In this document: in pieces, positions 1-64,000 of the stretch
How positions within the stretch are numbered: the stretch's first letter is position 1
Layout: every line of letters starts with the position of its first letter
NCBI GenBank assembly: GCA_020072785.1
Contig: JAIQGG010000008.1
Coordinates: 23,411 to 87,410, forward strand
Direction: 5' to 3'
Source: Terriglobia bacterium
GTDB lineage: Bacteria; Acidobacteriota; Terriglobia; Acidiferrales; UBA7541
DNA length: 64,000 bases
Program-made: the position numbers and the translations under genes
Notes under the pieces: generated by a model
What the model saw: the letters and a program-made list of their open reading frames with translations, nothing else
What the model was told of the DNA's origin: nothing
The model's database searches: none

Positions 1-217
1 GCACGCCGCCAATACAAGCTATCACGCTGCAGAGAAAGCAGTTGCGAAATCAGCGGGCAGCCCCCGCCGTTCTCCGGAGAGATGTCTACCGCCAAATAGC
101 GCAATTCAGCGGGCTATCTCTCACCCGCAAGCCGACCATCGCTCCGGTCAGGACTGCGCGATGGAGTAGCTGCTGGTTGTCCTGGCCGAAACGATGCGGG
201 GCACCTCATCGCTCCAA

Positions 218-246
218 TTGCTTCCCGCTACCCTGCCAAGTATCAT
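218..246 (+). promoter_or_regulatory. Candidate sigma70-type promoter for the S55 gene
   Basis: TTGCTT at 218-223 and TATCAT at 241-246 are separated by 17 bases, a reasonable -35/-10 pair. Transcription would begin only a few bases before the ATG at 256, so if that start is used the message is almost leaderless. If the ATG at 283 is used, a leader of about 30 bases results. The rest of bases 1-217 shows no supportable gene. Confidence 0.3.
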
Positions 247-255
247 TGTAAATTC

Positions 256-2061
256 ATGATGCCCGTCCAATCCCATCGAACCATGTCTCGCCCTATTTTG
301 CATCGTCTTCTCGCCGCGCTTCTCGCGTTCGCGGGGAGCCTCAGCCTGGCCGCTGCCCTCTCCGCCGCCCCGAATGCCGGCGAGATTCTTCCTCTGGATC
401 AGGTCCGCCCCGGCATGCAGGGCTATGCCTACACGATCTTTGCCGGGGACCAGATCGAAAAGTTTGACCTCGAAGTCATCGGCGTAATGCCCAATTTTCT
501 CGGTCCGAAGCAATCGATCATTCTGGTCCAGCTCAAGGGCCCCAAGGTCGAGCACACCGGTGTAGTGGCCGGGATGAGCGGCAGCCCGGTCTATCTCGAA
601 GGCAAGTTGGCCGGCGCGCTCTCCCTGAAACTCGGCATCTTCACCAAAGAGCCCATCGCTGGCGTCACCCCGATCCAGGACGTTCTCCAGCCGGAACCGG
701 CTTCCGGCGAACTGCGCGCCGCTCTGCAGCCGTTTTCCCTGCCCGGCGACATCGCCAGCCATAACGCTCTCCCCAGCGGCTCTTCGCTCGAGCCCATCGA
801 CACGCCGCTGGTCTTCTCCGGCTTCCAGCCCGCCACGCTGCAGCAGTTTGCGCCGCAGCTCGCCGGATACGGCTTCGTCGCGGCGCAGGGCGGGACGGCG
901 GCGCCCCGCGCCGATGACGCCCAGTTGCACCCCGGCGATATGGCCGGCATGGTGCTCGTGCAGGGCGACGCCTCCATCAGTTCGGCTTGCACGGTCACCG
1001 CCATCCGCGACGGCCGCGTCTATCTCTGCGGCCACCCGTTCCTCAAACTCGGCAGCGTCAACCTGCCCATGGCCCGCAGCCGCGTCCTCACCACGCTCTC
1101 CTCCGATCTCTCCTCGACCAAAATCGTGAACGTCGGCGGCCCCATCGGCGCTATCACGGAAGACCATCTCACCGCCGTCATCGGCAAACTGGGTCCCCCC
1201 CCGCCGCTCGTGCCCCTGGATCTGACGGTGGTCGCCGGCGCCGCCGAAAAAAAATATCATTTCGAGCTGGTGAACCACCCCAAGCTGACCCCGCTCCTCG
1301 TGGCCATCACCACCCTGAACGGCCTGACGCAAAACGCCCTCTACGGAGAAGGCACGACGCTGCGCCTGCAGGGTGAAGTGCGCATCAAAGGCCACTCCAG
1401 CGTGCACCTCGAAAACATCTACGCCCCCGGCGATACTCTTAGTCCCGACGGCTTCCCCGTGGCCATGAGCGTACAGAATGCCTTTGCCCGGCTCTTTGCC
1501 AACAGCTTCGAGGAGCCGTCCGTGGAAGGCATTGCGCTGCGCGTCGAAAGCACGCCGGGGCGTCGCTCCTACACCATCGAAACCGCCTGGCTGGAAAACG
1601 GCGAAGCGCACCCGGGCGAAACGCTGCGCGTGCGCGTCCTCTTGCGGCCCTATCGCGGGGCGTCGCGGATCCAGGAACTGGCCGTGCGCGTCCCGGAGCA
1701 GATCGTACGCGGCACCACGCTGCGCGTCGTCGTCAGCGACGCGGAATGGCTGACGCGCGCTTCGCGCGGCTTCTCTCCCGGCGGGGCCGGCTCCGAAGAC
1801 GGCCTGGAACAGCTCATTTCGCAGCTGAACAGCGAGCGGCGCAACGACCGGCTGTATGCTGGCCTCTTCGTGCCCTCGCCGACACTGCTGTGGGCCGGCA
1901 CGGAAATGCCCAACATCCCGCTGTCGCAGATCAATGTTCTCGACGGCCGGCCCGCGCCGGGCAGCGTCCGGATCCTGCCGGAATCGCTGGCTAGCGAGGA
2001 TTCGGCGGAGCTCGGCGGCCCCGTTTCCGGGGTTATTTCGCTGACGCTTTCGGTGCGCTAG
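256..2061 (+). CDS. Secreted SpoIVB-type (S55 family) peptidase domain protein
   Basis: 601 residues. The N-terminus has a signal-peptide-like hydrophobic stretch (about residues 17-38) ending in SAAP. The next ~200 residues resemble the SpoIVB S55 domain: a GMQGYAYTIFAG segment, then GMSGSPVYLEGKLAGALS, where the serine of SGSP fits the S55 nucleophile position. A later segment (TAIRDGRVYLCGHPFLKLGS) also fits. The remainder has no domain I recognise. ATG codons at 256, 259 and 283 are all possible; 283 (MSRPILHRLL) would give a more typical signal peptide. The next gene, 45 bases downstream on the same strand, is also secreted, so the two may be co-transcribed. In Bacillus, SpoIVB cleaves SpoIVFA; acidobacterial relatives have no known substrate, so the target here is unknown. 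Confidence 0.75.
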   Translation: MMPVQSHRTMSRPILHRLLAALLAFAGSLSLAAALSAAPNAGEILPLDQVRPGMQGYAYTIFAGDQIEKFDLEVIGVMPNFLGPKQSIILVQLKGPKVEHTGVVAGMSGSPVYLEGKLAGALSLKLGIFTKEPIAGVTPIQDVLQPEPASGELRAALQPFSLPGDIASHNALPSGSSLEPIDTPLVFSGFQPATLQQFAPQLAGYGFVAAQGGTAAPRADDAQLHPGDMAGMVLVQGDASISSACTVTAIRDGRVYLCGHPFLKLGSVNLPMARSRVLTTLSSDLSSTKIVNVGGPIGAITEDHLTAVIGKLGPPPPLVPLDLTVVAGAAEKKYHFELVNHPKLTPLLVAITTLNGLTQNALYGEGTTLRLQGEVRIKGHSSVHLENIYAPGDTLSPDGFPVAMSVQNAFARLFANSFEEPSVEGIALRVESTPGRRSYTIETAWLENGEAHPGETLRVRVLLRPYRGASRIQELAVRVPEQIVRGTTLRVVVSDAEWLTRASRGFSPGGAGSEDGLEQLISQLNSERRNDRLYAGLFVPSPTLLWAGTEMPNIPLSQINVLDGRPAPGSVRILPESLASEDSAELGGPVSGVISLTLSVR

Positions 2062-2106
2062 ATGCCGGCAGCGCGCAAACTTACATGGAACCAATCGAGG
2101 AAACCG

Positions 2107-4410
2107 ATGAAACCATCCCTTCGGCGCGGCATTTCCCTGGCCCTGGCGCTCGGCCTGCTCCTCGCGGGGGCCGCGGCGCTTCGCGCGGAGCGCACCCGCC
2201 GCTGGCGCCAGACGAGTTACGAGAACTTTCTGAAGGGCACGGCGCGCGGCATCGCTGTGCGCAGCGACGGGCACCTCGAACTGGCCCCGCGCATTCGCCT
2301 GATCGCCGATGCCGACGCCTCCTACCTCTGGTCGCTGCGCCTGGACGGCAAAGGCGGGCTCTATGCCGCGGGGGGTTCCCCGGCAAAAGTCTTCCGCTTC
2401 GATGCCGCCGGCAAGCCCTCCACGCTCTTTGAATCCACCGAACTCTCCGCACAAGCCATCGCCTTCGACGGCAAGGGCGGGCTCTACGTCGGCACCTCGC
2501 CCGACGGCAAGGTCTATCACGTTACCGCGCAGGGCGAAAAATCCGTCTTCTTCGAACCCAAGACGAAATACATCTGGGACCTGGTCACCGGACCCGACGG
2601 CACGCTCTATGTCGCCACCGGCGACAAGGGACAGATCTTCGCGGTGGCGCCCGGCGGCAAGAGCGAACTTTTTTACGCCAGCGACGAGGCGCACATCCGG
2701 GTCCTGGCGCTGGACGGCCGCGGCAACCTCCTTGCCGGCACCGAGCCCAGCGGGCGCATCCTGCGCATCGCCTTGGCCGCAGGCAATCCGGAACGCGGAG
2801 CCTTTGTCCTGCAGGAAACCTCCAAGCGCGAAGTCACCGCCTTGCTGGTGGCGCCCGACGGCAGCATCTACGCCGCGGCCATTGGCGAAAAACCGCGCCC
2901 CACTCCGGCTGGCGCGCCGCAGATCCAGACTCCTCCCCAGATGCAGCTTCCCGCCGGAGCCGCCACCGGAATTGTCGTTTCTTCCGGCGGCCTGCAGATG
3001 GCTGCTCCCTTCACGCCCTTTCCGCAGCTCATTTCCAGCAGCATCTACCGCCTCGCTCCCGACGGCGCTCCCGAAGAGATTTGGTCCTCGCGCGAAGAAA
3101 CCGTCTATTCGCTGGGGCTGAACAGCGACGGCCGCGTCCTCGCCGGCACCGGCAACAAGGGCGCCCTGCTGGTGATTGACGGCCGCGGGGTCTTCGCGCA
3201 GCTCGCCAAGTCCGGCTCGGCGCAGATCACCGGGCTCGCGCGCGCCGCCGACGGCAAGGTCTATCTCTGCACCGCGAATCCCGGAAAAGTTTTCTCCGCC
3301 GGGCCGGAGTTCGAACCCGAAGGCACGTTCGAGTCGCAATCCTTCGATGCGCAGCTCTTTACCCAGTGGGGCCGCATCGAATGGTGGGGCCCGCCGCCGG
3401 CCAATGCGGCGAAGCAAGCCGCTGCCCCGGCAAGCGCCGAGCCGCGTATCTCCTTCTATGCGCGCTCCGGCAACACCGAAGATCCCGGGCGCGAGTGGAG
3501 CCCGTGGTCCGGGCCATACACAACATCGGGAGAAACCGTGCAGGCGCCGCCCGCGCGTTTCGTGCAGTGGAAGGCAGTGCTCCGCGACGCCCGGCCGGGC
3601 GCCGGCATCGACTGGGTAAGCATCGCCTATCTTCCGCGCAATGTCGCCCCGGTAATCGACGCCATCGTCGTGCAGGACCCCGGGGTGCGCGTACAGGGTG
3701 CGCCCTCTGGCAGCCCCATGCCCGGGCAGACGCCCGTCAACCTGAAGCTTCCTCCGGCCAGCAACGCCCCCGCCTCCCCCTTTCCCCAGCCGCTGCAGCG
3801 CGCGGGCGTGGCGAGCATGGAAGCGCCGCCCCAGGCCTTCGCGCAGAAGGGCTACCGCTCCGTCCTGTGGAGCACGCATGACGACAACGACGACGAATTG
3901 CGCTACGCCGTCTACTACCGCGGCGAAGCCGAGACCCAGTGGAAGCTCCTGAAGGAAGGCCTGGAGCAGAGGCATTTCAGTTGGGACACCACGGCATTCC
4001 CCGACGGCGCCTACTACCTGAAGATCATCGCGACGGATGTCCCGTCCAATCCGCCGGCGCTGGCGCTTACCGCAAGCCGCGAGAGCGAGCGCTTCGAGGT
4101 GGACAATACCCCGCCTGCCGTCGAACAGCTCCGCGCCGAAGCCGATACGAAGAAAGGCGCGGCCATGGCGCATTTCCTGGCGCACGACGCCGCCAGCGGA
4201 ATCGACCGTGCGCAGTACAGCCTGGACGGCGGCGAGTGGACTCTGGTCGCACCTGTGGGCGGCATCAGCGATGCTCCCGAAGAGCGCTACGAGTTGCCGC
4301 TCACCGGCCTCTCCTCCGGCGAACATACGCTCGCCCTGCGCGCCTACGATCGCTTCGAGAATGTAGGCAGCGCGAAGATCGTCTTCAGCCTGCCGGGCGC
4401 CAAACCCTAG
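2107..4410 (+). CDS. Secreted beta-propeller-like protein with C-terminal Ig/FN3-like part
   Basis: 767 residues from the ATG at 2107, chosen because GAGG lies seven bases upstream and the protein then opens with a clean signal peptide (MKPSLRRG, hydrophobic core, cleavage near LRA). The frame is open upstream to 2062. Residues ~60-430 contain repeated blade-like units such as GLYVGTSPDGKVYHV, LYVATGDKGQIFAV and LLAGTEPSGRILRI, typical of a WD/NHL/SMP-type propeller. The C-terminal third has Ig-like segments (DGAYYLKIIATD, VDNTPPAVEQLRA). No catalytic motif is visible, so a binding or scaffolding role in the envelope is the likeliest reading. It follows the S55 protein by 45 bases and may share its transcript. 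Confidence 0.65.
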   Translation: MKPSLRRGISLALALGLLLAGAAALRAERTRRWRQTSYENFLKGTARGIAVRSDGHLELAPRIRLIADADASYLWSLRLDGKGGLYAAGGSPAKVFRFDAAGKPSTLFESTELSAQAIAFDGKGGLYVGTSPDGKVYHVTAQGEKSVFFEPKTKYIWDLVTGPDGTLYVATGDKGQIFAVAPGGKSELFYASDEAHIRVLALDGRGNLLAGTEPSGRILRIALAAGNPERGAFVLQETSKREVTALLVAPDGSIYAAAIGEKPRPTPAGAPQIQTPPQMQLPAGAATGIVVSSGGLQMAAPFTPFPQLISSSIYRLAPDGAPEEIWSSREETVYSLGLNSDGRVLAGTGNKGALLVIDGRGVFAQLAKSGSAQITGLARAADGKVYLCTANPGKVFSAGPEFEPEGTFESQSFDAQLFTQWGRIEWWGPPPANAAKQAAAPASAEPRISFYARSGNTEDPGREWSPWSGPYTTSGETVQAPPARFVQWKAVLRDARPGAGIDWVSIAYLPRNVAPVIDAIVVQDPGVRVQGAPSGSPMPGQTPVNLKLPPASNAPASPFPQPLQRAGVASMEAPPQAFAQKGYRSVLWSTHDDNDDELRYAVYYRGEAETQWKLLKEGLEQRHFSWDTTAFPDGAYYLKIIATDVPSNPPALALTASRESERFEVDNTPPAVEQLRAEADTKKGAAMAHFLAHDAASGIDRAQYSLDGGEWTLVAPVGGISDAPEERYELPLTGLSSGEHTLALRAYDRFENVGSAKIVFSLPGAKP

Positions 4411-4491
4411 CGCCGGGCGGCAAACGCTCCCTGCCGGCGCCTATGCGATAATGAAGCTGTGCGAGGACGCGTTCCTGCGCCACACAAAGCC

Positions 4492-5499
4492 ATGACCACC
4501 GCGCCTGCTCCGGAAACATACGACGGCAGCGGCCCCAGCCCGGCGGAGATCGCCGCGGCTCATGCACGCATCGCGCCGAGAATTCACCGCACGCCGGTCC
4601 TGACCAGCGCTTCGCTGGACGCCCTGGCCGGGGCACGCCTCTATTTCAAGTGCGAGAACCTGCAGAAGACCGGGTCGTTCAAGATTCGCGGGGCGACGAA
4701 TGCGATTTTTTCGCTGAGCGACGCGGAGGCGGCGCACGGCATCGTCACGCACTCCAGCGGCAACCATGCCGCCGCAGTGGCTTGCGCGGCGGGCTGGCGC
4801 GGCGTGCCGGCCTGGATTGTCATGCCCAGGAATGCTGCGGCGGTGAAGTGCCGCGCCGTCGAAGCCTATGGGGGAAAAATCACGTTCTGCGAACCCAAGG
4901 TTTCTGCGCGCACGGAAGCTGCCGCGCGCATCCAGCAAGAAACCGGCGCGGCGCTGATCCATCCCTACGATGACGACCGCATCATCGCCGGGCAGGCCAC
5001 GGCCGCGAAGGAATTGCTCGAAGAAATTCCGGATCTGGACGCCGTGCTGGCCCCGGTCAGCGGTGGCGGGCTGCTCAGCGGCACGGCCTTGGGGGCCAAG
5101 GGCCTTCGCGCTACGGTGCGCGTCTTCGGCTGCGAGCCCGAGCGCGCCGACGACGCCTGCCGCTCGCTCACCAGCGGCACACTGCAGGGACTCGACCACA
5201 GCGATACCATCGCCGACGGCCTGCGCGCTTCGCTGGCCCCGCGCACCTTCGCCATTTTGCGGCGCAATGTCGAAGGCATCCTGCTGGCGAGCGAAGAGGA
5301 GATCATCGCCGCCACGCGTACCGTCTGGGAGCGCATGAAGATCGTCATCGAGCCGTCGTCCGCGGTCGCCGTGGCGCCTCTGTTGAAGCCGGGCGGCGTG
5401 GCGGCGCTGCGCCTGCCGGCGCGCGGCGACGGCGCGGCGCCCAGGATCGGCGTCATTCTCTCCGGCGGCAACGTGGATCTCGCCTCCCTGCCCTTCTAA
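4492..5499 (+). CDS. PLP-dependent threonine/serine dehydratase or serine racemase-like enzyme
   Basis: 335 residues, fold-type II PLP enzyme. The Schiff-base lysine sits in KTGSFKIRGATNA, the SSGNHAAAVA loop would hold the substrate carboxylate, and VSGGGLLSG is the PLP phosphate-binding glycine loop. It lacks the C-terminal ACT-like domain of biosynthetic IlvA, so a catabolic threonine/serine dehydratase or serine racemase is more likely; sequence alone does not separate these. Start: ATG at 4492. A GTG at 4459 in the same frame is possible, and a GATAAT hexamer at about 4449 would fit a promoter just before it. The gene is convergent with the large minus-strand gene beyond the terminator near 5600. 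Confidence 0.8.
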   Translation: MTTAPAPETYDGSGPSPAEIAAAHARIAPRIHRTPVLTSASLDALAGARLYFKCENLQKTGSFKIRGATNAIFSLSDAEAAHGIVTHSSGNHAAAVACAAGWRGVPAWIVMPRNAAAVKCRAVEAYGGKITFCEPKVSARTEAAARIQQETGAALIHPYDDDRIIAGQATAAKELLEEIPDLDAVLAPVSGGGLLSGTALGAKGLRATVRVFGCEPERADDACRSLTSGTLQGLDHSDTIADGLRASLAPRTFAILRRNVEGILLASEEEIIAATRTVWERMKIVIEPSSAVAVAPLLKPGGVAALRLPARGDGAAPRIGVILSGGNVDLASLPF

Positions 5500-5558
5500 A
5501 CAGCGTTCTTCCGGTATCTTGCCGCCTCCTTTTTTCGACACACTGTAAAACCAAAAAA

Positions 5559-5582
5559 TGGCGGCATAAACTCGCCGCTACA
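5559..5582 (-). repeat. GTAG-type REP-like palindrome
   Basis: GCGGC at 5561-5565 pairs with GCCGC at 5574-5578. CTAC follows at 5578-5581 on the plus strand, which reads as GTAG before the palindrome on the minus strand. It lies between the convergent genes ending at 5499 and 5653. Confidence 0.5.
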
Positions 5583-5590
5583 AAGCATTC

Positions 5591-5627
5591 GAAAAAGAAA
5601 CGGCGCGGCTCGTCGTGAGCCGCGCCG
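5591..5627 (-). terminator. Intrinsic terminator of the large minus-strand gene
   Basis: An 11-bp perfect stem (CGGCGCGGCTC at 5601-5611 with GAGCCGCGCCG at 5617-5627) around a GTCGT loop. Read on the minus strand the hairpin is followed by TTTCTTTTTC. It starts about 25 bases after the stop of the gene at 5653. Confidence 0.8.
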
Positions 5628-5652
5628 GGAATGGATTCCGGCCTGTGAAGCT

Positions 5653-8600
5653 TCAGTTGACGACCAGCGTTACCGTTGCCCTGGACGTTGACGCCCCTGA
5701 CGTGCCGGTCACCGTAATCGTGTAAGTTCCCGCCGTCGTGCCGGTCGCTCCTCCCCCGCCGCCCCCGCCACTGCCACCACCGCAGCCCGCCGCCATGGCG
5801 GCAAGCAACAGGAGCAACCCTGCCAACGGCAGGGAAAATGCCAGAGCGTGCCGCGGCCGGCGCGCCACAGATACCGCGAAGAAGAGAACCAGAATGGCGA
5901 GAAGCCCGAGCGGGGCCCTGCGGCCGAGCGGACTATAGCGCCCGGGAAAACGCGGCGGCGGCAACGCGCCGCGCCGCGTGGTGGCCACGGTTACCGTCAC
6001 GTTGGTGCTGCTGCCCAGTGTCACGGAGGTCGGATTGACCGAGCAGCTCGTCGCCGGCGCGGGCGAAGAGCAACTCAGCATCACGGTGCCGGTGAATGCG
6101 TTAGCCGGCGCGACCGCAATCGTATAGCTGGCCGAATTTCCGGCGGAGACCGTGACACTCGTAGGTGCCTGCGGGGTCAAAGAGAAGGGCGGCTGCCCAA
6201 ACTGGAAATTGAGAACGCTCTTTCCGCCGAGCGCGATGGGGTTGGGATCGGGCGGGCCGAACGAGCTGACCATGATGTAGTAGGTCGTCCCGCCCGTGAG
6301 TGCTACCCCGCTCAATTGCGACTCGAGCACGATGCCCGGAGTGATGTCGTCGTTGCACCCGCCGGAAACGGCCGTCAGGCTGGCCTGCGAAGAACCGGTC
6401 CAGACCGAGAGGACGGAATCGTAGCTGCTTCCGATCGTGTCCAGATTCAACGTGCCGCCACTGCTCGGGGCCGTGAATTTGTACCAGATAGTGTTGTAGA
6501 GACCGTTTGCATAGGGGCCGTTATTCCCCCCCTGGCCACTGGTGAATTGATATACGCAAGCCGGAAGCGGATCCGCAGCCTCGGTCGTCGCGCCGGAGCT
6601 GTCCTTCGTGTCCGTATAGCTATTCACCGTAATGTTGATGGCGTTGGCGAAGTTGTCGTTCGGCGGTGCGGGCGCAACCACCGCAAAAGTCTTCGCGTTG
6701 GAAGCCCCGCCCCCTGGCGGCGGGTTCACCACGGTGATGTCGTCCGTGCTGCCGTAGGGCCCGAGGAGCGCGGCCGCAAGCTGCGCCTTGAGCGTCGTCG
6801 GCACACCCGTGGTATCCGTCACCGTGACATTCGCAGTCGAGCCGTTGAACGCCACCTGCGAACCGGAAGTGAAGTTTGTTCCGGTCAGCGTGATCGTCGC
6901 CGCTGCCGAACCTACAGTGACCTGCGCCGGCACAATGCTGGTAAGCGTAGGTGGGTTGCCCAGCACCGTAAACGTCAGCGCGTTGCTGGTATTCGCGCCG
7001 GCAGTAACCGTAATCTTCGGTGTGCCACTCGCTGCTACCAGCGCCGCCGCGATTGTCGCCGTCAATTGCGTATCGCTCCCTCCGCCCTGCGTCACGTTTG
7101 TCGTCGAGCCATTCCACCGCACCGTACCGCCCGTCAGACCGCTTCCGGTGACCGTCAGGGTGAAAAGGCCATCGCCGGCATTGGCCTTGAAGGGTGCGAT
7201 GGAACCTATCCGCAGGGCTGGTGTGCCCGCGGCAGGCCCCAGGTTGAGGTCCCAGACGCCGCGGCCGTGCGTTGCGGCCCGCAGGGTGCGCGAAGGATTG
7301 TGCAGCACCAGCGAGAGGATCTCCGAATTCGGCAGGGTGTTTGGCGCGCCCAGCACGGACCAGCTCGTGCCGCCGTCGGTGGTGAAAAACGCGCCGACAT
7401 CCGTGGCGATGTATAGCGTGTTATGCGTCGGATCGTCGGGGTCGATGACGATGTCGTTCACCGGAATGTCCGGAAGGGCGCCAGCGCCAGTGCCGCTTAT
7501 ATCTGTCCACGGATTCGCGGCCAGATTTGTCGCATCTGCACTCATGAAGACGTGGCCCTTGCCGTCGCAGATTATCGCCACATTGCTGCAGGTACCGAAG
7601 CCCGAAAACGCCACATAGGCTTTCTTCGAATTGGCGGGGTCTACGGCAACCTGCGTGATGCTGCGCCCCGGAAGAGCTGAGGTGGTCAGGCTCGTCCAGG
7701 TGCTGCCGCTATTGGTCGTGGCTTCGATCTCGCCGTTATCCGCGCCCGTGTAAATTGTCGTCGAGGCGCTGGGCGCAGCTGCAATCGCCGTCAGATTTCC
7801 GCCCGTCGTGCCGGAGCAACCGGCGGTATGGGCCGATGTGGTGACATCAGGCGAAATCGCATTCCAGGTGTTGGCGCCGTCCGTGGTCTGCCAGACGCGG
7901 CAGGTGCCGAAATAGATTGTCTGCGGATTGTTCTTGTCCAGCACCAGAGGAGGGATGAAGCTGCCGCGGTCCGTCGGATCGATCCCGGTGGTGGCCAAAT
8001 AGCCCTTGCCCAGTATCCCGTCTCCCGCATAGGAAACGGCGATCACGAGAATGCCGCCGGGATTCGGAATGTACTCGCACTCCCCATACGTCGTGCTGGG
8101 AATTTGCGGATCGATGGCGGTAAAGCCGCCGTCGCAGCCCAGCCCCGTGTCCGTCCAGACCAGGCTGCCCGTATTGCCGGGATTATAAAGCTGCACGCCG
8201 TTGTCCTGCGTGCCGCCCAGCGCGAAATTCGGCGTCGAGGGGTGAATGGAAAGGCCGGGATAGAACTGCGTGATGTTCAGCGAGCCGTTCAGATTGTTCC
8301 AGTAGCCGCCGCTGACCGTGCCTTTCGGATCGTTGGTGCTCCAGACGCCGCCATCGTTGCCCACATAGAGAACGCTTCCGGTAGTGTTGAAGGCGAAGGC
8401 ATGCGTATCCACATGCAGGGCATCCAAGGCGCCCGAGACGTTATTGCGGGAAATTTCCGTCCAGGTGGAACCACCATCTAGGGAGCGGATGACCGTGGCG
8501 TTATTCGCCGCGCCCCCGGCGAATACCGTATTCGCGTCGGCCGGGTGCACGGCCAGCACCAGGTCGTAAAAGCATTGATCGTTGCAGAATCCATTCGCAG

Positions 8601-9963
8601 CGTTCACCAGCGATGCCGTCAGTTGCGTCCAACTGGGAGTGGCGTTACTGGCGTTCGTCGTCTTGACCACGCCCAGCAGTTTGCTGGAGCTCGTGGAACT
8701 GTCCGCAATCGCCGCGTACAGCGTGTTGTTGTTGGAGGGAGCAATCGCCAGCGCGATTCGCCCGATCTTCGAGGCAGCGACGCCCGCGGGCAAGTTCTGC
8801 AGGGTCCAGGTGATCGTGCAGGACGTGACCGGGGCGCTGGATTTGTAGATGCCGTTATTGGAATCGCCGAAGGGAAACCCCAGAGCCGCCCATGCCGTCC
8901 CGTCGCTGCCGAAGGCCACGTCGGTTCCCGGATCTCCCGTCGCCGTCGGTGCGATGACGGGAAGCACGTGAGTCCAGTTCACCCCGCTGTCTGCCGAACA
9001 CCACACCCCGGACTGCAACGCCGCCCCGCGGCCGCGGACCGCGGCGAGCAGGATATTGTTCGCACCTGCCTTGCGGTTCACCGCAATCGCGCCGATCATC
9101 GGCCCCGCGCGAGTGTCGTCCAGCGGAGGGTTACTGGGCAGGCCGAAAGCGGAAAACGTGTTGTCGCGGGTCCAGGTCGCGCCGCCGTTGGTGGACTTGA
9201 ACACTCCGGCGCCGTAAATGTTGTCGCCGCCGAAATTGTCTTCGCCCGTACCCACGTAAACGACGGACGCTGCGCAAGTATGCGATGTGGGGTCGATGGC
9301 GATCGCGCCGACGGAGATCAGCGGCTGGTAATCGAAGAGCGGCGTCAATATCCCGCTGCCATTGGTCAGCTTCCAGACGCCGCCGTCGGCTCCGCCGAGA
9401 AAGAACGTATTGCCCGTCGCGTCGCAGGGGTCCACGGCTAGCGCGGTCACGCGCCCCGAGGTGTACGGCAGATTGAAGGTTGAAATTGTGGCCTGCGGGC
9501 CGATGGCCGCCCACGCCGCTCCGGTGCCGCTAGGCGGCGGCGCGAAACCGGGCCCGGTGCCGCTGCCGGGGGCCGCGAGTTGCGCGCTACCCGAACCCGG
9601 GGCGCTCTGCGGCTGCACGGCCTGCAACTGCGCGCCCTGTATCGTGCCGCCCTGCGCCAACTGTTGCTGTTGCTGCATGCGGCGCACATGCGCCAGAGCC
9701 CGCTCGCGCGCCCCCGCGGGAATGAAGCCCAGGGGATAGGTGCGCGGGTGGAAGAACCACCGCTGGCGGCGCTGCAGAAAAGCCGCTCCTTCGCGCTCTT
9801 CGCCCGCCGCGTGCAGGGCGAGGATGCGGGGTCTTTCGGCCGTGGGTTTGCCGGCCGGGGGAGTCACCGCCGGCTTATCCTGCGCGCGCAAGCGCGGGGC
9901 GAACGAATCGCTGCCCAGGAGCAGCGCAGCAAGCAGCACCGCCATCCGACACAAGCGATTCAT
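5653..9963 (-). CDS. Giant secreted VPS10/BNR-repeat protein with IPT/TIG and Ig-like domains
   Basis: 1436 residues from the ATG at 9963 (MNRLCRMAVLL...), which gives a signal peptide. ATG at 9969 is equally close, and the frame is open further upstream through a palindromic repeat. A Q-rich linker (about residues 95-145) precedes ~750 residues of sortilin/BNR-type blades with recurring motifs such as STNGGATWT, SADSGVNWT, SLDGGSTWT and TTDGGTSWS. Then come two IPT/TIG-like domains (IGSIAPFKANAGDG, LTSIVPAQVTVGS), a pre-peptidase-like C-terminal region (NDNFANAINI), and an Ig-like domain. That last domain is interrupted by two hydrophobic segments and a GCGGGSGGGGGGG tract before its final strands (AGTYTITVTGTSG). 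Probably exported and surface-attached; no enzymatic motif is seen. An intrinsic terminator follows. Confidence 0.75.
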   Translation of the reverse strand: MNRLCRMAVLLAALLLGSDSFAPRLRAQDKPAVTPPAGKPTAERPRILALHAAGEEREGAAFLQRRQRWFFHPRTYPLGFIPAGARERALAHVRRMQQQQQLAQGGTIQGAQLQAVQPQSAPGSGSAQLAAPGSGTGPGFAPPPSGTGAAWAAIGPQATISTFNLPYTSGRVTALAVDPCDATGNTFFLGGADGGVWKLTNGSGILTPLFDYQPLISVGAIAIDPTSHTCAASVVYVGTGEDNFGGDNIYGAGVFKSTNGGATWTRDNTFSAFGLPSNPPLDDTRAGPMIGAIAVNRKAGANNILLAAVRGRGAALQSGVWCSADSGVNWTHVLPVIAPTATGDPGTDVAFGSDGTAWAALGFPFGDSNNGIYKSSAPVTSCTITWTLQNLPAGVAASKIGRIALAIAPSNNNTLYAAIADSSTSSSKLLGVVKTTNASNATPSWTQLTASLVNAANGFCNDQCFYDLVLAVHPADANTVFAGGAANNATVIRSLDGGSTWTEISRNNVSGALDALHVDTHAFAFNTTGSVLYVGNDGGVWSTNDPKGTVSGGYWNNLNGSLNITQFYPGLSIHPSTPNFALGGTQDNGVQLYNPGNTGSLVWTDTGLGCDGGFTAIDPQIPSTTYGECEYIPNPGGILVIAVSYAGDGILGKGYLATTGIDPTDRGSFIPPLVLDKNNPQTIYFGTCRVWQTTDGANTWNAISPDVTTSAHTAGCSGTTGGNLTAIAAAPSASTTIYTGADNGEIEATTNSGSTWTSLTTSALPGRSITQVAVDPANSKKAYVAFSGFGTCSNVAIICDGKGHVFMSADATNLAANPWTDISGTGAGALPDIPVNDIVIDPDDPTHNTLYIATDVGAFFTTDGGTSWSVLGAPNTLPNSEILSLVLHNPSRTLRAATHGRGVWDLNLGPAAGTPALRIGSIAPFKANAGDGLFTLTVTGSGLTGGTVRWNGSTTNVTQGGGSDTQLTATIAAALVAASGTPKITVTAGANTSNALTFTVLGNPPTLTSIVPAQVTVGSAAATITLTGTNFTSGSQVAFNGSTANVTVTDTTGVPTTLKAQLAAALLGPYGSTDDITVVNPPPGGGASNAKTFAVVAPAPPNDNFANAINITVNSYTDTKDSSGATTEAADPLPACVYQFTSGQGGNNGPYANGLYNTIWYKFTAPSSGGTLNLDTIGSSYDSVLSVWTGSSQASLTAVSGGCNDDITPGIVLESQLSGVALTGGTTYYIMVSSFGPPDPNPIALGGKSVLNFQFGQPPFSLTPQAPTSVTVSAGNSASYTIAVAPANAFTGTVMLSCSSPAPATSCSVNPTSVTLGSSTNVTVTVATTRRGALPPPRFPGRYSPLGRRAPLGLLAILVLFFAVSVARRPRHALAFSLPLAGLLLLLAAMAAGCGGGSGGGGGGGATGTTAGTYTITVTGTSGASTSRATVTLVVN

Positions 9964-10030
9964 GTACATACGACGTGAGCCATCCAGTACGGCGCGGTGC
10001 GGGTTCATGGGCGAAAAAGACCTCATTAGT

Positions 10031-10050
10031 GTGACCGCGAACCGGTCAAC
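10031..10050 (+). repeat. Family A palindrome, copy 1 (variant)
   Basis: Reads GTGACCGCGAACCGGTCAAC. The stem is reduced to GACCG/CGGTC because the usual AAGC is AACC. It lies 68 bases upstream of the start of the large minus-strand gene, in antisense orientation to it. Confidence 0.7.
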
Positions 10051-10199
10051 ACTCAGGGCGCTCTGCATTCAGATGGTCCGGAGGCGGCGGTGGTTGGCCG
10101 GGCCACCCAGCAAGAAAGCCACCCCGCGAGAGGTTACACCACTCTCTGCGTGGCAACAAAGTAAAGAATAGGCGCTCTCGTGAGGAAATAAACTGGCGT

Positions 10200-10589
10200 T
10201 CAGCTTCCCGATGGGGGGAAAAAGATGTTCCAGAAGGCCGGGGCGCGCGCCGCAAACTCCACGGGAACGAGCGAGCCTTCGGAACTGAATTGCGGGGCGC
10301 GGGTGACGCTGGCGCCGAGGCGCTTCTGCGACGTGGGATTTTCCACGATCAGCCTGGTACCCAGGGGCAGCGGCTCGGAAAGCACCAGCATGGCCCCCAG
10401 TTCGTTCACGGCCACGGTCATGCCGTTGATCGAGTTCTGCTTGCCGGGCACGTGCAGGATCACCGGCATGCGCAGCATCACCCGCTGGCTGCGGCGGCGC
10501 TCTTCCAGCAGCATGGCGGGCTTCGTGGGCCCTTCGTCGGCCCTCGCGGGTCTTTGCAGTTTCTGCGGCGTTTTTTCCGGCAGTTTCAC
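10200..10589 (-). CDS. PilZ-like domain protein, degenerate c-di-GMP motif (second of a pair)
   Basis: 129 residues from a GTG at 10589. That GTG overlaps the TGA of the upstream PilZ-like gene (GTGA overlap), which implies translational coupling. Residues ~35-45 (ERRRSQRVMLRMPV) match the arginine-rich RxxxR entry of PilZ domains. The expected D/N-x-S-x-x-G strand appears as AVNELGAMLVLSEPLPLG, lacking the serine. Acidobacterial genomes carry many such short PilZ-like proteins; with this motif damaged, c-di-GMP binding is uncertain. The frame is open upstream to 10832, but that part overlaps the neighbour. Confidence 0.65.
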   Translation of the reverse strand: MKLPEKTPQKLQRPARADEGPTKPAMLLEERRRSQRVMLRMPVILHVPGKQNSINGMTVAVNELGAMLVLSEPLPLGTRLIVENPTSQKRLGASVTRAPQFSSEGSLVPVEFAARAPAFWNIFFPPSGS

Positions 10590-10930
10590 AGTTCCAACCC
10601 CCAGAAATCCATCTCCGGCGAGATCAGTTCCACGCCGTATTCCCAACCCTCCGGCCGTGCCTTGCCCTTCCAGACGACGACGGCGACGTTGCTGCTCTGC
10701 GTCGCCAGATTGGTGAGCGCCAGGCGGTGCTCGATCTCCAGAGACTGCGGCAGCACCACCATGCAGCCATAAGGATTGACGACCCGCGTATGGGCTTCCA
10801 GACGAATGCGCTTGCCGTCGGCGGCGTCCCATTCCAGGCGCACCGGCACGCGGGAGTTCATCCGCCTGCCACGGCGGCTTTCATTCGCTGGGAGTTCGAT
10901 CTTGCGTCCTTCTCGTGTAGGCACAGCCAT
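10586..10930 (-). CDS. PilZ-like domain protein (first of a pair)
   Basis: 114 residues. RRGRRMNSRVPVRLEW (from about residue 19) matches the PilZ arginine motif. The second motif reads VVNPYGCMVVLPQSL, with asparagine and glycine kept but no serine. A following strand (VAVVVWKGKARPEGWEYGVEL) fits the PilZ barrel. It is the first gene of a two-gene unit whose reading frames overlap by four bases. The two proteins resemble each other in fold and length, so an old duplication followed by divergence is plausible. c-di-GMP binding is not assured. Confidence 0.65.
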   Translation of the reverse strand: MAVPTREGRKIELPANESRRGRRMNSRVPVRLEWDAADGKRIRLEAHTRVVNPYGCMVVLPQSLEIEHRLALTNLATQSSNVAVVVWKGKARPEGWEYGVELISPEMDFWGLEL

Positions 10931-11062
10931 TCTCGGGACCCACTGACCATGCTAGAGTTGGCATTCGATGCGGTCAATAGTACCGGGTCGTAAGATACAT
11001 AGCTGTACCCAGGGACAGCGCACCCGGCCGCTCGCCGCTTGGATTCAGACACGGACATCTGT

Positions 11063-11086
11063 ATGCGCGACCGCGAAGCGGTCAAC
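11063..11086 (+). repeat. Family A palindrome, copy 2
   Basis: Core GACCGCGAAGCGGTC preceded by ATGCGC and followed by AAC, two bases before the TTG start of the ChbG/HpnK-like gene. Read as codons it gives MRDREAVNS and a TGA that overlaps the TTG start of the next gene (TTGA). Confidence 0.85.
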
Positions 11087-11088
11087 TC

Positions 11089-11976
11089 TTGAAAGCACTC
11101 ATCGTCAACGCCGATGACCTTGGCTGGACCGAGGACGTGAACCGCGGCATCGCCGAGGCTCACCGCCACGGCATCCTCACCAGCGCCTCCCTGCTGGCCA
11201 ATGGCACGGCCTTCGCCGGCGCGGTGCAGCTGGCGCGCCTCGAAACGCGGCTGGGCGTGGGCGTGCACCTCAACCTGAGTGACGGACCGCCCATTTTGCC
11301 GCCCGGGGAAGTGCCCAGCCTGGTCAACGGCGAAGGGATGCTGCGCGCCGGCCCGGGAACGCTCTTCGTGCGCCTGCTGCGTGGGCGCCTGCATCGGGCC
11401 GAAGTCGAACGGGAATGGGAGGCGCAGGTACGCAAAGTGCGCGACGCCGGTATTGCGCCCACGCATCTCGACGGGCACAAGCACGTGCACATGCTCCCGG
11501 GGCTGTTCGAGATTGCCGTGCGCATCGCGCGGCGCCACGGCATCCGCGCTATCCGCGTCGCGCTGGAAGCGCCGCAGCTCAGCGCGCTGTTGGACAAGGG
11601 CGCGCCGCGCGTTACGCCCGGCCCCGCCAGGCGTTTCACCAAGGCGCTCGCAGTGCGCGGCCTGCGTCTGCTGGCCAGGGACGCCCGGGAGGAGGCGCGC
11701 CGCGCGGGCCTCGTGACCTGCGATTTTTTCTGCGGCATCACGCAGACGGGCTTGCTGACGGAGAGTGGCGTGGCCACTCTGCTCGCCAACCTGCCGCCGG
11801 GCCTGACCGAGCTGATGACCCACCCCGGCTACGCCGGGGAGGAGCTGCGCCGCACCCCCACCCGCCTGCAGGACTCCCGCCAGGCCGAGCTGGCTATTCT
11901 GACGGCACCGGGGATTCGAAATCTTGTCGCCAGCCAGGGCATCCGCTTGCTACACTACGGCCTTGCAGCCGATTGA
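11089..11976 (+). CDS. ChbG/HpnK (YdjC) family carbohydrate deacetylase
   Basis: 295 residues. Opens with KALIVNADDLGWTEDVNRGI, the NADDLG motif of the family whose aspartates bind metal. The second metal motif HLDGHKHVHMLPGLF follows at about residues 124-138. GVHLNLSDGPP provides another conserved histidine. These metal-dependent enzymes remove acetyl groups from sugar amides; the HpnK subgroup is linked to hopanoid side-chain synthesis. The start is TTG at 11089, inferred because no ATG or GTG lies near the conserved beginning. The next gene, a GT2 glycosyltransferase, starts one base after its stop, so the two act in one operon. A pathway adding an N-acetyl sugar and then deacetylating it is a reasonable inference; the acceptor is unknown. 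Confidence 0.85.
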   Translation: MKALIVNADDLGWTEDVNRGIAEAHRHGILTSASLLANGTAFAGAVQLARLETRLGVGVHLNLSDGPPILPPGEVPSLVNGEGMLRAGPGTLFVRLLRGRLHRAEVEREWEAQVRKVRDAGIAPTHLDGHKHVHMLPGLFEIAVRIARRHGIRAIRVALEAPQLSALLDKGAPRVTPGPARRFTKALAVRGLRLLARDAREEARRAGLVTCDFFCGITQTGLLTESGVATLLANLPPGLTELMTHPGYAGEELRRTPTRLQDSRQAELAILTAPGIRNLVASQGIRLLHYGLAAD

Positions 11977-11977
11977 C

Positions 11978-13000
11978 ATGAAAAGCGAAAACGCCATTCA
12001 ATATTCTCTGGTCGTCCCGTTCTTTAACGAACAGGAGAACATCCCGCAGCTCTATCTGCACCTCACCGAAGTCATGGATGGGCTCGGCGGGACGTATGAG
12101 CTGGTGTTCATCGACGACGGCAGCCGGGACAATACCTACAAGGTGCTCCAAGACATCTTCGAGCACGACCGCCGGGTCAATCTGGTGCGGCTGCGCCGCA
12201 ACTTCGGGCAGACCGCGGCGCTGAAGGCGGGTTTCGATTTCGCGCGGGGCGACGTGATCATCTCCATGGACGGCGACCTGCAGCACGATCCCGACGAGAT
12301 CCCCAAATTCATCGAGAAACTGGAAGAGGGCTACGATCTGGTGAGCGGGTGGCGCGTGGCGCGCAAGGATCACTGGCTCACGCGGCGCCTGCCCAGCCGT
12401 GTCGCCAACTGGATGATGGCCAAGCTCTCCGGCGTCCCGGTGCACGATTTCGGAACCACCTTCAAGGCCTACCGCCGCGAGATCATCCAGGAAATCCAGC
12501 TCTACGGCGAGCTGCATCGCTTCATTCCCGCGCTGGCGGCCTCCGCCGGAGCGCGCATCGCGGAAGTGCCCATCGTCAATCTGGAGCGCAAGAACGGGAA
12601 ATCGAATTACGGCATCGGGCGCACCATCCGCGTCTTTCTGGACCTGCTGATCGTGAAGTTTCTCCTGGACTACTCCACGCGGCCGCTGCAGTTCTTCGGG
12701 CTGATGGGGATGTTCGGCTCGGGCACGGGGCTGCTGATCTGCCTGGTGCTGGCCTTCAAGAAGCTGTTCTACCATACGCAGTTGCTGGCGCAGCACGGCC
12801 CCTTGCTCCTGCTGGGCATCGCGCTGTTCGTGAGCGGAATTCAGTTCATGTCCATGGGGCTGCTCGGCGAGATGATGGCGCGCACCTACTACGAATCGCA
12901 GAACAAGCCGATTTACTCGCTGCGCGAAGTGAAGAGCCACCGCAAGGAGATGGGCGACTCGGCCGAGTCCGCCCGCCCCTCCGGCAGTTCCGACCGCTAG
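11978..13000 (+). CDS. Family 2 glycosyltransferase, DPM1/ArnC-like, with C-terminal membrane segments
   Basis: 340 residues from the ATG at 11978. The GT-A core shows YSLVVPFFNEQENI, FIDDGSRDNTY, a DGDLQHDPDEIP metal/nucleotide site (DxD type) and the acceptor segment DFGTTFKAYRRE. Two hydrophobic helices follow near residues 235-260 and 270-300, as in polyprenyl-phosphate glycosyltransferases. It probably moves a sugar from a nucleotide donor to a membrane lipid on the cytoplasmic face. Coupled with the preceding deacetylase (one-base gap). Confidence 0.85.
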   Translation: MKSENAIQYSLVVPFFNEQENIPQLYLHLTEVMDGLGGTYELVFIDDGSRDNTYKVLQDIFEHDRRVNLVRLRRNFGQTAALKAGFDFARGDVIISMDGDLQHDPDEIPKFIEKLEEGYDLVSGWRVARKDHWLTRRLPSRVANWMMAKLSGVPVHDFGTTFKAYRREIIQEIQLYGELHRFIPALAASAGARIAEVPIVNLERKNGKSNYGIGRTIRVFLDLLIVKFLLDYSTRPLQFFGLMGMFGSGTGLLICLVLAFKKLFYHTQLLAQHGPLLLLGIALFVSGIQFMSMGLLGEMMARTYYESQNKPIYSLREVKSHRKEMGDSAESARPSGSSDR

Positions 13001-13072
13001 CCCGCCCGCGGCGCTTCCCCGCTGCCGCATCCTTCCGGATTCAATGACAATTGGAGCTTTCCTGCGGCGGGA

Positions 13073-16000
13073 TTAGTCCGCGGTCTGCTGCGCGGCCTGC
13101 GGGGTTCCTCTGCGGAAGCTGCGCGTGATCCAGCTTTCGAATTGATCCATGTAGATGAAGACCGCCGGCGTCAGGTACAGCGTGACCACCTGCGAGAGCA
13201 GCAGCCCCCCCACCACGGCCAGGCCCAGCGGGCGGCGCGATTCCGCACCCGCGCCGTAGCCCAGGGCGATGGGCAGGGTGCCCATCAGCGCGGACATGGT
13301 GGTCATCATGATGGGGCGGAAGCGCACGATGCAGCCCTTGAAGATGGCCTCCGCGGGAGCCAGGTTGTCGTGGCGCTGCGCTGCCAGCGCGAAGTCGATC
13401 ATCATGATCGCATTCTTCTTTACGATGCCCACCAGCATGATCACGCCTACGAAACCGTACAGGTTCAGGTCGTAGTGAAACAGGTACAGCGTGAGCAGCG
13501 CCCCGAAACCCGCCGAAGGCAACCCGGAGAGAATCGTCAGGGGATGAATGAAGCTCTCGTAGAGAACTCCGAGAATAATGTAAATGACCAGGATGGACAT
13601 GAGCAGGAGTACGCCCAGCCCGGCGACCGAGGATTCGAAGGCCTGCGCGGTGCCCTGAAAACTGGTGGTGATGGTCGCGGGCAGTGTCGTTCGCGCCAGC
13701 TCGCTGACCTGGGCCACGCCGGTGCCCAGCGCCACGCCAGGCTTCAGGTTGAAGGAAAGCGTGACTGCGGGAAGCTGCCCGAGATGCGTGACCGCCAGCG
13801 GCCCCACCGACGGGCGCAGCCGCGCCACGGCGTCCAGGGGCACAAGCTGTCCCGTGCCAGAACGGATGTAAAGCAGCGGCAGGGCCGCGGGATCCCTCTG
13901 GTAGCGCGGCTCAAGCTCCATGATGACCCGGTACTCGTTCGTCGGGGTGTAGATGGTGGAAATCTGGCGGGCGCCGTAGCTGGTGTACAGCGCGTCTTCG
14001 ATCTGTGCCGCGGTCACCCCCAGCGCGGAGGCCTTGTCGCGGTCGATCAGCACGTCCACCTGGGGATTCTTGATCTGCATGTCGGTGTTGACGTCCTGCA
14101 GGCCGGGCAGCGTACGCGCCTTGGCTTCGAACTCCGCGGCCGCGCGGTACAGCGCGGTGGTCTCGGTGCTCTGCATGGTGAACTGGTAGAGCGCCTTGGT
14201 GAGCTGCCCGCCGATGCGGATGGGCGGCAGATTCTGCGGATAGGCGCGGATCCCCGGCACCACGGCGAGCTTCGGACGCAGATCCTCGATAATGCGGTCC
14301 ACGTGGGGCCGCGTGTTGCGCGGCGTCAGCCGAATGAACAGCCGGCCGGAGTTCGATCCGCCGGCGGCGCCCGACGAGCCGCCGCCGATGCTCGAGAAAG
14401 CGTTGGCCACGTAAGGCTGCTGCTGCACGATGGCCATGAGCTGCTTCTGATGCTCGGCCATGGCTTCGAAGGAGATGCCCTCCTGCGCTTCGGTAAAGAT
14501 AAATACCTGGCCGGTATCCTCGCTGGGCAGGAAGCCCTTGGGGATCACCCGGAAGAGCTCCACCGTCCCGGCCAGCATCAGCACGGAGAGCAACACCGTG
14601 GCCAAGCGGTGGCGCAGGGCGAAGCGCAGCGAGCCTTCGTAAGCGCGCTCCACCGCCTGGTATCCGTTTTCGAAGGAATTGTAGAGCCAACCGTGCTTCT
14701 GCTCGTGCGCGGAACGCAGGAAGCGGCTGCAGAGCATGGGCGTCAGGGTCAAGGAGACAAACCCGGAGACGAGAATGGCCATGCCGATGGTCACCGAGAA
14801 TTCGTGCAGCAGCCGGCCCAGAATCCCGCCCATGAACAGCACCGGCAGGAACACCGCGGCCAGCGACAAAGTCATCGACAGAATGGTGAAGCCGACCTCG
14901 CGCGCCCCGCGGAAGGCCGCCTCCATCACCGGCTCACCCGCCTCCATGTGGCGGACGATGTTCTCCAGCATGACGATGGCGTCGTCCACGACGAAGCCGA
15001 CCGAGAGCGTCAGCGCCATCATGGAGAGGTTGTCCACGGAATAACCGAGCAGGTACATCACGGCAAAAGTGCCAATGATGGACATGGGCACGGCCAGGCT
15101 GGGTATGACGGTGGCGGAGAGATTGCGCAGGAACAGGAAGATGACCAGGATGACCAGAGCGATGGTCAGCAGCAGCGTGGTTTTGACGTCGTGCACCGAA
15201 TCGCGGATGGAGACCGAGCGATCATAGAGGATTTCGAGCTTCACCGAGGGCGGGATCTGCGCGCGGTAGACGGGCATGAGCCGCTTGATGGAATCCACGA
15301 CCTCGACGGTATTGGTGCCCGGTTGCCGCTGCACGGCCAGAACGATGGCGCGTTCGCCGTTGAACCAACTGGCCACCTTATCGTTCTCCACGCTGTCCAG
15401 GACGCTGCCGACATCAGCGAGGCGCACCGGCGAGCCCCCGCGGTAGGCCACGATGAGCGACCGGTAAGCCGCCGCGTTGGTGAGCTGCCCCGTGGCCTGC
15501 ACGGTCACCGCGCGGTGCTGCCCCCAGAGCGTGCCCGTGGGCAGATTGACGTTGCCCTGCTGCACCGCCTTTTGCACCTCGTCCACGCCGATGCCACGGC
15601 TGGCCAGCTTGCGCGGATCGAGCTGCACGCGCACGGCATACTTCTGCGCGCCGTAGACGCTGACCTGGGCCACGCCGCTGATGGTCGAGATGCGCTGCGC
15701 CAGATAGGTCTCGGCGAACTCGTCCACCAGAGAAAGCGGCAGGCTCGGCGAGGACATCGCGATGTACAGAATGGGCTGGTCCGCCGGGTTGACCTTAAAA
15801 AACGACGGTGGGGCGGGCATGTTCTGCGGCAACTGCGCGCCCGCCTGGGTGATCGCGGTTTGCACGTCCTGGGCCGCGCCATCCAGGTTGCGGTTGAGGT
15901 TGAACTGCAGGGTGATCTGCGTGGTGCCGAGCTGATTCACCGAGGACATCGAATCCAGGCCCTGAATCGTGGAGAACTGCTTTTCCAGCGGAGTGGCCAC

Positions 16001-16180
16001 GCTCGAGGCCATGGTCTCCGGGCTGGCGCCCGGCAGCGCCGCAAACACCTGAATCGTCGGAAAATCCACGTTGGGCAAGTCGCTCACCGGCAGGATGCGG
16101 TAGGCGAACAGGCCGAAGAATAGAATCGCCAGCATCACCAGGGTGGTGGCAATCGGGCGGCGAATGAAGAGATCAGACAT
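13073..16180 (-). CDS. RND efflux transporter, HAE1-type inner membrane permease
   Basis: 1035 residues, the normal size for AcrB/MdtB-type pumps. Begins MSDLFIRRPIATTLVMLAIL (TM1), followed by a periplasmic porter domain with the LPNVDFPTIQV segment. The proton-relay aspartate pair is present in TM4 (GFVVDDAIVMLENIVRH), and the typical repeat structure continues to ~1020. It exports hydrophobic drugs or metabolites using the proton gradient. It lies 12 bases after the membrane fusion protein gene, in the same operon. No TolC-like outer membrane gene is in the window, so the outer channel must come from elsewhere. Confidence 0.95.
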   Translation of the reverse strand: MSDLFIRRPIATTLVMLAILFFGLFAYRILPVSDLPNVDFPTIQVFAALPGASPETMASSVATPLEKQFSTIQGLDSMSSVNQLGTTQITLQFNLNRNLDGAAQDVQTAITQAGAQLPQNMPAPPSFFKVNPADQPILYIAMSSPSLPLSLVDEFAETYLAQRISTISGVAQVSVYGAQKYAVRVQLDPRKLASRGIGVDEVQKAVQQGNVNLPTGTLWGQHRAVTVQATGQLTNAAAYRSLIVAYRGGSPVRLADVGSVLDSVENDKVASWFNGERAIVLAVQRQPGTNTVEVVDSIKRLMPVYRAQIPPSVKLEILYDRSVSIRDSVHDVKTTLLLTIALVILVIFLFLRNLSATVIPSLAVPMSIIGTFAVMYLLGYSVDNLSMMALTLSVGFVVDDAIVMLENIVRHMEAGEPVMEAAFRGAREVGFTILSMTLSLAAVFLPVLFMGGILGRLLHEFSVTIGMAILVSGFVSLTLTPMLCSRFLRSAHEQKHGWLYNSFENGYQAVERAYEGSLRFALRHRLATVLLSVLMLAGTVELFRVIPKGFLPSEDTGQVFIFTEAQEGISFEAMAEHQKQLMAIVQQQPYVANAFSSIGGGSSGAAGGSNSGRLFIRLTPRNTRPHVDRIIEDLRPKLAVVPGIRAYPQNLPPIRIGGQLTKALYQFTMQSTETTALYRAAAEFEAKARTLPGLQDVNTDMQIKNPQVDVLIDRDKASALGVTAAQIEDALYTSYGARQISTIYTPTNEYRVIMELEPRYQRDPAALPLLYIRSGTGQLVPLDAVARLRPSVGPLAVTHLGQLPAVTLSFNLKPGVALGTGVAQVSELARTTLPATITTSFQGTAQAFESSVAGLGVLLLMSILVIYIILGVLYESFIHPLTILSGLPSAGFGALLTLYLFHYDLNLYGFVGVIMLVGIVKKNAIMMIDFALAAQRHDNLAPAEAIFKGCIVRFRPIMMTTMSALMGTLPIALGYGAGAESRRPLGLAVVGGLLLSQVVTLYLTPAVFIYMDQFESWITRSFRRGTPQAAQQTAD

Positions 16181-16192
16181 GCCGGAATCCGC

Positions 16193-17350
16193 TCAGGAAC
16201 CGGACTTCGGGGCGACGTGCGAGCCGTTGAGGAGCCGGAGCTGCCCGTCGGTCACCACGGTTTCGCCGGCGTGCAGCCCTGCTTCCACGATGGTTTCCCC
16301 GCCTACGGTGCGCCCCACGGTAACGTTGCGCATCTCCGCGGTGTTGTCGGGCTTGACCACGAAGACGAACGAGCCGCTCTGGCTAGTGCTGATCGCCTGC
16401 GACGGCACGACTAGGGCATGCGGCTGGGTCGTCAGCGTCAGGACCACGGTGACAAACTGCCCGGGCCACAATCGCCGCTGCGTGTTGGCAAAGGTGGCCT
16501 TCAGCCGGATCGTGCCGGTGGTGTAGTCCACGACGTTGTCCACAAAAGAGAGCGTGCCCTGTTCCGAGACATTCGGCTGATCAGGAATCATAGCCGTCAC
16601 GCGCATTTTGCGCTCGGCGTGGTAGCGCTTGACGTCGGCAAGATTCTGCTCGGGAATCGCAAACGTCACATAAATGGGCGTGATCTGGTTGATAGTCACC
16701 AGAATGGGCACGTCGTTGGCCTTGGTCAGGTTGCCGGGGCGGACCAGCACGCTGCCCGTGCGCCCGTTGATCGGCGAGCGGATTTCGCAATACTGCAGAT
16801 TCAGCCGCGCCGATTCGATGGCCGCGCGGTCGGACTGCACCACGGCTTCCTGTGCCTCGGCGTCGGCGCGTTGCGTGTCGTACTGCAGCTTGGGGACAAT
16901 GCCCTGCTCGAAGAGGTTCTGATAGCGCTCGGCCAGCACGCGCGCATTCTGCGCTTTGGCCTGGTCGCGGGCGAGATCCGCCTGCGCCTGCTTCAAGGCC
17001 ACTTCAAACGGGCGCTTGTCGATTTCGAACAGCAGCTCGCCCTTGTGGACGTCCTGGCCCTCCAGGAAATGCACAGCCATCACCGGGCCGGTCACCTGGG
17101 CCTTGATGGACACGCTGGCGAGGGCCTCCACATTCCCGATGGCGCGCAGCTCGACCGGAACGTCCTTCTCCACGGCCTGGGCGACCACCACCGGCACGGC
17201 GGGCGCTGCCGGAGCCGCGGCCTGCGGCTTCCCGCAGCCGGCAAACAACAGCGCGGCGAACCCCAGACCCACAGCGGCCAGCGCGGGGCGCCTTACGGCG
17301 GCAGGCAGCCGCCGGACATTTCGAAACAAGGTCGACCGCTTCGCGGTCAT
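16193..17350 (-). CDS. RND membrane fusion (periplasmic adaptor) lipoprotein
   Basis: 385 residues from the ATG at 17350. A hydrophobic stretch ends in LLFAGC, a lipobox with Cys near residue 39, so the protein is likely lipid-anchored. Then come the biotinyl-lipoyl-like half motifs (LEGQDVHKGELLFEID and EIRSPINGRTGSV) flanking an alpha-helical hairpin, and a beta-barrel domain (VTAMIPDQPNVSEQGTLSFVDNVVD). This is the HlyD/AcrA adaptor layout. The ATG lies inside a family A palindrome, so the first seven codons (MTAKRST) are repeat-derived; a start at 17371 is also open. The partner permease follows. Confidence 0.9.
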   Translation of the reverse strand: MTAKRSTLFRNVRRLPAAVRRPALAAVGLGFAALLFAGCGKPQAAAPAAPAVPVVVAQAVEKDVPVELRAIGNVEALASVSIKAQVTGPVMAVHFLEGQDVHKGELLFEIDKRPFEVALKQAQADLARDQAKAQNARVLAERYQNLFEQGIVPKLQYDTQRADAEAQEAVVQSDRAAIESARLNLQYCEIRSPINGRTGSVLVRPGNLTKANDVPILVTINQITPIYVTFAIPEQNLADVKRYHAERKMRVTAMIPDQPNVSEQGTLSFVDNVVDYTTGTIRLKATFANTQRRLWPGQFVTVVLTLTTQPHALVVPSQAISTSQSGSFVFVVKPDNTAEMRNVTVGRTVGGETIVEAGLHAGETVVTDGQLRLLNGSHVAPKSGS

Positions 17351-17354
17351 GCAT
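17331..17354 (-). repeat. Family A palindrome, copy 3, at a gene start
   Basis: On the minus strand: ATGCAT, then GACCGCGAAGCGGTC, then GAC. The adaptor gene's likely ATG (17350) is within it, so this repeat supplies codons 1-7. Confidence 0.85.
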
Positions 17355-17612
17355 ACGATTGAGGGCATCATCTCGTCTTGATATCGGATTCGACTTGCGT
17401 CGGGAACGGCCTGGATCTCCGTCTGGACTTCCTGCTTAACCAGCAGTCACGGGCAGAAATATTCTCCTATCGCTCTTCCTACCACATAGATGCGGCCAGC
17501 AACGAACCGGTTTCATGAAATCCGCCCCTCTATCCAAGGGGCTGACCGCTGCGCTCCGGGACGCCTGGCGCCGCGCTCGATCCTTTCTTTCGCAACCCGA
17601 TTGCGCCAGCCT

Positions 17613-17640
17613 GTAGCCCGGGCAAGCTCGTTTTCCGGGG
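17613..17640 (+). repeat. GTAG-type REP-like palindrome
   Basis: GTAG at 17613-17616 is followed by CCCGGGCAAGC and, after a short spacer, CCGGGG. It lies immediately downstream of the flavin reductase stop, in the 296-base gap between that gene and the RND operon. Confidence 0.45.
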
Positions 17641-17646
17641 TGAAGT

Positions 17647-18171
17647 TCAGGATTCCGGAGCGAGGCGTCGGTATTTGCCCCGGAAGAAGAGCAGCGGCTC
17701 CCCGCCCTGGATTTCCGCGCTTTGCACTTCGGCGACGAAGATGGTGTGATCGCCGGAAACATGTTTGGCTACCACCTGGCAGGCCATCTGCGCGATCGTC
17801 CCTTCCAGGAGTGGAATGCCGTTTTCCGTCCAACGGTAGCGGATTCCCAGCTTCTCTTCGGTTTCGAGACTCTTCTCGCTCCGCGAGAAATACCGCGAAA
17901 GGTCCTGCTGCTCCGCGGTAAGCACGGCAATGCCGAAACGTCGCTTCTTCTGCAGCAGCGGCAGCATCTTCGCCTGCTGGTCCACGCAGATCAGCACCAG
18001 CAGCGGCTCCAGGGAAACCGAAGTGAATGAATTTGCGGTCATGCCATGGACCTGGCTCCGCGGGGCCGCCCCGGAACTCGTTGTGTCCTCGACGGTAACG
18101 ACCGTGACGCCGGTGGCAAACTGCCCCACGGCGCGCCGAAACTCTTCCGGTGTCGGTGTGCGTGTGTTCAT
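17647..18171 (-). CDS. Flavin reductase-like FMN-binding split-barrel protein
   Basis: 174 residues. Matches the flavin reductase domain family (HpaC/ActVB type): FRRAVGQFATGVTVVT near the N-terminus, HGMTANSFTSVSLEPLLVLICVDQQAKM for flavin contacts, FGIAVLTAEQQDLSRYFS, and a C-terminal GGEPLLFFRGKYRRL strand. Such proteins reduce free FMN/FAD with NAD(P)H or bind FMN, often to serve a partner oxygenase. No oxygenase is adjacent. It is divergent from npdG, with 163 bases between the starts, so a link to deazaflavin redox chemistry is possible but unproven. Confidence 0.85.
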   Translation of the reverse strand: MNTRTPTPEEFRRAVGQFATGVTVVTVEDTTSSGAAPRSQVHGMTANSFTSVSLEPLLVLICVDQQAKMLPLLQKKRRFGIAVLTAEQQDLSRYFSRSEKSLETEEKLGIRYRWTENGIPLLEGTIAQMACQVVAKHVSGDHTIFVAEVQSAEIQGGEPLLFFRGKYRRLAPES

Positions 18172-18259
18172 CTGGATTTTTCACACCATACCATATCATC
18201 CGCCCCGGACGCGAAACCCGGCGCAAAACAGGCACGCGGAAGAAAACCCCGACTTCGCG

Positions 18260-18265
18260 TATAAT
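18260..18265 (+). promoter_or_regulatory. -10 hexamer upstream of npdG
   Basis: A perfect TATAAT 70 bases before the npdG ATG. No convincing -35 is visible at 16-18 bases, so this rests on the -10 only. Confidence 0.3.
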
Positions 18266-18334
18266 CGGTGATTCTTTTCACCCCGCCGCGGGCCTCTGCT
18301 GCGGCGGAGCAAAGTACAAGGGGAGAAACCCATC

Positions 18335-19012
18335 ATGTCACGCATCGTTTCCATTCTCGGCGGCACCGGACCCGAAGGTTCGGGGCTCGCTTATCGCTGG
18401 GCGCGCGCCGGCGAGCACATTGTCATCGGCTCGCGCGACGCGCAGCGCGCCGCCGAAGCCGCGCGGCAACTCAAGGCCCGCATCGGCGCCGCCGCCAGCG
18501 TGGAGGGTGCGGACAACGCCGCCGCCGTGGCCAAGGGCGACATCGTGGTGCTCACCGTGCCCTTCGCCGGCCACGCCGCGCTGCTGAAATCGCTCAAAAC
18601 CGCCTGGAAGCCCGGCGCTATCGTCATCGACACCACCGTGCCGCTGGCCGCCACTGTCGGCGGGCCTCCAACGCGCATGCTCGGGGTCTGGCAGGGTTCC
18701 GCGGCGCAGCAGACGCAGGAGCTCGTCCCCGCGGGCGTCTCCGTCGTCGCTGCGTTTCAGAACCTCGGCGCGGAGATCCTGGCCACCGATGCGCCGGTGG
18801 ATTGCGACGTTTTGGTGTGCAGCGACGACGAAAAGGCTAAGCAGGCGGCCTCCGAGCTGGCGCTGAAGATTCCCGGCGCGCGCGCGCTCAACGGCGGCAA
18901 ACTGGAAAACGCGCGCATCGTGGAATCGCTGACCGCGCTGCTGATCGGGTTGAATATCCGTTACAAAGTGCACAGCGCGGGGATTCGCTTTACCGGACTG
19001 CCGGTGAAGTAG
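18335..19012 (+). CDS. npdG: F420-dependent NADP reductase (NADPH:F420 oxidoreductase)
   Basis: 225 residues. The N-terminal Rossmann motif reads SILGGTGPEGSGLAYRWARAG and is followed by IGSRDAQRAAEAA, the arginine-containing loop that selects NADP. FQNLGAEILATD and the closing NIRYKVHSAGIRFTG fit Fno/NpdG proteins. The enzyme passes hydride between NADPH and the 5-deazaflavin F420. A strong ribosome-binding site (AAGGGGAG) lies upstream. Its TAG stop shares a base with a family A palindrome. Placed tail to tail with cofD, it closes a block that both makes and reduces F420. Confidence 0.9.
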   Translation: MSRIVSILGGTGPEGSGLAYRWARAGEHIVIGSRDAQRAAEAARQLKARIGAAASVEGADNAAAVAKGDIVVLTVPFAGHAALLKSLKTAWKPGAIVIDTTVPLAATVGGPPTRMLGVWQGSAAQQTQELVPAGVSVVAAFQNLGAEILATDAPVDCDVLVCSDDEKAKQAASELALKIPGARALNGGKLENARIVESLTALLIGLNIRYKVHSAGIRFTGLPVK

Positions 19013-19062
19013 TTGACCGCTTTGCGGTCACGCATGAAGTTGATCGCTTCGCGGCCGCGCAC
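19012..19062 (-). repeat. Family A palindromes, copies 4 and 5 in tandem
   Basis: Copy 4 (19012-19035): core loop AAA, with ATGCGT and AAC flanks read on the minus strand. Copy 5 (19039-19062) is diverged but keeps CGCTTCGCGG. They fill the whole 54-base gap between the convergent npdG and cofD stops. Confidence 0.8.
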
Positions 19063-19066
19063 CACG

Positions 19067-20038
19067 TTATAACGCGAGGAGCGCGCGGGCGAGTTTGCGC
19101 TTCTGCGCCAGCGTGCTCATCACCGTGGGGATCACCGCTACCTCCATCCCCAGCGAGCGGATCGAGGTAGCCTGCGCCCGGTCCGCGGGATCCACCACAA
19201 ACGTACCCGTGAAATCGGCGTAGAGCCGCGCCACCCCGCGCGCGGAAACTTCGTAGCCCAGTTGCGCCAGCATGCGGTCTGAGGGGCCCTTCAGCGACTT
19301 CCCCCCGACGATCGGGCACACCGCGACCACGTCCTTCTTGCGCGCCTGCAGCGCCTCGCGCACTCCCCGCACCGCCAGGATTGGTCCGATGCTGATCAGC
19401 GGATTGCTCGGGCAGATGATGATCCGCTGCGCCTCGCGAATGGCTTCCAGCACGCCCGGGGCGGGCGCAGCAGTTTCCACGTTTTCGAAGCGGATGCCGC
19501 GCACCACCGGCTCGGCGCGGCGTTTCACCAGATACTCCTGAAAGTGCAGCGGCCCCTCGTTCGAATCGATGATCGTGGGCACCGGCTGGTTGGACATCGG
19601 CAGGATGCGCGACTTCACTCCCAGCGCGAGGCGGATCGCCTGGGCCGCCTCGGCCAGCGTCCTCCCCTCGGCGAGCAGCGCGGTGCGGTGGAGGTGCGTG
19701 GCGAGATCGCGGTCGCCGAGGTTGAACCATCCCTCGCGGCCGTACGCGCGCAGCCGCTCCAGCACGTGAAATGTCTCCGCCGGAAAGCCCCAGCCCTTGG
19801 CCGCGTCCACGATCCCGGCCAGCGTGTAGGTGACGATGTCCAGGTCCGGCGAGATGCGCAGCCCGTGCAGGACGATGTCGTCGCCCGTATTCACAATGAC
19901 GTCCAGCTTGACCGGGTCGCACACCGCATACAGCCCGAGCAGAAGCTTCGAGGCGCCCACGCCGCCAGCCAGCGCGGCAAGTTTCAGGGATGGCCGCCGC
20001 GCCCGCGGCACTTTTTTCCTCCCGGAGACGCCGCTCAT
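19067..20038 (-). CDS. cofD: 2-phospho-L-lactate (or phosphoenolpyruvate) transferase CofD/FbiA
   Basis: 323 residues. LAGGVGASKLLLGLY is the family's N-terminal glycine loop. VNTGDDIVLHGLRISPDLD carries the conserved aspartates around the metal and Fo site, and GWFNLGDRDLATHLHRT and the ICPSNPLISIGPIL segment are diagnostic. The enzyme joins the lactyl or enolpyruvyl phosphate moiety to Fo, giving F420-0 or its dehydro form. The ATG overlaps the cofG TGA by four bases, so the two are translationally coupled. cofC/fbiD, which makes its activated donor, is not in the window. Confidence 0.93.
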   Translation of the reverse strand: MSGVSGRKKVPRARRPSLKLAALAGGVGASKLLLGLYAVCDPVKLDVIVNTGDDIVLHGLRISPDLDIVTYTLAGIVDAAKGWGFPAETFHVLERLRAYGREGWFNLGDRDLATHLHRTALLAEGRTLAEAAQAIRLALGVKSRILPMSNQPVPTIIDSNEGPLHFQEYLVKRRAEPVVRGIRFENVETAAPAPGVLEAIREAQRIIICPSNPLISIGPILAVRGVREALQARKKDVVAVCPIVGGKSLKGPSDRMLAQLGYEVSARGVARLYADFTGTFVVDPADRAQATSIRSLGMEVAVIPTVMSTLAQKRKLARALLAL

Positions 20039-21291
20039 GCCTTCCCCTGTACTACGGGCGTGCCACCCCGCAGGGCCACGGCGTCTTCGCGCGCGTAGCC
20101 CTCGCCATCTGTAAGGCGCAGCGCGCGCTCGCGCACGGCTGGCGCGAGAAACTCCGGGCGCGCCAGATACTCGGGATAGAGCGCCAGGCGCTCGCGCAGT
20201 GTGAAGCCGCGCGCCGCGCTCTCCTGGTGCAGGCGCGCGATCTGCGGCCAGGCCGCTTCGGGATTGATGAAGTCGCGCGTCACCGGCGAAATGCCGCCCC
20301 AGTCGTTGATCCCGGCATCGAGCAAGCGCGGAAAATCGCCGTAGCTGAGGTTGGGCGGCGCCTGCAGGTTCATCTCCTCGCCGAGCACCAGGCGCGCGAT
20401 GGCTACCGTGCGCAGCATCTCCTCAAGCGTGGGATCGGGGTGCCCGGCCATGGGAATATCGGGCTTGGCGCGAAAATTCTGCACGATCACTTCCTGGATG
20501 TGGCCGTAGCGCTCGTGCAGCGCGCGGATCGCCAGCAGCGAATTCACGCGCTCTTCCGGCGTCTCGCCGATGCCGATGAGAATCCCCGTGGTAAAGGCCA
20601 TGGAGAGCCGCCCCGCCTCTTCGATCGTGCGCAGCCGTACCGCGGGAACCTTGTCCGGGGCCTCCGCGTGCGGGCCGCCGTCGCGCACTAGCCGCGGACT
20701 GACGTTTTCCAGCATCAGGCCGACGCTGGCGTTCGATGCGCGCAGGCGCTCCAGCGCCGCGCGGTCCATCACCCCGGGATTGGCGTGCGGCAACAGGCCG
20801 GTTTCCTCCAGCACCAGCTCGCACATCGCCGCAAGGTAATCGAGCGTGCGCGCAAAGCCCTGCCCGCGCAGAAACTCGCGCGCCTCGGGAAAGATGCGCT
20901 CCGGCTGGTCGCCCAGGCTGAAGAGCGCCTCCTTGCAGCCGGCCTCCCGCGCGGCCTCCGCCGCGGACAGGACTTCCTCCGGGGTCATGAAGTGCGCACC
21001 GGGCTCGCCGGGATCTTTGCGGAAGGTGCAGTAGCTGCAGTAATCGCGGCAAAGCGTGGTCAGCGGAAGGAACACCTTTTTCGAAAAGGTGACGATGCGG
21101 CCCTTGCGCCGCGCGCGCACCTGGGACGCCGCGCGCAGCAGCTCTTCCGTGGGCGCCTGCGTGTAGAGAAACAGCGCCGCCTCGCGCGCCAGTCCGCGGC
21201 CTTCGCAGGCGCGCGCCAGGGCGGCATCCAGTGTTTGCTGATCCGCCGGCTTGGCGCCCGGCTGCGCTCCGTTTTGCAGACCCGTATTCAT
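20035..21291 (-). CDS. cofG: 7,8-didemethyl-8-hydroxy-5-deazariboflavin synthase subunit CofG
   Basis: 418 residues from the ATG at 21291. A radical SAM CxxxCxxC cluster is present in CRDYCSYCTFRKD at about residue 80. FSLGDQPERIFPEA, LLPHANPGVMD, MLENVSPRL and QEVIVQNFRAKP are typical of CofG and of the N-terminal half of actinobacterial FbiC. With CofH it builds the deazaflavin Fo from tyrosine and a ribityl pyrimidine. No cofH lies here and the protein is too short to be an FbiC fusion, so CofH must be encoded elsewhere. It starts 10 bases after the cofE stop. Confidence 0.95.
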   Translation of the reverse strand: MNTGLQNGAQPGAKPADQQTLDAALARACEGRGLAREAALFLYTQAPTEELLRAASQVRARRKGRIVTFSKKVFLPLTTLCRDYCSYCTFRKDPGEPGAHFMTPEEVLSAAEAAREAGCKEALFSLGDQPERIFPEAREFLRGQGFARTLDYLAAMCELVLEETGLLPHANPGVMDRAALERLRASNASVGLMLENVSPRLVRDGGPHAEAPDKVPAVRLRTIEEAGRLSMAFTTGILIGIGETPEERVNSLLAIRALHERYGHIQEVIVQNFRAKPDIPMAGHPDPTLEEMLRTVAIARLVLGEEMNLQAPPNLSYGDFPRLLDAGINDWGGISPVTRDFINPEAAWPQIARLHQESAARGFTLRERLALYPEYLARPEFLAPAVRERALRLTDGEGYAREDAVALRGGTPVVQGKA

Positions 21292-21301
21292 CCCATCTCG
21301 T

Positions 21302-22096
21302 TCAGCGGAAGAGGTCCTCGCGCGCCGGGCGGATGATCTTCGCCGCGGGCTCCGACGCCGGCGCAAACGGATATCCGCGGATGACCACCGCCGGCACGCC
21401 CTCGGCCTTGCCCATCAGCAGCCCGGCCGCGGCGGCCAGTTCATCGGCCACCGCCAGAATCGTAGCATGCAGGCGCTTGCCGGTGCGGTCCCGCTCCCCG
21501 CGCAGGTCGCGCAGCACCGGGAGCCCCGCGGCGCCGATAGCCACGTTCACCAGGCCTAACCGCCAGGCGCGGCCAAAGGTGTCGCTAATGATCACCGCGA
21601 CGCGTTTCTTGGTGCGCTTGCGCAGGGCCGCGGCCAGCCGCTTTGCCGAAGCGTCCGGGTCCCGCGGCAGCAGGGACACCACATTGCGCCCCGGCACGTT
21701 GGAACGGTCCACCCCGGCATTGGCGCAGACGAAGCCGTGGTGCGTCTCCACAATCAGCGCATGCGGGCTTTCGCGCACGATGCGCCGCGTCTCGCTCAGC
21801 ACCACCTCGACAAACCGCGGATCGCTGTGCAGCGTCTTGCCCAGCGCGCGCGCCGCCGCGGACGGCCGCACCTGCGCCAGCGCCACGATGCACCCCTCGG
21901 CCTTGGAAACGATCTTCTGCGCCACGACCAAAACGTCGCCGTCTTCGAACGCCAGTCCTTGTTTCCGGGCGGCGCCGGCGATCGCGCTGGCCAGATCATC
22001 GCCCTTGCGGATCTCGGGCATCCCCGGCAAAGCAAGGAGCTGCACGGTGTCTTTCGGCCGGAGACCGGCGGCAACAGGTTTGATGGGTGCGCGCAT
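21302..22096 (-). CDS. cofE: Coenzyme F420:L-glutamate ligase CofE
   Basis: 264 residues from the ATG at 22096 (MRAPIKP). Family motifs: VQLLALPGMPEIRKGDDLA, DGDVLVVAQKIVSKAEGC, ETHHGFVCANAGVDRSNV, VIISDTFGRAWRLGLVNVAIG. The enzyme adds glutamates to F420-0 using GTP. It has only the ligase domain and lacks the C-terminal FMN domain of mycobacterial FbiB, as in archaeal CofE. First gene of the cofE-cofG-cofD unit. The frame stays open far upstream but only through low-complexity sequence. Confidence 0.93.
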   Translation of the reverse strand: MRAPIKPVAAGLRPKDTVQLLALPGMPEIRKGDDLASAIAGAARKQGLAFEDGDVLVVAQKIVSKAEGCIVALAQVRPSAAARALGKTLHSDPRFVEVVLSETRRIVRESPHALIVETHHGFVCANAGVDRSNVPGRNVVSLLPRDPDASAKRLAAALRKRTKKRVAVIISDTFGRAWRLGLVNVAIGAAGLPVLRDLRGERDRTGKRLHATILAVADELAAAAGLLMGKAEGVPAVVIRGYPFAPASEPAAKIIRPAREDLFR

Positions 22097-22299
22097 GGCA
22101 AAGAACAAAATTGTACGCGAGCGGCGGGCGCAATTCACGCGGGAAAGCGGGCGCGAAAAACAAAACGGACGAAGCGCCGGTTGAACGTCCGGCGCCTCGT
22201 CCGCTTGGCTCGCGGGCTCGGCCAGTGGGACAGACACTGCTTCTGAGCGAAGTTGCAGCATTCCGGTCTGTCGCGTCTCCTCTGCGCGCCAGACCGCAG

Positions 22300-22326
22300 G
22301 AGCACAGCCAGGAATGCCTGTCCTAC
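22300..22326 (-). repeat. REP-like palindrome ending in CTAC at a gene 3' end
   Basis: CAGG-AATG-CCTG followed by TCCTAC (CTAC at 22323-22326), overlapping the stop codon of the first FecR/DUF6600-type gene. A weaker inverted repeat lies nearby (GACAGACAC...GTCTGTC, 22228-22270). Confidence 0.35.
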
Positions 22327-24530
22327 CGGTTGTCCTTGCGCTCGGAAGCCGGCGGCTTTTCCTTCTGCTTTTCCTTCTGTTTTTCCTGAGCCTTGTTCTT
22401 CTGCTGCTCTTTCTGCCGCTCCTTCTGCTGCTGACGTTGTGCCTGCTGGTCCAGCTTCTGCCGCTCGCGTTGCTGGCGTTCTTGCAGCTTCTCCTGTTCC
22501 TGCTGATGCTTCTGCTCCAGCCGCCGCTGCTGCTCCTCGTACTTCTGCCGTTCCCGCGTTTCACGTTCGATCTGCTGCGGGGGCTTCGGCGGACGGTCCA
22601 CACGCTCGCTCGGCCGCGGCTGCTGCGGGCGCTCCTGGCTTCGGACCGGGGGAGGTGGCGCCGGCGTTACGGGCTTCTCCGGCTGTGCGGGCCTTGCTGC
22701 TTCGGGCTGTGCCGGCGGAGTCGGAGCCATTGGACGCTGCGCCGCGGGCGGCCGGCCCTCACGGATGCGCTCCGAGGGAGGTGGCTCCTGTGGTGCTGGT
22801 CTCTCCGGCTGCGCGGGCCTTGCCGTTTCGGGCTGCGCGGGTTGTATGGGAGCTTCCGGCGGCTTCACGGGCGGCTTCACCGGTGGCCTCGCCTGCGGCA
22901 TCTCCCTCTGTTCCGGCCTCCTGGGCCGCGGCCGTGCCACCTTCTCTACCGGGACGGGCTTCGGAGCGGGCGGAGCGACGCGGACATTGGGGCGTGGAGC
23001 CTGCTGTTCAGCCGCCGGGCGCAGTCTCCTCATCTCTTCCGGATCGAGCGGCCGGCCTTGATTCGTCTGAAGCGCCTTTTGCTGCGCGGTGAACGGCACA
23101 GGCCGCGGCGGAGGCGGCGTCTTGGCGACCACCTCGCGATTCTGCAGCCTGGCAGGCGGCCGTGCCACGTTCGCTCCTTCCGCGCCTGCGCCGAAAACGC
23201 TCCTCTGCTCTGGCGCAATTGCGGCCCCCGGGCTCACCGGAGCCGACCTGATCTCTCGCTCGTTCACGCGCACGGCATTCCGGGACACCGGCTGCGCCGA
23301 AGCAAATACGTTCCGCGGCACGGCCGTCACCGCCCCGGGCGCGTCCCGGTTCACGTAGTGGATATCCATCACCTTCTTCGCCGTGTAGTTGTTATAGACA
23401 TTCGTGACATAAACGTTGTTGACCGTCGTGTTCGTCACGTTGACGTTCGTCACGTAGGTGCGGCTCACCCGGTACGGCGGAATATAGACTTCCCGCGGGC
23501 CCAGTGGGAACCACGCCACTCCCCCGCCACGCCCAAACGTCAGCGTCAAGCTGAAGCGCGGTCCGCCCACCCAGGCGACCAGCGCGGGCGCGTACACCGG
23601 CCGCGCCACATGCGGGCAAGGTATCCAGCCCCAGCGGCCGCGCCAATGGACCCAGCGGCCATAGTGGAACGGTGCAAATCCCCACGGCGCGTCATCCACC
23701 CAGGTCCAGCCCCAGGGCCAGATCCACACCCAGTGGCCGAAGCGATACGGCGCCCAGCCAACGGCGACCGTGGTGGGCATCCAGATGTACCCGTAGTCGG
23801 GCGCCGTCACCCACTCGCCGTATTCGTCCAGATCTTCGTAGCCGATCACGTCGCGGGAAACGTAGCGCGTGGAGAGCGCGCGATCCTCGCGGCGATCCCG
23901 GTCGCGGCACCACTCGTCGAAATCATCGTAGCCGCCCGCGTCATCCACGTCGGCCGTCAATTGCTCCGTGCCGGTAAAGGTGGCCCGCTGATCGGCATGC
24001 ACGGTAAGCGCCTGGCCGCCCCCGGTCATTTCGCCATCGCCGTCGCGCACGGTGATGATGGTCGCATCGCCGGTTTCATTTACCTCAATGCGGTATTCGC
24101 CGGGTCGCAGGAGTGAGAACGCCAGATTGGGCGTATCCACCTCAAACATCTCGTCGGGATCGAGCTGCCGCAGACGCACGCTGATGACGCCTTCGGTCAA
24201 GCGGATCTGCACAATGCGGTCGGTCAAATTCAGGAAACTGAAACCCGTTTCGCCTTTCAGCCGGATCGCTGCGGAACCCATGTGCAGCTCGGCGCGCGCG
24301 TCCCGGTCGGTCCAGAGCTTGTCCCCGGTCGTGATCGGCCGATTGACGACTGCGGAGACCCAATCGTCGGTCCCCGCCGGTTGGAATGATATTTGACCTT
24401 TGGTGTAGCTCAGCCGGGCTATGCGGCCGGGAGGATCATCTACGTCAGCCGCAGCGCGCTGCGGTGTCAGAAGGACCACAGCCAGCGCCACGCCGAGCAG
24501 GCTTGCCCATTTCCACAGGTGCTTCCTCAT
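22323..24530 (-). CDS. FecR-domain/DUF6600-type envelope protein with proline- and lysine-rich tail (paralogue 1)
   Basis: 735 residues from MRKHLWKW (start near 24530). Signal peptide, then a FecR-like domain (residues ~30-160: VNRPITTGDKLWTDRDARAEL and DTPNLAFSLLRPGEYRIEV). A tryptophan/tyrosine-rich module follows (WAPYRFGHWVWIWPWGW, GFAPFHYGRWVHWRG, PVYAPALVAWVGG) that fits DUF6600. An N/T/V-rich stretch (VTNVNVTNTTVNNVYV) leads into ~330 residues of proline-rich and finally E/Q/K/R-rich coiled sequence. FecR proteins normally relay signals to ECF sigma factors, but no sigma gene is adjacent. Function unknown; probably periplasmic or surface. Paralogous to the next gene upstream. Confidence 0.75.
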   Translation of the reverse strand: MRKHLWKWASLLGVALAVVLLTPQRAAADVDDPPGRIARLSYTKGQISFQPAGTDDWVSAVVNRPITTGDKLWTDRDARAELHMGSAAIRLKGETGFSFLNLTDRIVQIRLTEGVISVRLRQLDPDEMFEVDTPNLAFSLLRPGEYRIEVNETGDATIITVRDGDGEMTGGGQALTVHADQRATFTGTEQLTADVDDAGGYDDFDEWCRDRDRREDRALSTRYVSRDVIGYEDLDEYGEWVTAPDYGYIWMPTTVAVGWAPYRFGHWVWIWPWGWTWVDDAPWGFAPFHYGRWVHWRGRWGWIPCPHVARPVYAPALVAWVGGPRFSLTLTFGRGGGVAWFPLGPREVYIPPYRVSRTYVTNVNVTNTTVNNVYVTNVYNNYTAKKVMDIHYVNRDAPGAVTAVPRNVFASAQPVSRNAVRVNEREIRSAPVSPGAAIAPEQRSVFGAGAEGANVARPPARLQNREVVAKTPPPPRPVPFTAQQKALQTNQGRPLDPEEMRRLRPAAEQQAPRPNVRVAPPAPKPVPVEKVARPRPRRPEQREMPQARPPVKPPVKPPEAPIQPAQPETARPAQPERPAPQEPPPSERIREGRPPAAQRPMAPTPPAQPEAARPAQPEKPVTPAPPPPVRSQERPQQPRPSERVDRPPKPPQQIERETRERQKYEEQQRRLEQKHQQEQEKLQERQQRERQKLDQQAQRQQQKERQKEQQKNKAQEKQKEKQKEKPPASERKDNR

Positions 24531-24750
24531 TTTGACTCCCCTCACGGCCCCTCCGGTCAGCTTCCCGAGGAGCCGCACGGCTCCGTCTGCTTCTCCAACG
24601 AATTTGGTATGGGGCCGCCGCGCGCGTCCGGAGCCGGCGTCCTGCGGCAAGATGCCCTTACGCCGTCAGCATACTCCTGTTCATACCAACACGCAGTGGG
24701 ACAAAGAGTTGTGGGTGCATCGGGAGGTGGATTCGGGTTCAAGGGACCCG

Positions 24751-24781
24751 CCAGAGGCCCCCGGGGACCGGGGGCCTCTGG
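24751..24781 (-). other. Strong 14-bp hairpin between two paralogous genes
   Basis: CCAGAGGCCCCCGG and its exact reverse complement flank a GGA triloop, 21 bases after the stop of the upstream paralogue. There is no T-run on either side, so it is not a standard intrinsic terminator. It could protect the 3' end or limit read-through. Confidence 0.6.
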
Positions 24782-24802
24782 AGAAGCTGGCTATCCGTTA
24801 CT

Positions 24803-27094
24803 TTAGTGGGGACTGCGGTTCGACCCGCCCGAGCCACGCGAAGATGGTGCGGAAGAACCGCGCGAGCCGCCACCGGAGCTGCCACGCGGGGCGGAGTAGC
24901 CGCGGCCAGAACCGCCGGAACTCCGCGGCGGTGCCGAGTAGGAGCGCTCGCGCGGCGCGGAATACGTCCGCGGAGCCGAGTACGTACGCGGTGCGGGCGC
25001 CGAATAGCGCGGGCTGTCCGGCACGCGCGACCCCCGGTCATACGAAGGCGCTGGGCGCGAGTACACCGGCGGCTCATACGAGCGGCTTGGCCGCTCCACG
25101 GAGCGTTGCGCCGGGCTGTTTTCGTAGCGCGGTTGTGGCGCGCCTCGCTCGTACGACCGCTCATTTCTCGGTGACGTCTGCGGCGCTCTGGACGCGCCAC
25201 GGTCCACGTTGCCCATGGGCCGAACGTCGGACACGCCAGCAGCCGAGCCGCCGCCGCGCGCCCACGGCGGACGATCGGCTTGGGTCATGCTCCCTGCGCG
25301 CATGCGCGGTGTTCCGGCGGGTTGCGATGCGGACGCCCGCTGGCTGTACCGTGCGTCATTATTCTGCACGCTCGGCGGCACGCCCGAGCGGACGCCGCCC
25401 GAATTGCGCACCTGCGACTGCGGCGAGATCATCGCGCCGCGGCTGTTCTGTCCGTAGCGCTGCGGCTTGTCCGTCGCCAGCTCGCGCTGCCGCGGCGACA
25501 TCGGCGCCACGTCCGGCACCCCGGAACGCCCGGCTCTTGGCCCAACAGTGGGCCCGGCCTGGGGCCTGCCGAGCGGCCCGGCGTTTGGTGCTGCCGTCGG
25601 AGCGCGCTTCGCCGTCGGCCAGCCTGCATTGGCCGAACGCACGGGGAGATTGCGTGCCGCCGTGGCGGGCTGGGTACGCGTGAAGACCGCGCGGTTTTCG
25701 ATGGCCCTCGGCGGCATCGCCACGCGCGCGCCTGCCGATGCGCCCAGCATGCTGCGCTGCGTCGGCACCGGCATGTTGGCCAGCCCGCGCGGATTGATTT
25801 GTGCGTTGCGCAACTCCCCCGGCGTCAGACGCAGCGCCGCACGATTCACGGCTTGGGCGTTGACGAAGGTGCGCTGCGGCACCGCCGTCACGGCATTGAC
25901 GTTCCGCGCGTTCGCGTAATGAAAATTCCTCCCGCCGTTCCCATTGATGATGTTGATGTTGTTGATCGTGGTGTTGGTGACGTTGACCCGCGTGATGTAG
26001 TTCCTGCTGGAGCGATACCAGGGATGGTACGGTTCGCCATAGCCCAGCGGGAACCAGCCCACTGCCCCGCCCCAGCCGCCGCCGAAGCCCAGCGAAACAC
26101 CCCAGTGCGATCCGCCGATGAAGGCCACCAGCGCCGGCGCATATACCGGTCGCACATACATCGGGCCGGGGCACCAGCCCCAGCTGTTGCCGACATAGGC
26201 CCAGCGGCCGTAGTGGAACGGCGCAAAGCCCCACGGCTCGTAGTCAATCCACGTCCAGCCCCACGGGCCCACCCACGACCAGTAGCCATAGCGATACGGC
26301 GCCCAGCCCGCCGCTACCCCCGTGGGATACCACATCGGCCCGTAGCCTGGCACCACCCGCCAGGAGCCGTAATCGTCGAGATCTTCGTAGCCCACTACGT
26401 CGCGCGAAACGTAGCGCGCGGAAACCGAGCGCTCCTCGCGCACGTCGCGCTCCATCGCCCAGCGGTCAAACTTGTCCGGGCGCGGCGCCGGCAACACGCT
26501 GTATTCCAGCTTCTCTGTGCCCCGGAATTCTGCGCGTTCGCCTTCGCGCACCTTGTAGCTGCTCCCGCCGGCGGTGATCTCACCCTCGCCGCGGAAGACG
26601 CTCACCCCGGTGAAATCTCCGGCTTCGTTTACGTCCACGCGGAAGTCTCCCGCCTGGGTCACCGTAAACGCCAGGTTCGGCGTGTCCACTTCATCGAGAT
26701 CGCCGCTGCGCAGTTCGCGCACCCGAAAATTGATCGCGCCTTCCGCCATGCGCATCTGCGTGGTGCGTTCATCCAGGTTGAGGAAAGAGAGCGCGGTGCT
26801 GCCGTCCAGGTGAATAGCCGCCGAGCCAGCTTGCAACTCAACCCGCGCGTCGGAGTCGCTCCACAGGCGGTCCCCGACGGTCACCGGGCGGTTGATCACC
26901 GCATTGCCCCACTCGCCCTCCCCGCCGGGCTGGAAGGAGACCGATCCATGCAGATAACTGATACGCGCCACGCGTGTGGGTGGATCGTTTTCGTCCGCAC
27001 GGGCTGCGCTGGCAAAGCTCAGTAAACAGGTAAGACCCAGGACCGGGGCCAAAAGCATGGCCGGCAGTATCTTAGGGATGAAGGCGTTCTTCAT
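24803..27094 (-). CDS. FecR-domain/DUF6600-type envelope protein with Ser/Arg/Pro/Tyr-rich tail (paralogue 2)
   Basis: 763 residues from the ATG at 27094, which has a strong GAGGGGG ribosome site. Signal peptide, FecR-like domain (INRPVTVGDRLWSDSDARVEL; DTPNLAFTVTQAGDFRVDV), then the aromatic module (WAPYRYGYWSWVGPWGW, GFAPFHYGRWAYVG, PVYAPALVAFIGG), closely matching its neighbour. The tail differs completely: it is disordered and rich in S, R, P, G and Y, with YSAPR repeats near the end. Same order and strand as paralogue 1, 272 bases apart, so a tandem duplication with divergence of the tails is the simple explanation. Role unknown. Confidence 0.75.
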   Translation of the reverse strand: MKNAFIPKILPAMLLAPVLGLTCLLSFASAARADENDPPTRVARISYLHGSVSFQPGGEGEWGNAVINRPVTVGDRLWSDSDARVELQAGSAAIHLDGSTALSFLNLDERTTQMRMAEGAINFRVRELRSGDLDEVDTPNLAFTVTQAGDFRVDVNEAGDFTGVSVFRGEGEITAGGSSYKVREGERAEFRGTEKLEYSVLPAPRPDKFDRWAMERDVREERSVSARYVSRDVVGYEDLDDYGSWRVVPGYGPMWYPTGVAAGWAPYRYGYWSWVGPWGWTWIDYEPWGFAPFHYGRWAYVGNSWGWCPGPMYVRPVYAPALVAFIGGSHWGVSLGFGGGWGGAVGWFPLGYGEPYHPWYRSSRNYITRVNVTNTTINNINIINGNGGRNFHYANARNVNAVTAVPQRTFVNAQAVNRAALRLTPGELRNAQINPRGLANMPVPTQRSMLGASAGARVAMPPRAIENRAVFTRTQPATAARNLPVRSANAGWPTAKRAPTAAPNAGPLGRPQAGPTVGPRAGRSGVPDVAPMSPRQRELATDKPQRYGQNSRGAMISPQSQVRNSGGVRSGVPPSVQNNDARYSQRASASQPAGTPRMRAGSMTQADRPPWARGGGSAAGVSDVRPMGNVDRGASRAPQTSPRNERSYERGAPQPRYENSPAQRSVERPSRSYEPPVYSRPAPSYDRGSRVPDSPRYSAPAPRTYSAPRTYSAPRERSYSAPPRSSGGSGRGYSAPRGSSGGGSRGSSAPSSRGSGGSNRSPH

Positions 27095-27306
27095 TGCAAT
27101 CCCCCTCTTCTCGGCACTGGCTGAGAGCGGCCGAAACGAGTATCTCGCCACTTCTATCCACCTAAACCCGGCCGGGGGAAAGAAGTTGCCGCTGAAAATA
27201 GGCCGGAACCTAATAAATGCAGGATAAAAAGGGGGTTAGGCCAGCAAAATACTAGTACTCGCTAGGCAGACCACCCTTGAATCCTCATCCCGCACGCCCT
27301 CTGTCC

Positions 27307-27981
27307 CTACCTGCCCCCGCCAATCTGATAACCTACACCCCGCACAGTGCGGATAAGCGGTCGGGGAAAGCCTTCGTCCACCTTGCCGCGAACGTAGTTA
27401 ATGTACACGTCCACAACGTTGGTGGGTGCTTCGCCCTTTAAACCCCAGACCTGCTCCACGATCGAGGTGCGGTTCACCGGCTGCCCGGAGTGCTGCATCA
27501 GGCACTCCAGCAGTGCGAATTCCTTGGGGGTGAGCTCGATGGGCCGCCCGCCGCGCTGCACCTTGCGCTCCACGCGGTCCAGTTCGAGATCCTCCACCTG
27601 CAGATGAACGGAAAGCGGGCGGCTGCTGCGGCGCAGCAGCGCGCGGACGCGCGCCGCCAGCTCTGCGAAGGAAAAGGGCTTGCCCAGATAGTCGTCCGCG
27701 CCGGCATCGAGCCCGCGCACCCGCGCGTCCACGGGCGAATCGCCGGTCACGATGAGCACGGGCAGATCAGGCTTGCGTTCGCGGATGTGCCGGAGGACGC
27801 CGAGGCCGCTTTCCCCGGGCAACCCCAAATCCAAAATGAGCAGATCGAAGAGCTGCTCTTCGGCGCGGCGCCGCGCTTCGAGACCGTCGGATACGACCTC
27901 CACCGTGAAATGTTCCTGCTGGAGGCGATCCTTTAGAAATTCCGCTAGCGGCTGATCATCTTCCGCAACAAGGATTCGCAT
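27307..27981 (-). CDS. OmpR/PhoB-family response regulator, orphan
   Basis: 224 residues. Receiver domain with acidic pair E8/D9, phosphoacceptor D51 (LLILDLGLPG), T79 and K101. Then a winged-helix DNA-binding domain (ELTPKEFALLECLMQHSGQPVNRTSIVEQVWG; VYINYVRGKVD; IRTVRGVGYQIG). No histidine kinase is next to it. It lies upstream of the two FecR/DUF6600-type genes on the same strand, with 212 bases between its stop and their start, so a regulatory link is possible but unsupported. Confidence 0.92.
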   Translation of the reverse strand: MRILVAEDDQPLAEFLKDRLQQEHFTVEVVSDGLEARRRAEEQLFDLLILDLGLPGESGLGVLRHIRERKPDLPVLIVTGDSPVDARVRGLDAGADDYLGKPFSFAELAARVRALLRRSSRPLSVHLQVEDLELDRVERKVQRGGRPIELTPKEFALLECLMQHSGQPVNRTSIVEQVWGLKGEAPTNVVDVYINYVRGKVDEGFPRPLIRTVRGVGYQIGGGR

Positions 27982-28266
27982 GGTCGGACACTTCTGCTTG
28001 CAAGGCTTTCTGGAAGGGGGACAACCCAAGTGTGGCCGCTTGCCCCACGGAAGTCAACGCGGAGTGCGCCCGCACCCCGCGGCGGAGATGGCCGGCGGCA
28101 ACTCTCCTGAAAACTTTTTCTGGCGGCATTTCCGTTGCCGCCTCAGGGCGCCTAACTGCCTCGCATTCATTACTTCCGCCGGCGCAAACATAGAATTCAA
28201 CTGCGTTCCCTCAGCGTGCTGGACAGGATCACCGAACGCTCCGGCCGGACTGGCAAGGGATCTCTC

Positions 28267-28686
28267 TTAAGAGTGCGAAACGAAAATGGAAAATTTCTTA
28301 CTAACCGCGGAGAACTGAGTGAGGAAAGTTTTACCCAGCGCTGCCGTGCGCCGTTGGAACGTCATCTCGCAGATACCCTTGCCGCACGGAAACTGAAAGA
28401 GGATGCGGTGTCCCGGAGCAATCTTGGCCCGCGGACTCTCCTTCTTGTCGGCCAGCACCAGCCACTCCCCGATCACCAGGTAACTTCCTTCCCGCCCGTG
28501 GATTTCATACCGCCCATCCTCGGTCAGGATCAGCGGCTGGCTCTTGCACGGCACCGCCTTCCCTCGAATTTTGGCGCTCACACACTGATAGCGCCCGGAT
28601 ACCTTTGCCTGGGCGCGGCTGCACGGCGCCTGCAGAAAAAATGAGACGCCGAGAACAACCAGGATGGTCGAAGCGAGCCGGGGCAT
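28267..28686 (-). CDS. Small secreted protein of unknown function
   Basis: 139 residues. A signal peptide (hydrophobic residues ~6-22, cleavage near SRAQA) is followed by a short beta-rich domain: VSGRYQCVSAKIRGKAVPCKSQPLILTEDGRYEIHGREGSYLV. Four cysteines in the mature part (YQC, VPC, FPC, GIC) could form two disulfides. The GRYQC...DGRYE pattern recalls small lipocalin-like or META-like secreted domains, but I do not recognise a family. No ribosome site stands out. Confidence 0.55.
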   Translation of the reverse strand: MPRLASTILVVLGVSFFLQAPCSRAQAKVSGRYQCVSAKIRGKAVPCKSQPLILTEDGRYEIHGREGSYLVIGEWLVLADKKESPRAKIAPGHRILFQFPCGKGICEMTFQRRTAALGKTFLTQFSAVSKKFSIFVSHS

Positions 28687-28910
28687 GGGAAGGCAAACCT
28701 CCCGGCCGAGTCGCAGCTTTCCGAGCGCGAACCCGGGCGCCCAACGTACTGCAAGACCCGTTCCACACCGGCCCGCAATTATCTGCTTTATTCAAAACAG
28801 TTTAGAGATACACGCAGGATTCTCAACCGCCCGGGCAACGGAACAGTGCTTCCTACCTGCATACTACGAGAAACCATTTGCCCTCTCCCGGGCCATCCCG
28901 GCCCCGGTTC

Positions 28911-30599
28911 CTACTCCGCAGGAAGCTCCGCCACCGCAGCTCCATCCTTGCGTGGGTCCGACGCCCCATAGTTCACCCCCGCCGCAAAATCCCGCAGCAC
29001 CGCCTGTCCTCCCCCCACCACGCTCCCGGCAAACGCTCCGCGCAGTTCGATCTGGTGCCCCTTGGCCGCCAGCGCCGTCCGCTCCTTCTCCGCAATGCGG
29101 TTCTCCATCGCCACATCGCAGCCCGCGAAGGTGTGCTTGCTGAATCTCGGCGCTTCCAGCGCCGCCTGTATGTTCATCTTGAAATCCACCACGTTGGCCA
29201 CGAACTGCGCGTGCGCTTGCGATTGGTTCCACCCGCCCATGATCCCGAACGCGATCCGCGTCTCGCCTTTTTCCGCGAACGCCGGAATGATCGTGTGCAG
29301 CGGCCGCTTCCGCCCCGCCAGCGCATTGGGCGTCCCCGCCTCCAGGTTGAACAGCGCCCCGCGGTCTTGCAGCGCAAATCCCGTCCCCGGCGCCACCATC
29401 CCCGATCCGAAATGTTCATAGTTGCTCTGGATCAGCGACACCATGTTCCCCTCGCGGTCCACCACGCTCAGGTACGTCGTCTCGCTTCCCCCGCGAATCT
29501 CTCCCGCCCCCACATTACAATTGGCGTGCTCCGCATCGATCCGTTTCGCCCGCTCCGCCGCCCACTCCTTCGACAGCAGTGTCCCCACCGGCAGCTTCTG
29601 TCCCCGCGGCTCCCCGATGTACCGCGCCAGATCCGCGTATGCCAGCTTCTTCGCCTCGATCATCGCGTGCAGCGCCTTCGCCGAGCCGAACCCGTACTCC
29701 CCTAGCGGAAACGTCTCCATAATGTTGAGCATCTCCAGCGCCGCCAGCCCCTGCCCGTTCGGCGGAAGCTCGTACACCGTCCACCCGCGGTACGTCGTGG
29801 CGATCGGCTCCACCCATTCGCTCGAATACTCCGCCAGGTCCTCGGCGGTCATCGTCCCGCCGTGGCTCTTCATCATCGCCAGAATTTTTTTCGCAATCGC
29901 TCCCTTGTAGAATGCGTCGCGCCCCTGCTCCCCAATCTGCTGCAGCGACCACGCCAGATCCGGATTGCGGAATACTTCGCCGATGCGCGGCGCGCGCCCC
30001 TGCATCAGATAGGTGGCCGCGGCGGCTTCGTTCTTCTGCAGAAGTTCAATAGACTCACCCCAGAAGCCGGCAGTCAGCTCCGTCACCGGGAAACCCTCCT
30101 GCGCCGTGCGCACCGCCGGCCCCAGGTCCTCCCCCAGCTTCTTCCGCCCAAACCGCTCCGCCAGTTTCTGCCAGCCATCCACCACGCCCGGCACCGTGAT
30201 CGCCTGCACCCCGAACTGCGGCATCTCCGTAAATCCCTGCTGGCGCAGAAATTCGATGCTCAGCCCCTTCGGCGCCCACCCGCTGGCGTTCAATCCATAG
30301 AGCTTCCCGCTCTTCGCCTCATAGTAAATGACGAACAGATCCCCGCCGATCCCGTTCATCATCGGCGCCACCACGCCCATCATGGCGTTCGCCGCGATCG
30401 CCGCATCCGCCGCGTTCCCCCCGCGCTCCAGCATCCGCGCCCCGGCCTGCGCCGCCAGCGGCGATTCCGCCGCCACGATCCCGTCGCGCGAGATCACCAT
30501 CGACCGCCCCTGCTCCCGGTCCTGCCCTTTCGCCATCGGTATCACCGCCATCCCCGCCGCCAAGCACAGAAAAACAATCAGCCTGCGAGAGTTACGCAT
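28911..30599 (-). CDS. ggt: Gamma-glutamyltransferase (glutathione hydrolase), secreted
   Basis: 562 residues from the ATG at 30599, with a signal peptide (cleaves after ~residue 26). The N-terminal segment AAESPLAAQAGARMLERGGNAADAAIAANAMMGV and NGIGGDLFVIYYEAKSG are hallmarks. The self-cleavage nucleophile threonine lies at about T374 in GGSETTYLSVVDREGN, splitting the chain into ~40 and ~20 kDa subunits. It hydrolyses or transpeptidates gamma-glutamyl bonds of glutathione and related peptides in the periplasm. The OmpA-fusion gene upstream ends in a terminator, so this gene should have its own promoter. Confidence 0.93.
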   Translation of the reverse strand: MRNSRRLIVFLCLAAGMAVIPMAKGQDREQGRSMVISRDGIVAAESPLAAQAGARMLERGGNAADAAIAANAMMGVVAPMMNGIGGDLFVIYYEAKSGKLYGLNASGWAPKGLSIEFLRQQGFTEMPQFGVQAITVPGVVDGWQKLAERFGRKKLGEDLGPAVRTAQEGFPVTELTAGFWGESIELLQKNEAAAATYLMQGRAPRIGEVFRNPDLAWSLQQIGEQGRDAFYKGAIAKKILAMMKSHGGTMTAEDLAEYSSEWVEPIATTYRGWTVYELPPNGQGLAALEMLNIMETFPLGEYGFGSAKALHAMIEAKKLAYADLARYIGEPRGQKLPVGTLLSKEWAAERAKRIDAEHANCNVGAGEIRGGSETTYLSVVDREGNMVSLIQSNYEHFGSGMVAPGTGFALQDRGALFNLEAGTPNALAGRKRPLHTIIPAFAEKGETRIAFGIMGGWNQSQAHAQFVANVVDFKMNIQAALEAPRFSKHTFAGCDVAMENRIAEKERTALAAKGHQIELRGAFAGSVVGGGQAVLRDFAAGVNYGASDPRKDGAAVAELPAE

Positions 30600-30648
30600 G
30601 TTTCTCCTCTGTCTTTTCACCCGCGTTTCGCATTCTACATCCGTCACG

Positions 30649-30680
30649 CAAAAAGCCGGGAGCCTTCTCCGGCTCCCGGC
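30649..30680 (-). terminator. Intrinsic terminator of the zinc-ribbon/OmpA gene
   Basis: GCCGGGAGCC at 30655-30664 pairs with GGCTCCCGGC at 30671-30680. On the minus strand TTTTTGCG follows. It lies 35 bases after the stop at 30715. Confidence 0.85.
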
Positions 30681-30714
30681 CTCCCGGGCCTTGCCATCAC
30701 CGTTGATTCCACAC

Positions 30715-32337
30715 CTACTGCCGCGCCAGCTCCACCCTCCGGTTCCGCGCGCGCCCCTCCATCGTCTCGTTCGTGTCGGCAGGCCGCGAGGCTCCGTAGC
30801 CCGCCGTCGTCAGGTTGTTGGCTGGAATGTGGTAATCCTCCACCAGCGTTTTCTTCACCGCCGCCGCACGCTGCTCCGACAGTCCCTGGTTGAACGCGTC
30901 TCCGCCCACGTTGTCCGTGTGCCCTTCCACGCGCAGCACCCAGTCCGGATGCGCCTTCATCACTTCCGCGATTTCATCCAGCGTCGGCTTCGATTGCGGC
31001 CGGATCTTTGCGCTCGCGAAGTCAAAGTAGATGCCGTAGACCTTGACGTTTTCCTTCTTGGCCAGCTTCTCCTCCATCTGCTGAGCCTCCGTCGACCCGT
31101 TCCCCTCATTCTTTTCCGCGGGGGCATACCGGATGTTCACCACCTGCAGCCGGTCCGTGTCTCCCAGCTTCCAGGCCAGCGACAAGGGATTATCCGGATC
31201 ATCCAGGAAATAGAAATCGGCCTTCGTATCGTCATCCGAGGTGCACGTCGCCCGCACCGCCGGCAGCTCCACCGGTTCGTTGTTCAGCAGCACCGGAAAC
31301 GCCGCGTCCTTATCCCCCACGCGTTTCAATTGGCAGCTCGCTTTCGACAGTTTCTCCATCTCGGCCTTCGACTTGGCCATCTCCTCCTTGTCCTTCGCGT
31401 TGCCTCCCATGCCGTCCGTCATCGCGCCGATCCCGTTCAGCAGACCGCCCAGCGCTCCCATCAACCCTCCCTGCTGGTAGCGGAACGCCGTCTCTCCCTT
31501 GGTCTTCAGGTCATTCAGTACCGCCGCCGAAACCCCGATCGCTGTCGAGCCCGGCAGCGTTTCCGGCATGCGTTCCCCGAAATTCTGCTGATACTCCCGC
31601 GCATTCTGCAGATCCTCGCGCAGGATCCGCCGTGACGCGTGCACCGGCTGGTTTCCGGGCTTCGGCTTGGCCCCGCCGGCGGACTCCTCCTTCGCGAACG
31701 GGTTCTCCGGTTCCGGAACGTTGTCCGCCGAATACTTCAGGGTCACGCTGTCGTTCGTCACGCTCACGATTTCCTTGATCGACTCGTAGTCGCCGGCATA
31801 CTGCGCTACCGCGGTGACCACCGTCAGCCCTTTGCGCAGCGGTACCAGCTCTGTCCCCGCCCCGGCACCGCCATTCCCCGCAGCCCCGGAAAGCGCACCG
31901 CCCGCTGGCACTCCTGCCGCGCCCGGCCACTCCTTGAACTCCGGAAACGCCTCCTTCAGCTTCTTCGACTCGCCCCCCGCCGGTGCTTTCCCCCCCAGCG
32001 CCTCCGCCATCTTCCCGATGTCGTTCGACTTGTAGGCCTGCTTGATCTCGTCCGCCTTCTTCTTCGCCCGGTACCCCACATAGACCAGGCCGCCAATCAC
32101 CGCCACCAGCAGGAACACGAAGATCCCGGCCAGCACCAGCGCAACCTTGCCGCAGCCGCTCCCCTTCGCCGCGCCCGGCGCACCCCCTGGTGCGCCCCCT
32201 GTAGCGCTGCCCGCAGCAGCCGGCGCACTCCCGCTCCCTGCCGGACTCGTCTGCGCCCCCGCATCCAGCGGCCCGCCGCACGACTGGCAGAATCGCGTTC
32301 CCCCATCCGCCTTCGCTCCGCACTTCGGACAGAACAT
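30715..32337 (-). CDS. Zinc-ribbon / transmembrane / OmpA-domain fusion protein
   Basis: 540 residues with an unusual order. Residues 1-22 form a zinc ribbon ([22 protein letters not shown], two CxxC pairs). An A/G/P linker and one membrane helix (~residues 63-88) follow, then ~330 residues of unassigned periplasmic region ([29 protein letters not shown]-like stretches absent). The C-terminal OmpA/Pal domain (~430-540) carries [43 protein letters not shown] and the [10 protein letters not shown] peptidoglycan-binding arginines. A cytoplasmic zinc ribbon would thus be joined to a wall-binding domain through an inner-membrane anchor. There is no signal peptide; the single helix should act as the anchor. 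Ends in a clear terminator. Confidence 0.85.
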
Positions 32338-32468
32338 GGCCAGGACTCCCCCCGGTCAATTTTGTGCGCGCACTATACATCACCCGCCGCCCGTTTCCCA
32401 CACTTTGCCTTCGCCACCGCTCTCCCCTCCTGCTACCCCTTTCTCCGCACACCCTCGCACCGGAACGT

Positions 32469-32497
32469 TTGGCAATTCCCCCGCAACACCCTAGAAT
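32469..32497 (+). promoter_or_regulatory. Sigma70-type promoter of glgB
   Basis: TTGGCA at 32469-32474 and TAGAAT at 32492-32497 with a 17-base spacer, about 65 bases before the likely glgB start. This is the best -35/-10 pair in the window. Confidence 0.5.
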
Positions 32498-32561
32498 TGA
32501 TTGCTGGAGGCGGCAGGGCCCGCAGCACGCCGCGTCCATCTTCGTCCCGGAGTCACCCCCA

Positions 32562-34841
32562 GTGCCGGAGCCACGCACACCAGCGCCAATGGAACGCCAG
32601 CCCGGCACACCTGCGCCGCACAGAAAATCACCGCTCGACGCTCAGATCGACGCCCTGCTCCTCGGCCGCAACTCCGATCCCTTTGCCCTGCTCGGCCCGC
32701 ACCCTGCAACAGCTCCCGGCGACCGCGTCTGGTCCGTGCGCTTCTTCCTCCCCTGGGCCGAGGAAGCCAGCGTCCTCGTGGAAGGCACAGCGCGCGCCGT
32801 CCAAGCCCGCCGCCTCCGCCCCGAAGGCTTCTTCGAAGCCCTCGTCACCGGCCCGCCGCAGGGCGCCCTGCAACCCGCCGGCTACCGCATCCTCTACCGC
32901 GCCAACTTCGGCGAACGCTTCGAACTCCATGACGCTTACGCCTTTCCCTTTCTCCTCTCGGACCTCGACCTGCACCTCATGGGCGAAGGCCGCCACTACG
33001 ACACTTACGAAAAACTCGGCGCGCACCTGCACACCCTCGCCGGCGTTTCCGGCGTGCACTTCGCCGTCTGGGCTCCCAGCGCCCGCCGCGTCAGCGTCGT
33101 CGGCGACTTCAACCGCTGGGACGGCCGCGTCCATCCCATGCGCCCCCGCGGCTCCTCCGGCATCTGGGAGCTCTTCGTTCCCGGCCTCGCCGAAGGCGCC
33201 ATCTACAAGTTCGAAATCATCTCCCCCGCCGATGAATTGCTTCCCCTCAAAGCCGATCCCTACGCCTTCCGTTCCGAACTCCGCCCCAACACCGGCTCCG
33301 TCGTCGCCCGCATGGACATCCACCCCTGGGCCGATGCCGGCTGGATGCGCCAGCGCGAGCAGAAGAACTGGTTCGAATCCCCCATCGCCATCTACGAAGT
33401 GCATCTCGGTTCCTGGCGCCGCGTCCCCCACGAAGAACACCGCTGGCTCACCTATCGCGAACTCGCCGACCAGCTCATCCCCTACGTCAAGGAGATGGGC
33501 TACACGCACATCGAATTGCTTCCCGTCATGGAACACCCCTACGACGGTTCCTGGGGTTACCAGACCCTCGGCTATTTCTCCGCCACCAGCCGCTTCGGCT
33601 CCCCCGCCGACTTCATGGAGTTTGTGGACCGCTGCCACTGCGCCGGCATCGGCGTCCTCCTCGACTGGACTCCCGCCCATTTCCCCCGCGACGAGCACGG
33701 CCTCGCCTTCTTCGACGGCTCCCATCTTTACGAGCACTCCGACCCGCGCAAGGGCGCGCACCCGGATTGGGGCACCCTGATCTTCAACTACGGCCGCAAC
33801 GAGGTGCAGAACTACCTCATCTCCAACGCCCTCTTCTGGCTCGACAAATACCACATCGACGGCTTGCGCGTGGATGCCGTCGCCTCCATCCTCTATCTCG
33901 ATTACTCCCGCAGCGAAGGCGAATGGATCCCCAACGAATTCGGCGGCCGCGAAAATCTCGAAGCCATCTCCTTTCTAAAGCACCTCAACGAAGTCGCCCA
34001 CTCCCGTTTCCCCGGCGTCCTCACCATCGCCGAGGAGTCCACCTCCTGGCCGGGCGTTTCCCGCCCCACTTATCTCGGCGGCCTCGGCTTCAGCCTCAAG
34101 TGGAACATGGGCTGGATGAACGACACTCTCAAATACTTTTCCGCCGACCCCATCCACCGCAAATACGAACACAACAACCTCACCTTCTCCATGCTCTACG
34201 CCTTCAGCGAAAACTTCATCCTGCCTTTCTCCCACGATGAAGTCGTCCACGGCAAAGGCTCCCTGCTCAACAAAATGCCCGGCGACTTGTGGCAGCAGTT
34301 CGCCAACCTCCGCCTCCTCTACGGCTACCAGTACGCCCACCCCGGCAAAAAGCTCCTCTACATGGGCGGCGAATTCGGCCAGCGCCCCGAATGGACCGAA
34401 GCTGCCAGCCTCGACTGGCATTTCCTCCAGTACGACTCCCACCGCGGCGTCCAGAAGCTCGTCGCCGATCTCAACCGCCTCTACGCCTCTGAGCCCTCTC
34501 TCCATCAGGTCGAATTCGACTGGCACGGCTTTCAATGGATCGACTGCCACGATGCCGATAACAGTGTTTTCTCCTTCCTCCGCCTGGGCAAGAATCCCCG
34601 CGATTTCATGGTCGTCGTCGTCAATTGCACTCCCGTCGTCCGCGATGCCTATGGCATCGGCGTCCCCCACCCCGGCTTCTACCAGGAGATCCTCAACACC
34701 GACTCCGCCCTCTACGGCGGTTCCAACGTCGGCAATCGCGGCGGCGTCGCCGCTTCCTCCGAACCCTGTCACGGCCACCCCTTCTCCCTCCGCGTCACCT
34801 TACCGCCCCTCGCCGCTCTCTTCTTCAAGTGCCAACCGTAG
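32562..34841 (+). CDS. glgB: 1,4-alpha-glucan branching enzyme
   Basis: 759 residues from a GTG at 32562 that has GGAG nine bases upstream; the ATG at 32589 (750 residues) lacks a ribosome site but is also possible. N-terminal CBM48-type modules ([11 protein letters not shown]..., [24 protein letters not shown]) precede the GH13 barrel. [47 protein letters not shown] (nucleophile Asp), ITIAEEST (acid Glu) and [10 protein letters not shown] are the GH13 regions. It makes the alpha-1,6 branches of glycogen. No other glg gene is adjacent. A phosphohexomutase that could supply glucose-1-phosphate lies 6 kb away. Confidence 0.95.
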
Positions 34842-34848
34842 CTCTCCC

Positions 34849-34877
34849 GTAGCGCCGGCATGCAGCCGGCGGTTTTT
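34849..34877 (+). terminator. GTAG palindrome doubling as glgB terminator
   Basis: GTAG (34849-34852) is followed by CGCCGGC-ATGCA-GCCGGCG and then TTTTTCTTTT. The form is that of a REP-like element, but the T-run makes it a working intrinsic terminator just after glgB. Confidence 0.7.
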
Positions 34878-35042
34878 CTTTTCCGTGGCGGCCACCGGCA
34901 TATATCCCGGCGCAATCGGAGGACTGCGGCTTTCGCCGCTGAGGACACTTCACCCGCATTGCCGCACGGGCCTTCTTATTCCATTCTTGCGTGGAGTAAC
35001 TTCGGGGCCTTCAACGAGGACAAAAACAACCATTACCCGGCT

Positions 35043-35393
35043 TCAACTTTTCATCCGCAGGATCAATCCGTATAGGGCAAACCCCAGCCCGGCCAGAAAC
35101 AACAACGGTGTGAGGTATTCGAACACCACCGGGCTGATTGGAATCGGCAGCGTCAGTGCGCTATAACCACCGGCAAAGAAATGCACCACCGCGGCCAGCA
35201 GCATGTACAGCAGACCCCGCCGCACTTCCCGGCGCCCGTCCGATCCCGCAGGCGCGCTCGGCGCCGCAACTTTCTTGAGTTCCGGCAGTGCTTCGCGGCA
35301 ATACGGGCACGTCGGGCGCGGCCCGGTCACCATTTTTCCGCAATACACGCACTGCCGCTTCATATCGGCCTGGCTCTGCCAAGGAGAACTCAT
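35043..35393 (-). CDS. Small zinc-ribbon membrane protein
   Basis: 116 residues from the ATG at 35393; ATG at 35363 (MKRQC, 106 residues) is equally plausible and the frame is open up to 35474. Two CxxC pairs (RQCVYCGKM and PTCPYCREA) form a zinc ribbon near the N-terminus. Two hydrophobic helices follow (LLYMLLAAVVHFFAGGYSALTL and VVFEYLTPLLFLAGLGFALYGLIL). Likely a zinc-ribbon domain tethered to the inner membrane, function unknown. It is the second protein within 5 kb that joins an N-terminal zinc ribbon to a membrane segment. Confidence 0.6.
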   Translation of the reverse strand: MSSPWQSQADMKRQCVYCGKMVTGPRPTCPYCREALPELKKVAAPSAPAGSDGRREVRRGLLYMLLAAVVHFFAGGYSALTLPIPISPVVFEYLTPLLFLAGLGFALYGLILRMKS

Positions 35394-35766
35394 GTCGTGC
35401 CTGCCGCCTTTCCAGCCAAAGCCGTACCCAGCCCCATGCCCGCTCGCACCGCGTGCCCGGATCCCCGATCCCAAACAAGTTCTAGCCTAGGTTCGCCCCG
35501 CCGAATTCGTCAAGCTTCTTCGCGCCGGAGAGTAAACACACCTCCGCCTCGTCATCACAATCTGCTGCTGAATTTTTTAAAGGGAAAAACGCCCGACTGC
35601 GTGTCCAGATCCGCTCCCGCGCCGGCACCCTGCGGATTGCCGTCGAGTCGCCGGAAGAATCGGTGCACATCGCGTGCCCGCTGGCCGCCCGTTGACCGCT
35701 TCGCGGTCGCTCAAAACATCGACGGCCTTTCCTCGGAGCTGGAGGCCCGCCGCCCCGCGGCCCGAC
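35394..35766. other. 373-base spacer with a possible gene remnant
   Basis: No full gene seen. On the plus strand, bases ~35555-35695 can be read as a plausible 45-residue tail (…ARLRVQIRSRAGTLRIAVES…) that stops at a TGA inside the family A palindrome at 35691. It has no start codon, so it is at most a fragment. Confidence 0.3.
35691..35714 (-). repeat. Family A palindrome, copy 6
   Basis: GTTGACCGCTTCGCGGTC on the plus strand with a diverged right flank (GCTC). Lies between two minus-strand genes. Confidence 0.8.
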
Positions 35767-36546
35767 TCAATGCCCGGCCGCGTCCGTCGACGGGATGAAG
35801 TACACTTCCTCGCTGATCGTCTCTTTCTTCCACCCCGCGCGCTGCAGGATCCCCCGCCCGTGGTCCACCATGTTCGGATGCCCGCACAGGTACGCGCTGG
35901 TCTTTGCCGGATCCAGCCCCCACTGGTCGGTGTACTTGCGGATGATGTCGTCCACCCGCCCCGTCTCCCCCTTCCACGAGGGGTCTTCCCACGGCCGGCT
36001 CACCGTCGCCACGTACTTCAGCCACGGCACTTCCGCAGCGATGCTCTCCAGTTCCTCGCGGAACCCGAATTCGTTCGAGTGGCTCGCTCCCTGCAGCAGG
36101 TAAAACTGGTGGTCGCCCGGCGTCTTCCCCTTCTTCCAGTCGTGATGAAACGTCCGGACGTAGCTGACAAACGGCGCTACCCCGGTCACCGTCGCCAGCA
36201 GCAGGTGGTTCGTCCGCCCGCTCTTCAGGTCCAGCGTGAAGCGGCCCTTGGCGATGCGCCGGATGCTCAGCGTCTCCCCGGGCTTCTTGTCGTAGAGATG
36301 CGGCGTCAGGGTCCCCTCGCGCACCAGTTCGATGAAAAACTCCAGATCCTGCTCATACGGCGAAGACGCGATCGAATACGCCCGCTCGATCAGTTTCCCG
36401 TTCTTTTCTTCGCCCAGAGTGGCGTACTGCCCCGCCACGTAATGGAAATGGCCCCCGGGGTGCACTCGCATCACCCACAGATTCGGGGAAAGCTCCCTCC
36501 GGCCCGCGATCTTGGCCTTGTAGTGTTTCTCCGATGACTGCGTCAT
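35767..36546 (-). CDS. Ferredoxin/flavodoxin-NADP(+) reductase-like flavoprotein
   Basis: 259 residues from the ATG at 36546. FAD-binding motif ERAYSIASSPYE (RxYS type) at about residue 60, preceded by HYVAGQYATLG. The NADP domain begins LLLATVTGVAPFVSYVRTF and includes YLLQGASHSNEFGF and AYLCGHPNMVD. This matches bacterial Fpr-type reductases that move electrons between NADPH and ferredoxin or flavodoxin. No ferredoxin gene is adjacent. It sits 158 bases after an ABC permease gene on the same strand, with no sign that the two work together. Confidence 0.88.
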   Translation of the reverse strand: MTQSSEKHYKAKIAGRRELSPNLWVMRVHPGGHFHYVAGQYATLGEEKNGKLIERAYSIASSPYEQDLEFFIELVREGTLTPHLYDKKPGETLSIRRIAKGRFTLDLKSGRTNHLLLATVTGVAPFVSYVRTFHHDWKKGKTPGDHQFYLLQGASHSNEFGFREELESIAAEVPWLKYVATVSRPWEDPSWKGETGRVDDIIRKYTDQWGLDPAKTSAYLCGHPNMVDHGRGILQRAGWKKETISEEVYFIPSTDAAGH

Positions 36547-36704
36547 AACCGGGTCTCCTGGCCGCCAAAGAATCGAAAATCCTACCAAAAAAAACCGCGG
36601 GCGGAGCATTTATTTGCCCCACCCGCTAAAAATTCTTTTGACGCTCTCGCTCTTGGCCTTGGACGCCCTCCTCAAAATCGCGCCGCCGCGCAAAAACCCG
36701 AGGC

Positions 36705-37826
36705 CTATTCGTAGGCCAGCGCCACTACCGGATCGTAACCCGCCGCCCGGACCGCCGGATAGACTGCTCCGGCGGATGCCCCCAGCAGCGCCAGGGCAAT
36801 GGAAGAAAAAACCCAGCCCGGGGAGATCAGGATCATCAGACTCGGCGAGGTCTGCTTCAGAACCGCCTCCGCCAGAAACGTGATTACGATGCCCAGCGCG
36901 CTCCCGCTCACGGCGATCACCAGCGTCTCCGTGAGCAGCAGCCGCACAATGTCGAAACGCGAAAAACCCAGCGCCTTCAGAATCCCGATCTCGCGCGTGC
37001 GCTCCTGCACCATGGTGTGCATCGTCAGCAGCACCACCAGAAAGCTGATCACCAGCCCCAGCCCCACCATGGTCCGGATAAATGGTTTCAACTCCGGCAG
37101 CTTCGAGGAATTCATCAGCGTCACGTACTCCGTCGTCGAGCGGATGCTGTTCTTCGGCAGCAGCTTCACGATCTCGGCCCGCGTCCCCGCCGTGTCTCCC
37201 TTGCTGCGCACGTAGAACATGGACACCTTTTTCTCCGCGCTGGCGATGTCCTGCGCCGTGCTCAACGGGATGAAGAACCGCGCCCCCTTCCCGTGCGTCA
37301 CAATTCCCGAAATCCGGAAGTTGTGATTCAGCAGCGTGATCGTATCCCCCACCTTCAGATGCTTCGTCTGCGCCACGATATCGTCGGCCAGCGCCTCGTC
37401 CGCACTCGCAAACGGCCCCCCTTCCTGGTACAGGAATCCCTGGCTCAAGGCGTTGAACCGCCGGTAGTCGATCCCATACACCACCGCGAACTGCTTCTGA
37501 TCCATTAGGATCAGCGTCGGCGCCACTTCATCCACGCCGGGCAGCTCCGCGATCGTGTCCCCGACCGATTCCTGCATCACCGCGCTCGAGAGGGCGAAGA
37601 AAATAGAGGAGTTGGGTGGCTGCACCAGGATGTCGGCGCCCACCCCTTCGACGCGCTTGCCCCATTCGGAGACCACCCCCGACGTCAGCCCCGCGATCAT
37701 CAGCACCAGAATCACCTGAATGGCAATTGCCGTGATGGCCAGCACGGAGCGAAGCGGCCGGGCCAACAGATTGCCCCACAGCATCTGGAAGCGCGAGAAG
37801 TACACTTCAGTGTGTTCAGCGGTCAT
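36705..37826 (-). CDS. MacB/FtsX-type ABC transporter permease
   Basis: 373 residues. One N-terminal helix (LRSVLAITAIAIQVILVLMIAGL), a large extracytoplasmic MacB-core-like domain (residues ~50-240), then three C-terminal helices of an FtsX domain (LGLVISFLVVLLTMHTMV; LLLTETLVIAVSGSALGIVITFL; SSIALALLGASAGAVYPAVRA). The cytoplasmic loop EIGILKALGFSRFDIVRLLL is the usual contact for the ATPase. This family acts in lipoprotein or peptide mechanotransmission and efflux. No ATP-binding subunit or adaptor gene flanks it within the window, which is odd for the family. Confidence 0.88.
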   Translation of the reverse strand: MTAEHTEVYFSRFQMLWGNLLARPLRSVLAITAIAIQVILVLMIAGLTSGVVSEWGKRVEGVGADILVQPPNSSIFFALSSAVMQESVGDTIAELPGVDEVAPTLILMDQKQFAVVYGIDYRRFNALSQGFLYQEGGPFASADEALADDIVAQTKHLKVGDTITLLNHNFRISGIVTHGKGARFFIPLSTAQDIASAEKKVSMFYVRSKGDTAGTRAEIVKLLPKNSIRSTTEYVTLMNSSKLPELKPFIRTMVGLGLVISFLVVLLTMHTMVQERTREIGILKALGFSRFDIVRLLLTETLVIAVSGSALGIVITFLAEAVLKQTSPSLMILISPGWVFSSIALALLGASAGAVYPAVRAAGYDPVVALAYE

Positions 37827-37830
37827 TTGT

Positions 37831-37857
37831 ATGTAGGCGTGACCGCGAAACGGTCAA
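37831..37857 (+). repeat. Family A palindrome, copy 7 (variant)
   Basis: ATGTAGGCGT precedes GACCGCGAAACGGTC and AAC. It lies five bases upstream of the ABC permease ATG, antisense to it. Confidence 0.8.
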
Positions 37858-38298
37858 CGCGGTTCTGTGCGTACTCTAACATCCCTGTTTCGAGCGGGTC
37901 AAAAAAACCGCGAGCAAAAAATGGCAGGGAGCGTCCCATGTGCAAGCCGTGTGCCGAACCCGCTGTCCGTATTTTTCTCTTCTGTAAATTTCAACACTTG
38001 TGTTGAAAACCATGTGGAAAAGCACGCCTCGTTCCCCGCTAACTCTACGCGGCTCAACACCCTGATGCGGTTTGCACAATTAGAGGGCAATGCCCAAGCA
38101 AGAAAGTTTCATCGCGTGACAGTTGGATCGTGAAAAGGTCAGGAACGGAACAAAACATTCCGCTGGGCAAAAAAAGTCGCTGCACACTGCCGCACGATTT
38201 GCTCTCTTCAACGGTTCCCCGGTTCAACCGTTCAACTCTTTCACTCTTCGACTCTTACTCTCTTGAACTCTGCGGCTTTTTTCTCTGCCGCCCGCGCC
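37858..38298. other. 441-base spacer with palindrome and CAACTCTT-like tract
   Basis: No gene supported. Contains a 9-bp inverted repeat with a 2-base centre at 37989-38008 (TTTCAACAC, TT, GTGTTGAAA). Further on (38209-38272) lies a pyrimidine-rich run of loosely repeated ACTCTT/TTCAAC units. The base composition is more AT-rich than the neighbouring genes. Confidence 0.45.
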
Positions 38299-38715
38299 TC
38301 AGTACCAGCGCGGTGGCTTTTCGAGGTGTATTTGAATGGTCTGCTGCGGGTCGGTGATCTCGTACCAGCGTCCGTAAGTCTTCCAGCCTTCCGCAATCAC
38401 CTGGATCAGAACTTTCCCGAGCGGCGCATCGGGCACGTGCGTGATGCCCTCGCGGTTGGTCTTGACGTTCAGCTCGTACTTCTTGTCCTTGATGAGCTTG
38501 CGCTCGATGACGAACTTCACGTACACGCTGGCATTTTCCACGGGAACGTTCTTCTCGCCGCCGGTGACTTCGATCGTCAGGCGGTTCAGCGCAGCGGGCG
38601 CTTGGGCTTTGGGCTTGCCCGCCGCCTGGTTCTTGTCTTGCGCACGTCCGGATCCGGCCGGCAGGGCCAAGACTCCCAGAATCATGATCGTGTAAAAGAG
38701 AGAAGACCGTCTCAT
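38299..38715 (-). CDS. Small secreted carboxypeptidase-regulatory-like protein
   Basis: 138 residues from the ATG at 38715, chosen because it gives a clean signal peptide (MRRSSLFYTIMILGVLALP..., cleavage near GRAQ). A short A/K/Q linker precedes a single beta-sandwich: LTIEVTGGEKNVPVENASVYVKF, KTNREGITHVPDAPLGKVLIQVIAEGWKTYG, QTIQIHLEK. This pattern matches carboxypeptidase-regulatory/Ig-like (CarboxypepD_reg) domains, which are usually binding modules. No partner is evident. Confidence 0.6.
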   Translation of the reverse strand: MRRSSLFYTIMILGVLALPAGSGRAQDKNQAAGKPKAQAPAALNRLTIEVTGGEKNVPVENASVYVKFVIERKLIKDKKYELNVKTNREGITHVPDAPLGKVLIQVIAEGWKTYGRWYEITDPQQTIQIHLEKPPRWY

Positions 38716-39064
38716 TTGCTGGACTCCATCCTCCACGGCCGGGCTATGCAGGTCAAGTGCCGCGTATACTCTTTTCGGATGCTCCCAGAAACGCGCCGGC
38801 TGCTTGCCCGCGGGCATCGCCCCTTTCGATCTCTTGTCGCGCCGGCTCTGGGACAGCATCCTCTTGCCGCGGCACGGGCCAAATCGGACTACGGCCCCTT
38901 TTTCCCTGCAATTGACTCTCCGCGACGGCTCTTGTAACTTCTCAACACTCTGCTGGTCCGGAAGTCGAGCGGGCTTGCCAGCCTGTACATCCCGGGCGTT
39001 CCGTCATTTGCGGATTCGAGAACGCGGCGCCGCGCCTCTGGCGTCGCAACGCGAGGAGAACACC
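38716..39064. other. Divergent 349-base spacer, nothing recognised
   Basis: Separates the secreted carboxypeptidase-regulatory-like gene (minus) from the PLP-enzyme gene (plus). Only the latter's GAGGAG ribosome site near 39052 stands out. No S-box or other riboswitch pattern was seen, although the PLP enzyme belongs to sulfur amino acid metabolism. Confidence 0.4.
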
Positions 39065-40207
39065 ATGGGCTTTGCCACAGATGCCATCCACGTCGGTCAG
39101 GAGCCGGATCCCTCCACCGGGGCGATCGTCGCGCCGATCTACCAGACCTCCACCTACGTGCTGCAGGAGTTCGGCAAGTACACCGCCGGCTACGACTACG
39201 CCCGCACCAACCATCCCAACCGCAAGGCCCTCGAGCGCTGCGTGGCTAAGCTCGAAGGCGGCCAGAACGCCTATGTCTTCTCCTCCGGCATGGCCGGCAT
39301 CGATGCCGTCTTCCGCCTGCTCCGCCCCGGCGACCACATCGTCGTCTCCGAGGCCGTCTATGGCGGCGTCTATCGCCTTTCCACGCAGTTCCTCGTGCAG
39401 TTCGGCCTGGAATTCAGCTTCGTGGACACTTCCTCGCAGGACAAACTGGCCGCGGCCCTGCGCCCCAACACCAAAATGATCTACCTCGAGACCCCCACCA
39501 ACCCCACCATCATTCTTTCCGACATCGCCTCCACCGCCGCTCTCGCCAACGCCCGGGGCATCACCCTGGTCGTGGACAACACCTTCCTCAGCCCCTACCT
39601 GCAGAATCCCCTGGCTCTCGGCGCGCACATCGTGGTCCATTCCATGACCAAGTACTTGAACGGCCACAGCGACGCCACCGGCGGCGCGGTCGTCCTCACC
39701 CGCCCCGCCGATGCCGAGAAAATCTACTTCATCCAGCGCTCCGCGGGCTCCGGTCTCGCCCCCATGGATTGCTTCCTCGTCTCCCGCGGCATCAAGACCT
39801 TGGCCGTGCGCATGCTCCAGCACAATGCCAACGGTATCGCCGTCGCCAAGCACCTCGACTCCCACCCCAAAATCAAGAAGGTCTACTACCCCGGACTGCC
39901 CTCGCACCCGCAGCACGAACTCGCCCGCAAACAGCAGAAGGGTCCCGGCGCCATGCTCTCCTTTGAACTGGGCTCCGCCGAAGCCGCACGCGCCCTGCTC
40001 AACAACGTAAAACTCTGCTCCCTCGCCGAAAGCCTTGGTGGCGTCGAGACCCTCATCTCCCACCCCGCCTCCATGACCCACGCTTCCATTCCCGCCGAGA
40101 TTCGCAAGAACATCGGCATCACCGAAGGACTCGTCCGCCTCTCCGTCGGCATCGAAGACGTCGCAGACCTCATCGCCGACCTCGACCAGGCCCTGCTGTA
40201 CATCTAG
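39065..40207 (+). CDS. Cys/Met metabolism PLP enzyme (cystathionine gamma-synthase/lyase type)
   Basis: 380 residues, fold-type I, Cys/Met family. ATDAIHVGQEPDPSTGAIVAPIYQTSTY and YDYARTNHPNRKALE are the start and the tetramer-contact region. SSGMAGIDAV binds the PLP phosphate, and the Schiff-base lysine is in HSMTKYLNGHSDATGG. The closing LVRLSVGIEDVADLIADL is typical. The family covers cystathionine gamma-synthase, gamma-lyase and O-acetylhomoserine sulfhydrylase, which sequence reading cannot separate reliably. The start at 39065 has an excellent ribosome site. Confidence 0.9.
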   Translation: MGFATDAIHVGQEPDPSTGAIVAPIYQTSTYVLQEFGKYTAGYDYARTNHPNRKALERCVAKLEGGQNAYVFSSGMAGIDAVFRLLRPGDHIVVSEAVYGGVYRLSTQFLVQFGLEFSFVDTSSQDKLAAALRPNTKMIYLETPTNPTIILSDIASTAALANARGITLVVDNTFLSPYLQNPLALGAHIVVHSMTKYLNGHSDATGGAVVLTRPADAEKIYFIQRSAGSGLAPMDCFLVSRGIKTLAVRMLQHNANGIAVAKHLDSHPKIKKVYYPGLPSHPQHELARKQQKGPGAMLSFELGSAEAARALLNNVKLCSLAESLGGVETLISHPASMTHASIPAEIRKNIGITEGLVRLSVGIEDVADLIADLDQALLYI

Positions 40208-40252
40208 CCGCCGGCGAAAAAAGGGGAGTCTGTCGTTCTGTGCCCATCCGAT

Positions 40253-40276
40253 GTTGACCGCTTTGCGGTCACCCAG
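40253..40276 (-). repeat. Family A palindrome, copy 8
   Basis: GTTGACCGCTTTGCGGTCAC on the plus strand (loop AAA on the other), in the gap between the convergent PLP-enzyme and cutA genes. Confidence 0.85.
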
Positions 40277-40345
40277 AATGAGGTTGGGCGATCGTGGATT
40301 CCGACTCCTGTCGGAAAGGATCTAACCCACCACCTCCGTGCCCGT

Positions 40346-40678
40346 TCATCGCGTGATACTCCCGCCTAGCCAGTGCAGATACTCGCGCGAACCCGCCACA
40401 ATGGGCAGCGCGATGAATTCCGGCACCTCGTAGCTGTGCAGCCGCTTCACTTCCTTTTCCATGGCGCCCAGGCGCTTGGCCGTCGTCTTTATGATCAGCA
40501 GAAATTCGCGTGCCCGCTCCACCTTCCTTTTCCAGCGATAGACCGATTCCACCGGCGCGCTCACGATATTCGCGCATGCCGCCAAGCGCGCCTCCACCAC
40601 CCCGCGCGCAATCCGCCGCGCTTCCCGCAGCGATCCGCACGTCACCAGCACCACACGCTTCTGTCCTCCGGTGATCAT
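40346..40678 (-). CDS. cutA: CutA1 divalent-cation tolerance protein
   Basis: 110 residues from the ATG at 40678. Typical CutA sequence: VVLVTCGSLREARRIARGVVEARLAACANIVSAPVESVYRWKRKVERAREFLLIIKTT and a C-terminal LHSYEVPEFIALPIVAGSREYLHWL. These small trimeric proteins are named for copper tolerance in E. coli, but their biochemical role remains unclear. The gene is divergent from the phosphohexomutase gene, with ~100 bases between starts. Confidence 0.95.
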   Translation of the reverse strand: MITGGQKRVVLVTCGSLREARRIARGVVEARLAACANIVSAPVESVYRWKRKVERAREFLLIIKTTAKRLGAMEKEVKRLHSYEVPEFIALPIVAGSREYLHWLGGSITR

Positions 40679-40777
40679 CGCGCACCTCCGTGTCCCACGA
40701 ACAAGTCTCGCGGTGGAAGGCACAGCCCCGCGAACAGCGCTTTTGCCTTTCCCCGCAGCACGTTAGAATACCCGGCC

Positions 40778-42232
40778 ATGGGTACTTCACGATACGCGGC
40801 CGCGAAGCCCTCGACCCCCATCAAGTTCGGCACCTCCGGCTGGCGCGGCCTCATCGCCGACGATTTTACCTTCGCCAGCGTGCGCCTCGCCGTCGCTGCC
40901 ATCGCCGGGCACGCCAGAAGCCGTGCCAAGCACCCCACTCTGCTCGTCGCCTGCGATACGCGATTCTTCTCCGAAGAGTTCACGCAGCTCGCCGTCGAAG
41001 TGCTGCAGCAGCACGGCATCCGCGTCCTGCGCGCCAGCACTTTTGCCCCCACCCCCGCCGTGGCCCTCGAAATCATGCGCCGCAAACTCGACGGCGCCAT
41101 CAACTTCACCGCCAGCCACAATCCCGCCGAATACCACGGCCTGAAATTCTCTTCCGCCGATGCCGGCCCCGCGCTTCCCGAAGTCACCAGGGACATCGAG
41201 GCCCGCGTCGCGAAACTGGTCGCCTCCGGCGGCGTGGCCCGCGCCAGGCACAACGGCAAATCCGCGCCTCCCGCCGCGGAAATCATCTCCCTCGCCGAGC
41301 CTTTTCTCCAGCGCATGGGAGAGCTTGTCCGTTTCGACGTCATCCGCAAATCCGGCATGAAGTTCGTCGTTGATCCGCGCCATGGCAGCGGCATCGGCTA
41401 CCTCGACCGCGCGCTCGCCGCACACGGCATTCCCGTGCAGGCCATCCACACCAAGCGCGACGTCCTCTTCGACGGCAAAGGCCCGGACGTTTCCGAGGAG
41501 ATTCTCGAGCCCCTGAGCCAGGCCGTGCGCCAGGCCGGAGCCACCGCGGGCCTGGCCACCGACGGCGACGCCGACCGCTTCGGCATCGTGGACCGCGACG
41601 GCGCCTGGATTTCCCCCAATCACATCCTCGCGCTTCTCTATGACTACGTCTGCGAGACCCGCGGCTGGAACCTGGCCGCGGCGCGCAGCGTAGCCACCTC
41701 CCAGATGATTGATGCGGCCGCCGCGGCGCGCGGGCGGAAGACTTACCAGACGCCCGTGGGTTTCAAGTACATTGGCCAGCTCATCCGCGAAGACAAGATC
41801 GCCCTGGGCGGCGAAGAGAGCGCCGGGCTCTCCATCCGCGGGCACATTCCCGAAAAGGACGGCATCCTGGCTTGCCTGCTCGTCGCGGAAATGACTGCGG
41901 CGCGCGGCGCATCGCTCGGCGAGCAGATTCGCGCGGCGTTCCGCAAGTTGGGGCGCGAATTCTGGCCGCTGCGCCAGAATCTGCACCTGAGCGAAGAAGA
42001 AAAGAGCCGCGCGCTGGCGAAGATCAGCGCGGACGCCAGCACCGTGGCCGGGCGCAAAGTCGCGAGCACGGACCGCACCGACGGCGCAAAATTCGTCTTC
42101 GGCGACGGCGCGTGGATGCTCTGCCGCATGTCCGGCACGGAGCCCCTGCTGCGCCTGTACACCGAAACGGACAGCGCGGAAGCCTCGGCGCGCCTGGCGC
42201 GCGATGCGGCCGGCTGGCTGTTGAAGGACTAG
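40778..42232 (+). CDS. Phosphoglucomutase/phosphomannomutase family enzyme
   Basis: 484 residues. IKFGTSGWRGLIADDFT opens the protein. The phosphoserine loop is INFTASHNPAEYHGLKFSS (catalytic serine about residue 113), the metal loop is LATDGDADRFGIVD, the sugar loop is LGGEESAGLSI and the phosphate-binding loop is CRMSGTEPLLRLYTE. It interconverts hexose 1- and 6-phosphates; whether it prefers glucose, mannose or glucosamine phosphate cannot be told. A TAGAAT -10-like hexamer lies about 15 bases before the start. The FtsB-like gene follows by six bases, so the two probably share a transcript. Confidence 0.93.
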   Translation: MGTSRYAAAKPSTPIKFGTSGWRGLIADDFTFASVRLAVAAIAGHARSRAKHPTLLVACDTRFFSEEFTQLAVEVLQQHGIRVLRASTFAPTPAVALEIMRRKLDGAINFTASHNPAEYHGLKFSSADAGPALPEVTRDIEARVAKLVASGGVARARHNGKSAPPAAEIISLAEPFLQRMGELVRFDVIRKSGMKFVVDPRHGSGIGYLDRALAAHGIPVQAIHTKRDVLFDGKGPDVSEEILEPLSQAVRQAGATAGLATDGDADRFGIVDRDGAWISPNHILALLYDYVCETRGWNLAAARSVATSQMIDAAAAARGRKTYQTPVGFKYIGQLIREDKIALGGEESAGLSIRGHIPEKDGILACLLVAEMTAARGASLGEQIRAAFRKLGREFWPLRQNLHLSEEEKSRALAKISADASTVAGRKVASTDRTDGAKFVFGDGAWMLCRMSGTEPLLRLYTETDSAEASARLARDAAGWLLKD

Positions 42233-42238
42233 CGCGCC

Positions 42239-42577
42239 ATGGCCCTCCCTGACAACCTGCCATCTTTCCTGCGGCGGCACGGGCGCACGATCCTGGGCCT
42301 GCTGATGGTGCTGCTGCTGATGGACAACATCTTCGGCACGCACGGCTATCTGGCCATGCGGCGCACCCAGAAAGAGATTGCCGCGCTGAAGAAGGACCTG
42401 CAGCGGCTGAACGACGAGAACCAGCAGCTTGCCGAGCAGGTCAAGGCGTTGAAGAGCGACCCGCAACTCATCGAAAAAATCGCCCGCGACGAGCTGGGCC
42501 TGGCGCGCCCCGGCGAAGTGATTATCCGGATCCCGCAGCAGCCCGCGAATTCTTCAGCCGCGCCAGGAAAGCCCTAA
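42239..42577 (+). CDS. FtsB/DivIC-family septum formation initiator-like protein
   Basis: 112 residues. A membrane helix (RTILGLLMVLLLMDNIFG) near the N-terminus is followed by a coiled coil (MRRTQKEIAALKKDLQRLNDENQQLAEQVKALKSD) and the short conserved motif IEKIARDELGLARPGEVIIRI, found in FtsB/DivIC proteins. These bitopic proteins join FtsL and FtsQ in the divisome. Neighbours elsewhere are often eno or similar; here it trails a phosphohexomutase. Its last 56 bases overlap the 3' end of the convergent DUF1624-type gene. Confidence 0.85.
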   Translation: MALPDNLPSFLRRHGRTILGLLMVLLLMDNIFGTHGYLAMRRTQKEIAALKKDLQRLNDENQQLAEQVKALKSDPQLIEKIARDELGLARPGEVIIRIPQQPANSSAAPGKP

Positions 42578-43679
42578 AGCGATCCTTTTTCAGGCCCGTG
42601 CGCGCGAGCGACAGCGCGAGCATGGCCAGAAAGATGACCAGCAAGCCGGCGCTGGCCCGCGCCACCGAACACTTCCCCTTGGGCAGGATCGAAAAGCCCC
42701 CGTACACGAATTCGATGTGCACCCAGTAGACGAGCAACGAAGTCTTGCCGAGCTGCACGAGCGGGCTGAAGCCCTTCAAGGCCAGGCCCCAGCGGCACCA
42801 CGCGTAAACCAAAAAGAGAATTACCAGCAGCAGGCCGCAGCGCATGAGAAAGAAGTTGGGGCTGGTGTGCCAGTAGTCGTAAACGGCGTAGAGGCGCACC
42901 CGCGCGCGATCAAAAAAGATAGAAAGCAGAGCGGCGAGAATTCCGGCCCCGCCGAGAGCGGCGACGACGGCGGCTGGTTTCTTCTGCGCGTACTCGGAAA
43001 AGAGCAGAAAGCCGGCGGCGAGACCCGCGAAAGCGAAGGCCGCCCAGGGAAAGAGCGGGAAGAGCCAGGGCTGCGGCTCCTTGAAGATGTGCACGCCGTT
43101 GACGTAGGACTCCAGAAACCACGGGAGCCAGCGCGGGCGGTGCGTGGTCCACAGCGGCGGCGTGACCAGGGCCACGAACGCGGCCGCGGCCAGCGCGGCG
43201 AAAATGTTGCGCAGGCGCACGCTCGCCGCAGCACCGGCGGCGGATGGCGCTGCCGCCGCGGCCACCAGCCAGCAGAGCACGCCCATCAGCATCATGGAGA
43301 GGCCGAGGATGTTCAGGACGTCCACGCGTAGGAGATCGGTCCACGGCGCCGAGGGATAGCCCAGGGCAAATTCCTGCACGCGGAAGAGCAGGCCCATGCC
43401 GAAAATCTCCGCGCCGCGCCGGATGGTGGTGCGGGCGATGGCGTTCGGGGCCTCGCCCTTGGCGCGCAGGCGCTCCGTCACCAGCGCGAAGGATACGCCG
43501 GCGAGAAAGACGAAAAGCGGCGCGGGAAACGTGCCGCCCAACTGCGACCACATAAAGAATGTCGTTTTGCGCGCGGCCGGGCTCAGCCAGGAATCGTAGG
43601 CGTGCGTCTGAAACATGAGCACACAGGCCAGGCCGCGCATCCAGTCAATATAAGCAAGCCGTTGCTGTGTTTGACTCAT
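42522..43679 (-). CDS. Multi-pass membrane protein, DUF1624/HGSNAT-like acetyltransferase family
   Basis: 385 residues from the ATG at 43679. The start QRLAYIDWMRGLACVLMFQTHAYDSW matches the first helix of DUF1624/heparan-alpha-glucosaminide N-acetyltransferase-like and acyltransferase_3-like proteins. About ten hydrophobic helices follow, ending near residue 365. Such proteins transfer acyl or acetyl groups across the membrane to sugars, but no substrate is suggested by the context. The first part of its coding sequence is copied 119 bases upstream as a 30-base direct repeat. Confidence 0.78.
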   Translation of the reverse strand: MSQTQQRLAYIDWMRGLACVLMFQTHAYDSWLSPAARKTTFFMWSQLGGTFPAPLFVFLAGVSFALVTERLRAKGEAPNAIARTTIRRGAEIFGMGLLFRVQEFALGYPSAPWTDLLRVDVLNILGLSMMLMGVLCWLVAAAAAPSAAGAAASVRLRNIFAALAAAAFVALVTPPLWTTHRPRWLPWFLESYVNGVHIFKEPQPWLFPLFPWAAFAFAGLAAGFLLFSEYAQKKPAAVVAALGGAGILAALLSIFFDRARVRLYAVYDYWHTSPNFFLMRCGLLLVILFLVYAWCRWGLALKGFSPLVQLGKTSLLVYWVHIEFVYGGFSILPKGKCSVARASAGLLVIFLAMLALSLARTGLKKDRFRAFLARLKNSRAAAGSG

Positions 43680-43784
43680 GGTTAGGGGCACGGCTCCATC
43701 AACGTACCAGCAATGCGCGGCTGACTTTTCCAGGTGCGGCCGCGAAGCGGCCGACGCATCCAGTCAATATAAGCAAGCCGTTGC
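43636..43784. repeat. 30-base direct repeat of a gene start plus family A palindrome, copy 9
   Basis: The same 30 bases (starting CGCATCCAGTC, ending AAGCCGTTGC) occur at 43636-43665 inside the DUF1624-type gene and at 43755-43784 upstream of it. On the minus strand both encode QRLAYIDWMR. The upstream copy joins directly onto a family A-like palindrome (43736-43759, GCGGCCGCGAAGCGGCCG). Confidence 0.8.
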
Positions 43785-43870
43785 GCGGCGGTCTGCGCCG
43801 GGGATTGGATGGGTCCGGTCAGTTGTCCGGTCATATGCCAGCTTGGTTCTGTGCGATACACTAACGTACT

Positions 43871-44866
43871 TTGTCGCCCTCGCGTCAACCCGGTGCGCAA
43901 CTTCCCACCCTGGCCTGTCTCGGCCTGTGGGCGGGGGTGTGCCTGGGGGTGGCGCTCTACGCTTCGTGGCACGGCTACGGCGGCCGCGGTTTTGCCGCGA
44001 CGCTGACGGTCTTCGCGTTCCTGCTGGCGGCGGTGCTTTTCCCCGCGGCGCGCGGCGTCTCCGAATGGCTCGGCGCAATGTTCGGCTCCGGAACGGGCTA
44101 CCTTCTCGGGGCGGCCGCATATCTCGCGTATCTGCTGTACGCGCTCGAAAACGGCGTGCTCGCGTTCCGCCCCGCCGGAATTGCCGCGGCGCTGGTGTTT
44201 TTGCCGCTCTTGCTCGCGGCCTCGGCCGAAGGCGCGGCGCCCGGCGCCTGGCAGGATTTCCTTACACTGGCGGGCCTGTGGGCCGCGGTGAAGTTTCTGC
44301 CGCTGCGCGAACTCCTGGCCCTTCCCAGCGGCCAGCCCGGACACATTCTGGCGGTGCTTTTGGCCCTGACCATCGCCCTGGCGGCCTTCCTCTTTGCGCG
44401 CCGCGTGGACGGCACCGGCTATGCGCTCGGCTGGGGCCGTGGCTGGGGACTTTATATACTCGGAAGCTTCGCGGTCTTTCTGGTGATCGCCGCGCCGCTC
44501 GGCCAGGCCATCCATTTCATCCGCTTCGAGCCGCAGCTTCAAGCGTGGCGAACGATTCCCATCACGGCATTGGGGATTTTCTTCTTCACCGCGTGGCCCG
44601 AGGAGTTTTTCTTCCGCGGCCTGTTGCAGAACCTGCTGTCGCGCGCGTCGAAGAGCGAATTCGCCGGCTGGTGGACGGCCGCGCTGCTCTTCGGCCTGGC
44701 GCACATCACCAACAGCGGCTTCCCCAACTGGCGCTACGCGCTGCTGGCGGCGATTGCCGGCCTGTGCTACGGCTGGGCGTGGCGCAAGAGCGGTTCGATC
44801 TTCGCCTCGGCGCTGGTGCACACGCTGGTCAACGTGACGTGGCACTTCTTTTTCCGCACGCTGTGA
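43871..44866 (+). CDS. CPBP-family intramembrane metalloprotease (Rce1/Abi type)
   Basis: 331 residues, about eight membrane helices. The diagnostic motifs are in the last third: WPEEFFFRGLLQNLLSRA (EExxxR), FGLAHITN and SALVHTLVNVTWHFFF (HxxxN). In eukaryotic Rce1 these residues cleave CaaX proteins; bacterial members act in maturation or immunity of bacteriocins and other roles. No bacteriocin-like gene is seen nearby. Start taken as TTG at 43871, since no ATG or GTG falls in the right place before the first helix. Downstream lies a long repeat-filled spacer. Confidence 0.85.
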   Translation: MSPSRQPGAQLPTLACLGLWAGVCLGVALYASWHGYGGRGFAATLTVFAFLLAAVLFPAARGVSEWLGAMFGSGTGYLLGAAAYLAYLLYALENGVLAFRPAGIAAALVFLPLLLAASAEGAAPGAWQDFLTLAGLWAAVKFLPLRELLALPSGQPGHILAVLLALTIALAAFLFARRVDGTGYALGWGRGWGLYILGSFAVFLVIAAPLGQAIHFIRFEPQLQAWRTIPITALGIFFFTAWPEEFFFRGLLQNLLSRASKSEFAGWWTAALLFGLAHITNSGFPNWRYALLAAIAGLCYGWAWRKSGSIFASALVHTLVNVTWHFFFRTL

Positions 44867-44879
44867 GCTGGTTAACAGA

Positions 44880-45230
44880 ATGACCCCCACCCCCCTGGTT
44901 TTCTTGTAACTGCAGATTCCAGTAGAGATGAAGTCGTTTGTTTTGGAACTGCAGATTGCAAGGGAGTTGAAAGTTGACAGTTGAAAGTTGAAAGTAAGAC
45001 CCCACACCCCCGGTGTTTTTGCAAAGAGTGCGCATGCTTTTGATTCCGGGAGGGTTGCGGCGCGCTCCTGTTTTTGGAAGAGTGCAAAGAGTGGGCAATT
45101 TATTGATTGCAGGAGAGTTGCGACACGCTCCTGTTTTCTGAAGAGCGTGAGGTGAAGTAATGAAGTAAGGAGATAACGAGGTAATGAGAGGAGCGGGCGG
45201 AGGTGCGGGCCGCGATTCACGGGGAATGAT
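44880..45230. repeat. Array of diverged short repeats in a 627-base spacer (44867-45493)
   Basis: Two copies of a ~63-base unit stand in tandem (about 45020-45082 and 45083-45145), both running from GCAAAGAGTG to GCTCCTGTTTT and GAAGAG. Before them, GACCCCCACCCCCCTGG and GACCCCACACCCCCGG mark two more related blocks (near 44881 and 44998), separated by GTTGAAAGTTGAAAG runs. No gene fits well here, and the remainder to 45493 shows nothing recognisable. Confidence 0.6.
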
Positions 45231-45493
45231 AGCAGCAGAGGTACTAGTTGTCAATTAGATACTGATAAATGGTTTGTCTGCTGGGGGATAGCCGGGGTGT
45301 CTATTCGAACTGGCAGGGGGGAACGGGTGAGCGCTGGTTTCTGCGGCAAGGAGTGCGCCAGCCGCGAATAAAGTCCCCACGCGTAAAACCGACGCATGGA
45401 GCACCCGGCGCAGAACTTTTTTTGAATGGCTCTATGAGAGGGACACAGCTCCGGAATTGTTCGACAGGCGCCGCCGCTAGAGCGTTCGCCGAA

Positions 45494-45877
45494 CTATTTC
45501 TGCGTGGAGGTCCTGAAGCCGCGAGCCAGAACAATCAGGCTGACAAACCCGGCGATTGTCCACATGAAAGCGCTGGCCACATCTACCGCAAACATTGCAG
45601 CGGGAGTCAAAGACACGTGACGGACCACAACCAGCGCGCCGACACTCGCAAGCGCGCCAAATACCACCCGATCTGCCCAGAAGGAAGACCTATACGCGAT
45701 TGAAACGGCGATAAAGATCGCGAACGCAAAGAAGAGAGTGTCAATGTTAAAGAGATTCTCTCGGTGTCGAACACCTCTGGCGATCGAAGTCCACGAGCGC
45801 ACACTTGAAATTAAGCAGAGAAGCGAGACCAGAGCACATATCGCTCGATTGTTGAGTAGTCCCTGGGGCAGACTCAT
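45494..45877 (-). CDS. Small integral membrane protein of unknown function
   Basis: 127 residues with four hydrophobic segments (about 10-26, 45-62, 70-86 and 95-118), one of them LFFAFAIFIAVSIAYRSSFWADRVVF. Composition is less GC-rich than most neighbours. It lies in a repeat-rich region, with REP-like elements on its upstream side. I recognise no family. The start MSLPQG at 45877 is the simplest choice. Confidence 0.45.
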   Translation of the reverse strand: MSLPQGLLNNRAICALVSLLCLISSVRSWTSIARGVRHRENLFNIDTLFFAFAIFIAVSIAYRSSFWADRVVFGALASVGALVVVRHVSLTPAAMFAVDVASAFMWTIAGFVSLIVLARGFRTSTQK

Positions 45878-45985
45878 TGGGCGGGTGGCTCACTCCTCCG
45901 AATATTCCCTTCTTCCTGGCGGCGCACGGTGAAAGCATAGCACTTCGGCAAGTCAGCATGGAGTAGAGAGATGGGGGTGGGAAGG

Positions 45986-46011
45986 CCCGCCCTCTGAAGA
46001 GGGCGGCTACA
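45986..46011 (-). repeat. GTAG-type REP palindrome (clean copy)
   Basis: A 9-bp perfect stem (CCGCCCTCT with AGAGGGCGG) with a 2-base centre, then CTAC at 46007-46010. Confidence 0.65.
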
Positions 46012-46072
46012 GAAATTCGATGGGTTTTTCCGGCAGGACATAAACCACATTGCGATGCGTGCGCCGGAACAT

Positions 46073-46162
46073 GCAATTGTGTTCGTGCTGCAGCGGGCGG
46101 GGCCCCGACTGCTGTCCGGGGCAAGCAAGCCCCGCCCCTACAGCATGACTCTTGTGAGAAAG
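46073..46162 (-). repeat. Composite repeat unit with CTAC palindrome (third copy of the 47 kb unit)
   Basis: GTGTTCGTGCTGCAGCGGGC leads into nested inverted repeats (outer GGGCGGGG/CCCCGCCC, inner GGGGC/GCCCC), then CCCTACAGCATGACTCTTG and GAGAAA. The same frame of flanks surrounds the two copies at 47.1-47.3 kb. Confidence 0.65.
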
Positions 46163-46167
46163 GCGGG

Positions 46168-46944
<777 letters not shown>

Positions 46945-47009
46945 GGGTAAGCTCCAACGGGCATTGTACTCTTCGGGCGCGCGCCAGCGAAAGGGCGGGG
47001 GAAGAGAAA

Positions 47010-47300
47010 GATAACGCAGAGACGCAGAGGACGCAGAGGGAAGAAAAGAGGAGGGCTTGGCGGCGGGAGCGGCAGAACAGGCAATCGTGTTCGTGCTGCA
47101 GCGGGCGGGGCAAGCCCGGCCCCTACAGCGTGACTCTGGGGAGAAAGACGGGATAACGCAGAGACGCAGAGGACGCAGAGGGAAGAAAAGAGGAGGGCTT
47201 GGCGGCGGGAGCGGCAGAACAGGCAATCGTGTTCGTGCTGCAGCGGGCACGGCGTGCCGTGCCCCTACCGATGAACTTGTGAGAAATGAGGGTGAAACGG
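47010..47300. repeat. Tandem 142-base repeat with two REP-like palindromes
   Basis: Copies start at 47010 and 47152. The first ~97 bases are identical (GATAACGCAGAGACGCAGAG... to GTGCTGCAGCGGGC). After that each copy carries its own palindrome ending in CCCTAC: GGGGCAAGCCC in the first and GGGCACGGC/GCCGTGCCC (9-bp stem, 47245-47264) in the second. Both end in similar TGA..T..GAGAAA text. The 455-base spacer 46945-47399 holds no gene. Confidence 0.85.
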
Positions 47301-47399
47301 TCGAAGAAAAGCGAGAGCCGCGGCGAGCGCGGGGGCGGGGGCGCGCAGCGATCGGGCGGTGCAACTTCTTAACTATTCAACTTTCAATTTTGAACTTCT

Positions 47400-49211
47400 T
47401 TATTCCTGATAGATGGGGCGGGGCTCGGCGACGTCGGCGTAGAGGCGGTCGATGACGTCGCGGAACTGCTGCTCGACGACGCGGCGCTTGAGCTTCATGG
47501 TGTAGGTGAGGCCGCCGTTCTGGAAGGTGAAGTCTTCGGGGAGCAGGGCGAAGCGCTTGATGGTTTCGTACTGCGCGAGGTTGGCGGTAAGGCGCTGCAC
47601 CTCGGTTTCGATGAGGGTGTGCACCCAGGGGTCGGCAACCAATTCGGCGGCGGAGGCGAAGGATTTGCCCTGCTCGCGGGCCAGCGCGGCGACGGATTGG
47701 AAATTGGGCACGATCAGGGCCACGACGAATTTGCGCTGGTCGCCCACGACCATGGCGTTGAGGATGCACGGGCTGGTCTTCAGCTTGTTCTCGATGGGCT
47801 GCGGGGCCACGAATTTTCCGGCCGCGGTCTTCAGCAGGTCCTTCTTGCGGTCGGTGATGAAGAGGTAGCCGTCGGCGTCGAGGAAGCCGATGTCGCCGGT
47901 GGCGAACCAGCCGTCTTCGCTGAGGACTTCGCGCGTGGCCTGCGCGTCCTTGTAGTAGCCCTGCATGACGCAGGGGCCGTGGACCAGGATTTCGCCGTCC
48001 TCGGCGATGCGCACCTGCACATGCGGGATAAGCTTGCCGGAGCTGCCGATGCGGTTCACCGGATAGTTGCTGGAAACGATGGGCGAAGTCTCCGTGAGGC
48101 CGTAGCCCTGGTAGATGGGCACGCCGACGGACCAGAAGAATTCCGCGAGATCCTTGGAAAGCGGGGCGCCGCCGGAAAAAGCGATGCGCAGGCGCCCGCC
48201 GGTGGCGGCGCGGATCCTGGAGTAGACGATTTTGTCGGCGAGCGTCCACTGCAGGCGCACGCCCAGGCCGGGGTCGCGTCCCACGGTGCGCCAGGCCACG
48301 GCGTGGCTGGCGACGTGCATGGCCCAGCGGAACAGGTTGCGCTTGATTCCCCGCGCATGGCCGCCCTGCTCCATAAGCCGGGCATAGATTTTTTCGAAAA
48401 AGCGCGGCACCGCGGCCAGCACCGTGGGCCGTACCTCCACGAGGGCCTGCGGAACGTTTTCCATCTGCTCGACATAGGCCACGGTGACGCCGTTAAAGAG
48501 ATAGACGTAATCCAGGAGCCGGCCGAAAACGTGCGAGAGCGGGAGGAAGGAGAGCGCGACATCCACCCCGGCCTGGAGATCGAAGGCAACGCAGGCATCG
48601 GTGGCGTTGGAGCAGAAATTGGTGTGCGAGAGCATGACGCCCTTGGGCTCGCCGGTGGTGCCCGAGGTGTAGATGAGCGAAGCGAGCTGGCCGGGCAAGA
48701 CCTGCGAGGCGTGCAAGCGGTAGCCGGCGATCTCATGGTCGCCGGCGGAGGCAATGAGCGTTTCGTAGCGCAGGCATTCCGCGGGGAGCTCCCCGCCGCC
48801 GTCGGCGACGATGACCTGCTCGACTTCCTGGAGCTGCGCGCGGACGGCGAGAAGCTTCTGCACTTGCGCGGCGCCGGCCACGATGACGACCTTCGCGCCG
48901 GAATGGTTGAGGATGTAGGTCATGCGCTCGGCGGATTCGTTGAAGTAGATGGGGACGTTGACGCCGCCGGCCCCGGTGATGGCGAAATCGGCGATGTGCC
49001 ATTCGGGGCGGTTGGGAGTGAAGAGGCCGACGCGGTCGCCGGGCTTCACGCCCAGCTCGACCAGCGCGGCGCACAGACCGGCGACGCAGCGCAGGAACTC
49101 CGCCGAGGAGGTGGCCTCCCAGCGGGCCTCGCGGCGCACGAGTTGCGCGCGCGGATTCGGCATGGAATCCACGGCATTGAGAAAGCGCGAAGGCAGCGTG
49201 CCGTAGGTCAT
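47400..49211 (-). CDS. Long-chain acyl-CoA synthetase (AMP-forming)
   Basis: 603 residues from the ATG at 49211. The ANL-family motifs are all present: ASLIYTSGTTGEPKGVMLSH (AMP-binding), YQGYGLTETSPIVS, DGWFATGDIGFLDADGYLFITDRKKDLLKT (hinge) and a C-terminal KLKRRVVEQQF segment. The long variant of the hinge region and the TDACVAFDLQAG insertion fit the long-chain (FadD/FAA1-like) group. It activates fatty acids to acyl-CoA at the membrane. The gene is divergent from hutU, with 127 bases between starts, and unrelated to it. Confidence 0.92.
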   Translation of the reverse strand: MTYGTLPSRFLNAVDSMPNPRAQLVRREARWEATSSAEFLRCVAGLCAALVELGVKPGDRVGLFTPNRPEWHIADFAITGAGGVNVPIYFNESAERMTYILNHSGAKVVIVAGAAQVQKLLAVRAQLQEVEQVIVADGGGELPAECLRYETLIASAGDHEIAGYRLHASQVLPGQLASLIYTSGTTGEPKGVMLSHTNFCSNATDACVAFDLQAGVDVALSFLPLSHVFGRLLDYVYLFNGVTVAYVEQMENVPQALVEVRPTVLAAVPRFFEKIYARLMEQGGHARGIKRNLFRWAMHVASHAVAWRTVGRDPGLGVRLQWTLADKIVYSRIRAATGGRLRIAFSGGAPLSKDLAEFFWSVGVPIYQGYGLTETSPIVSSNYPVNRIGSSGKLIPHVQVRIAEDGEILVHGPCVMQGYYKDAQATREVLSEDGWFATGDIGFLDADGYLFITDRKKDLLKTAAGKFVAPQPIENKLKTSPCILNAMVVGDQRKFVVALIVPNFQSVAALAREQGKSFASAAELVADPWVHTLIETEVQRLTANLAQYETIKRFALLPEDFTFQNGGLTYTMKLKRRVVEQQFRDVIDRLYADVAEPRPIYQE

Positions 49212-49338
49212 CGCACAGCTCTTATAGCGCCACTGTACTAAAGCGGGCCAGCGGGCGCAATCGGGGCGTGCGGCGGCGGGATGCAATTCGCAAGCCCCTG
49301 CGCTAAGATGCTGGCAAGTACGCTTCCCGAGGATACCG

Positions 49339-51015
49339 ATGAGCGAAGTGACTACCGAAAAGATGGCCGCGCCGGGCCCCCTTCGCGCGCCGCGCGGCAC
49401 GCAAATCTCCTGCAAGGGCTGGCCGCAGGAAGCGGCGCTGCGCATGCTGATGAACAACCTGGACCCGGAAGTAGCGGAGAAGCCGGACGAGCTGATCGTC
49501 TACGGGGGAACGGGCAAGGCGGCGCGCAATTGGGAGTGTTTCCACGCGATTGTGAAGTCGCTGCGCGCGCTGGAAAACGACGAGACGCTGCTGGTGCAAT
49601 CCGGCAAGCCGGTGGCGGTTTTCCGCACCCACGAATACGCGCCGCGGGTGCTGCTGGCCAATTCCAACCTGGTGGGCCACTGGAGCAACTGGGACGCGTT
49701 TAATGAGCTCGACCGCCAGGGCCTGATGATGTACGGGCAGATGACCGCGGGGAGCTGGATCTATATCGGCACGCAGGGGATTCTGCAGGGGACGTTCGAG
49801 ACGTTTGCGGCGGCGGCGCGGAAGCATTTCGGCACGGACCTGAGCGGCAAGCTGCTGGTCAGCGGCGGCATGGGCGGGATGGGCGGAGCGCAGCCGCTGG
49901 CGGCCACGATGAACGGCGCGGCGTTTCTGGGTATTGACGTGGACCCGGAGCGCATCAAGAAGCGGCTGAAGACCGGCTACTGCGACGTGATGGTGACCAG
50001 TCTGGACGAAGCGCTGCGCATCCTGAAGAACGCGGTGCGCAAGGGCGAGGCCACGTCGGTCGGCCTGGTGGGCAACTGCGCGGACGTGATTCCGGAGCTG
50101 GCGCGGCGCGGCGTGGTGCCGGACATGCTCACCGACCAGACCAGCGCGCACGATCCCATCGGCGGGTACGTGCCTAACGGCATGACGCTGGAAGAAGCGC
50201 TGGCGCTGCGCAAGAAGGACCCCCAGGAGTACAAGAAGCACGCGCTGGCGGCGATCGCGCAGCACGTGCGGGGCATGCTGGAGCTGCAGAAGCTCGGCGC
50301 GGTGACGTTCGATTACGGCAACAACATCCGCACGTTTGCCTTTCAGCAGGGCGTGAAGAACGCCTACGACTTCCCGGGATTCGTGCCGGCGTATATCCGG
50401 CCGCTGTTTTGCGAGGGCAAGGGACCGTTCCGCTGGGCGGCGCTGTCCGGCGAGGCGTCGGACATCGCACGCACGGACGAGCTGGTGCTGCAGATGTTTC
50501 CGAAGGACGAGCACCTCAGCCGCTGGATCCGGCTGGCGCAGAAGCGGGTGAAGTTCCAGGGGCTGCCGTCGCGAATCTGCTGGCTGGGCTACGGGGAGCG
50601 CGACAAATTCGGCCTGGCATTGAACGATCTGGTGGCTAAGGGCGAGCTGAAGGCGCCGATCGTGATCGGGCGCGACCACCTGGACTGCGGCTCGGTGGCT
50701 TCGCCCTTCCGCGAGACGGAATCGATGCGCGACGGCTCGGACGCCGTGGCCGATTGGCCGCTGCTGAATGCGCTGATCAATACGGCGAGCGGTGCGTCGT
50801 GGGTTTCCATTCATAACGGCGGCGGCGTGGGCATCGGCTATTCGCTGCACGCCGGACAGGTGACCGTGGCGGACGGCACGAAGGAGATGGCCGCGCGGAT
50901 CGAGCGCGTGCTGACGAACGATCCGGGGATGGGCGTGGTGCGCCACGTGGATGCCGGATACGACGATGCGATTTCCTTCGCCAAGAAGAACGGCGTGAAA
51001 GTTCCGATGTTGTAG
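49339..51015 (+). CDS. hutU: Urocanate hydratase
   Basis: 558 residues, full length. Typical HutU sequence: [64 protein letters not shown]-type dinucleotide site ([16 protein letters not shown]), and the C-terminal [16 protein letters not shown]. It uses tightly bound NAD to hydrate urocanate to imidazolonepropionate. A GAGG ribosome site precedes the ATG. hutI follows 127 bases downstream, but between them lie two GTAG palindromes, the first of which contains the hutU stop codon. No hutH (histidine ammonia-lyase) is seen in this window. Confidence 0.97.
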
Positions 51016-51049
51016 CGCAGGGCGGCAGCCTTGCGGCTCTTGCGCCTAC
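51012..51049. repeat. GTAG...CTAC palindrome containing the hutU stop codon
   Basis: GTAG (51012-51015) includes the hutU TAG stop. The element closes with CTAC at 51046-51049, with GCGCA/TGCGC arms inside, so it is bounded by the tetranucleotide on both ends. Confidence 0.6.
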
Positions 51050-51079
51050 GAAGTTCGCCGCATTTCCGGAAAGAAACAG

Positions 51080-51105
51080 CCGCGGGGCTGGCGCCCCGCG
51101 CTACA
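51080..51105 (-). repeat. GTAG-type REP palindrome, twin of the copy at 52.5 kb
   Basis: CGCGGGGC/GCCCCGCG 8-bp stem with a 4-base loop, then CTAC at 51101-51104. Differs at one base from the copy at 52511. Confidence 0.7.
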
Positions 51106-51141
51106 CGACTGGGCGGCAGTTTCGGGGATACTGCAAACACT

Positions 51142-52419
51142 TTGGCCAATTCCCTGCTCATCACCGGCGCTTCCCAGCTGCTGACGCTCGGCGGGCGCGC
51201 GCCGCGGCGCGGCAAAGCGCTGTCCAGCCTCGGCATCGTGAAGGATGGGGCGGTGCTGGTGCGCGATGGCGTGATCGCGGCGGTGGGCGCGCGGGCGCAG
51301 GTGGAAGCGCATCCGGAAGCGGGCGGCGCGGAAAAGCTGGATCTCGGCGGGCGGGTGGCGCTGCCGGGCTTTGTGGATTCGCACACGCACCTGATCCATG
51401 CGGCGAGCCGGGCGGAAGAATACGAACTGAAGATCGCCGGGGCCAGCTACGAAGAGATCGCGCGCAAGGGCGGCGGCATTCTGAACTCGGTGAAGAAGCT
51501 GCGCGCGGCGACGGCCGAGGCGCTGAAACAGCGGGCGCACGCGGCGCTCGTGAAATTCGCGGAGTACGGCACGACGACCGTGGAAGCGAAGAGCGGCTAC
51601 GGGCTCGATATCGCAAGCGAGTTGAAGATTCTAGGCCTGCACCGCGAACTGCAGCAGGAGCAGCCGCTGGAGATCGTCTCGACGTTTCTGGGGGCGCACG
51701 TCGTTCCGCGGGAATACCGGGGCAAGGCCCGCGGAGCCGACGACTATGTGGAGCTGCTGGCGACGCGGCTGATTCCGCAGGTGGCGCGCGAGGGGCTGGC
51801 GGAATACTGCGACGTCTTCTGCGACCGCGGGGCGTTTTCGGTGAAGCAGGCGCGGCGAGTGCTGACGGCGGGGCGCGCCTGCGGGATGACGCCGCGGCTG
51901 CACGCGGAACAACTGGCGCGTACCGGCGCGACACAATTGGCGGTGGAGCTGCACGCGGCGAGCTGCGATCACCTGGAAAAGATCAACCGCGCGGACATCC
52001 GCGCGCTGGCGAAATCGAACACCGTGGCGACCCTGCTACCGGGCTGCTGCTTTCACCTCGGCCTCGAGCACTACGGCCCGGCGCGGGAGCTGATCGAGGC
52101 GGGCGCGATCGTGGCGCTGGCCACGGACTACAACCCCGGCACCAGCCCGACGCTGAGCATGCCCATGATTCTTTCGCTGGCGTGCACGCAGATGCGCATG
52201 ACCCCGGGGGAAGCCATCGCCGCGGCCACGATCAACGCGGCGTATGCCCTGGGGCGGCAAAAGCAGCTGGGTTCCCTGGAGGTTGGCAAGCTCGCCGACC
52301 TGGCCGTCTTCGAAGTGGCCGACTACCGGGAAATTCCCTATTATTTTGGGGTGAACACCTGCGGGATGACCATCAAGCGGGGGAAAGTTATTTATTCGCG
52401 CGCGGAGGCCTGCGCGTAA
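51142..52419 (+). CDS. hutI: Imidazolonepropionase
   Basis: 425 residues from a TTG at 51142 (MANSLLITGASQLLTLGG). The frame is open to 51031, but that would run through the REP-like element at 51080, so the TTG is preferred. Amidohydrolase features: LPGFVDSHTHLIHAASRAEEY (metal-binding HxH), TVEAKSGYGL, LHAEQL, SCDHLEKI and ALATDYNPGTSPTLSMPMI. It opens the imidazolone ring to give N-formimino-L-glutamate, the substrate of the next enzyme. It sits between hutU and ftcD on one strand. Confidence 0.93.
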   Translation: MANSLLITGASQLLTLGGRAPRRGKALSSLGIVKDGAVLVRDGVIAAVGARAQVEAHPEAGGAEKLDLGGRVALPGFVDSHTHLIHAASRAEEYELKIAGASYEEIARKGGGILNSVKKLRAATAEALKQRAHAALVKFAEYGTTTVEAKSGYGLDIASELKILGLHRELQQEQPLEIVSTFLGAHVVPREYRGKARGADDYVELLATRLIPQVAREGLAEYCDVFCDRGAFSVKQARRVLTAGRACGMTPRLHAEQLARTGATQLAVELHAASCDHLEKINRADIRALAKSNTVATLLPGCCFHLGLEHYGPARELIEAGAIVALATDYNPGTSPTLSMPMILSLACTQMRMTPGEAIAAATINAAYALGRQKQLGSLEVGKLADLAVFEVADYREIPYYFGVNTCGMTIKRGKVIYSRAEACA

Positions 52420-52449
52420 GTGAAGGAAAACGGGCACGGCGTCCTTTGT

Positions 52450-52473
52450 ATGCGTGACCGCAAAGCGGTCAAC
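52450..52473 (+). repeat. Family A palindrome, copy 10
   Basis: ATGCGT, then GACCGCAAAGCGGTC, then AAC, in the spacer between hutI and ftcD. Confidence 0.85.
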
Positions 52474-52510
52474 AGGCAGGCCCGGGACAACCGCCATACC
52501 CAAGAAAAAG

Positions 52511-52536
52511 CCGCGGGGCTGACGCCCCGCGCTACA
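52511..52536 (-). repeat. GTAG-type REP palindrome, 18 bases before ftcD
   Basis: CGCGGGGC/GCCCCGCG with loop TGAC and CTAC at 52532-52535. It ends just before the ftcD ribosome-binding region. Confidence 0.7.
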
Positions 52537-52553
52537 GGGCGATCAACGAAGCC

Positions 52554-54077
52554 ATGAAACGACTGATTGAGTGCGTGCCGAATTTTTCCGAGGGGCGCGA
52601 CGCGGCCAAAGTGGACGCGATCGTCGCGGTGATGAGCGGCGTGACCGGGGTGTACGTGCTCGACCGCGAGATGGACGCCGACCACAACCGCTGCGTGATC
52701 ACGCTGGCGGGCGAGCCGGACGCGGTGGCCGAGGCGGCGCTGCTCGGCGTGGGCAAGGCGCTGGAGCTGATCGACCTGACGACGCACACCGGGGCGCACC
52801 CGCGCGTCGGCGCCACCGACGTGGTGCCGTTCATTCCCGTGGAGGGCGTGACCATCGAGGACTGCGTGGCGCTGGCGCGCCGCGTGGGCAAGGAGATCTG
52901 GAGCCGCTACCGCATCCCGGTTTATTTCTACGAAGCCGCCGCGACGCGCCCCGACCGCATCAATCTGGAAAACATCCGGCGCGGGCAGTTCGAGGGCCTG
53001 CGCGAAGAGGTGAAGCGCAATCACGACCGGCAGCCGGACGTCGGCGAGCCGAAGCTGCATCCCACGGCGGGAACCACCGTGGTGGGAGCGCGGAAATTTC
53101 TCATCGCCTACAACGTCAACCTGAACACCTCCGACGTGGGTATCGCCAACAAGATCGCCAAGGCCATCCGGCATTCCAGCGGCGGGCTGCGCTACGTGAA
53201 GTCCATGGGGGTGGAGCTGAAGGCGCGCAACCTGGCGCAGGTGTCCATCAACCTGACGGATTACGAGCAGACGCCCATGCACCGCGTCTACGAAATGGTG
53301 AAACGCGAGGCGCAACGCTACGGCGCCGTGCCGGTGGGCAGCGAGATCGTCGGGCTGGTGCCGAAGAAGGCGCTGGAGATGGCCGCGGACTACTTCTTGC
53401 AGCTGGAAAACTTTTCTCCGGCGCAGGTGCTGGAGAACCGCCTGGCCGCCGCGCTCGGCGGTGCGCCGCTGGAGCCCGCCGGAAAAGAGGGCCGATTCGC
53501 GACGCTGGTGCGGCCGTTCCTGAACGCGGTGGCCGAGCCCACGGCCACGCCGGGCGGGGGCAGCGTATCGGCGCTGGCCGCGGCGCTGGCGGCCTCGCTG
53601 GGACAAATGGTGGCCGGCCTGTCACGCAAGAAGAAATCACTGGCGGCGCACATCGAGCCGCTCTCGGCGGCGTTGGACGCATTGCGGAGCACCGCGGAGG
53701 AGATGGCGCAGGCCATTGACCACGACGCGGCGGCGTACGACGCGGTGCTGGCGGCGTACCGGCTGCCGCAAGGCGACGCCGAGGAAACGCGCCAGCGCGA
53801 AAGCGCGGTACAGGAGGCGATGCGCGGCGCGGCGGTGGCGCCGCTGGAAGTCGCGGAGGGCGCGGTGACGCTCTACGAACGGCTCGGACAACTGGAAACG
53901 ATCTCTGCCGCATCCATGAAGTCAGACCTGAAGGTGGCGCGGCTGATGGCCGCGGCGGGCGCGCGCGGGGCCATGGAGAACGTGGAAATCAATCTCGACT
54001 CATTGAGCGACGCAGCCTATGTGGCGCAACTGCGGGGAAAGCTGGCGGCGCTGCGCAAGCGGCTGGGCGGGGCATAA
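52554..54077 (+). CDS. ftcD: Bifunctional glutamate formimidoyltransferase / formimidoyl-THF cyclodeaminase
   Basis: 507 residues, the complete two-domain form. Residues 1-~295 are the formimidoyltransferase (LIECVPNFSEGRD, HTGAHPRVGATDVVPFIPV, YNVNLNTSDVGIANKIAKAIR). Residues ~325-507 are the all-helical cyclodeaminase (AVAEPTATPGGGSVSALAAALAASL, AIDHDAAAYDAVLAAYRLP, AMENVEINLDSL). The first moves the formimino group from formiminoglutamate to tetrahydrofolate, leaving glutamate; the second releases ammonia and gives 5,10-methenyl-THF. With hutU and hutI it completes histidine degradation after urocanate. The carbon feeds the same folate pool as the glycine cleavage genes 3 kb away. Confidence 0.95.
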   Translation: MKRLIECVPNFSEGRDAAKVDAIVAVMSGVTGVYVLDREMDADHNRCVITLAGEPDAVAEAALLGVGKALELIDLTTHTGAHPRVGATDVVPFIPVEGVTIEDCVALARRVGKEIWSRYRIPVYFYEAAATRPDRINLENIRRGQFEGLREEVKRNHDRQPDVGEPKLHPTAGTTVVGARKFLIAYNVNLNTSDVGIANKIAKAIRHSSGGLRYVKSMGVELKARNLAQVSINLTDYEQTPMHRVYEMVKREAQRYGAVPVGSEIVGLVPKKALEMAADYFLQLENFSPAQVLENRLAAALGGAPLEPAGKEGRFATLVRPFLNAVAEPTATPGGGSVSALAAALAASLGQMVAGLSRKKKSLAAHIEPLSAALDALRSTAEEMAQAIDHDAAAYDAVLAAYRLPQGDAEETRQRESAVQEAMRGAAVAPLEVAEGAVTLYERLGQLETISAASMKSDLKVARLMAAAGARGAMENVEINLDSLSDAAYVAQLRGKLAALRKRLGGA

Positions 54078-54249
54078 TTCCCTTCCCGGTCATCCGGAGT
54101 CCCGGGGCCTGTTATCAGGCGGAACCTCGGTTACTCTTTCCGTTGCGATGCTTCGCTGCGCTCCGCATGACATAATGATGGATAGACCCCGCGCCAAGCG
54201 GTGGCGCGGTAAGAACAGGAACATAGCACCGGGCCCAAAGGAGCATGGC
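54078..54249. repeat. Leader region with HAERSEAS-type repeat and 8-bp hairpin
   Basis: At 54146-54172 the minus strand contains TCATGCGGAGCGCAGCGAAG, which translates into HAERSEAS. I recall this spurious peptide from many unrelated bacterial genomes, so it marks a dispersed DNA repeat. At 54189-54209, CCGCGCCA-AGCGG-TGGCGCGG forms a hairpin in the likely leader of the next gene. Confidence 0.55.
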
Positions 54250-55272
54250 ATGAGATGGACGACGATTCGGCGCGGTTTAACGGCGATGCTGGTACTGGCG
54301 GGGTTGCTGCTGGCACTGCCGCGGCCGGCGCGCGCGGGGCGGCTGGGCACCGACGTGATCGCGCTGTTTCCGAAAGAGGTGGGCGAATTCGCCTACGCCG
54401 ATCTGAAAAAAGCGCGCACCCTGAAATGGTTTCCGCAGTTGAAAGAGCAGCTGCTGCCGGCGCGCTTCCGGCAGTTCGAACAGTTTCTGGCCTCCGCCGG
54501 CATCGATCCGAACTCCCAGGTGGATGAACTGGCCTGGGGGCTGGTGGCCGAGTCGCTGAGCGGCAAGGGGGAAAAGGCGGCGAGCGCCGTGCCCACCGGC
54601 GAAAACGTTGTCGGGGTAGCCCTGGGCAGCTTCAACCCCGAATCCGCCGAGGCCTTTTTTAAGACGCAGAAGCTGCCGACGTTCAAGGCGCGCGGCTACA
54701 CGCTGTTTGCCTTCGGGACCGGCTCGGGACCCAACGACCTCTTTTTCTTCTTTCTGGATTCGAATACCGCGGCCTTCGGCCACCGCAAGCTGCTGGAGAA
54801 ACTGATCGAAGTGCGCTTCGGGGGCGAAGAGGGGCTGCTGCGCAATGAAACACTCTACCCGCTGATCAATGAAGCGAACGGCTCGGGCGTGGTCTGGGCG
54901 GTGCTGAATCCGGCGTACACCCGGCTGGCCATCCACCAACTGGCGCCGGAACTCGGGCAATTTCCGGAAGCGGCACAGCTTGTCAACCGCATGAAAAACC
55001 TGATCCTCAACGTGGACGCCGGCAGCAGCGTGGATGGAAAGTTTGAGGCGGTGGCGGGCTCGACGGAGGACGCCAACAGCCTGGCGCAACTGATGCAGAT
55101 GGGCTTCCTATACAAGCAGTACCAGGCCAAGCAGAGCAATCCGGAGCTGGCGCAGCTGCTCGATCAGATGCGGGTTACGCCGGCCGGGGATCGCGTGGAA
55201 CTGCGCATGACGCTCAGCGACGAACAGATGACCGCGCTGATCCGGCACAATACGTTTGCGCTGAAGATGTAG
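54250..55272 (+). CDS. Secreted protein of unknown function
   Basis: 340 residues from the ATG at 54250, with AAAGGAG eight bases upstream. Signal peptide ending at about ARA (residue 29). The mature part is a mixed alpha/beta protein with no motif I recognise: VIALFPKEVGEFAYADLKKARTLKWFPQLKEQ, LGSFNPESAEAFFKT, SNTAAFGHRKLLEKLIEV. This last motif and the final AGDRVELRMTLSDEQMTALI resemble a family of acidobacterial secreted proteins of about this size with no known role. A strong terminator follows. Confidence 0.6.
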   Translation: MRWTTIRRGLTAMLVLAGLLLALPRPARAGRLGTDVIALFPKEVGEFAYADLKKARTLKWFPQLKEQLLPARFRQFEQFLASAGIDPNSQVDELAWGLVAESLSGKGEKAASAVPTGENVVGVALGSFNPESAEAFFKTQKLPTFKARGYTLFAFGTGSGPNDLFFFFLDSNTAAFGHRKLLEKLIEVRFGGEEGLLRNETLYPLINEANGSGVVWAVLNPAYTRLAIHQLAPELGQFPEAAQLVNRMKNLILNVDAGSSVDGKFEAVAGSTEDANSLAQLMQMGFLYKQYQAKQSNPELAQLLDQMRVTPAGDRVELRMTLSDEQMTALIRHNTFALKM

Positions 55273-55295
55273 GCGTAACTTACCCGGACGTAAGG

Positions 55296-55328
55296 GGGGA
55301 CGGGCGCGCAAGCCTGTCCCCTTTTTTT
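55296..55328 (+). terminator. Intrinsic terminator
   Basis: GGGGAC (55296-55301) and GTCCCC (55316-55321) close a stem with a GGGC/GCCT inner part, followed by seven T. Ends the secreted-protein gene at 55272. Confidence 0.85.
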
Positions 55329-55351
55329 GTTTCGGGAAGAGACCTGCAGAG

Positions 55352-55777
55352 TCAGGAGGACGGGGCGGAGGGAGCCAGATATTTGGTGAGGCGGGTGCAG
55401 GCCACGCCGCCCTGGGTATCGTACTGCACGCGGTCTACGCCGCCGGCCAGGAACGGGTTTTGCGCGCCGCTGCCCTGTTGCGCGAGACCAGAAAGGGCGT
55501 CCAGACCCACCGCAGGAGCCGCCGCGCCGGGCTGCGAGAGGGCCACTTCGAGCCGGTCGGAATACAGCGTGATGGCGATCTCCAGGGCCGCGTGGGAATC
55601 CGGCATCTGGCGGAAGGCCTCCTGGCAGGCGCCAAGGGCCGCGGCGCGCAGGCTGGCCGCCGCCGATTCACAGAGACCCGCCGCGCAGGCGCAGTGAGCG
55701 ATCGCGCCACCCAGGCCGGCAAGCAGCCGGCTGTCGTTCTGGATGCGAATCTCCACCCGTGTGGGTTCAGTGGTCAC
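55352..55777 (-). CDS. RsbW-like (HATPase) anti-sigma-type protein, low certainty
   Basis: 141 residues. Layout resembles small GHKL ATPases of the RsbW/SpoIIAB kind: VEIRIQNDSRLLAGLGGAIAHCACAAGLCESAAASLRAAALGACQEAF, a strand (ALEIAITLYSDRLEVALSQPG), a flexible middle and a closing DTQGGVACTRLTKYL. The N-box EAxxNA motif is only partly kept (ACQEAF), so ATP binding is not assured. Its start overlaps the end of the next small zinc-ribbon gene by 11 bases, suggesting a coupled pair. No sigma factor or STAS antagonist is beside it. Confidence 0.45.
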   Translation of the reverse strand: MTTEPTRVEIRIQNDSRLLAGLGGAIAHCACAAGLCESAAASLRAAALGACQEAFRQMPDSHAALEIAITLYSDRLEVALSQPGAAAPAVGLDALSGLAQQGSGAQNPFLAGGVDRVQYDTQGGVACTRLTKYLAPSAPSS

Positions 55778-55946
55778 GATTATTCGCGAGGGAGACGTCG
55801 CACGCCTCCCGGCAATCCGGACAGTAGTAAAGGCCGTCCACGCACAAGCGAATGCCTATCTGTCCCTGGCAAATGGTGCAGTACTTCTCGCAATTGCAAT
55901 CGCTTTCGGTTTTGCCGCAGACGTCGCAAAGGATCGGACCGGCCAT
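55767..55946 (-). CDS. Tiny cysteine-rich zinc-ribbon protein
   Basis: 59 residues from the ATG at 55946, with ten cysteines: CDVCGKTESDCNCEKYCTICQGQ and YYCPDCREACD. Pairs of CxxC at both ends suggest two structural zinc sites (treble-clef or rubredoxin-like knuckles). It overlaps the RsbW-like gene by 11 bases and reads into it, so the two are probably translated together. It could bind the partner protein or nucleic acid; no family is recognised. Confidence 0.6.
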   Translation of the reverse strand: MAGPILCDVCGKTESDCNCEKYCTICQGQIGIRLCVDGLYYCPDCREACDVSLANNRDH

Positions 55947-56058
55947 GACTGCCTCCAAAGCCACTGTAGCCGAGCGGGTGGAGCGCGGCAAGATGCGCGT
56001 TCGGGCCTGCGCACAATCCGGCATGTGCGCGAAGCCGCCGAGCGGGTAGTGGTACAGT

Positions 56059-56086
56059 TTGGGAAAATCGAGAAGAAGCCTATAAT
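56059..56086 (+). promoter_or_regulatory. Promoter of the AT-rich gene
   Basis: TTGGGA (56059-56064) and TATAAT (56081-56086) with a 16-base spacer; the GTG start at 56095 would be nearly at the transcript's 5' end. Confidence 0.45.
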
Positions 56087-56094
56087 CCTCTCCA

Positions 56095-56721
56095 GTGCAC
56101 GACATCCTCGAATACCTCAAAAAAGAGTGGGCTGTGCTGACTAAGGCTCCTGTTTCTTTTGTCAGCTTAGCATTAGTGTTTTTTAGTGCTGGAATCGGTG
56201 TGGGCCTGTGGCATTACAGCGAGAGGCTGGATACAAAGGACGGAGAAATACACCGCTACAGAGTTGCTTTGGGCATCGACGAGGCCAGCAGGGGAGCACT
56301 CGTAGAACTGAACAATCAGGAACTGGCGCTCAAAGCCCAATCCATCGTAGTGAAATTACGCCAATTGAGTTCAGCTTTAGCCCAGAAAAGCGATGAAATC
56401 CAGAAGCGAACAAATTCTGGAGAGATCGACAAAACCCAAGCGTTCAAAGAACAAATGGCAGCGATGAAAGAAGTGTCCCAAGATTTTGATAGTAGCTTGG
56501 CCTCCGATGCTTATAACGTAGAAAATGAGTTGCGGAAGCGGCTTGATCCTGTGGCAATTTCCCACGTAGTCAGGGTTCCGGCTCTTGTTGCGGACGGAAG
56601 TCGTGTGACAGTCCCAGACTTATTTAGGGGATCAGGTTTTGACTCTGTCTATATTGGCGGCTTAGCAGATGAAATTGAGCAGATGGCTAAGCTGCTTCCA
56701 CCTGATTCTGATAAGAGGTAG
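56095..56721 (+). CDS. Membrane-anchored coiled-coil protein, likely acquired (unknown function)
   Basis: 208 residues from a GTG at 56095. One N-terminal helix (VSFVSLALVFFSAGIGVGLWHY) is followed by predicted coiled coil (IVVKLRQLSSALAQKSDEIQKRTNSGEID; AFKEQMAAMKEVSQDFD) and a short folded C-terminus (VVRVPALVADGSRVTVPDLF). Base and codon use differ clearly from the rest of the window (AT-rich codons, AAA, ATT, TTA), pointing to transfer. Its 3' end overlaps the broken transposase frame by 35 bases on the opposite strand, so the original C-terminus may have been altered. I recognise no family. Confidence 0.6.
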   Translation: MHDILEYLKKEWAVLTKAPVSFVSLALVFFSAGIGVGLWHYSERLDTKDGEIHRYRVALGIDEASRGALVELNNQELALKAQSIVVKLRQLSSALAQKSDEIQKRTNSGEIDKTQAFKEQMAAMKEVSQDFDSSLASDAYNVENELRKRLDPVAISHVVRVPALVADGSRVTVPDLFRGSGFDSVYIGGLADEIEQMAKLLPPDSDKR

Positions 56722-57229
56722 TTATTAATTCTTCGATAGTCCAAACATGATCTGTAACTCCGGCTTCCATTGCCGGAGTTACAGGCAATGTCTGGTGCAC
56801 GCGACAGAAATTGTAGTGCATATAGTGAAGGGCAACCGCGTGTCCATGATTCTCGATCTTCTTAGAGAATCCGTTCGTTAGGCGAGTGAATCGGCGCATC
56901 TGCATACGCATCGTAAGGTTCTGGCGCTCGACAAAGCTTGTAGAAATATCCTTGGGCTTGGGGTTTCCAGTAATCGCCACGGAGCGACAACTAATGCACT
57001 CTGCGGGGCTATAGCGGGCCTCGGTTTCGCGGTCATTCCCGTACAGCTTGACCAGCATCACGTAGTCAATCTCAGAGCCGAATGCGGATTCCACAGCTTG
57101 CAAATAGAGGCGGTGGCCATCTGTCGTTAACCGGACTCGATTGGCGAGCCGTCCCGCTAGGTCGTGCATGAATTCGTAGGCTGTGCCTGCCCCGCCGGCG
57201 GGCTTCCTTGACTCGCTCTGGAGCGCATG
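56687..57229 (-). pseudogene. Truncated DDE transposase remnant (IS1-like group)
   Basis: The minus strand encodes the C-terminal part of a transposase: HDLAGRLANRVRLTTDGHRL, a catalytic-region aspartate in TTDGH, FVERQNLTMRMQMRRFTRLT, a KKIENHGHAVALHYMHYNFCRVH segment and the closing MEAGVTDHVW. The open frame begins right after an in-frame stop at 57230-57232, so the N-terminal half (usually a zinc-finger DNA-binding part) is missing. Inverted repeats at the edges were not identified. This is a broken, non-autonomous remnant. It ends 40 bases before the gcvT start and marks a former insertion event next to the AT-rich gene. Confidence 0.75.
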
Positions 57230-57268
57230 TTACGTTCAACTTCTTTCCGAGAGCTTCGAGCGCAGCGC

Positions 57269-58465
57269 ATGGAATCTCAGACATCTCCCCCAACGCAACT
57301 TCGTAAAACTCCGCTGAACGCCGTGCACCGCCGCATGGGCGCGAAGATGGTGAACTTCGGCGGCTGGGATATGCCCGTGGAGTACCCGGCGACGGGCGGG
57401 CTGCTGGCGGAGCACCGCGCGGTGCGCGGGGCCGTGGGCGTTTTCGACGTCAGCCACATGGGCGACATCCGCATCCGCATGGGGCGCACGCCGGGCGGCG
57501 CGCTGGCCGCGGTGCAGCACATCAGCATGAACGACGCCGCGCAACTGGCCATCGGCCAGGCGCACTACTCGGCCATGCTCTATCCCCAAGGCACGTTCGT
57601 GGACGATGTGATCGTGCACCGGCTGGGCACGGACGACTACCTGCTGGTCATCAACGCCGGAACACGCGAGAAAGACATCGCCTGGGTGCGGCAGAACACC
57701 GCGGGGTTCGACTGCGTGGTGGAGGACCTCAGCGACGCGTACACGCAGATCGCCATCCAGGGGCCGCGCGCCGCGGAGCTGCTGCAGAAGCTGACCGACG
57801 CGAATCTCGCGCCGCTCAAGAACTACTGGTTCACGCACGGCACGGTCTGCGGCCTGGCTAACATTCTCATCGCGCGCACCGGCTACACCGGAGAGGACGG
57901 CTTCGAGATTTACGTACCCTCCGATCCGGCAACCAGCGAAAACGTGTGGAACCGCGTGCTGGAGGCCGGCCAGGAGTTCGGCATCCTGCCCTGCGGCTTG
58001 GGCGCGCGCAACACGCTGCGCCTGGAAGCCAAAATGGCGCTATACGGGCACGAGATCAGCGAGACAATCAACGTTTGGGAAGCCGGCCTCGACCGCTTCT
58101 GCAAGATGGAGAAGGGCGACTTTATCGGGCGGGCCGCGCTGGAACGCGCCAGGGCTGCCGGACTGACGCGCACGCTGGTGGGGCTGGAGATGATCGAGCG
58201 CGGGATCGCCCGCGACGGGTACCACGTGTTCAGCGAGACCGGCGCGGAGATCGGCGCGGTGACCAGCGGCTCCCCTTCGCCGACGCTGGGCAAGAATATC
58301 GCCCTGGCCTACGTGCCACCGGCGGAAGCCGCGCTGGGACGCATCGTTCTAGTGGAAGTGCGGAATCAGAAGGTGAAGGCGCAGGTGGTGGCGACGCCGT
58401 TTTACAAGCGCGCGCGGAAAGCCGCCGCGCCGGGTGTGACCCCGCAGACGGCGCAGCGCGCCTGA
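57269..58465 (+). CDS. gcvT: Glycine cleavage T protein (aminomethyltransferase)
   Basis: 398 residues from the ATG at 57269. [51 protein letters not shown] and [19 protein letters not shown] are standard GcvT folate- and H-protein-binding segments. It takes the aminomethyl group from lipoyl-GcvH, releases ammonia and forms 5,10-methylene-THF. It is the first of four genes. The broken transposase ends about 40 bases upstream, so the native leader (often a glycine riboswitch in other bacteria) is not present. Confidence 0.96.
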
Positions 58466-58486
58466 GAGATCGCCAAGGAGAGGCAG

Positions 58487-58882
58487 ATGGCTTATCCGCC
58501 GCAATACCGCTACACGAAAGAGCACGAGTGGATCCAGGTGCAGGGCGATCTGGCCACCATCGGCATCACGGACTACGCGCAGCAGGAGCTGGGCGACGTG
58601 GTCTTCGTGGAGCTGCCCAAGCCCGGGAGCAAAATCGCCGCCGGCAAATCCTTCGGCACGGTGGAATCGGTGAAGGCCGTCAGCGAGATCTACGCGCCCG
58701 CCGCGGGAGAGGTCGTGGAGGCCAACGCCGCCCTCGGCGAGGCCCCGGAAAAGATCAACCAGGACCCGCACGGCGCCGCGTGGCTCATCAAGGTGCGCCT
58801 GGCGAATCCCGCCGAGATCAGCGGGCTGATGGACGCCGCGGCCTATGAAGCCTACATCGCCGCGAAGGCCAAGGAACACTAG
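58487..58882 (+). CDS. gcvH: Glycine cleavage H protein
   Basis: 131 residues. [32 protein letters not shown] and the lipoylation site [19 protein letters not shown] with acceptor lysine K63. It carries the aminomethyl intermediate on its lipoyl arm between the P, T and L proteins. A clear ribosome site (AAGGAGAGG) lies upstream and it follows gcvT by 21 bases. The lipoamide dehydrogenase (L protein) is not in the window. Confidence 0.97.
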
Positions 58883-58887
58883 GCCGG

Positions 58888-60234
58888 ATGCGCTACCTCC
58901 CCAAAAGCCCGGCCGAACGGCAGGCGATGCTCACGGCCATCGGCGTGCAATCGGTGGACGAGCTGTTTGCCGGGATTCCCGAGCGCTACCACCTGCGCGA
59001 AGCCCTGGCGCTTCCCGCGGCGCATTCGGAAGCGGAGATCATCGCGTACTTCAAGGAGCGCGCGGCGGAGAATGCGCTGGGCTACGCGAGTTTTCTCGGC
59101 GCGGGCGTTTACCGGCACCTGCAATCGGTGGTCACCGACGTGATCCTGCAGCGCGGCGAATTCCTGACGTCCTATACGCCGTACCAGGCGGAGATCAGCC
59201 AGGGCACGCTGCAAGCCATCTTCGAATTCCAAACCCTGATGTGTCAGCTCACCGGGCAGGAAGTGGCCAACGCCTCGATGTACGACGGCTCGACGGCCAC
59301 CACCGAAGCGGTGCTGATGGCCGAACGCGTGACCGGGCGGCGGCGCGTGCTGGTGGCGCGCTCCGTACACCCGGAATACCGGCAGGTGCTGCGGACCTAC
59401 GCGAAAAATTGCGGCTTGCAGGTGGAGGAGATCGGATACGGCGCGGCGGGCACGCTGGACGCCGCGGCGCTAAAGGCCGCGCTGCGGGACGATGTGGGTG
59501 CGGTGGTCGTGCAGTCGCCGAATTTCTTCGGCTGCCTCGAGCCGGTGGAGAAGCTGGCGGGTGAGGCGCACCCGGCGGGGGCGCTGCTGGTGGTGGCCAT
59601 TACCGAAGGCGTTTCGCTGGGCCTCGTGCGGCCGCCGGCGGAAGCGGACATCGTGGCGCTGGAGGGGCAAAGCTTCGGGCTGGCGCCGAGCTACGGCGGA
59701 CCTTCGCTGGGCGTGCTGGCCACGCGGGATAAATATGTGCGGCAGATGCCGGGGCGGCTCGCGGGGCAGACCACGGACAGCGAAGGGCGCCGCGGCTTTG
59801 TGCTGACGCTGGCCACGCGCGAGCAGCACATCCGGCGCGAGAGGGCCACCTCCAACATCTGCACGAACCAGGCGCTGTGCGCGCTGGCCGCCACGGTCCA
59901 CCTGTGTCTGCTGGGCAAAGAGGGCCTGCGCGAGATGGCCCACCAGAACCTGTCCAAAGCGCAGTTCGCGCTCGCTGAACTCGAGAAGATTCCCGGGGTG
60001 CGCCGCGTTTTTTCCGCGCCGTTTTTCAACGAATTCACCGTGGAGCTGCCGCGTTCGGTGCGCATGCTCAACGGCGACCTGCTGCGCGAGAAGATTGTCG
60101 GGCCCTTCGTGCTGGGCACGGACTATCCGGAGCTGACCAAGCACGCGCTGGTGTGCGTGACGGAGACGGCCACGCGCGCGGAGATCGAACGGCTGGCACG
60201 GGCGCTGCGCAGTGCGCTGGAGCGGCCGGTTTAA
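58888..60234 (+). CDS. gcvPA: Glycine decarboxylase P protein, subunit 1
   Basis: 448 residues, the N-terminal half of the split (two-subunit) P protein. Starts [19 protein letters not shown] five bases after gcv[45 protein letters not shown] and [19 protein letters not shown] are typical. The alpha2beta2 form is the common one in Acidobacteriota and Firmicutes. Subunit 1 pairs with the PLP-binding subunit 2 to decarboxylate glycine. A REP-like palindrome separates it from the subunit 2 gene. Confidence 0.96.
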
Positions 60235-60235
60235 C

Positions 60236-60262
60236 GGGACAGGCACGAATGCCTGCCCCACA
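60236..60262 (-). repeat. Imperfect REP-like palindrome between gcvPA and gcvPB
   Basis: CAGGCA-CGAA-TGCCTG with GGG/CCC outer arms, then CCAC in place of CTAC. It starts two bases after the gcvPA stop. Confidence 0.5.
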
Positions 60263-60271
60263 GGAAACCAC

Positions 60272-61759
60272 TTGAGCGAGCGGATCAAGAAAGCATCGCG
60301 GCACCCGAGCCAGAATGAAGGGTTGATCTTCGAGAAATCCTCGCCGGGCAAGCGCGGTTTCGAGCTGCCGCCGCTGGACGTTCCCGCGGCCGACGCCGCG
60401 CGGGCGCTCGGCGCGCAGCACCGCGCGGGCGGGGTGGCGGGCTTGCCCGAAGTGAGCGAGATCGAAGTGCTGCGCCACTTCACGCGGCTTTCCACGTGGA
60501 ATTTCGCCATCGATCTGGGCATGTATCCGCTGGGCTCCTGCACCATGAAGTACAATCCGCGGGTGAACGAATTCGTGGCGCGGCTCGAGGGCCTCGCCAC
60601 CGAGCATCCCTATCAGCCGCAGGCGCTTTCGCAGGGCTGCCTGAAGATTCTGCGGCTGCTCGAAAAATGTCTGCTGGAAATCACCGGCATGGACGCCATC
60701 ACGCTGCAGCCCGCCGCGGGCGCGCACGGCGAGCTGACCGGGATGCTGCTGATCCGCGCGTACCTGGAAAAGCAGGGCCACCCGCGCAAGAAAGTGCTCA
60801 TCCCGGACTCCGCGCACGGCACGAACCCCGCCTCGGCGGTGATCGCGGGCTACGAAGTGGAGAACATCAAGTCCGAAGCGCACGGGCAGATCGACGTGGA
60901 GAAGCTGCGCGAGCTGGTGACCGAAGACGTCGCCGCGCTGATGATCACCAACCCCTCGACGCTGGGCATCTTCGAACAGCGCATCCCCGAGATCGCGGAG
61001 ATTCTGCACGCCAAGGGCGCGCTGCTGTACATGGACGGCGCGAACATGAACGCGCTCGCGGGCATCACCCGCCCGGGCGATCTCGGCGTGGATGTCATGC
61101 ACCTCAACCTGCACAAGACGTTTTCGACGCCGCACGGCGGCGGCGGCCCCGGCGCGGGCCCCGTGGCCATCAAGAAGATCCTCGAGCCGTTCCTGCCTGT
61201 GCCGGTGCTGGTCGAAAGGCCGGACGGCAAGCTGGCCCTGGACGCCCATCGCAAGGATTCCATCGGGCGGGTGCGCGCCTTCACCGGGAACTTCGGCGTG
61301 CTGGTGCGCGCGCTAGCCTACATCCTGGCGTACGGCCCGGGCATCCGCCAGGCCACGGAAGACGCCGTGGTCAACGCCAATTACATCCGCAAGCAGCTCG
61401 AAGGCGTTTACGATCTGCCTTATTCCCTGCCCTCGATGCACGAAGTGGTCTTCAGCGACGCCAAGCAGAAGCAAAACGGCGTAAGCACCATGGACATTGC
61501 CAAGCGCCTGATCGACTACGGCTTCCATTCCTACACCACGGCGTTTCCGCTGATCGTGCCCGGGGCCATGATGATCGAGCCGACGGAATCGGAATCCAAG
61601 GAAGAGTGCGACCTGTTCATCGACGCCATGCGCGCCATTGCGGAAGAGGCGGCGACGAATCCCGAGCTGGTGAAGACCGCGCCGCACACCACGCGCGTGC
61701 GCCGGCTCGACGAAGTGGCCGCGGCGCGCAAGCCCATCCTGCGCTGGAAGCCCGCCTGA
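60272..61759 (+). CDS. gcvPB: Glycine decarboxylase P protein, subunit 2 (PLP-binding)
   Basis: 495 residues from a TTG at 60272 with AGGAAA upstream; the frame is open to 60212 but that part overlaps gcvPA and the palindrome. YPLGSCTMKYNPRVNE, LQPAAGAHGELTGMLLIRAYLE, PDSAHGTNPASAV and the PLP lysine in MHLNLHKTFSTPHGGGGPGAGPV identify it. It decarboxylates glycine and loads the aminomethyl group on GcvH. Last gene of the gcvT-H-PA-PB set. Confidence 0.96.
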   Translation: MSERIKKASRHPSQNEGLIFEKSSPGKRGFELPPLDVPAADAARALGAQHRAGGVAGLPEVSEIEVLRHFTRLSTWNFAIDLGMYPLGSCTMKYNPRVNEFVARLEGLATEHPYQPQALSQGCLKILRLLEKCLLEITGMDAITLQPAAGAHGELTGMLLIRAYLEKQGHPRKKVLIPDSAHGTNPASAVIAGYEVENIKSEAHGQIDVEKLRELVTEDVAALMITNPSTLGIFEQRIPEIAEILHAKGALLYMDGANMNALAGITRPGDLGVDVMHLNLHKTFSTPHGGGGPGAGPVAIKKILEPFLPVPVLVERPDGKLALDAHRKDSIGRVRAFTGNFGVLVRALAYILAYGPGIRQATEDAVVNANYIRKQLEGVYDLPYSLPSMHEVVFSDAKQKQNGVSTMDIAKRLIDYGFHSYTTAFPLIVPGAMMIEPTESESKEECDLFIDAMRAIAEEAATNPELVKTAPHTTRVRRLDEVAAARKPILRWKPA

Positions 61760-61847
61760 CCTGAAACGTTGTCCTCCCCAGGCCCCGTGCGAGTCGGGAC
61801 CTCCGAATGAAAGCTCTCTTGATTTATTAAGCGGGTGGGAACTGCGC

Positions 61848-63329
61848 TCAGTGCGCGAAGCGCACGGAATCGAGGACGTTGACGAACGCGCTGTCGTAGT
61901 TGCTGTAGTCGCGCTCGGGGGCGACGCAGATGAAATAGAGCAGGCCCTCGGGGCGCAGCACGGTGATGATCCAGTCGGTCTCCTGGCCGCCCAGCGGAGA
62001 ATCGTTGCTCAGGTAGGTGGAGAGCGCGCGCTGGCCGTTCAAACGCACGCGCTGCGGCTGGCGGGCGATGCGCATGCCGGGATTGCCATGCTGCAGGTCG
62101 TCAAGCAGCCGGCGGGTGGACTCTTCCAGAACATTCGCGGCATTGGGGTCGCCGTGCGGGTCGGCGACATTGATGATCATGCCGTAGGCCAGGGCGTCCT
62201 GGCCGTTGCGGTCTGGCGCCACGCCGCCCTCTGGCGCGAAGGAGACGGCCTGGCCCTCGCCGTACTTCTTCCAGTTGTCGGGATACTTGAGGCTCAAGGC
62301 GCTGCCCTGATAAGCCGCGTATTGGCCGGAGGGAGCCGCGGGCTTTCCCGCGGCGCCGCCGGGCGCTTCGCGCTTGTCTTTGACAACCGGCAGGGCCAGC
62401 ACTTCGTGGCGGATGGCCTGAAACTCCGCGGAATCGCGGCGGGCGTTGGCGGGCGGCCCGCCGAGCCGGTCGATCTCCTCGTCCACGCGCTCGACGCGAT
62501 GCTCGGGACTGGGGTGGTCGGAAAAAAATTCCGGGGGATTTTTGCCCTTGCTCTCGGCCTCCAGCTTTTCGAAAAACTGGGCCATGGCCCGGGGGTCATA
62601 GCCAGCATCGTAGAGGATTTGCGTGCCCATCACGTCCGCCTGGGTCTCCGCGGTGCGCGAATATTTCAGCAGCACCGATCCGGCGCCGAAGGCCCCGAGC
62701 TGGGTAACCAGCGAGCCCATGGCGCTGCCGCCCAGTATGCCGCCGAGAATGGCGATGGGCAGCGACGCCGCCTGGGCCTTGGTGGCCTGGCTGGTGCCGT
62801 GGCGCAGCGCCACGTGGGAAAGCTCGTGGGCCATGACCGCGGCGAGCTGGGCTTCGTTGTCGGCAGCCTCGATGGTGCCGCGATTGACGAAGACGTAACC
62901 TCCAGGCAAGGCGAAGGCATTGATGGCCTTGTTGTTGACGCAGTGGAATTCGAAGGGATACTGCACGCCGCCGGTCGGGGCCTTGGCGGCCAGGCGCTTG
63001 CCGAGTTGCGTCAGATAGGCGTCCACCTTGGGGTCGTTGCACAGCGGCAGTTTCTTCTCGGCGTCCTGCGCGGCCTTTTGTCCGACCTGCACGTCCTGCT
63101 GCGGCGAGAAGATATTCCAGCCGGGGCGGAACTGCGTTCGCTGTCCCTGCTGCGCGTACGCTCCGGGAGCTCCGCCCAGGAGCAGCGCCGCAGCCAGGGC
63201 CACGCCCACCGCCAGAAATCTGCAGACAGCGCCGAAGGAATGTTTTGCCTCGGCCCTGCGCGGCAGACTCGCGCTGCGCCCTTCCTGGACCTCTATATGC
63301 GTGACCGCGAAGCGGTCAACATGCACCAT
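61848..63329 (-). CDS. M48-family zinc metalloprotease, secreted
   Basis: 493 residues if it starts at the ATG at 63329, which places a family A palindrome inside codons 3-11 (VDRFAVTHI). A hydrophobic signal segment follows (FLAVGVALAAALLLGGAPG). Zinc site AVMAHELSHVALRHG (HExxH), third ligand region YSRTAETQADVMGTQIL, and a C-terminal domain with no clear family (ALSLKYPDNWKKYGEGQAVSF). BepA/LoiP-like M48 proteases assist outer-membrane assembly. The start is uncertain because the upstream frame stays open to 63434. Confidence 0.88.
   Translation of the reverse strand: MVHVDRFAVTHIEVQEGRSASLPRRAEAKHSFGAVCRFLAVGVALAAALLLGGAPGAYAQQGQRTQFRPGWNIFSPQQDVQVGQKAAQDAEKKLPLCNDPKVDAYLTQLGKRLAAKAPTGGVQYPFEFHCVNNKAINAFALPGGYVFVNRGTIEAADNEAQLAAVMAHELSHVALRHGTSQATKAQAASLPIAILGGILGGSAMGSLVTQLGAFGAGSVLLKYSRTAETQADVMGTQILYDAGYDPRAMAQFFEKLEAESKGKNPPEFFSDHPSPEHRVERVDEEIDRLGGPPANARRDSAEFQAIRHEVLALPVVKDKREAPGGAAGKPAAPSGQYAAYQGSALSLKYPDNWKKYGEGQAVSFAPEGGVAPDRNGQDALAYGMIINVADPHGDPNAANVLEESTRRLLDDLQHGNPGMRIARQPQRVRLNGQRALSTYLSNDSPLGGQETDWIITVLRPEGLLYFICVAPERDYSNYDSAFVNVLDSVRFAH
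63297..63320 (+). repeat. Family A palindrome, copy 11, within the M48 gene's 5' end
   Basis: Perfect consensus: ATGCGT, GACCGCGAAGCGGTC, AAC. Antisense to the M48 gene and inside its likely first codons. Confidence 0.9.
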
Positions 63330-63474
63330 GCCAGCCTCCGAAACTTCCGTACCGGGCGCGCAGGTAGGCGCTGCCCTGGTTCGTTGGATGATGGTAGCCG
63401 CCGCGAGGTTACCGCGTGGGAAAGCGTACGCCACCGGGGTCCCGCGCGTATTTGTACTTTACACCGATAGAATC

Positions 63475-63514
63475 GAAAAAGCCCGGGCGCCCAAACCACT
63501 TGGGCTGCCCGGGC
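63475..63514 (-). terminator. Intrinsic terminator of the ClpB/ClpC-like gene
   Basis: GCCCGGGC at both ends closes a stem with an inner GCCCAA/TTGGGC pair and a one-base bulge. On the minus strand TTTTTC follows. It lies about 40 bases past the stop at 63553. Confidence 0.8.
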
Positions 63515-63552
63515 CGATCAGAGAGGGTTGCCTTATCCCGCTGCGCGCCGAT

Positions 63553-64000
63553 CTACCGCGCCAATCGCGGCGCCGGTTCCAGCGGGAGGATGGCCGCGGG
63601 AGTTTCCACAGCCTTGCCGCTGCGCGCCTGTGCCACGCGCATCAGGGTGGGCGGCTCGATCTTGCGCGGCGGAAGAGCGAGATTTTCGCCTTCGCGGGCA
63701 AAAGAGAGTTGATTGCGCCGCTTGTCCCAGTCGATGCACACCAGGTCGCCGAGCTGCACCTGTTCGGTGGCCAGCAGGTTGGCCAGCGGGTAGACCACGT
63801 GCCGCTCGATGGCCCGTTTCAGATGCCGCGCCCCGTAGCGCTGGTCCGTCCCTTCCTGCAACAAAAACTCCCGCCCCGCCCCCGTCACCCGGAACAGAAA
63901 CTGCCCCTTGGCCGTTTCCAGCACCCGCCGCTGCACCTGCCCCAGCTCAATCTCCAGCACTTCCTCCAGCTCCTTGCGCTGCAACGGGTGAAACACCACG
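63553..64000 (-). CDS. C-terminus of a ClpB/ClpC-type AAA+ ATPase (partial, cut by window edge)
   Basis: About 149 residues of the C-terminal end are visible; the gene continues beyond 64000. VVFHPLQRKELEEVLEIELGQVQRRVL and GTDQRYGARHLKRAIERHVVYPLANLLAT match the small (D2) domain of Clp/Hsp100 ATPases, where GARxLKR is the sensor-2 arginine. A non-standard tail (~45 residues, LPPRKIEPPTLMRVAQARSGKAVETPAAIL) follows. Whether it is a disaggregase (ClpB) or a ClpP partner (ClpC) cannot be judged from this part. Confidence 0.8.
   Translation of the reverse strand, partial: VVFHPLQRKELEEVLEIELGQVQRRVLETAKGQFLFRVTGAGREFLLQEGTDQRYGARHLKRAIERHVVYPLANLLATEQVQLGDLVCIDWDKRRNQLSFAREGENLALPPRKIEPPTLMRVAQARSGKAVETPAAILPLEPAPRLAR

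What the first reader, a model, noticed from the sequence alone, without database searches (positions are those of the whole stretch)
10031..63320. Dispersed stable-hairpin palindrome family (family A), at least eleven copies
Seen: eleven matches at 10031, 11063, 17331, 19012, 19039, 35691, 37831, 40253, 43736, 52450 and 63297. The form is ATGCGT, then GACCGCGAAGCGGTC, then AAC; six or seven base pairs close over a GAA or AAA triloop. Several copies extend the left side as TGTATGCGT. Established: the DNA heptamer GCGAAGC is known as an exceptionally stable mini-hairpin. Inference: such a unit would fold readily as single-stranded DNA or RNA and might spread by a single-strand mechanism or serve as a protein-binding or RNA-processing site. 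One copy per ~6 kb would mean hundreds per genome. I do not know a named family of this form.
Basis: partly seen in the sequence, partly recalled or inferred. Interest (0 to 1): 0.75.

Follow-up and report, generated by a model that had tools for sequence, protein, structure and literature searches.

The report
Mobile 27-base hairpin repeat
A 27-base DNA hairpin has copied itself into hundreds of places in the genome of an uncultured soil Acidobacterium, slotting in cleanly after a short preferred sequence and stacking head to tail, which would make it one of the smallest mobile DNA units known, moved by an enzyme not yet identified.

Summary
The window has the 11 listed copies plus a decayed twelfth. 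The genome has 207 exact cores against 1 for the reversed control, and 336 copies within 3 mismatches. The family is confined to one genus of subdivision-2 Acidobacteria: 338 copies in a sister species, 144 in a third, near background in most others. Comparison with the sister species (91% identical DNA) shows clean presence/absence with gaps of 27, 54, 81 or 162 bases and no target duplication. The unit is exactly 27 nt: an 8-nt leader (about TNTATGTG), then TGACCGCRAAGCGGTCAAC. It lies 3' of a preferred target (T/A)CN(T/A)(C/T); most empty sites already carry the C and the final pyrimidine. The unit's own 3' end, TCAAC, fits the same rule, which would explain head-to-tail arrays of period 27. 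Because 27 is 9 codons, copies also sit in frame inside genes. Both species have private copies, so it moved recently. The layout matches IS200/IS605 single-strand logic, but no cognate enzyme was found: Y1 genes have other flanking repeats; reverse transcriptase and Y2 genes are absent in the two richest genomes. Membership tests for GTAG REPs, REPINs, CGTC REPs and class-3 hairpins fail. Mobile unit: well supported. Single-strand mechanism: inferred.

The parts
10024..10050 (+). 27-nt unit, one stem mismatch; sister genome has 2 units here and one more unit close by
11060..11086 (+). 27-nt unit, exact core; sister genome has 2 units at this place
17331..17357 (-). 27-nt unit, exact core; shared with sister genome
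19012..19038 (-). 27-nt unit, loop AAA, second member of a head-to-tail pair; longer array in sister genome
19039..19065 (-). 27-nt unit, first member of the pair (period 27)
35691..35717 (-). 27-nt unit, exact core
37832..37858 (+). 27-nt unit, one stem mismatch; shared with sister genome
40253..40279 (-). 27-nt unit, loop AAA
43729..43755 (+). 27-nt unit with compensated stem pair (GGCCGC/GCGGCC)
52447..52473 (+). 27-nt unit TGTATGCGTGACCGCAAAGCGGTCAAC after target TCCTT; shared with sister genome
63294..63320 (+). 27-nt unit, exact core, after target ACCTC

Best explanation
Family A is a non-coding mobile element of exactly 27 nt: 5'-TNTATGTG-TGACCGC-RAA-GCGGTCA-AC-3'. SHOWN: it is present or absent as whole units (27n bases) without target duplication; it lies 3' of a degenerate target (T/A)CN(T/A)(C/T), and most empty sites already carry the target C and final pyrimidine; its own 3' end (TCAAC) obeys that target rule; arrays are head to tail with period 27; sister species each have private copies. 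INFERRED: an enzyme acting in trans folds the unit strand as single-stranded DNA, cuts after the target-like sequence 5' of the leader and after TCAAC at the unit's 3' end, and joins the 27-mer 3' of another such sequence, in the manner of IS200/IS605 (5' cleavage site in the flank, 3' cleavage site inside the end), with one hairpin serving both ends. Insertion behind an existing copy would give the arrays; local duplication or slippage accounts for the rest (roughly a third by leader similarity). Inside genes the insertion adds nine in-frame codons and is often tolerated. The enzyme is not identified.
For: Copy number 207 exact / 336 near, controls 1 / 3. Spike of indels of exactly 27 bases between G000 and G007 (16; neighbouring lengths 26 and 28: 1 and 2), most holding the unit, plus 54, 81 and 162. 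16 cleanly aligned filled/empty pairs, 6 private to G000 and 10 to G007; empty sites have C at -12 in 12/16 (p=0.0005 against 32%) and a pyrimidine at -9 in 13/16. Logo of 206 first/single units: -13 T53 A27, -12 C80, -10 T60 A20, -9 T48 C39, then leader, with a sharp right edge after AAC. 107 close same-strand neighbours are exactly 27 apart, against 16 at other distances up to 120; only 3 close pairs are inverted. Stem pairs covary: T-A to C-G 25 seen, 5.9 expected; A-T to G-C 9 seen, 1.9 expected. Unit strand is the locally G-rich strand at 76 of 121 loci in G000 (20 kb, p=0.006) and 37 of 52 in G007 (p=0.003); no bias against gene strand; that is the direction expected for the lagging-strand template. 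IS608 logic from PMC5934647.
Against: No enzyme found: no Y1 gene inspected has family A at its flanks, and the G000/G007 Y1 proteins are only about 65-76% identical in genomes 91% identical. Covariation between leader and target, expected if a guide pairs with the target, was weak and inconclusive. GC skew in this draft genome is noisy and the bias vanishes at 80 kb; the G000 and G007 loci largely overlap, so the two tests are not independent. Several empty sites do not fit the target well (AAGCC, AGCTT). Without an outgroup, gain and loss cannot be told apart for single loci.
Confidence: 0.6

Rival explanations
1. The unit spreads through an RNA copy (as has been proposed for cyanobacterial small dispersed repeats): a short hairpin RNA is reverse transcribed into nicked DNA.
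For: Size and hairpin are like those reported for cyanobacterial SDR elements (own knowledge; reference confirmed). No target duplication seen.
Against: No RVT_1 domain in G000 or G007, the two genomes richest in copies, while several copy-poor genomes have several. The conserved target lies 5' of the unit on the unit strand, as in IS200/IS605 transposition.
Confidence: 0.1
2. The copies are binding sites for a regulator or nucleoid protein, kept and multiplied by selection.
For: Near-perfect 7-bp inverted repeat with 3-bp spacer; strong intergenic enrichment (63 of 88 loci in about 15% of the sequence).
Against: Loop (RAA), AAC tail and leader are conserved asymmetrically; no preferred distance or orientation to genes; precise 27-bp insertions, some inside reading frames; copy number falls from 336 to background within one genus.
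Confidence: 0.12
3. Cleavage and transfer are done by an ordinary Y1 transposase of the genome (RAYT or TIRYT) acting on a non-cognate hairpin.
For: Y1 genes exist in G000, G007 and G005; flexible cleavage-site choice is known for some TnpAREP (PMC8266576).
Against: Each Y1 gene inspected is flanked by its own repeats (GTAG REPs or GCGGGTGGCCC/GGTGCCCC inverted repeats). The subclass common to G000, G007 and G005 was not found in G010, G023 and G025, which hold 27-39 copies, and is present in copy-poor G008, G012 and G013.
Confidence: 0.2
4. Tandem-repeat slippage and unequal recombination alone made the family.
For: Some arrays have identical leaders, e.g. a block of 6 extra units in G007; adjacent leaders are more alike than random (0.61 against 0.48).
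Against: Does not explain single units at new places with a target rule; most adjacent leaders differ (46 of 49 and 54 of 58 pairs).
Confidence: 0.03

Closest known systems
SDR elements, very small mobile repeats of 21-27 nt in Nostoc (Elhai et al. 2008, Genome Res 18:1484; paper not held, content from own knowledge; SDR5 insertion into HIP1 from PMC4390886)
   Same: Same size class, hairpin, high copy number, precise insertion into a short target sequence.
   Different: Different phylum; here head-to-tail arrays of exact period and a unit end that equals the target; sequences were not compared directly.
GTAG-tagged REPs and their RAYT transposases
   Same: 20-40 nt palindromes, mostly intergenic, hundreds of copies, single-strand hairpin; cut sites on both sides.
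   Different: No GTAG/GTGG foot, no flanking RAYT, almost no inverted pairs; the mobile unit is one hairpin, not a doublet.
CGTC-tagged REPs
   Same: Short hairpins without a dedicated transposase (PMC3733652).
   Different: No CGTC foot; 7-bp stem with 3-nt loop, not 8-9 bp with 4-5 nt.
IS200/IS605 insertion sequences (IS608)
   Same: Insertion 3' of a short target kept in the left flank, 3' cleavage sequence inside the right end (TCAA in IS608, TCAAC here), hairpins, no target duplication.
   Different: No gene inside, one hairpin for both ends, 27 nt long, enzyme unknown.
Class 3 TnpA hairpins of Solibacter and others (PMC6006769)
   Same: Acidobacteria, about 600 hairpins in one genome, atypical foot.
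   Different: Foot there is CnGA beside the enzyme gene; neither found here.
Rickettsia RPE
   Same: Palindromic repeats inserted in frame in proteins.
   Different: RPE end in CGTC (PMC3733652); to my knowledge they are also much longer.

Membership tests
GTAG REP / RAYT system | GTAG or GTGG tetranucleotide at the 5' foot of the hairpin | tested here: not met
   Foot consensus is TGYG; positions -4..-1 T60 G67 T44/C38 G91
GTAG REP / RAYT system | Cognate Y1 transposase gene flanked by the repeats | tested here: not met
   No unit within 1 kb of the Y1 genes inspected; they carry other repeats
GTAG REP / RAYT system | Extragenic location | tested here: met
   63 of 88 loci intergenic, about 15% of bases are; a minority inside genes
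REPIN | Mobile unit is an inverted doublet of two REPs | tested here: not met
   Only 3 inverted close pairs; single 27-nt units are present or absent as such
CGTC REP | CGTC foot, stem 8-9 bp, loop 4-5 nt | tested here: not met
   TGYG foot, 7-bp stem, 3-nt loop
SDR-type very small mobile repeat | Repeat of about 21-27 nt, dispersed, with precise insertion | tested here: met
   27-nt unit with empty sites
SDR-type very small mobile repeat | Sequence relation to the cyanobacterial SDR families | not tested
   Original paper not held
IS200/IS605-like transposition | Insertion 3' of a short target, no target duplication | tested here: met
   Target (T/A)CN(T/A)(C/T), 16 clean sites; the target is more degenerate than that of IS608
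IS200/IS605-like transposition | Guide sequence pairs with the target | tested here: inconclusive
   Weak mutual information, many comparisons
IS200/IS605-like transposition | Y1 HUH enzyme cuts the unit strand | not testable with these tools
   Biochemistry needed; no candidate gene
Class 3 TnpA hairpin | CnGA foot next to a class 3 TnpA gene | tested here: not met
   Foot TGYG; the Y1 proteins of G000 and G007 carry the Y-motifs YMHANPV, YMHRNPV and YIRMNPV, not Y----Q
Integron attC | Integron integrase IntI in the genome | tested here: not met
   No TIGR02249 match above cut-off in 12 genomes
IS91 / Helitron-like rolling circle | Y2 HUH transposase | tested here: not met
   No PF04986 match in G000, G007, G005

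The most novel reading that the evidence does not exclude
A 27-nt hairpin is a complete, precisely bounded mobile unit whose 3' end is also its own target, moved through single-stranded DNA by an enzyme outside the known Y1 (IS200/RAYT), Y2, integron and reverse-transcriptase partners; it would be the shortest single-strand transposable unit defined to the base by natural empty sites.
Probability: 0.35. Interest if true: 0.82.

Novelty: new variant of a known kind. Interest (0 to 1): 0.64.

Why it matters
How very small repeats spread is a long-standing question: REP singlets have been read as dead remnants of doublets, and CGTC REPs and SDRs have no proven enzyme. Here unit length, boundaries, target and copy-number changes can be read directly from two sister genomes, so the mechanism becomes testable with short oligonucleotides. 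The 27-nt length also makes it a frame-neutral source of nine-residue insertions in proteins.

Tried and rejected
RAYT partner by PF01797 search and flank inspection: rejected by position and distribution. Reverse transcriptase, Y2 transposase, integron integrase: absent or below cut-off in the copy-rich genomes. Larger parent element: no repeated segment of 150 bp or more in 1.57 Mb is associated with the unit, one unit lying within 150 bp of a single such segment. Plasmid or virus origin: no hit. Known RNA family: none. Coding origin (MRDREAVN reads as a peptide in the window): rejected because most copies are intergenic with varying frames. Genes flanked on both sides by units look ordinary (selB-like, rpsF, rnhB-like), no candidate enzyme. 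Guide-target covariation: inconclusive.
Full report
OBSERVATION. The eleven copies are real: 25 hits with up to 3 mismatches against 7.1 expected, none of 100 shuffles reaching that. In the whole genome (G000, 3.73 Mb) the core GACCGCRAAGCGGTC occurs 207 times against 1 for the reversed control, and the 19-mer TGACCGCRAAGCGGTCAAC with up to 3 mismatches 336 times against 3.

DISTRIBUTION. Exact cores occur only in the same genus among 60 relatives: 207 in G000, 154 in G007, 51 in G005, 8-16 in a few, 0-4 in the rest. A scan of GTDB genomes found the 19-mer almost only in soil Acidobacteria subdivision 2 MAGs (JAIQEV01, QHYP01, QHYF01 and others), with a few scattered single hits elsewhere. Contig lengths show that JAIQEV01 is G007. 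So the family expanded within one genus.

UNIT. The logo of 206 first or single units has a sharp right edge after AAC and a weaker conserved leader of 8 nt, T-N-T-A-T-G-T/C-G. Alignment of G000 with G007 (328 kb of aligned columns, 90.8% identical) gives a spike of indels of exactly 27 bases (16, against 1 of 26 and 2 of 28), most with the unit inside, and further indels of 54, 81 and 162. Examples: GCCCTT[TGCAAGTGTGACCGCAGAGCGGTCAAC]ACGCG against GCCATT|ATACG; TTCCTC[TATTTCTGTGACCGCCAGGCGGTCAAC]CCGTATTCGCG against TTCCTC|CGCTATTCGCG; ACAGT[81 nt, three units]CCAAGCCG against ACAGT|TCCAGCCG. No target duplication is visible. Of 16 cleanly aligned filled/empty pairs, 6 are private to G000 and 10 to G007, so the family has changed in both lineages since the split, on either reading of gain and loss.

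TARGET. The five bases 5' of the unit read (T/A)-C-N-(T/A)-(C/T): -13 T53% A27%, -12 C80%, -10 T60% A20%, -9 T48% C39%. In the 16 empty sites -12 is C in 12 (p=0.0005 against 32%) and -9 a pyrimidine in 13, so the preference belongs to the target, not to the element. The last five bases of the unit, TCAAC, obey the same rule. This predicts insertion directly behind an existing unit, that is, head-to-tail arrays of exact period 27, and that is what is seen: 107 close same-strand neighbours are 27 apart against 16 at any other distance up to 120, and only 3 close pairs are inverted. Adjacent leaders usually differ (100 of 107 pairs) but are more alike than chance (0.61 against 0.48; core 0.885 against 0.867). 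A simple mixture suggests about a third local duplications and two thirds independent insertions (inference; constraint on the core could mimic part of it). One array grew by six near-identical units in G007.

STRUCTURE. The unit folds as a 7-bp stem with a 3-nt loop as single-stranded DNA (-7.5 kcal/mol). Double, pair-keeping substitutions exceed expectation at the two variable outer pairs (25 against 5.9; 9 against 1.9); sub-families inherited as such would give the same signal.

CONTEXT. 63 of 88 loci are intergenic though about 84% of random positions fall inside predicted genes. There is no orientation or clear distance preference relative to genes. Against local GC skew there is a preference: the unit strand is the G-rich strand at 76 of 121 loci in G000 (20-kb windows, p=0.006) and 37 of 52 in G007 (p=0.003), while majority gene strand shows none. 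This is the side expected for the lagging-strand template, which IS200/IS605 elements target (PMC6006769, abstract; the link from skew to replication is own knowledge), but the skew is noisy, the bias vanishes at 80 kb in G000, and the two genomes share loci. About 20 near-perfect units lie inside well-scored genes without breaking the frame (27 nt = 9 codons), most often read as VDRFAVT on the opposite strand; a PilZ-like gene at C1:574.4-576.5 kb carries five. G007 has nine extra codons of this origin in a frame that G000 lacks (L040).

ENZYME. Three Y1 (PF01797) genes exist in G000 and one in G007. One lies among GTAG REPs (GTAGGCGCCGGGCTTTAGCCCGGC); two of G000, that of G007 and one of G005 lie between their own inverted repeats (GCGGGTGGCCC... 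and GGTGCCCC...), as described for acidobacterial TIRYTs in PMC3733652. None is flanked by family A. The G000 and G007 proteins of the shared subclass are about 65-76% identical, low for orthologues in genomes 91% identical. The shared subclass was not found in G010, G023 and G025, which hold 27-39 copies, and is present in copy-poor G008, G012 and G013. No reverse transcriptase in G000 or G007, no Y2 transposase there, no integron integrase above cut-off. No larger parent element in 1.57 Mb, nothing in plasmids or viral contigs.

MECHANISM. Best reading: single-strand transfer of a 27-mer. In IS608 insertion is 3' of TTAC, which stays in the left flank and is needed for excision, while the right cleavage sequence TCAA is at the right end; guide tetranucleotides sit 5' of the hairpins (PMC5934647). 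The unit here has the same layout compressed onto one hairpin: target-like sequence in the left flank, TGYG 5' of the stem, TCAAC at the right end. What is shown is the layout and the presence/absence of whole units; the enzyme, the single-stranded intermediate and a guide role of TGYG are inferred, and the covariation test for a guide was inconclusive.

COMPARISON. GTAG REPs, REPINs, CGTC REPs and class 3 hairpins each fail a defining feature that was tested. The nearest in kind are the 21-27 nt SDR elements of Nostoc (Elhai et al. 2008; known to me and cited in the papers; the paper itself could not be read). The family is therefore filed as a new variant of very small mobile hairpin repeats, not as a REP.

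Noticed in passing
window 46010, 47268, 51104, 52535 (minus strand), 34849 (plus strand): GTAG-tagged hairpins of ordinary REP type (e.g. GTAGCCGCCCTCTTCAGAGGGCGG, GTAGCGCGGGGCGCCAGCCCCGCG, GTAGGGGCACGGCACGCCGTGCCC); 56 in 1.57 Mb against 4-33 for control tetranucleotides.
   Followed up: partly
G000 C1:420.3-421.3 kb (L156): A canonical REPtron: Y1 gene with GTAGGCGCCGGGCTTTAGCCCGGC-type hairpins on both sides.
   Followed up: partly
G000 C2:747.4 kb, C1:581.4 kb; G007 C59:61.1 kb; G005 C301:0.9 kb: Y1 genes between inverted repeats GCGGGTGGCCC and GGTGCCCC, TIRYT type.
   Followed up: partly
G000 C2:69.3-70.0 kb: Family A pairs sit on both sides of rpsF (ribosomal protein S6); the sister genome has pairs at the same places.
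   Followed up: no
G000 C1:574394-576521: PilZ-like protein gene with five in-frame units, including VDRFAVTHG-type peptides three times in tandem.
   Followed up: no
G017, G018, G030: A different repeated sequence TGTCCGCGAATCGCTCAAC recurs in these relatives; not a palindrome.
   Followed up: no
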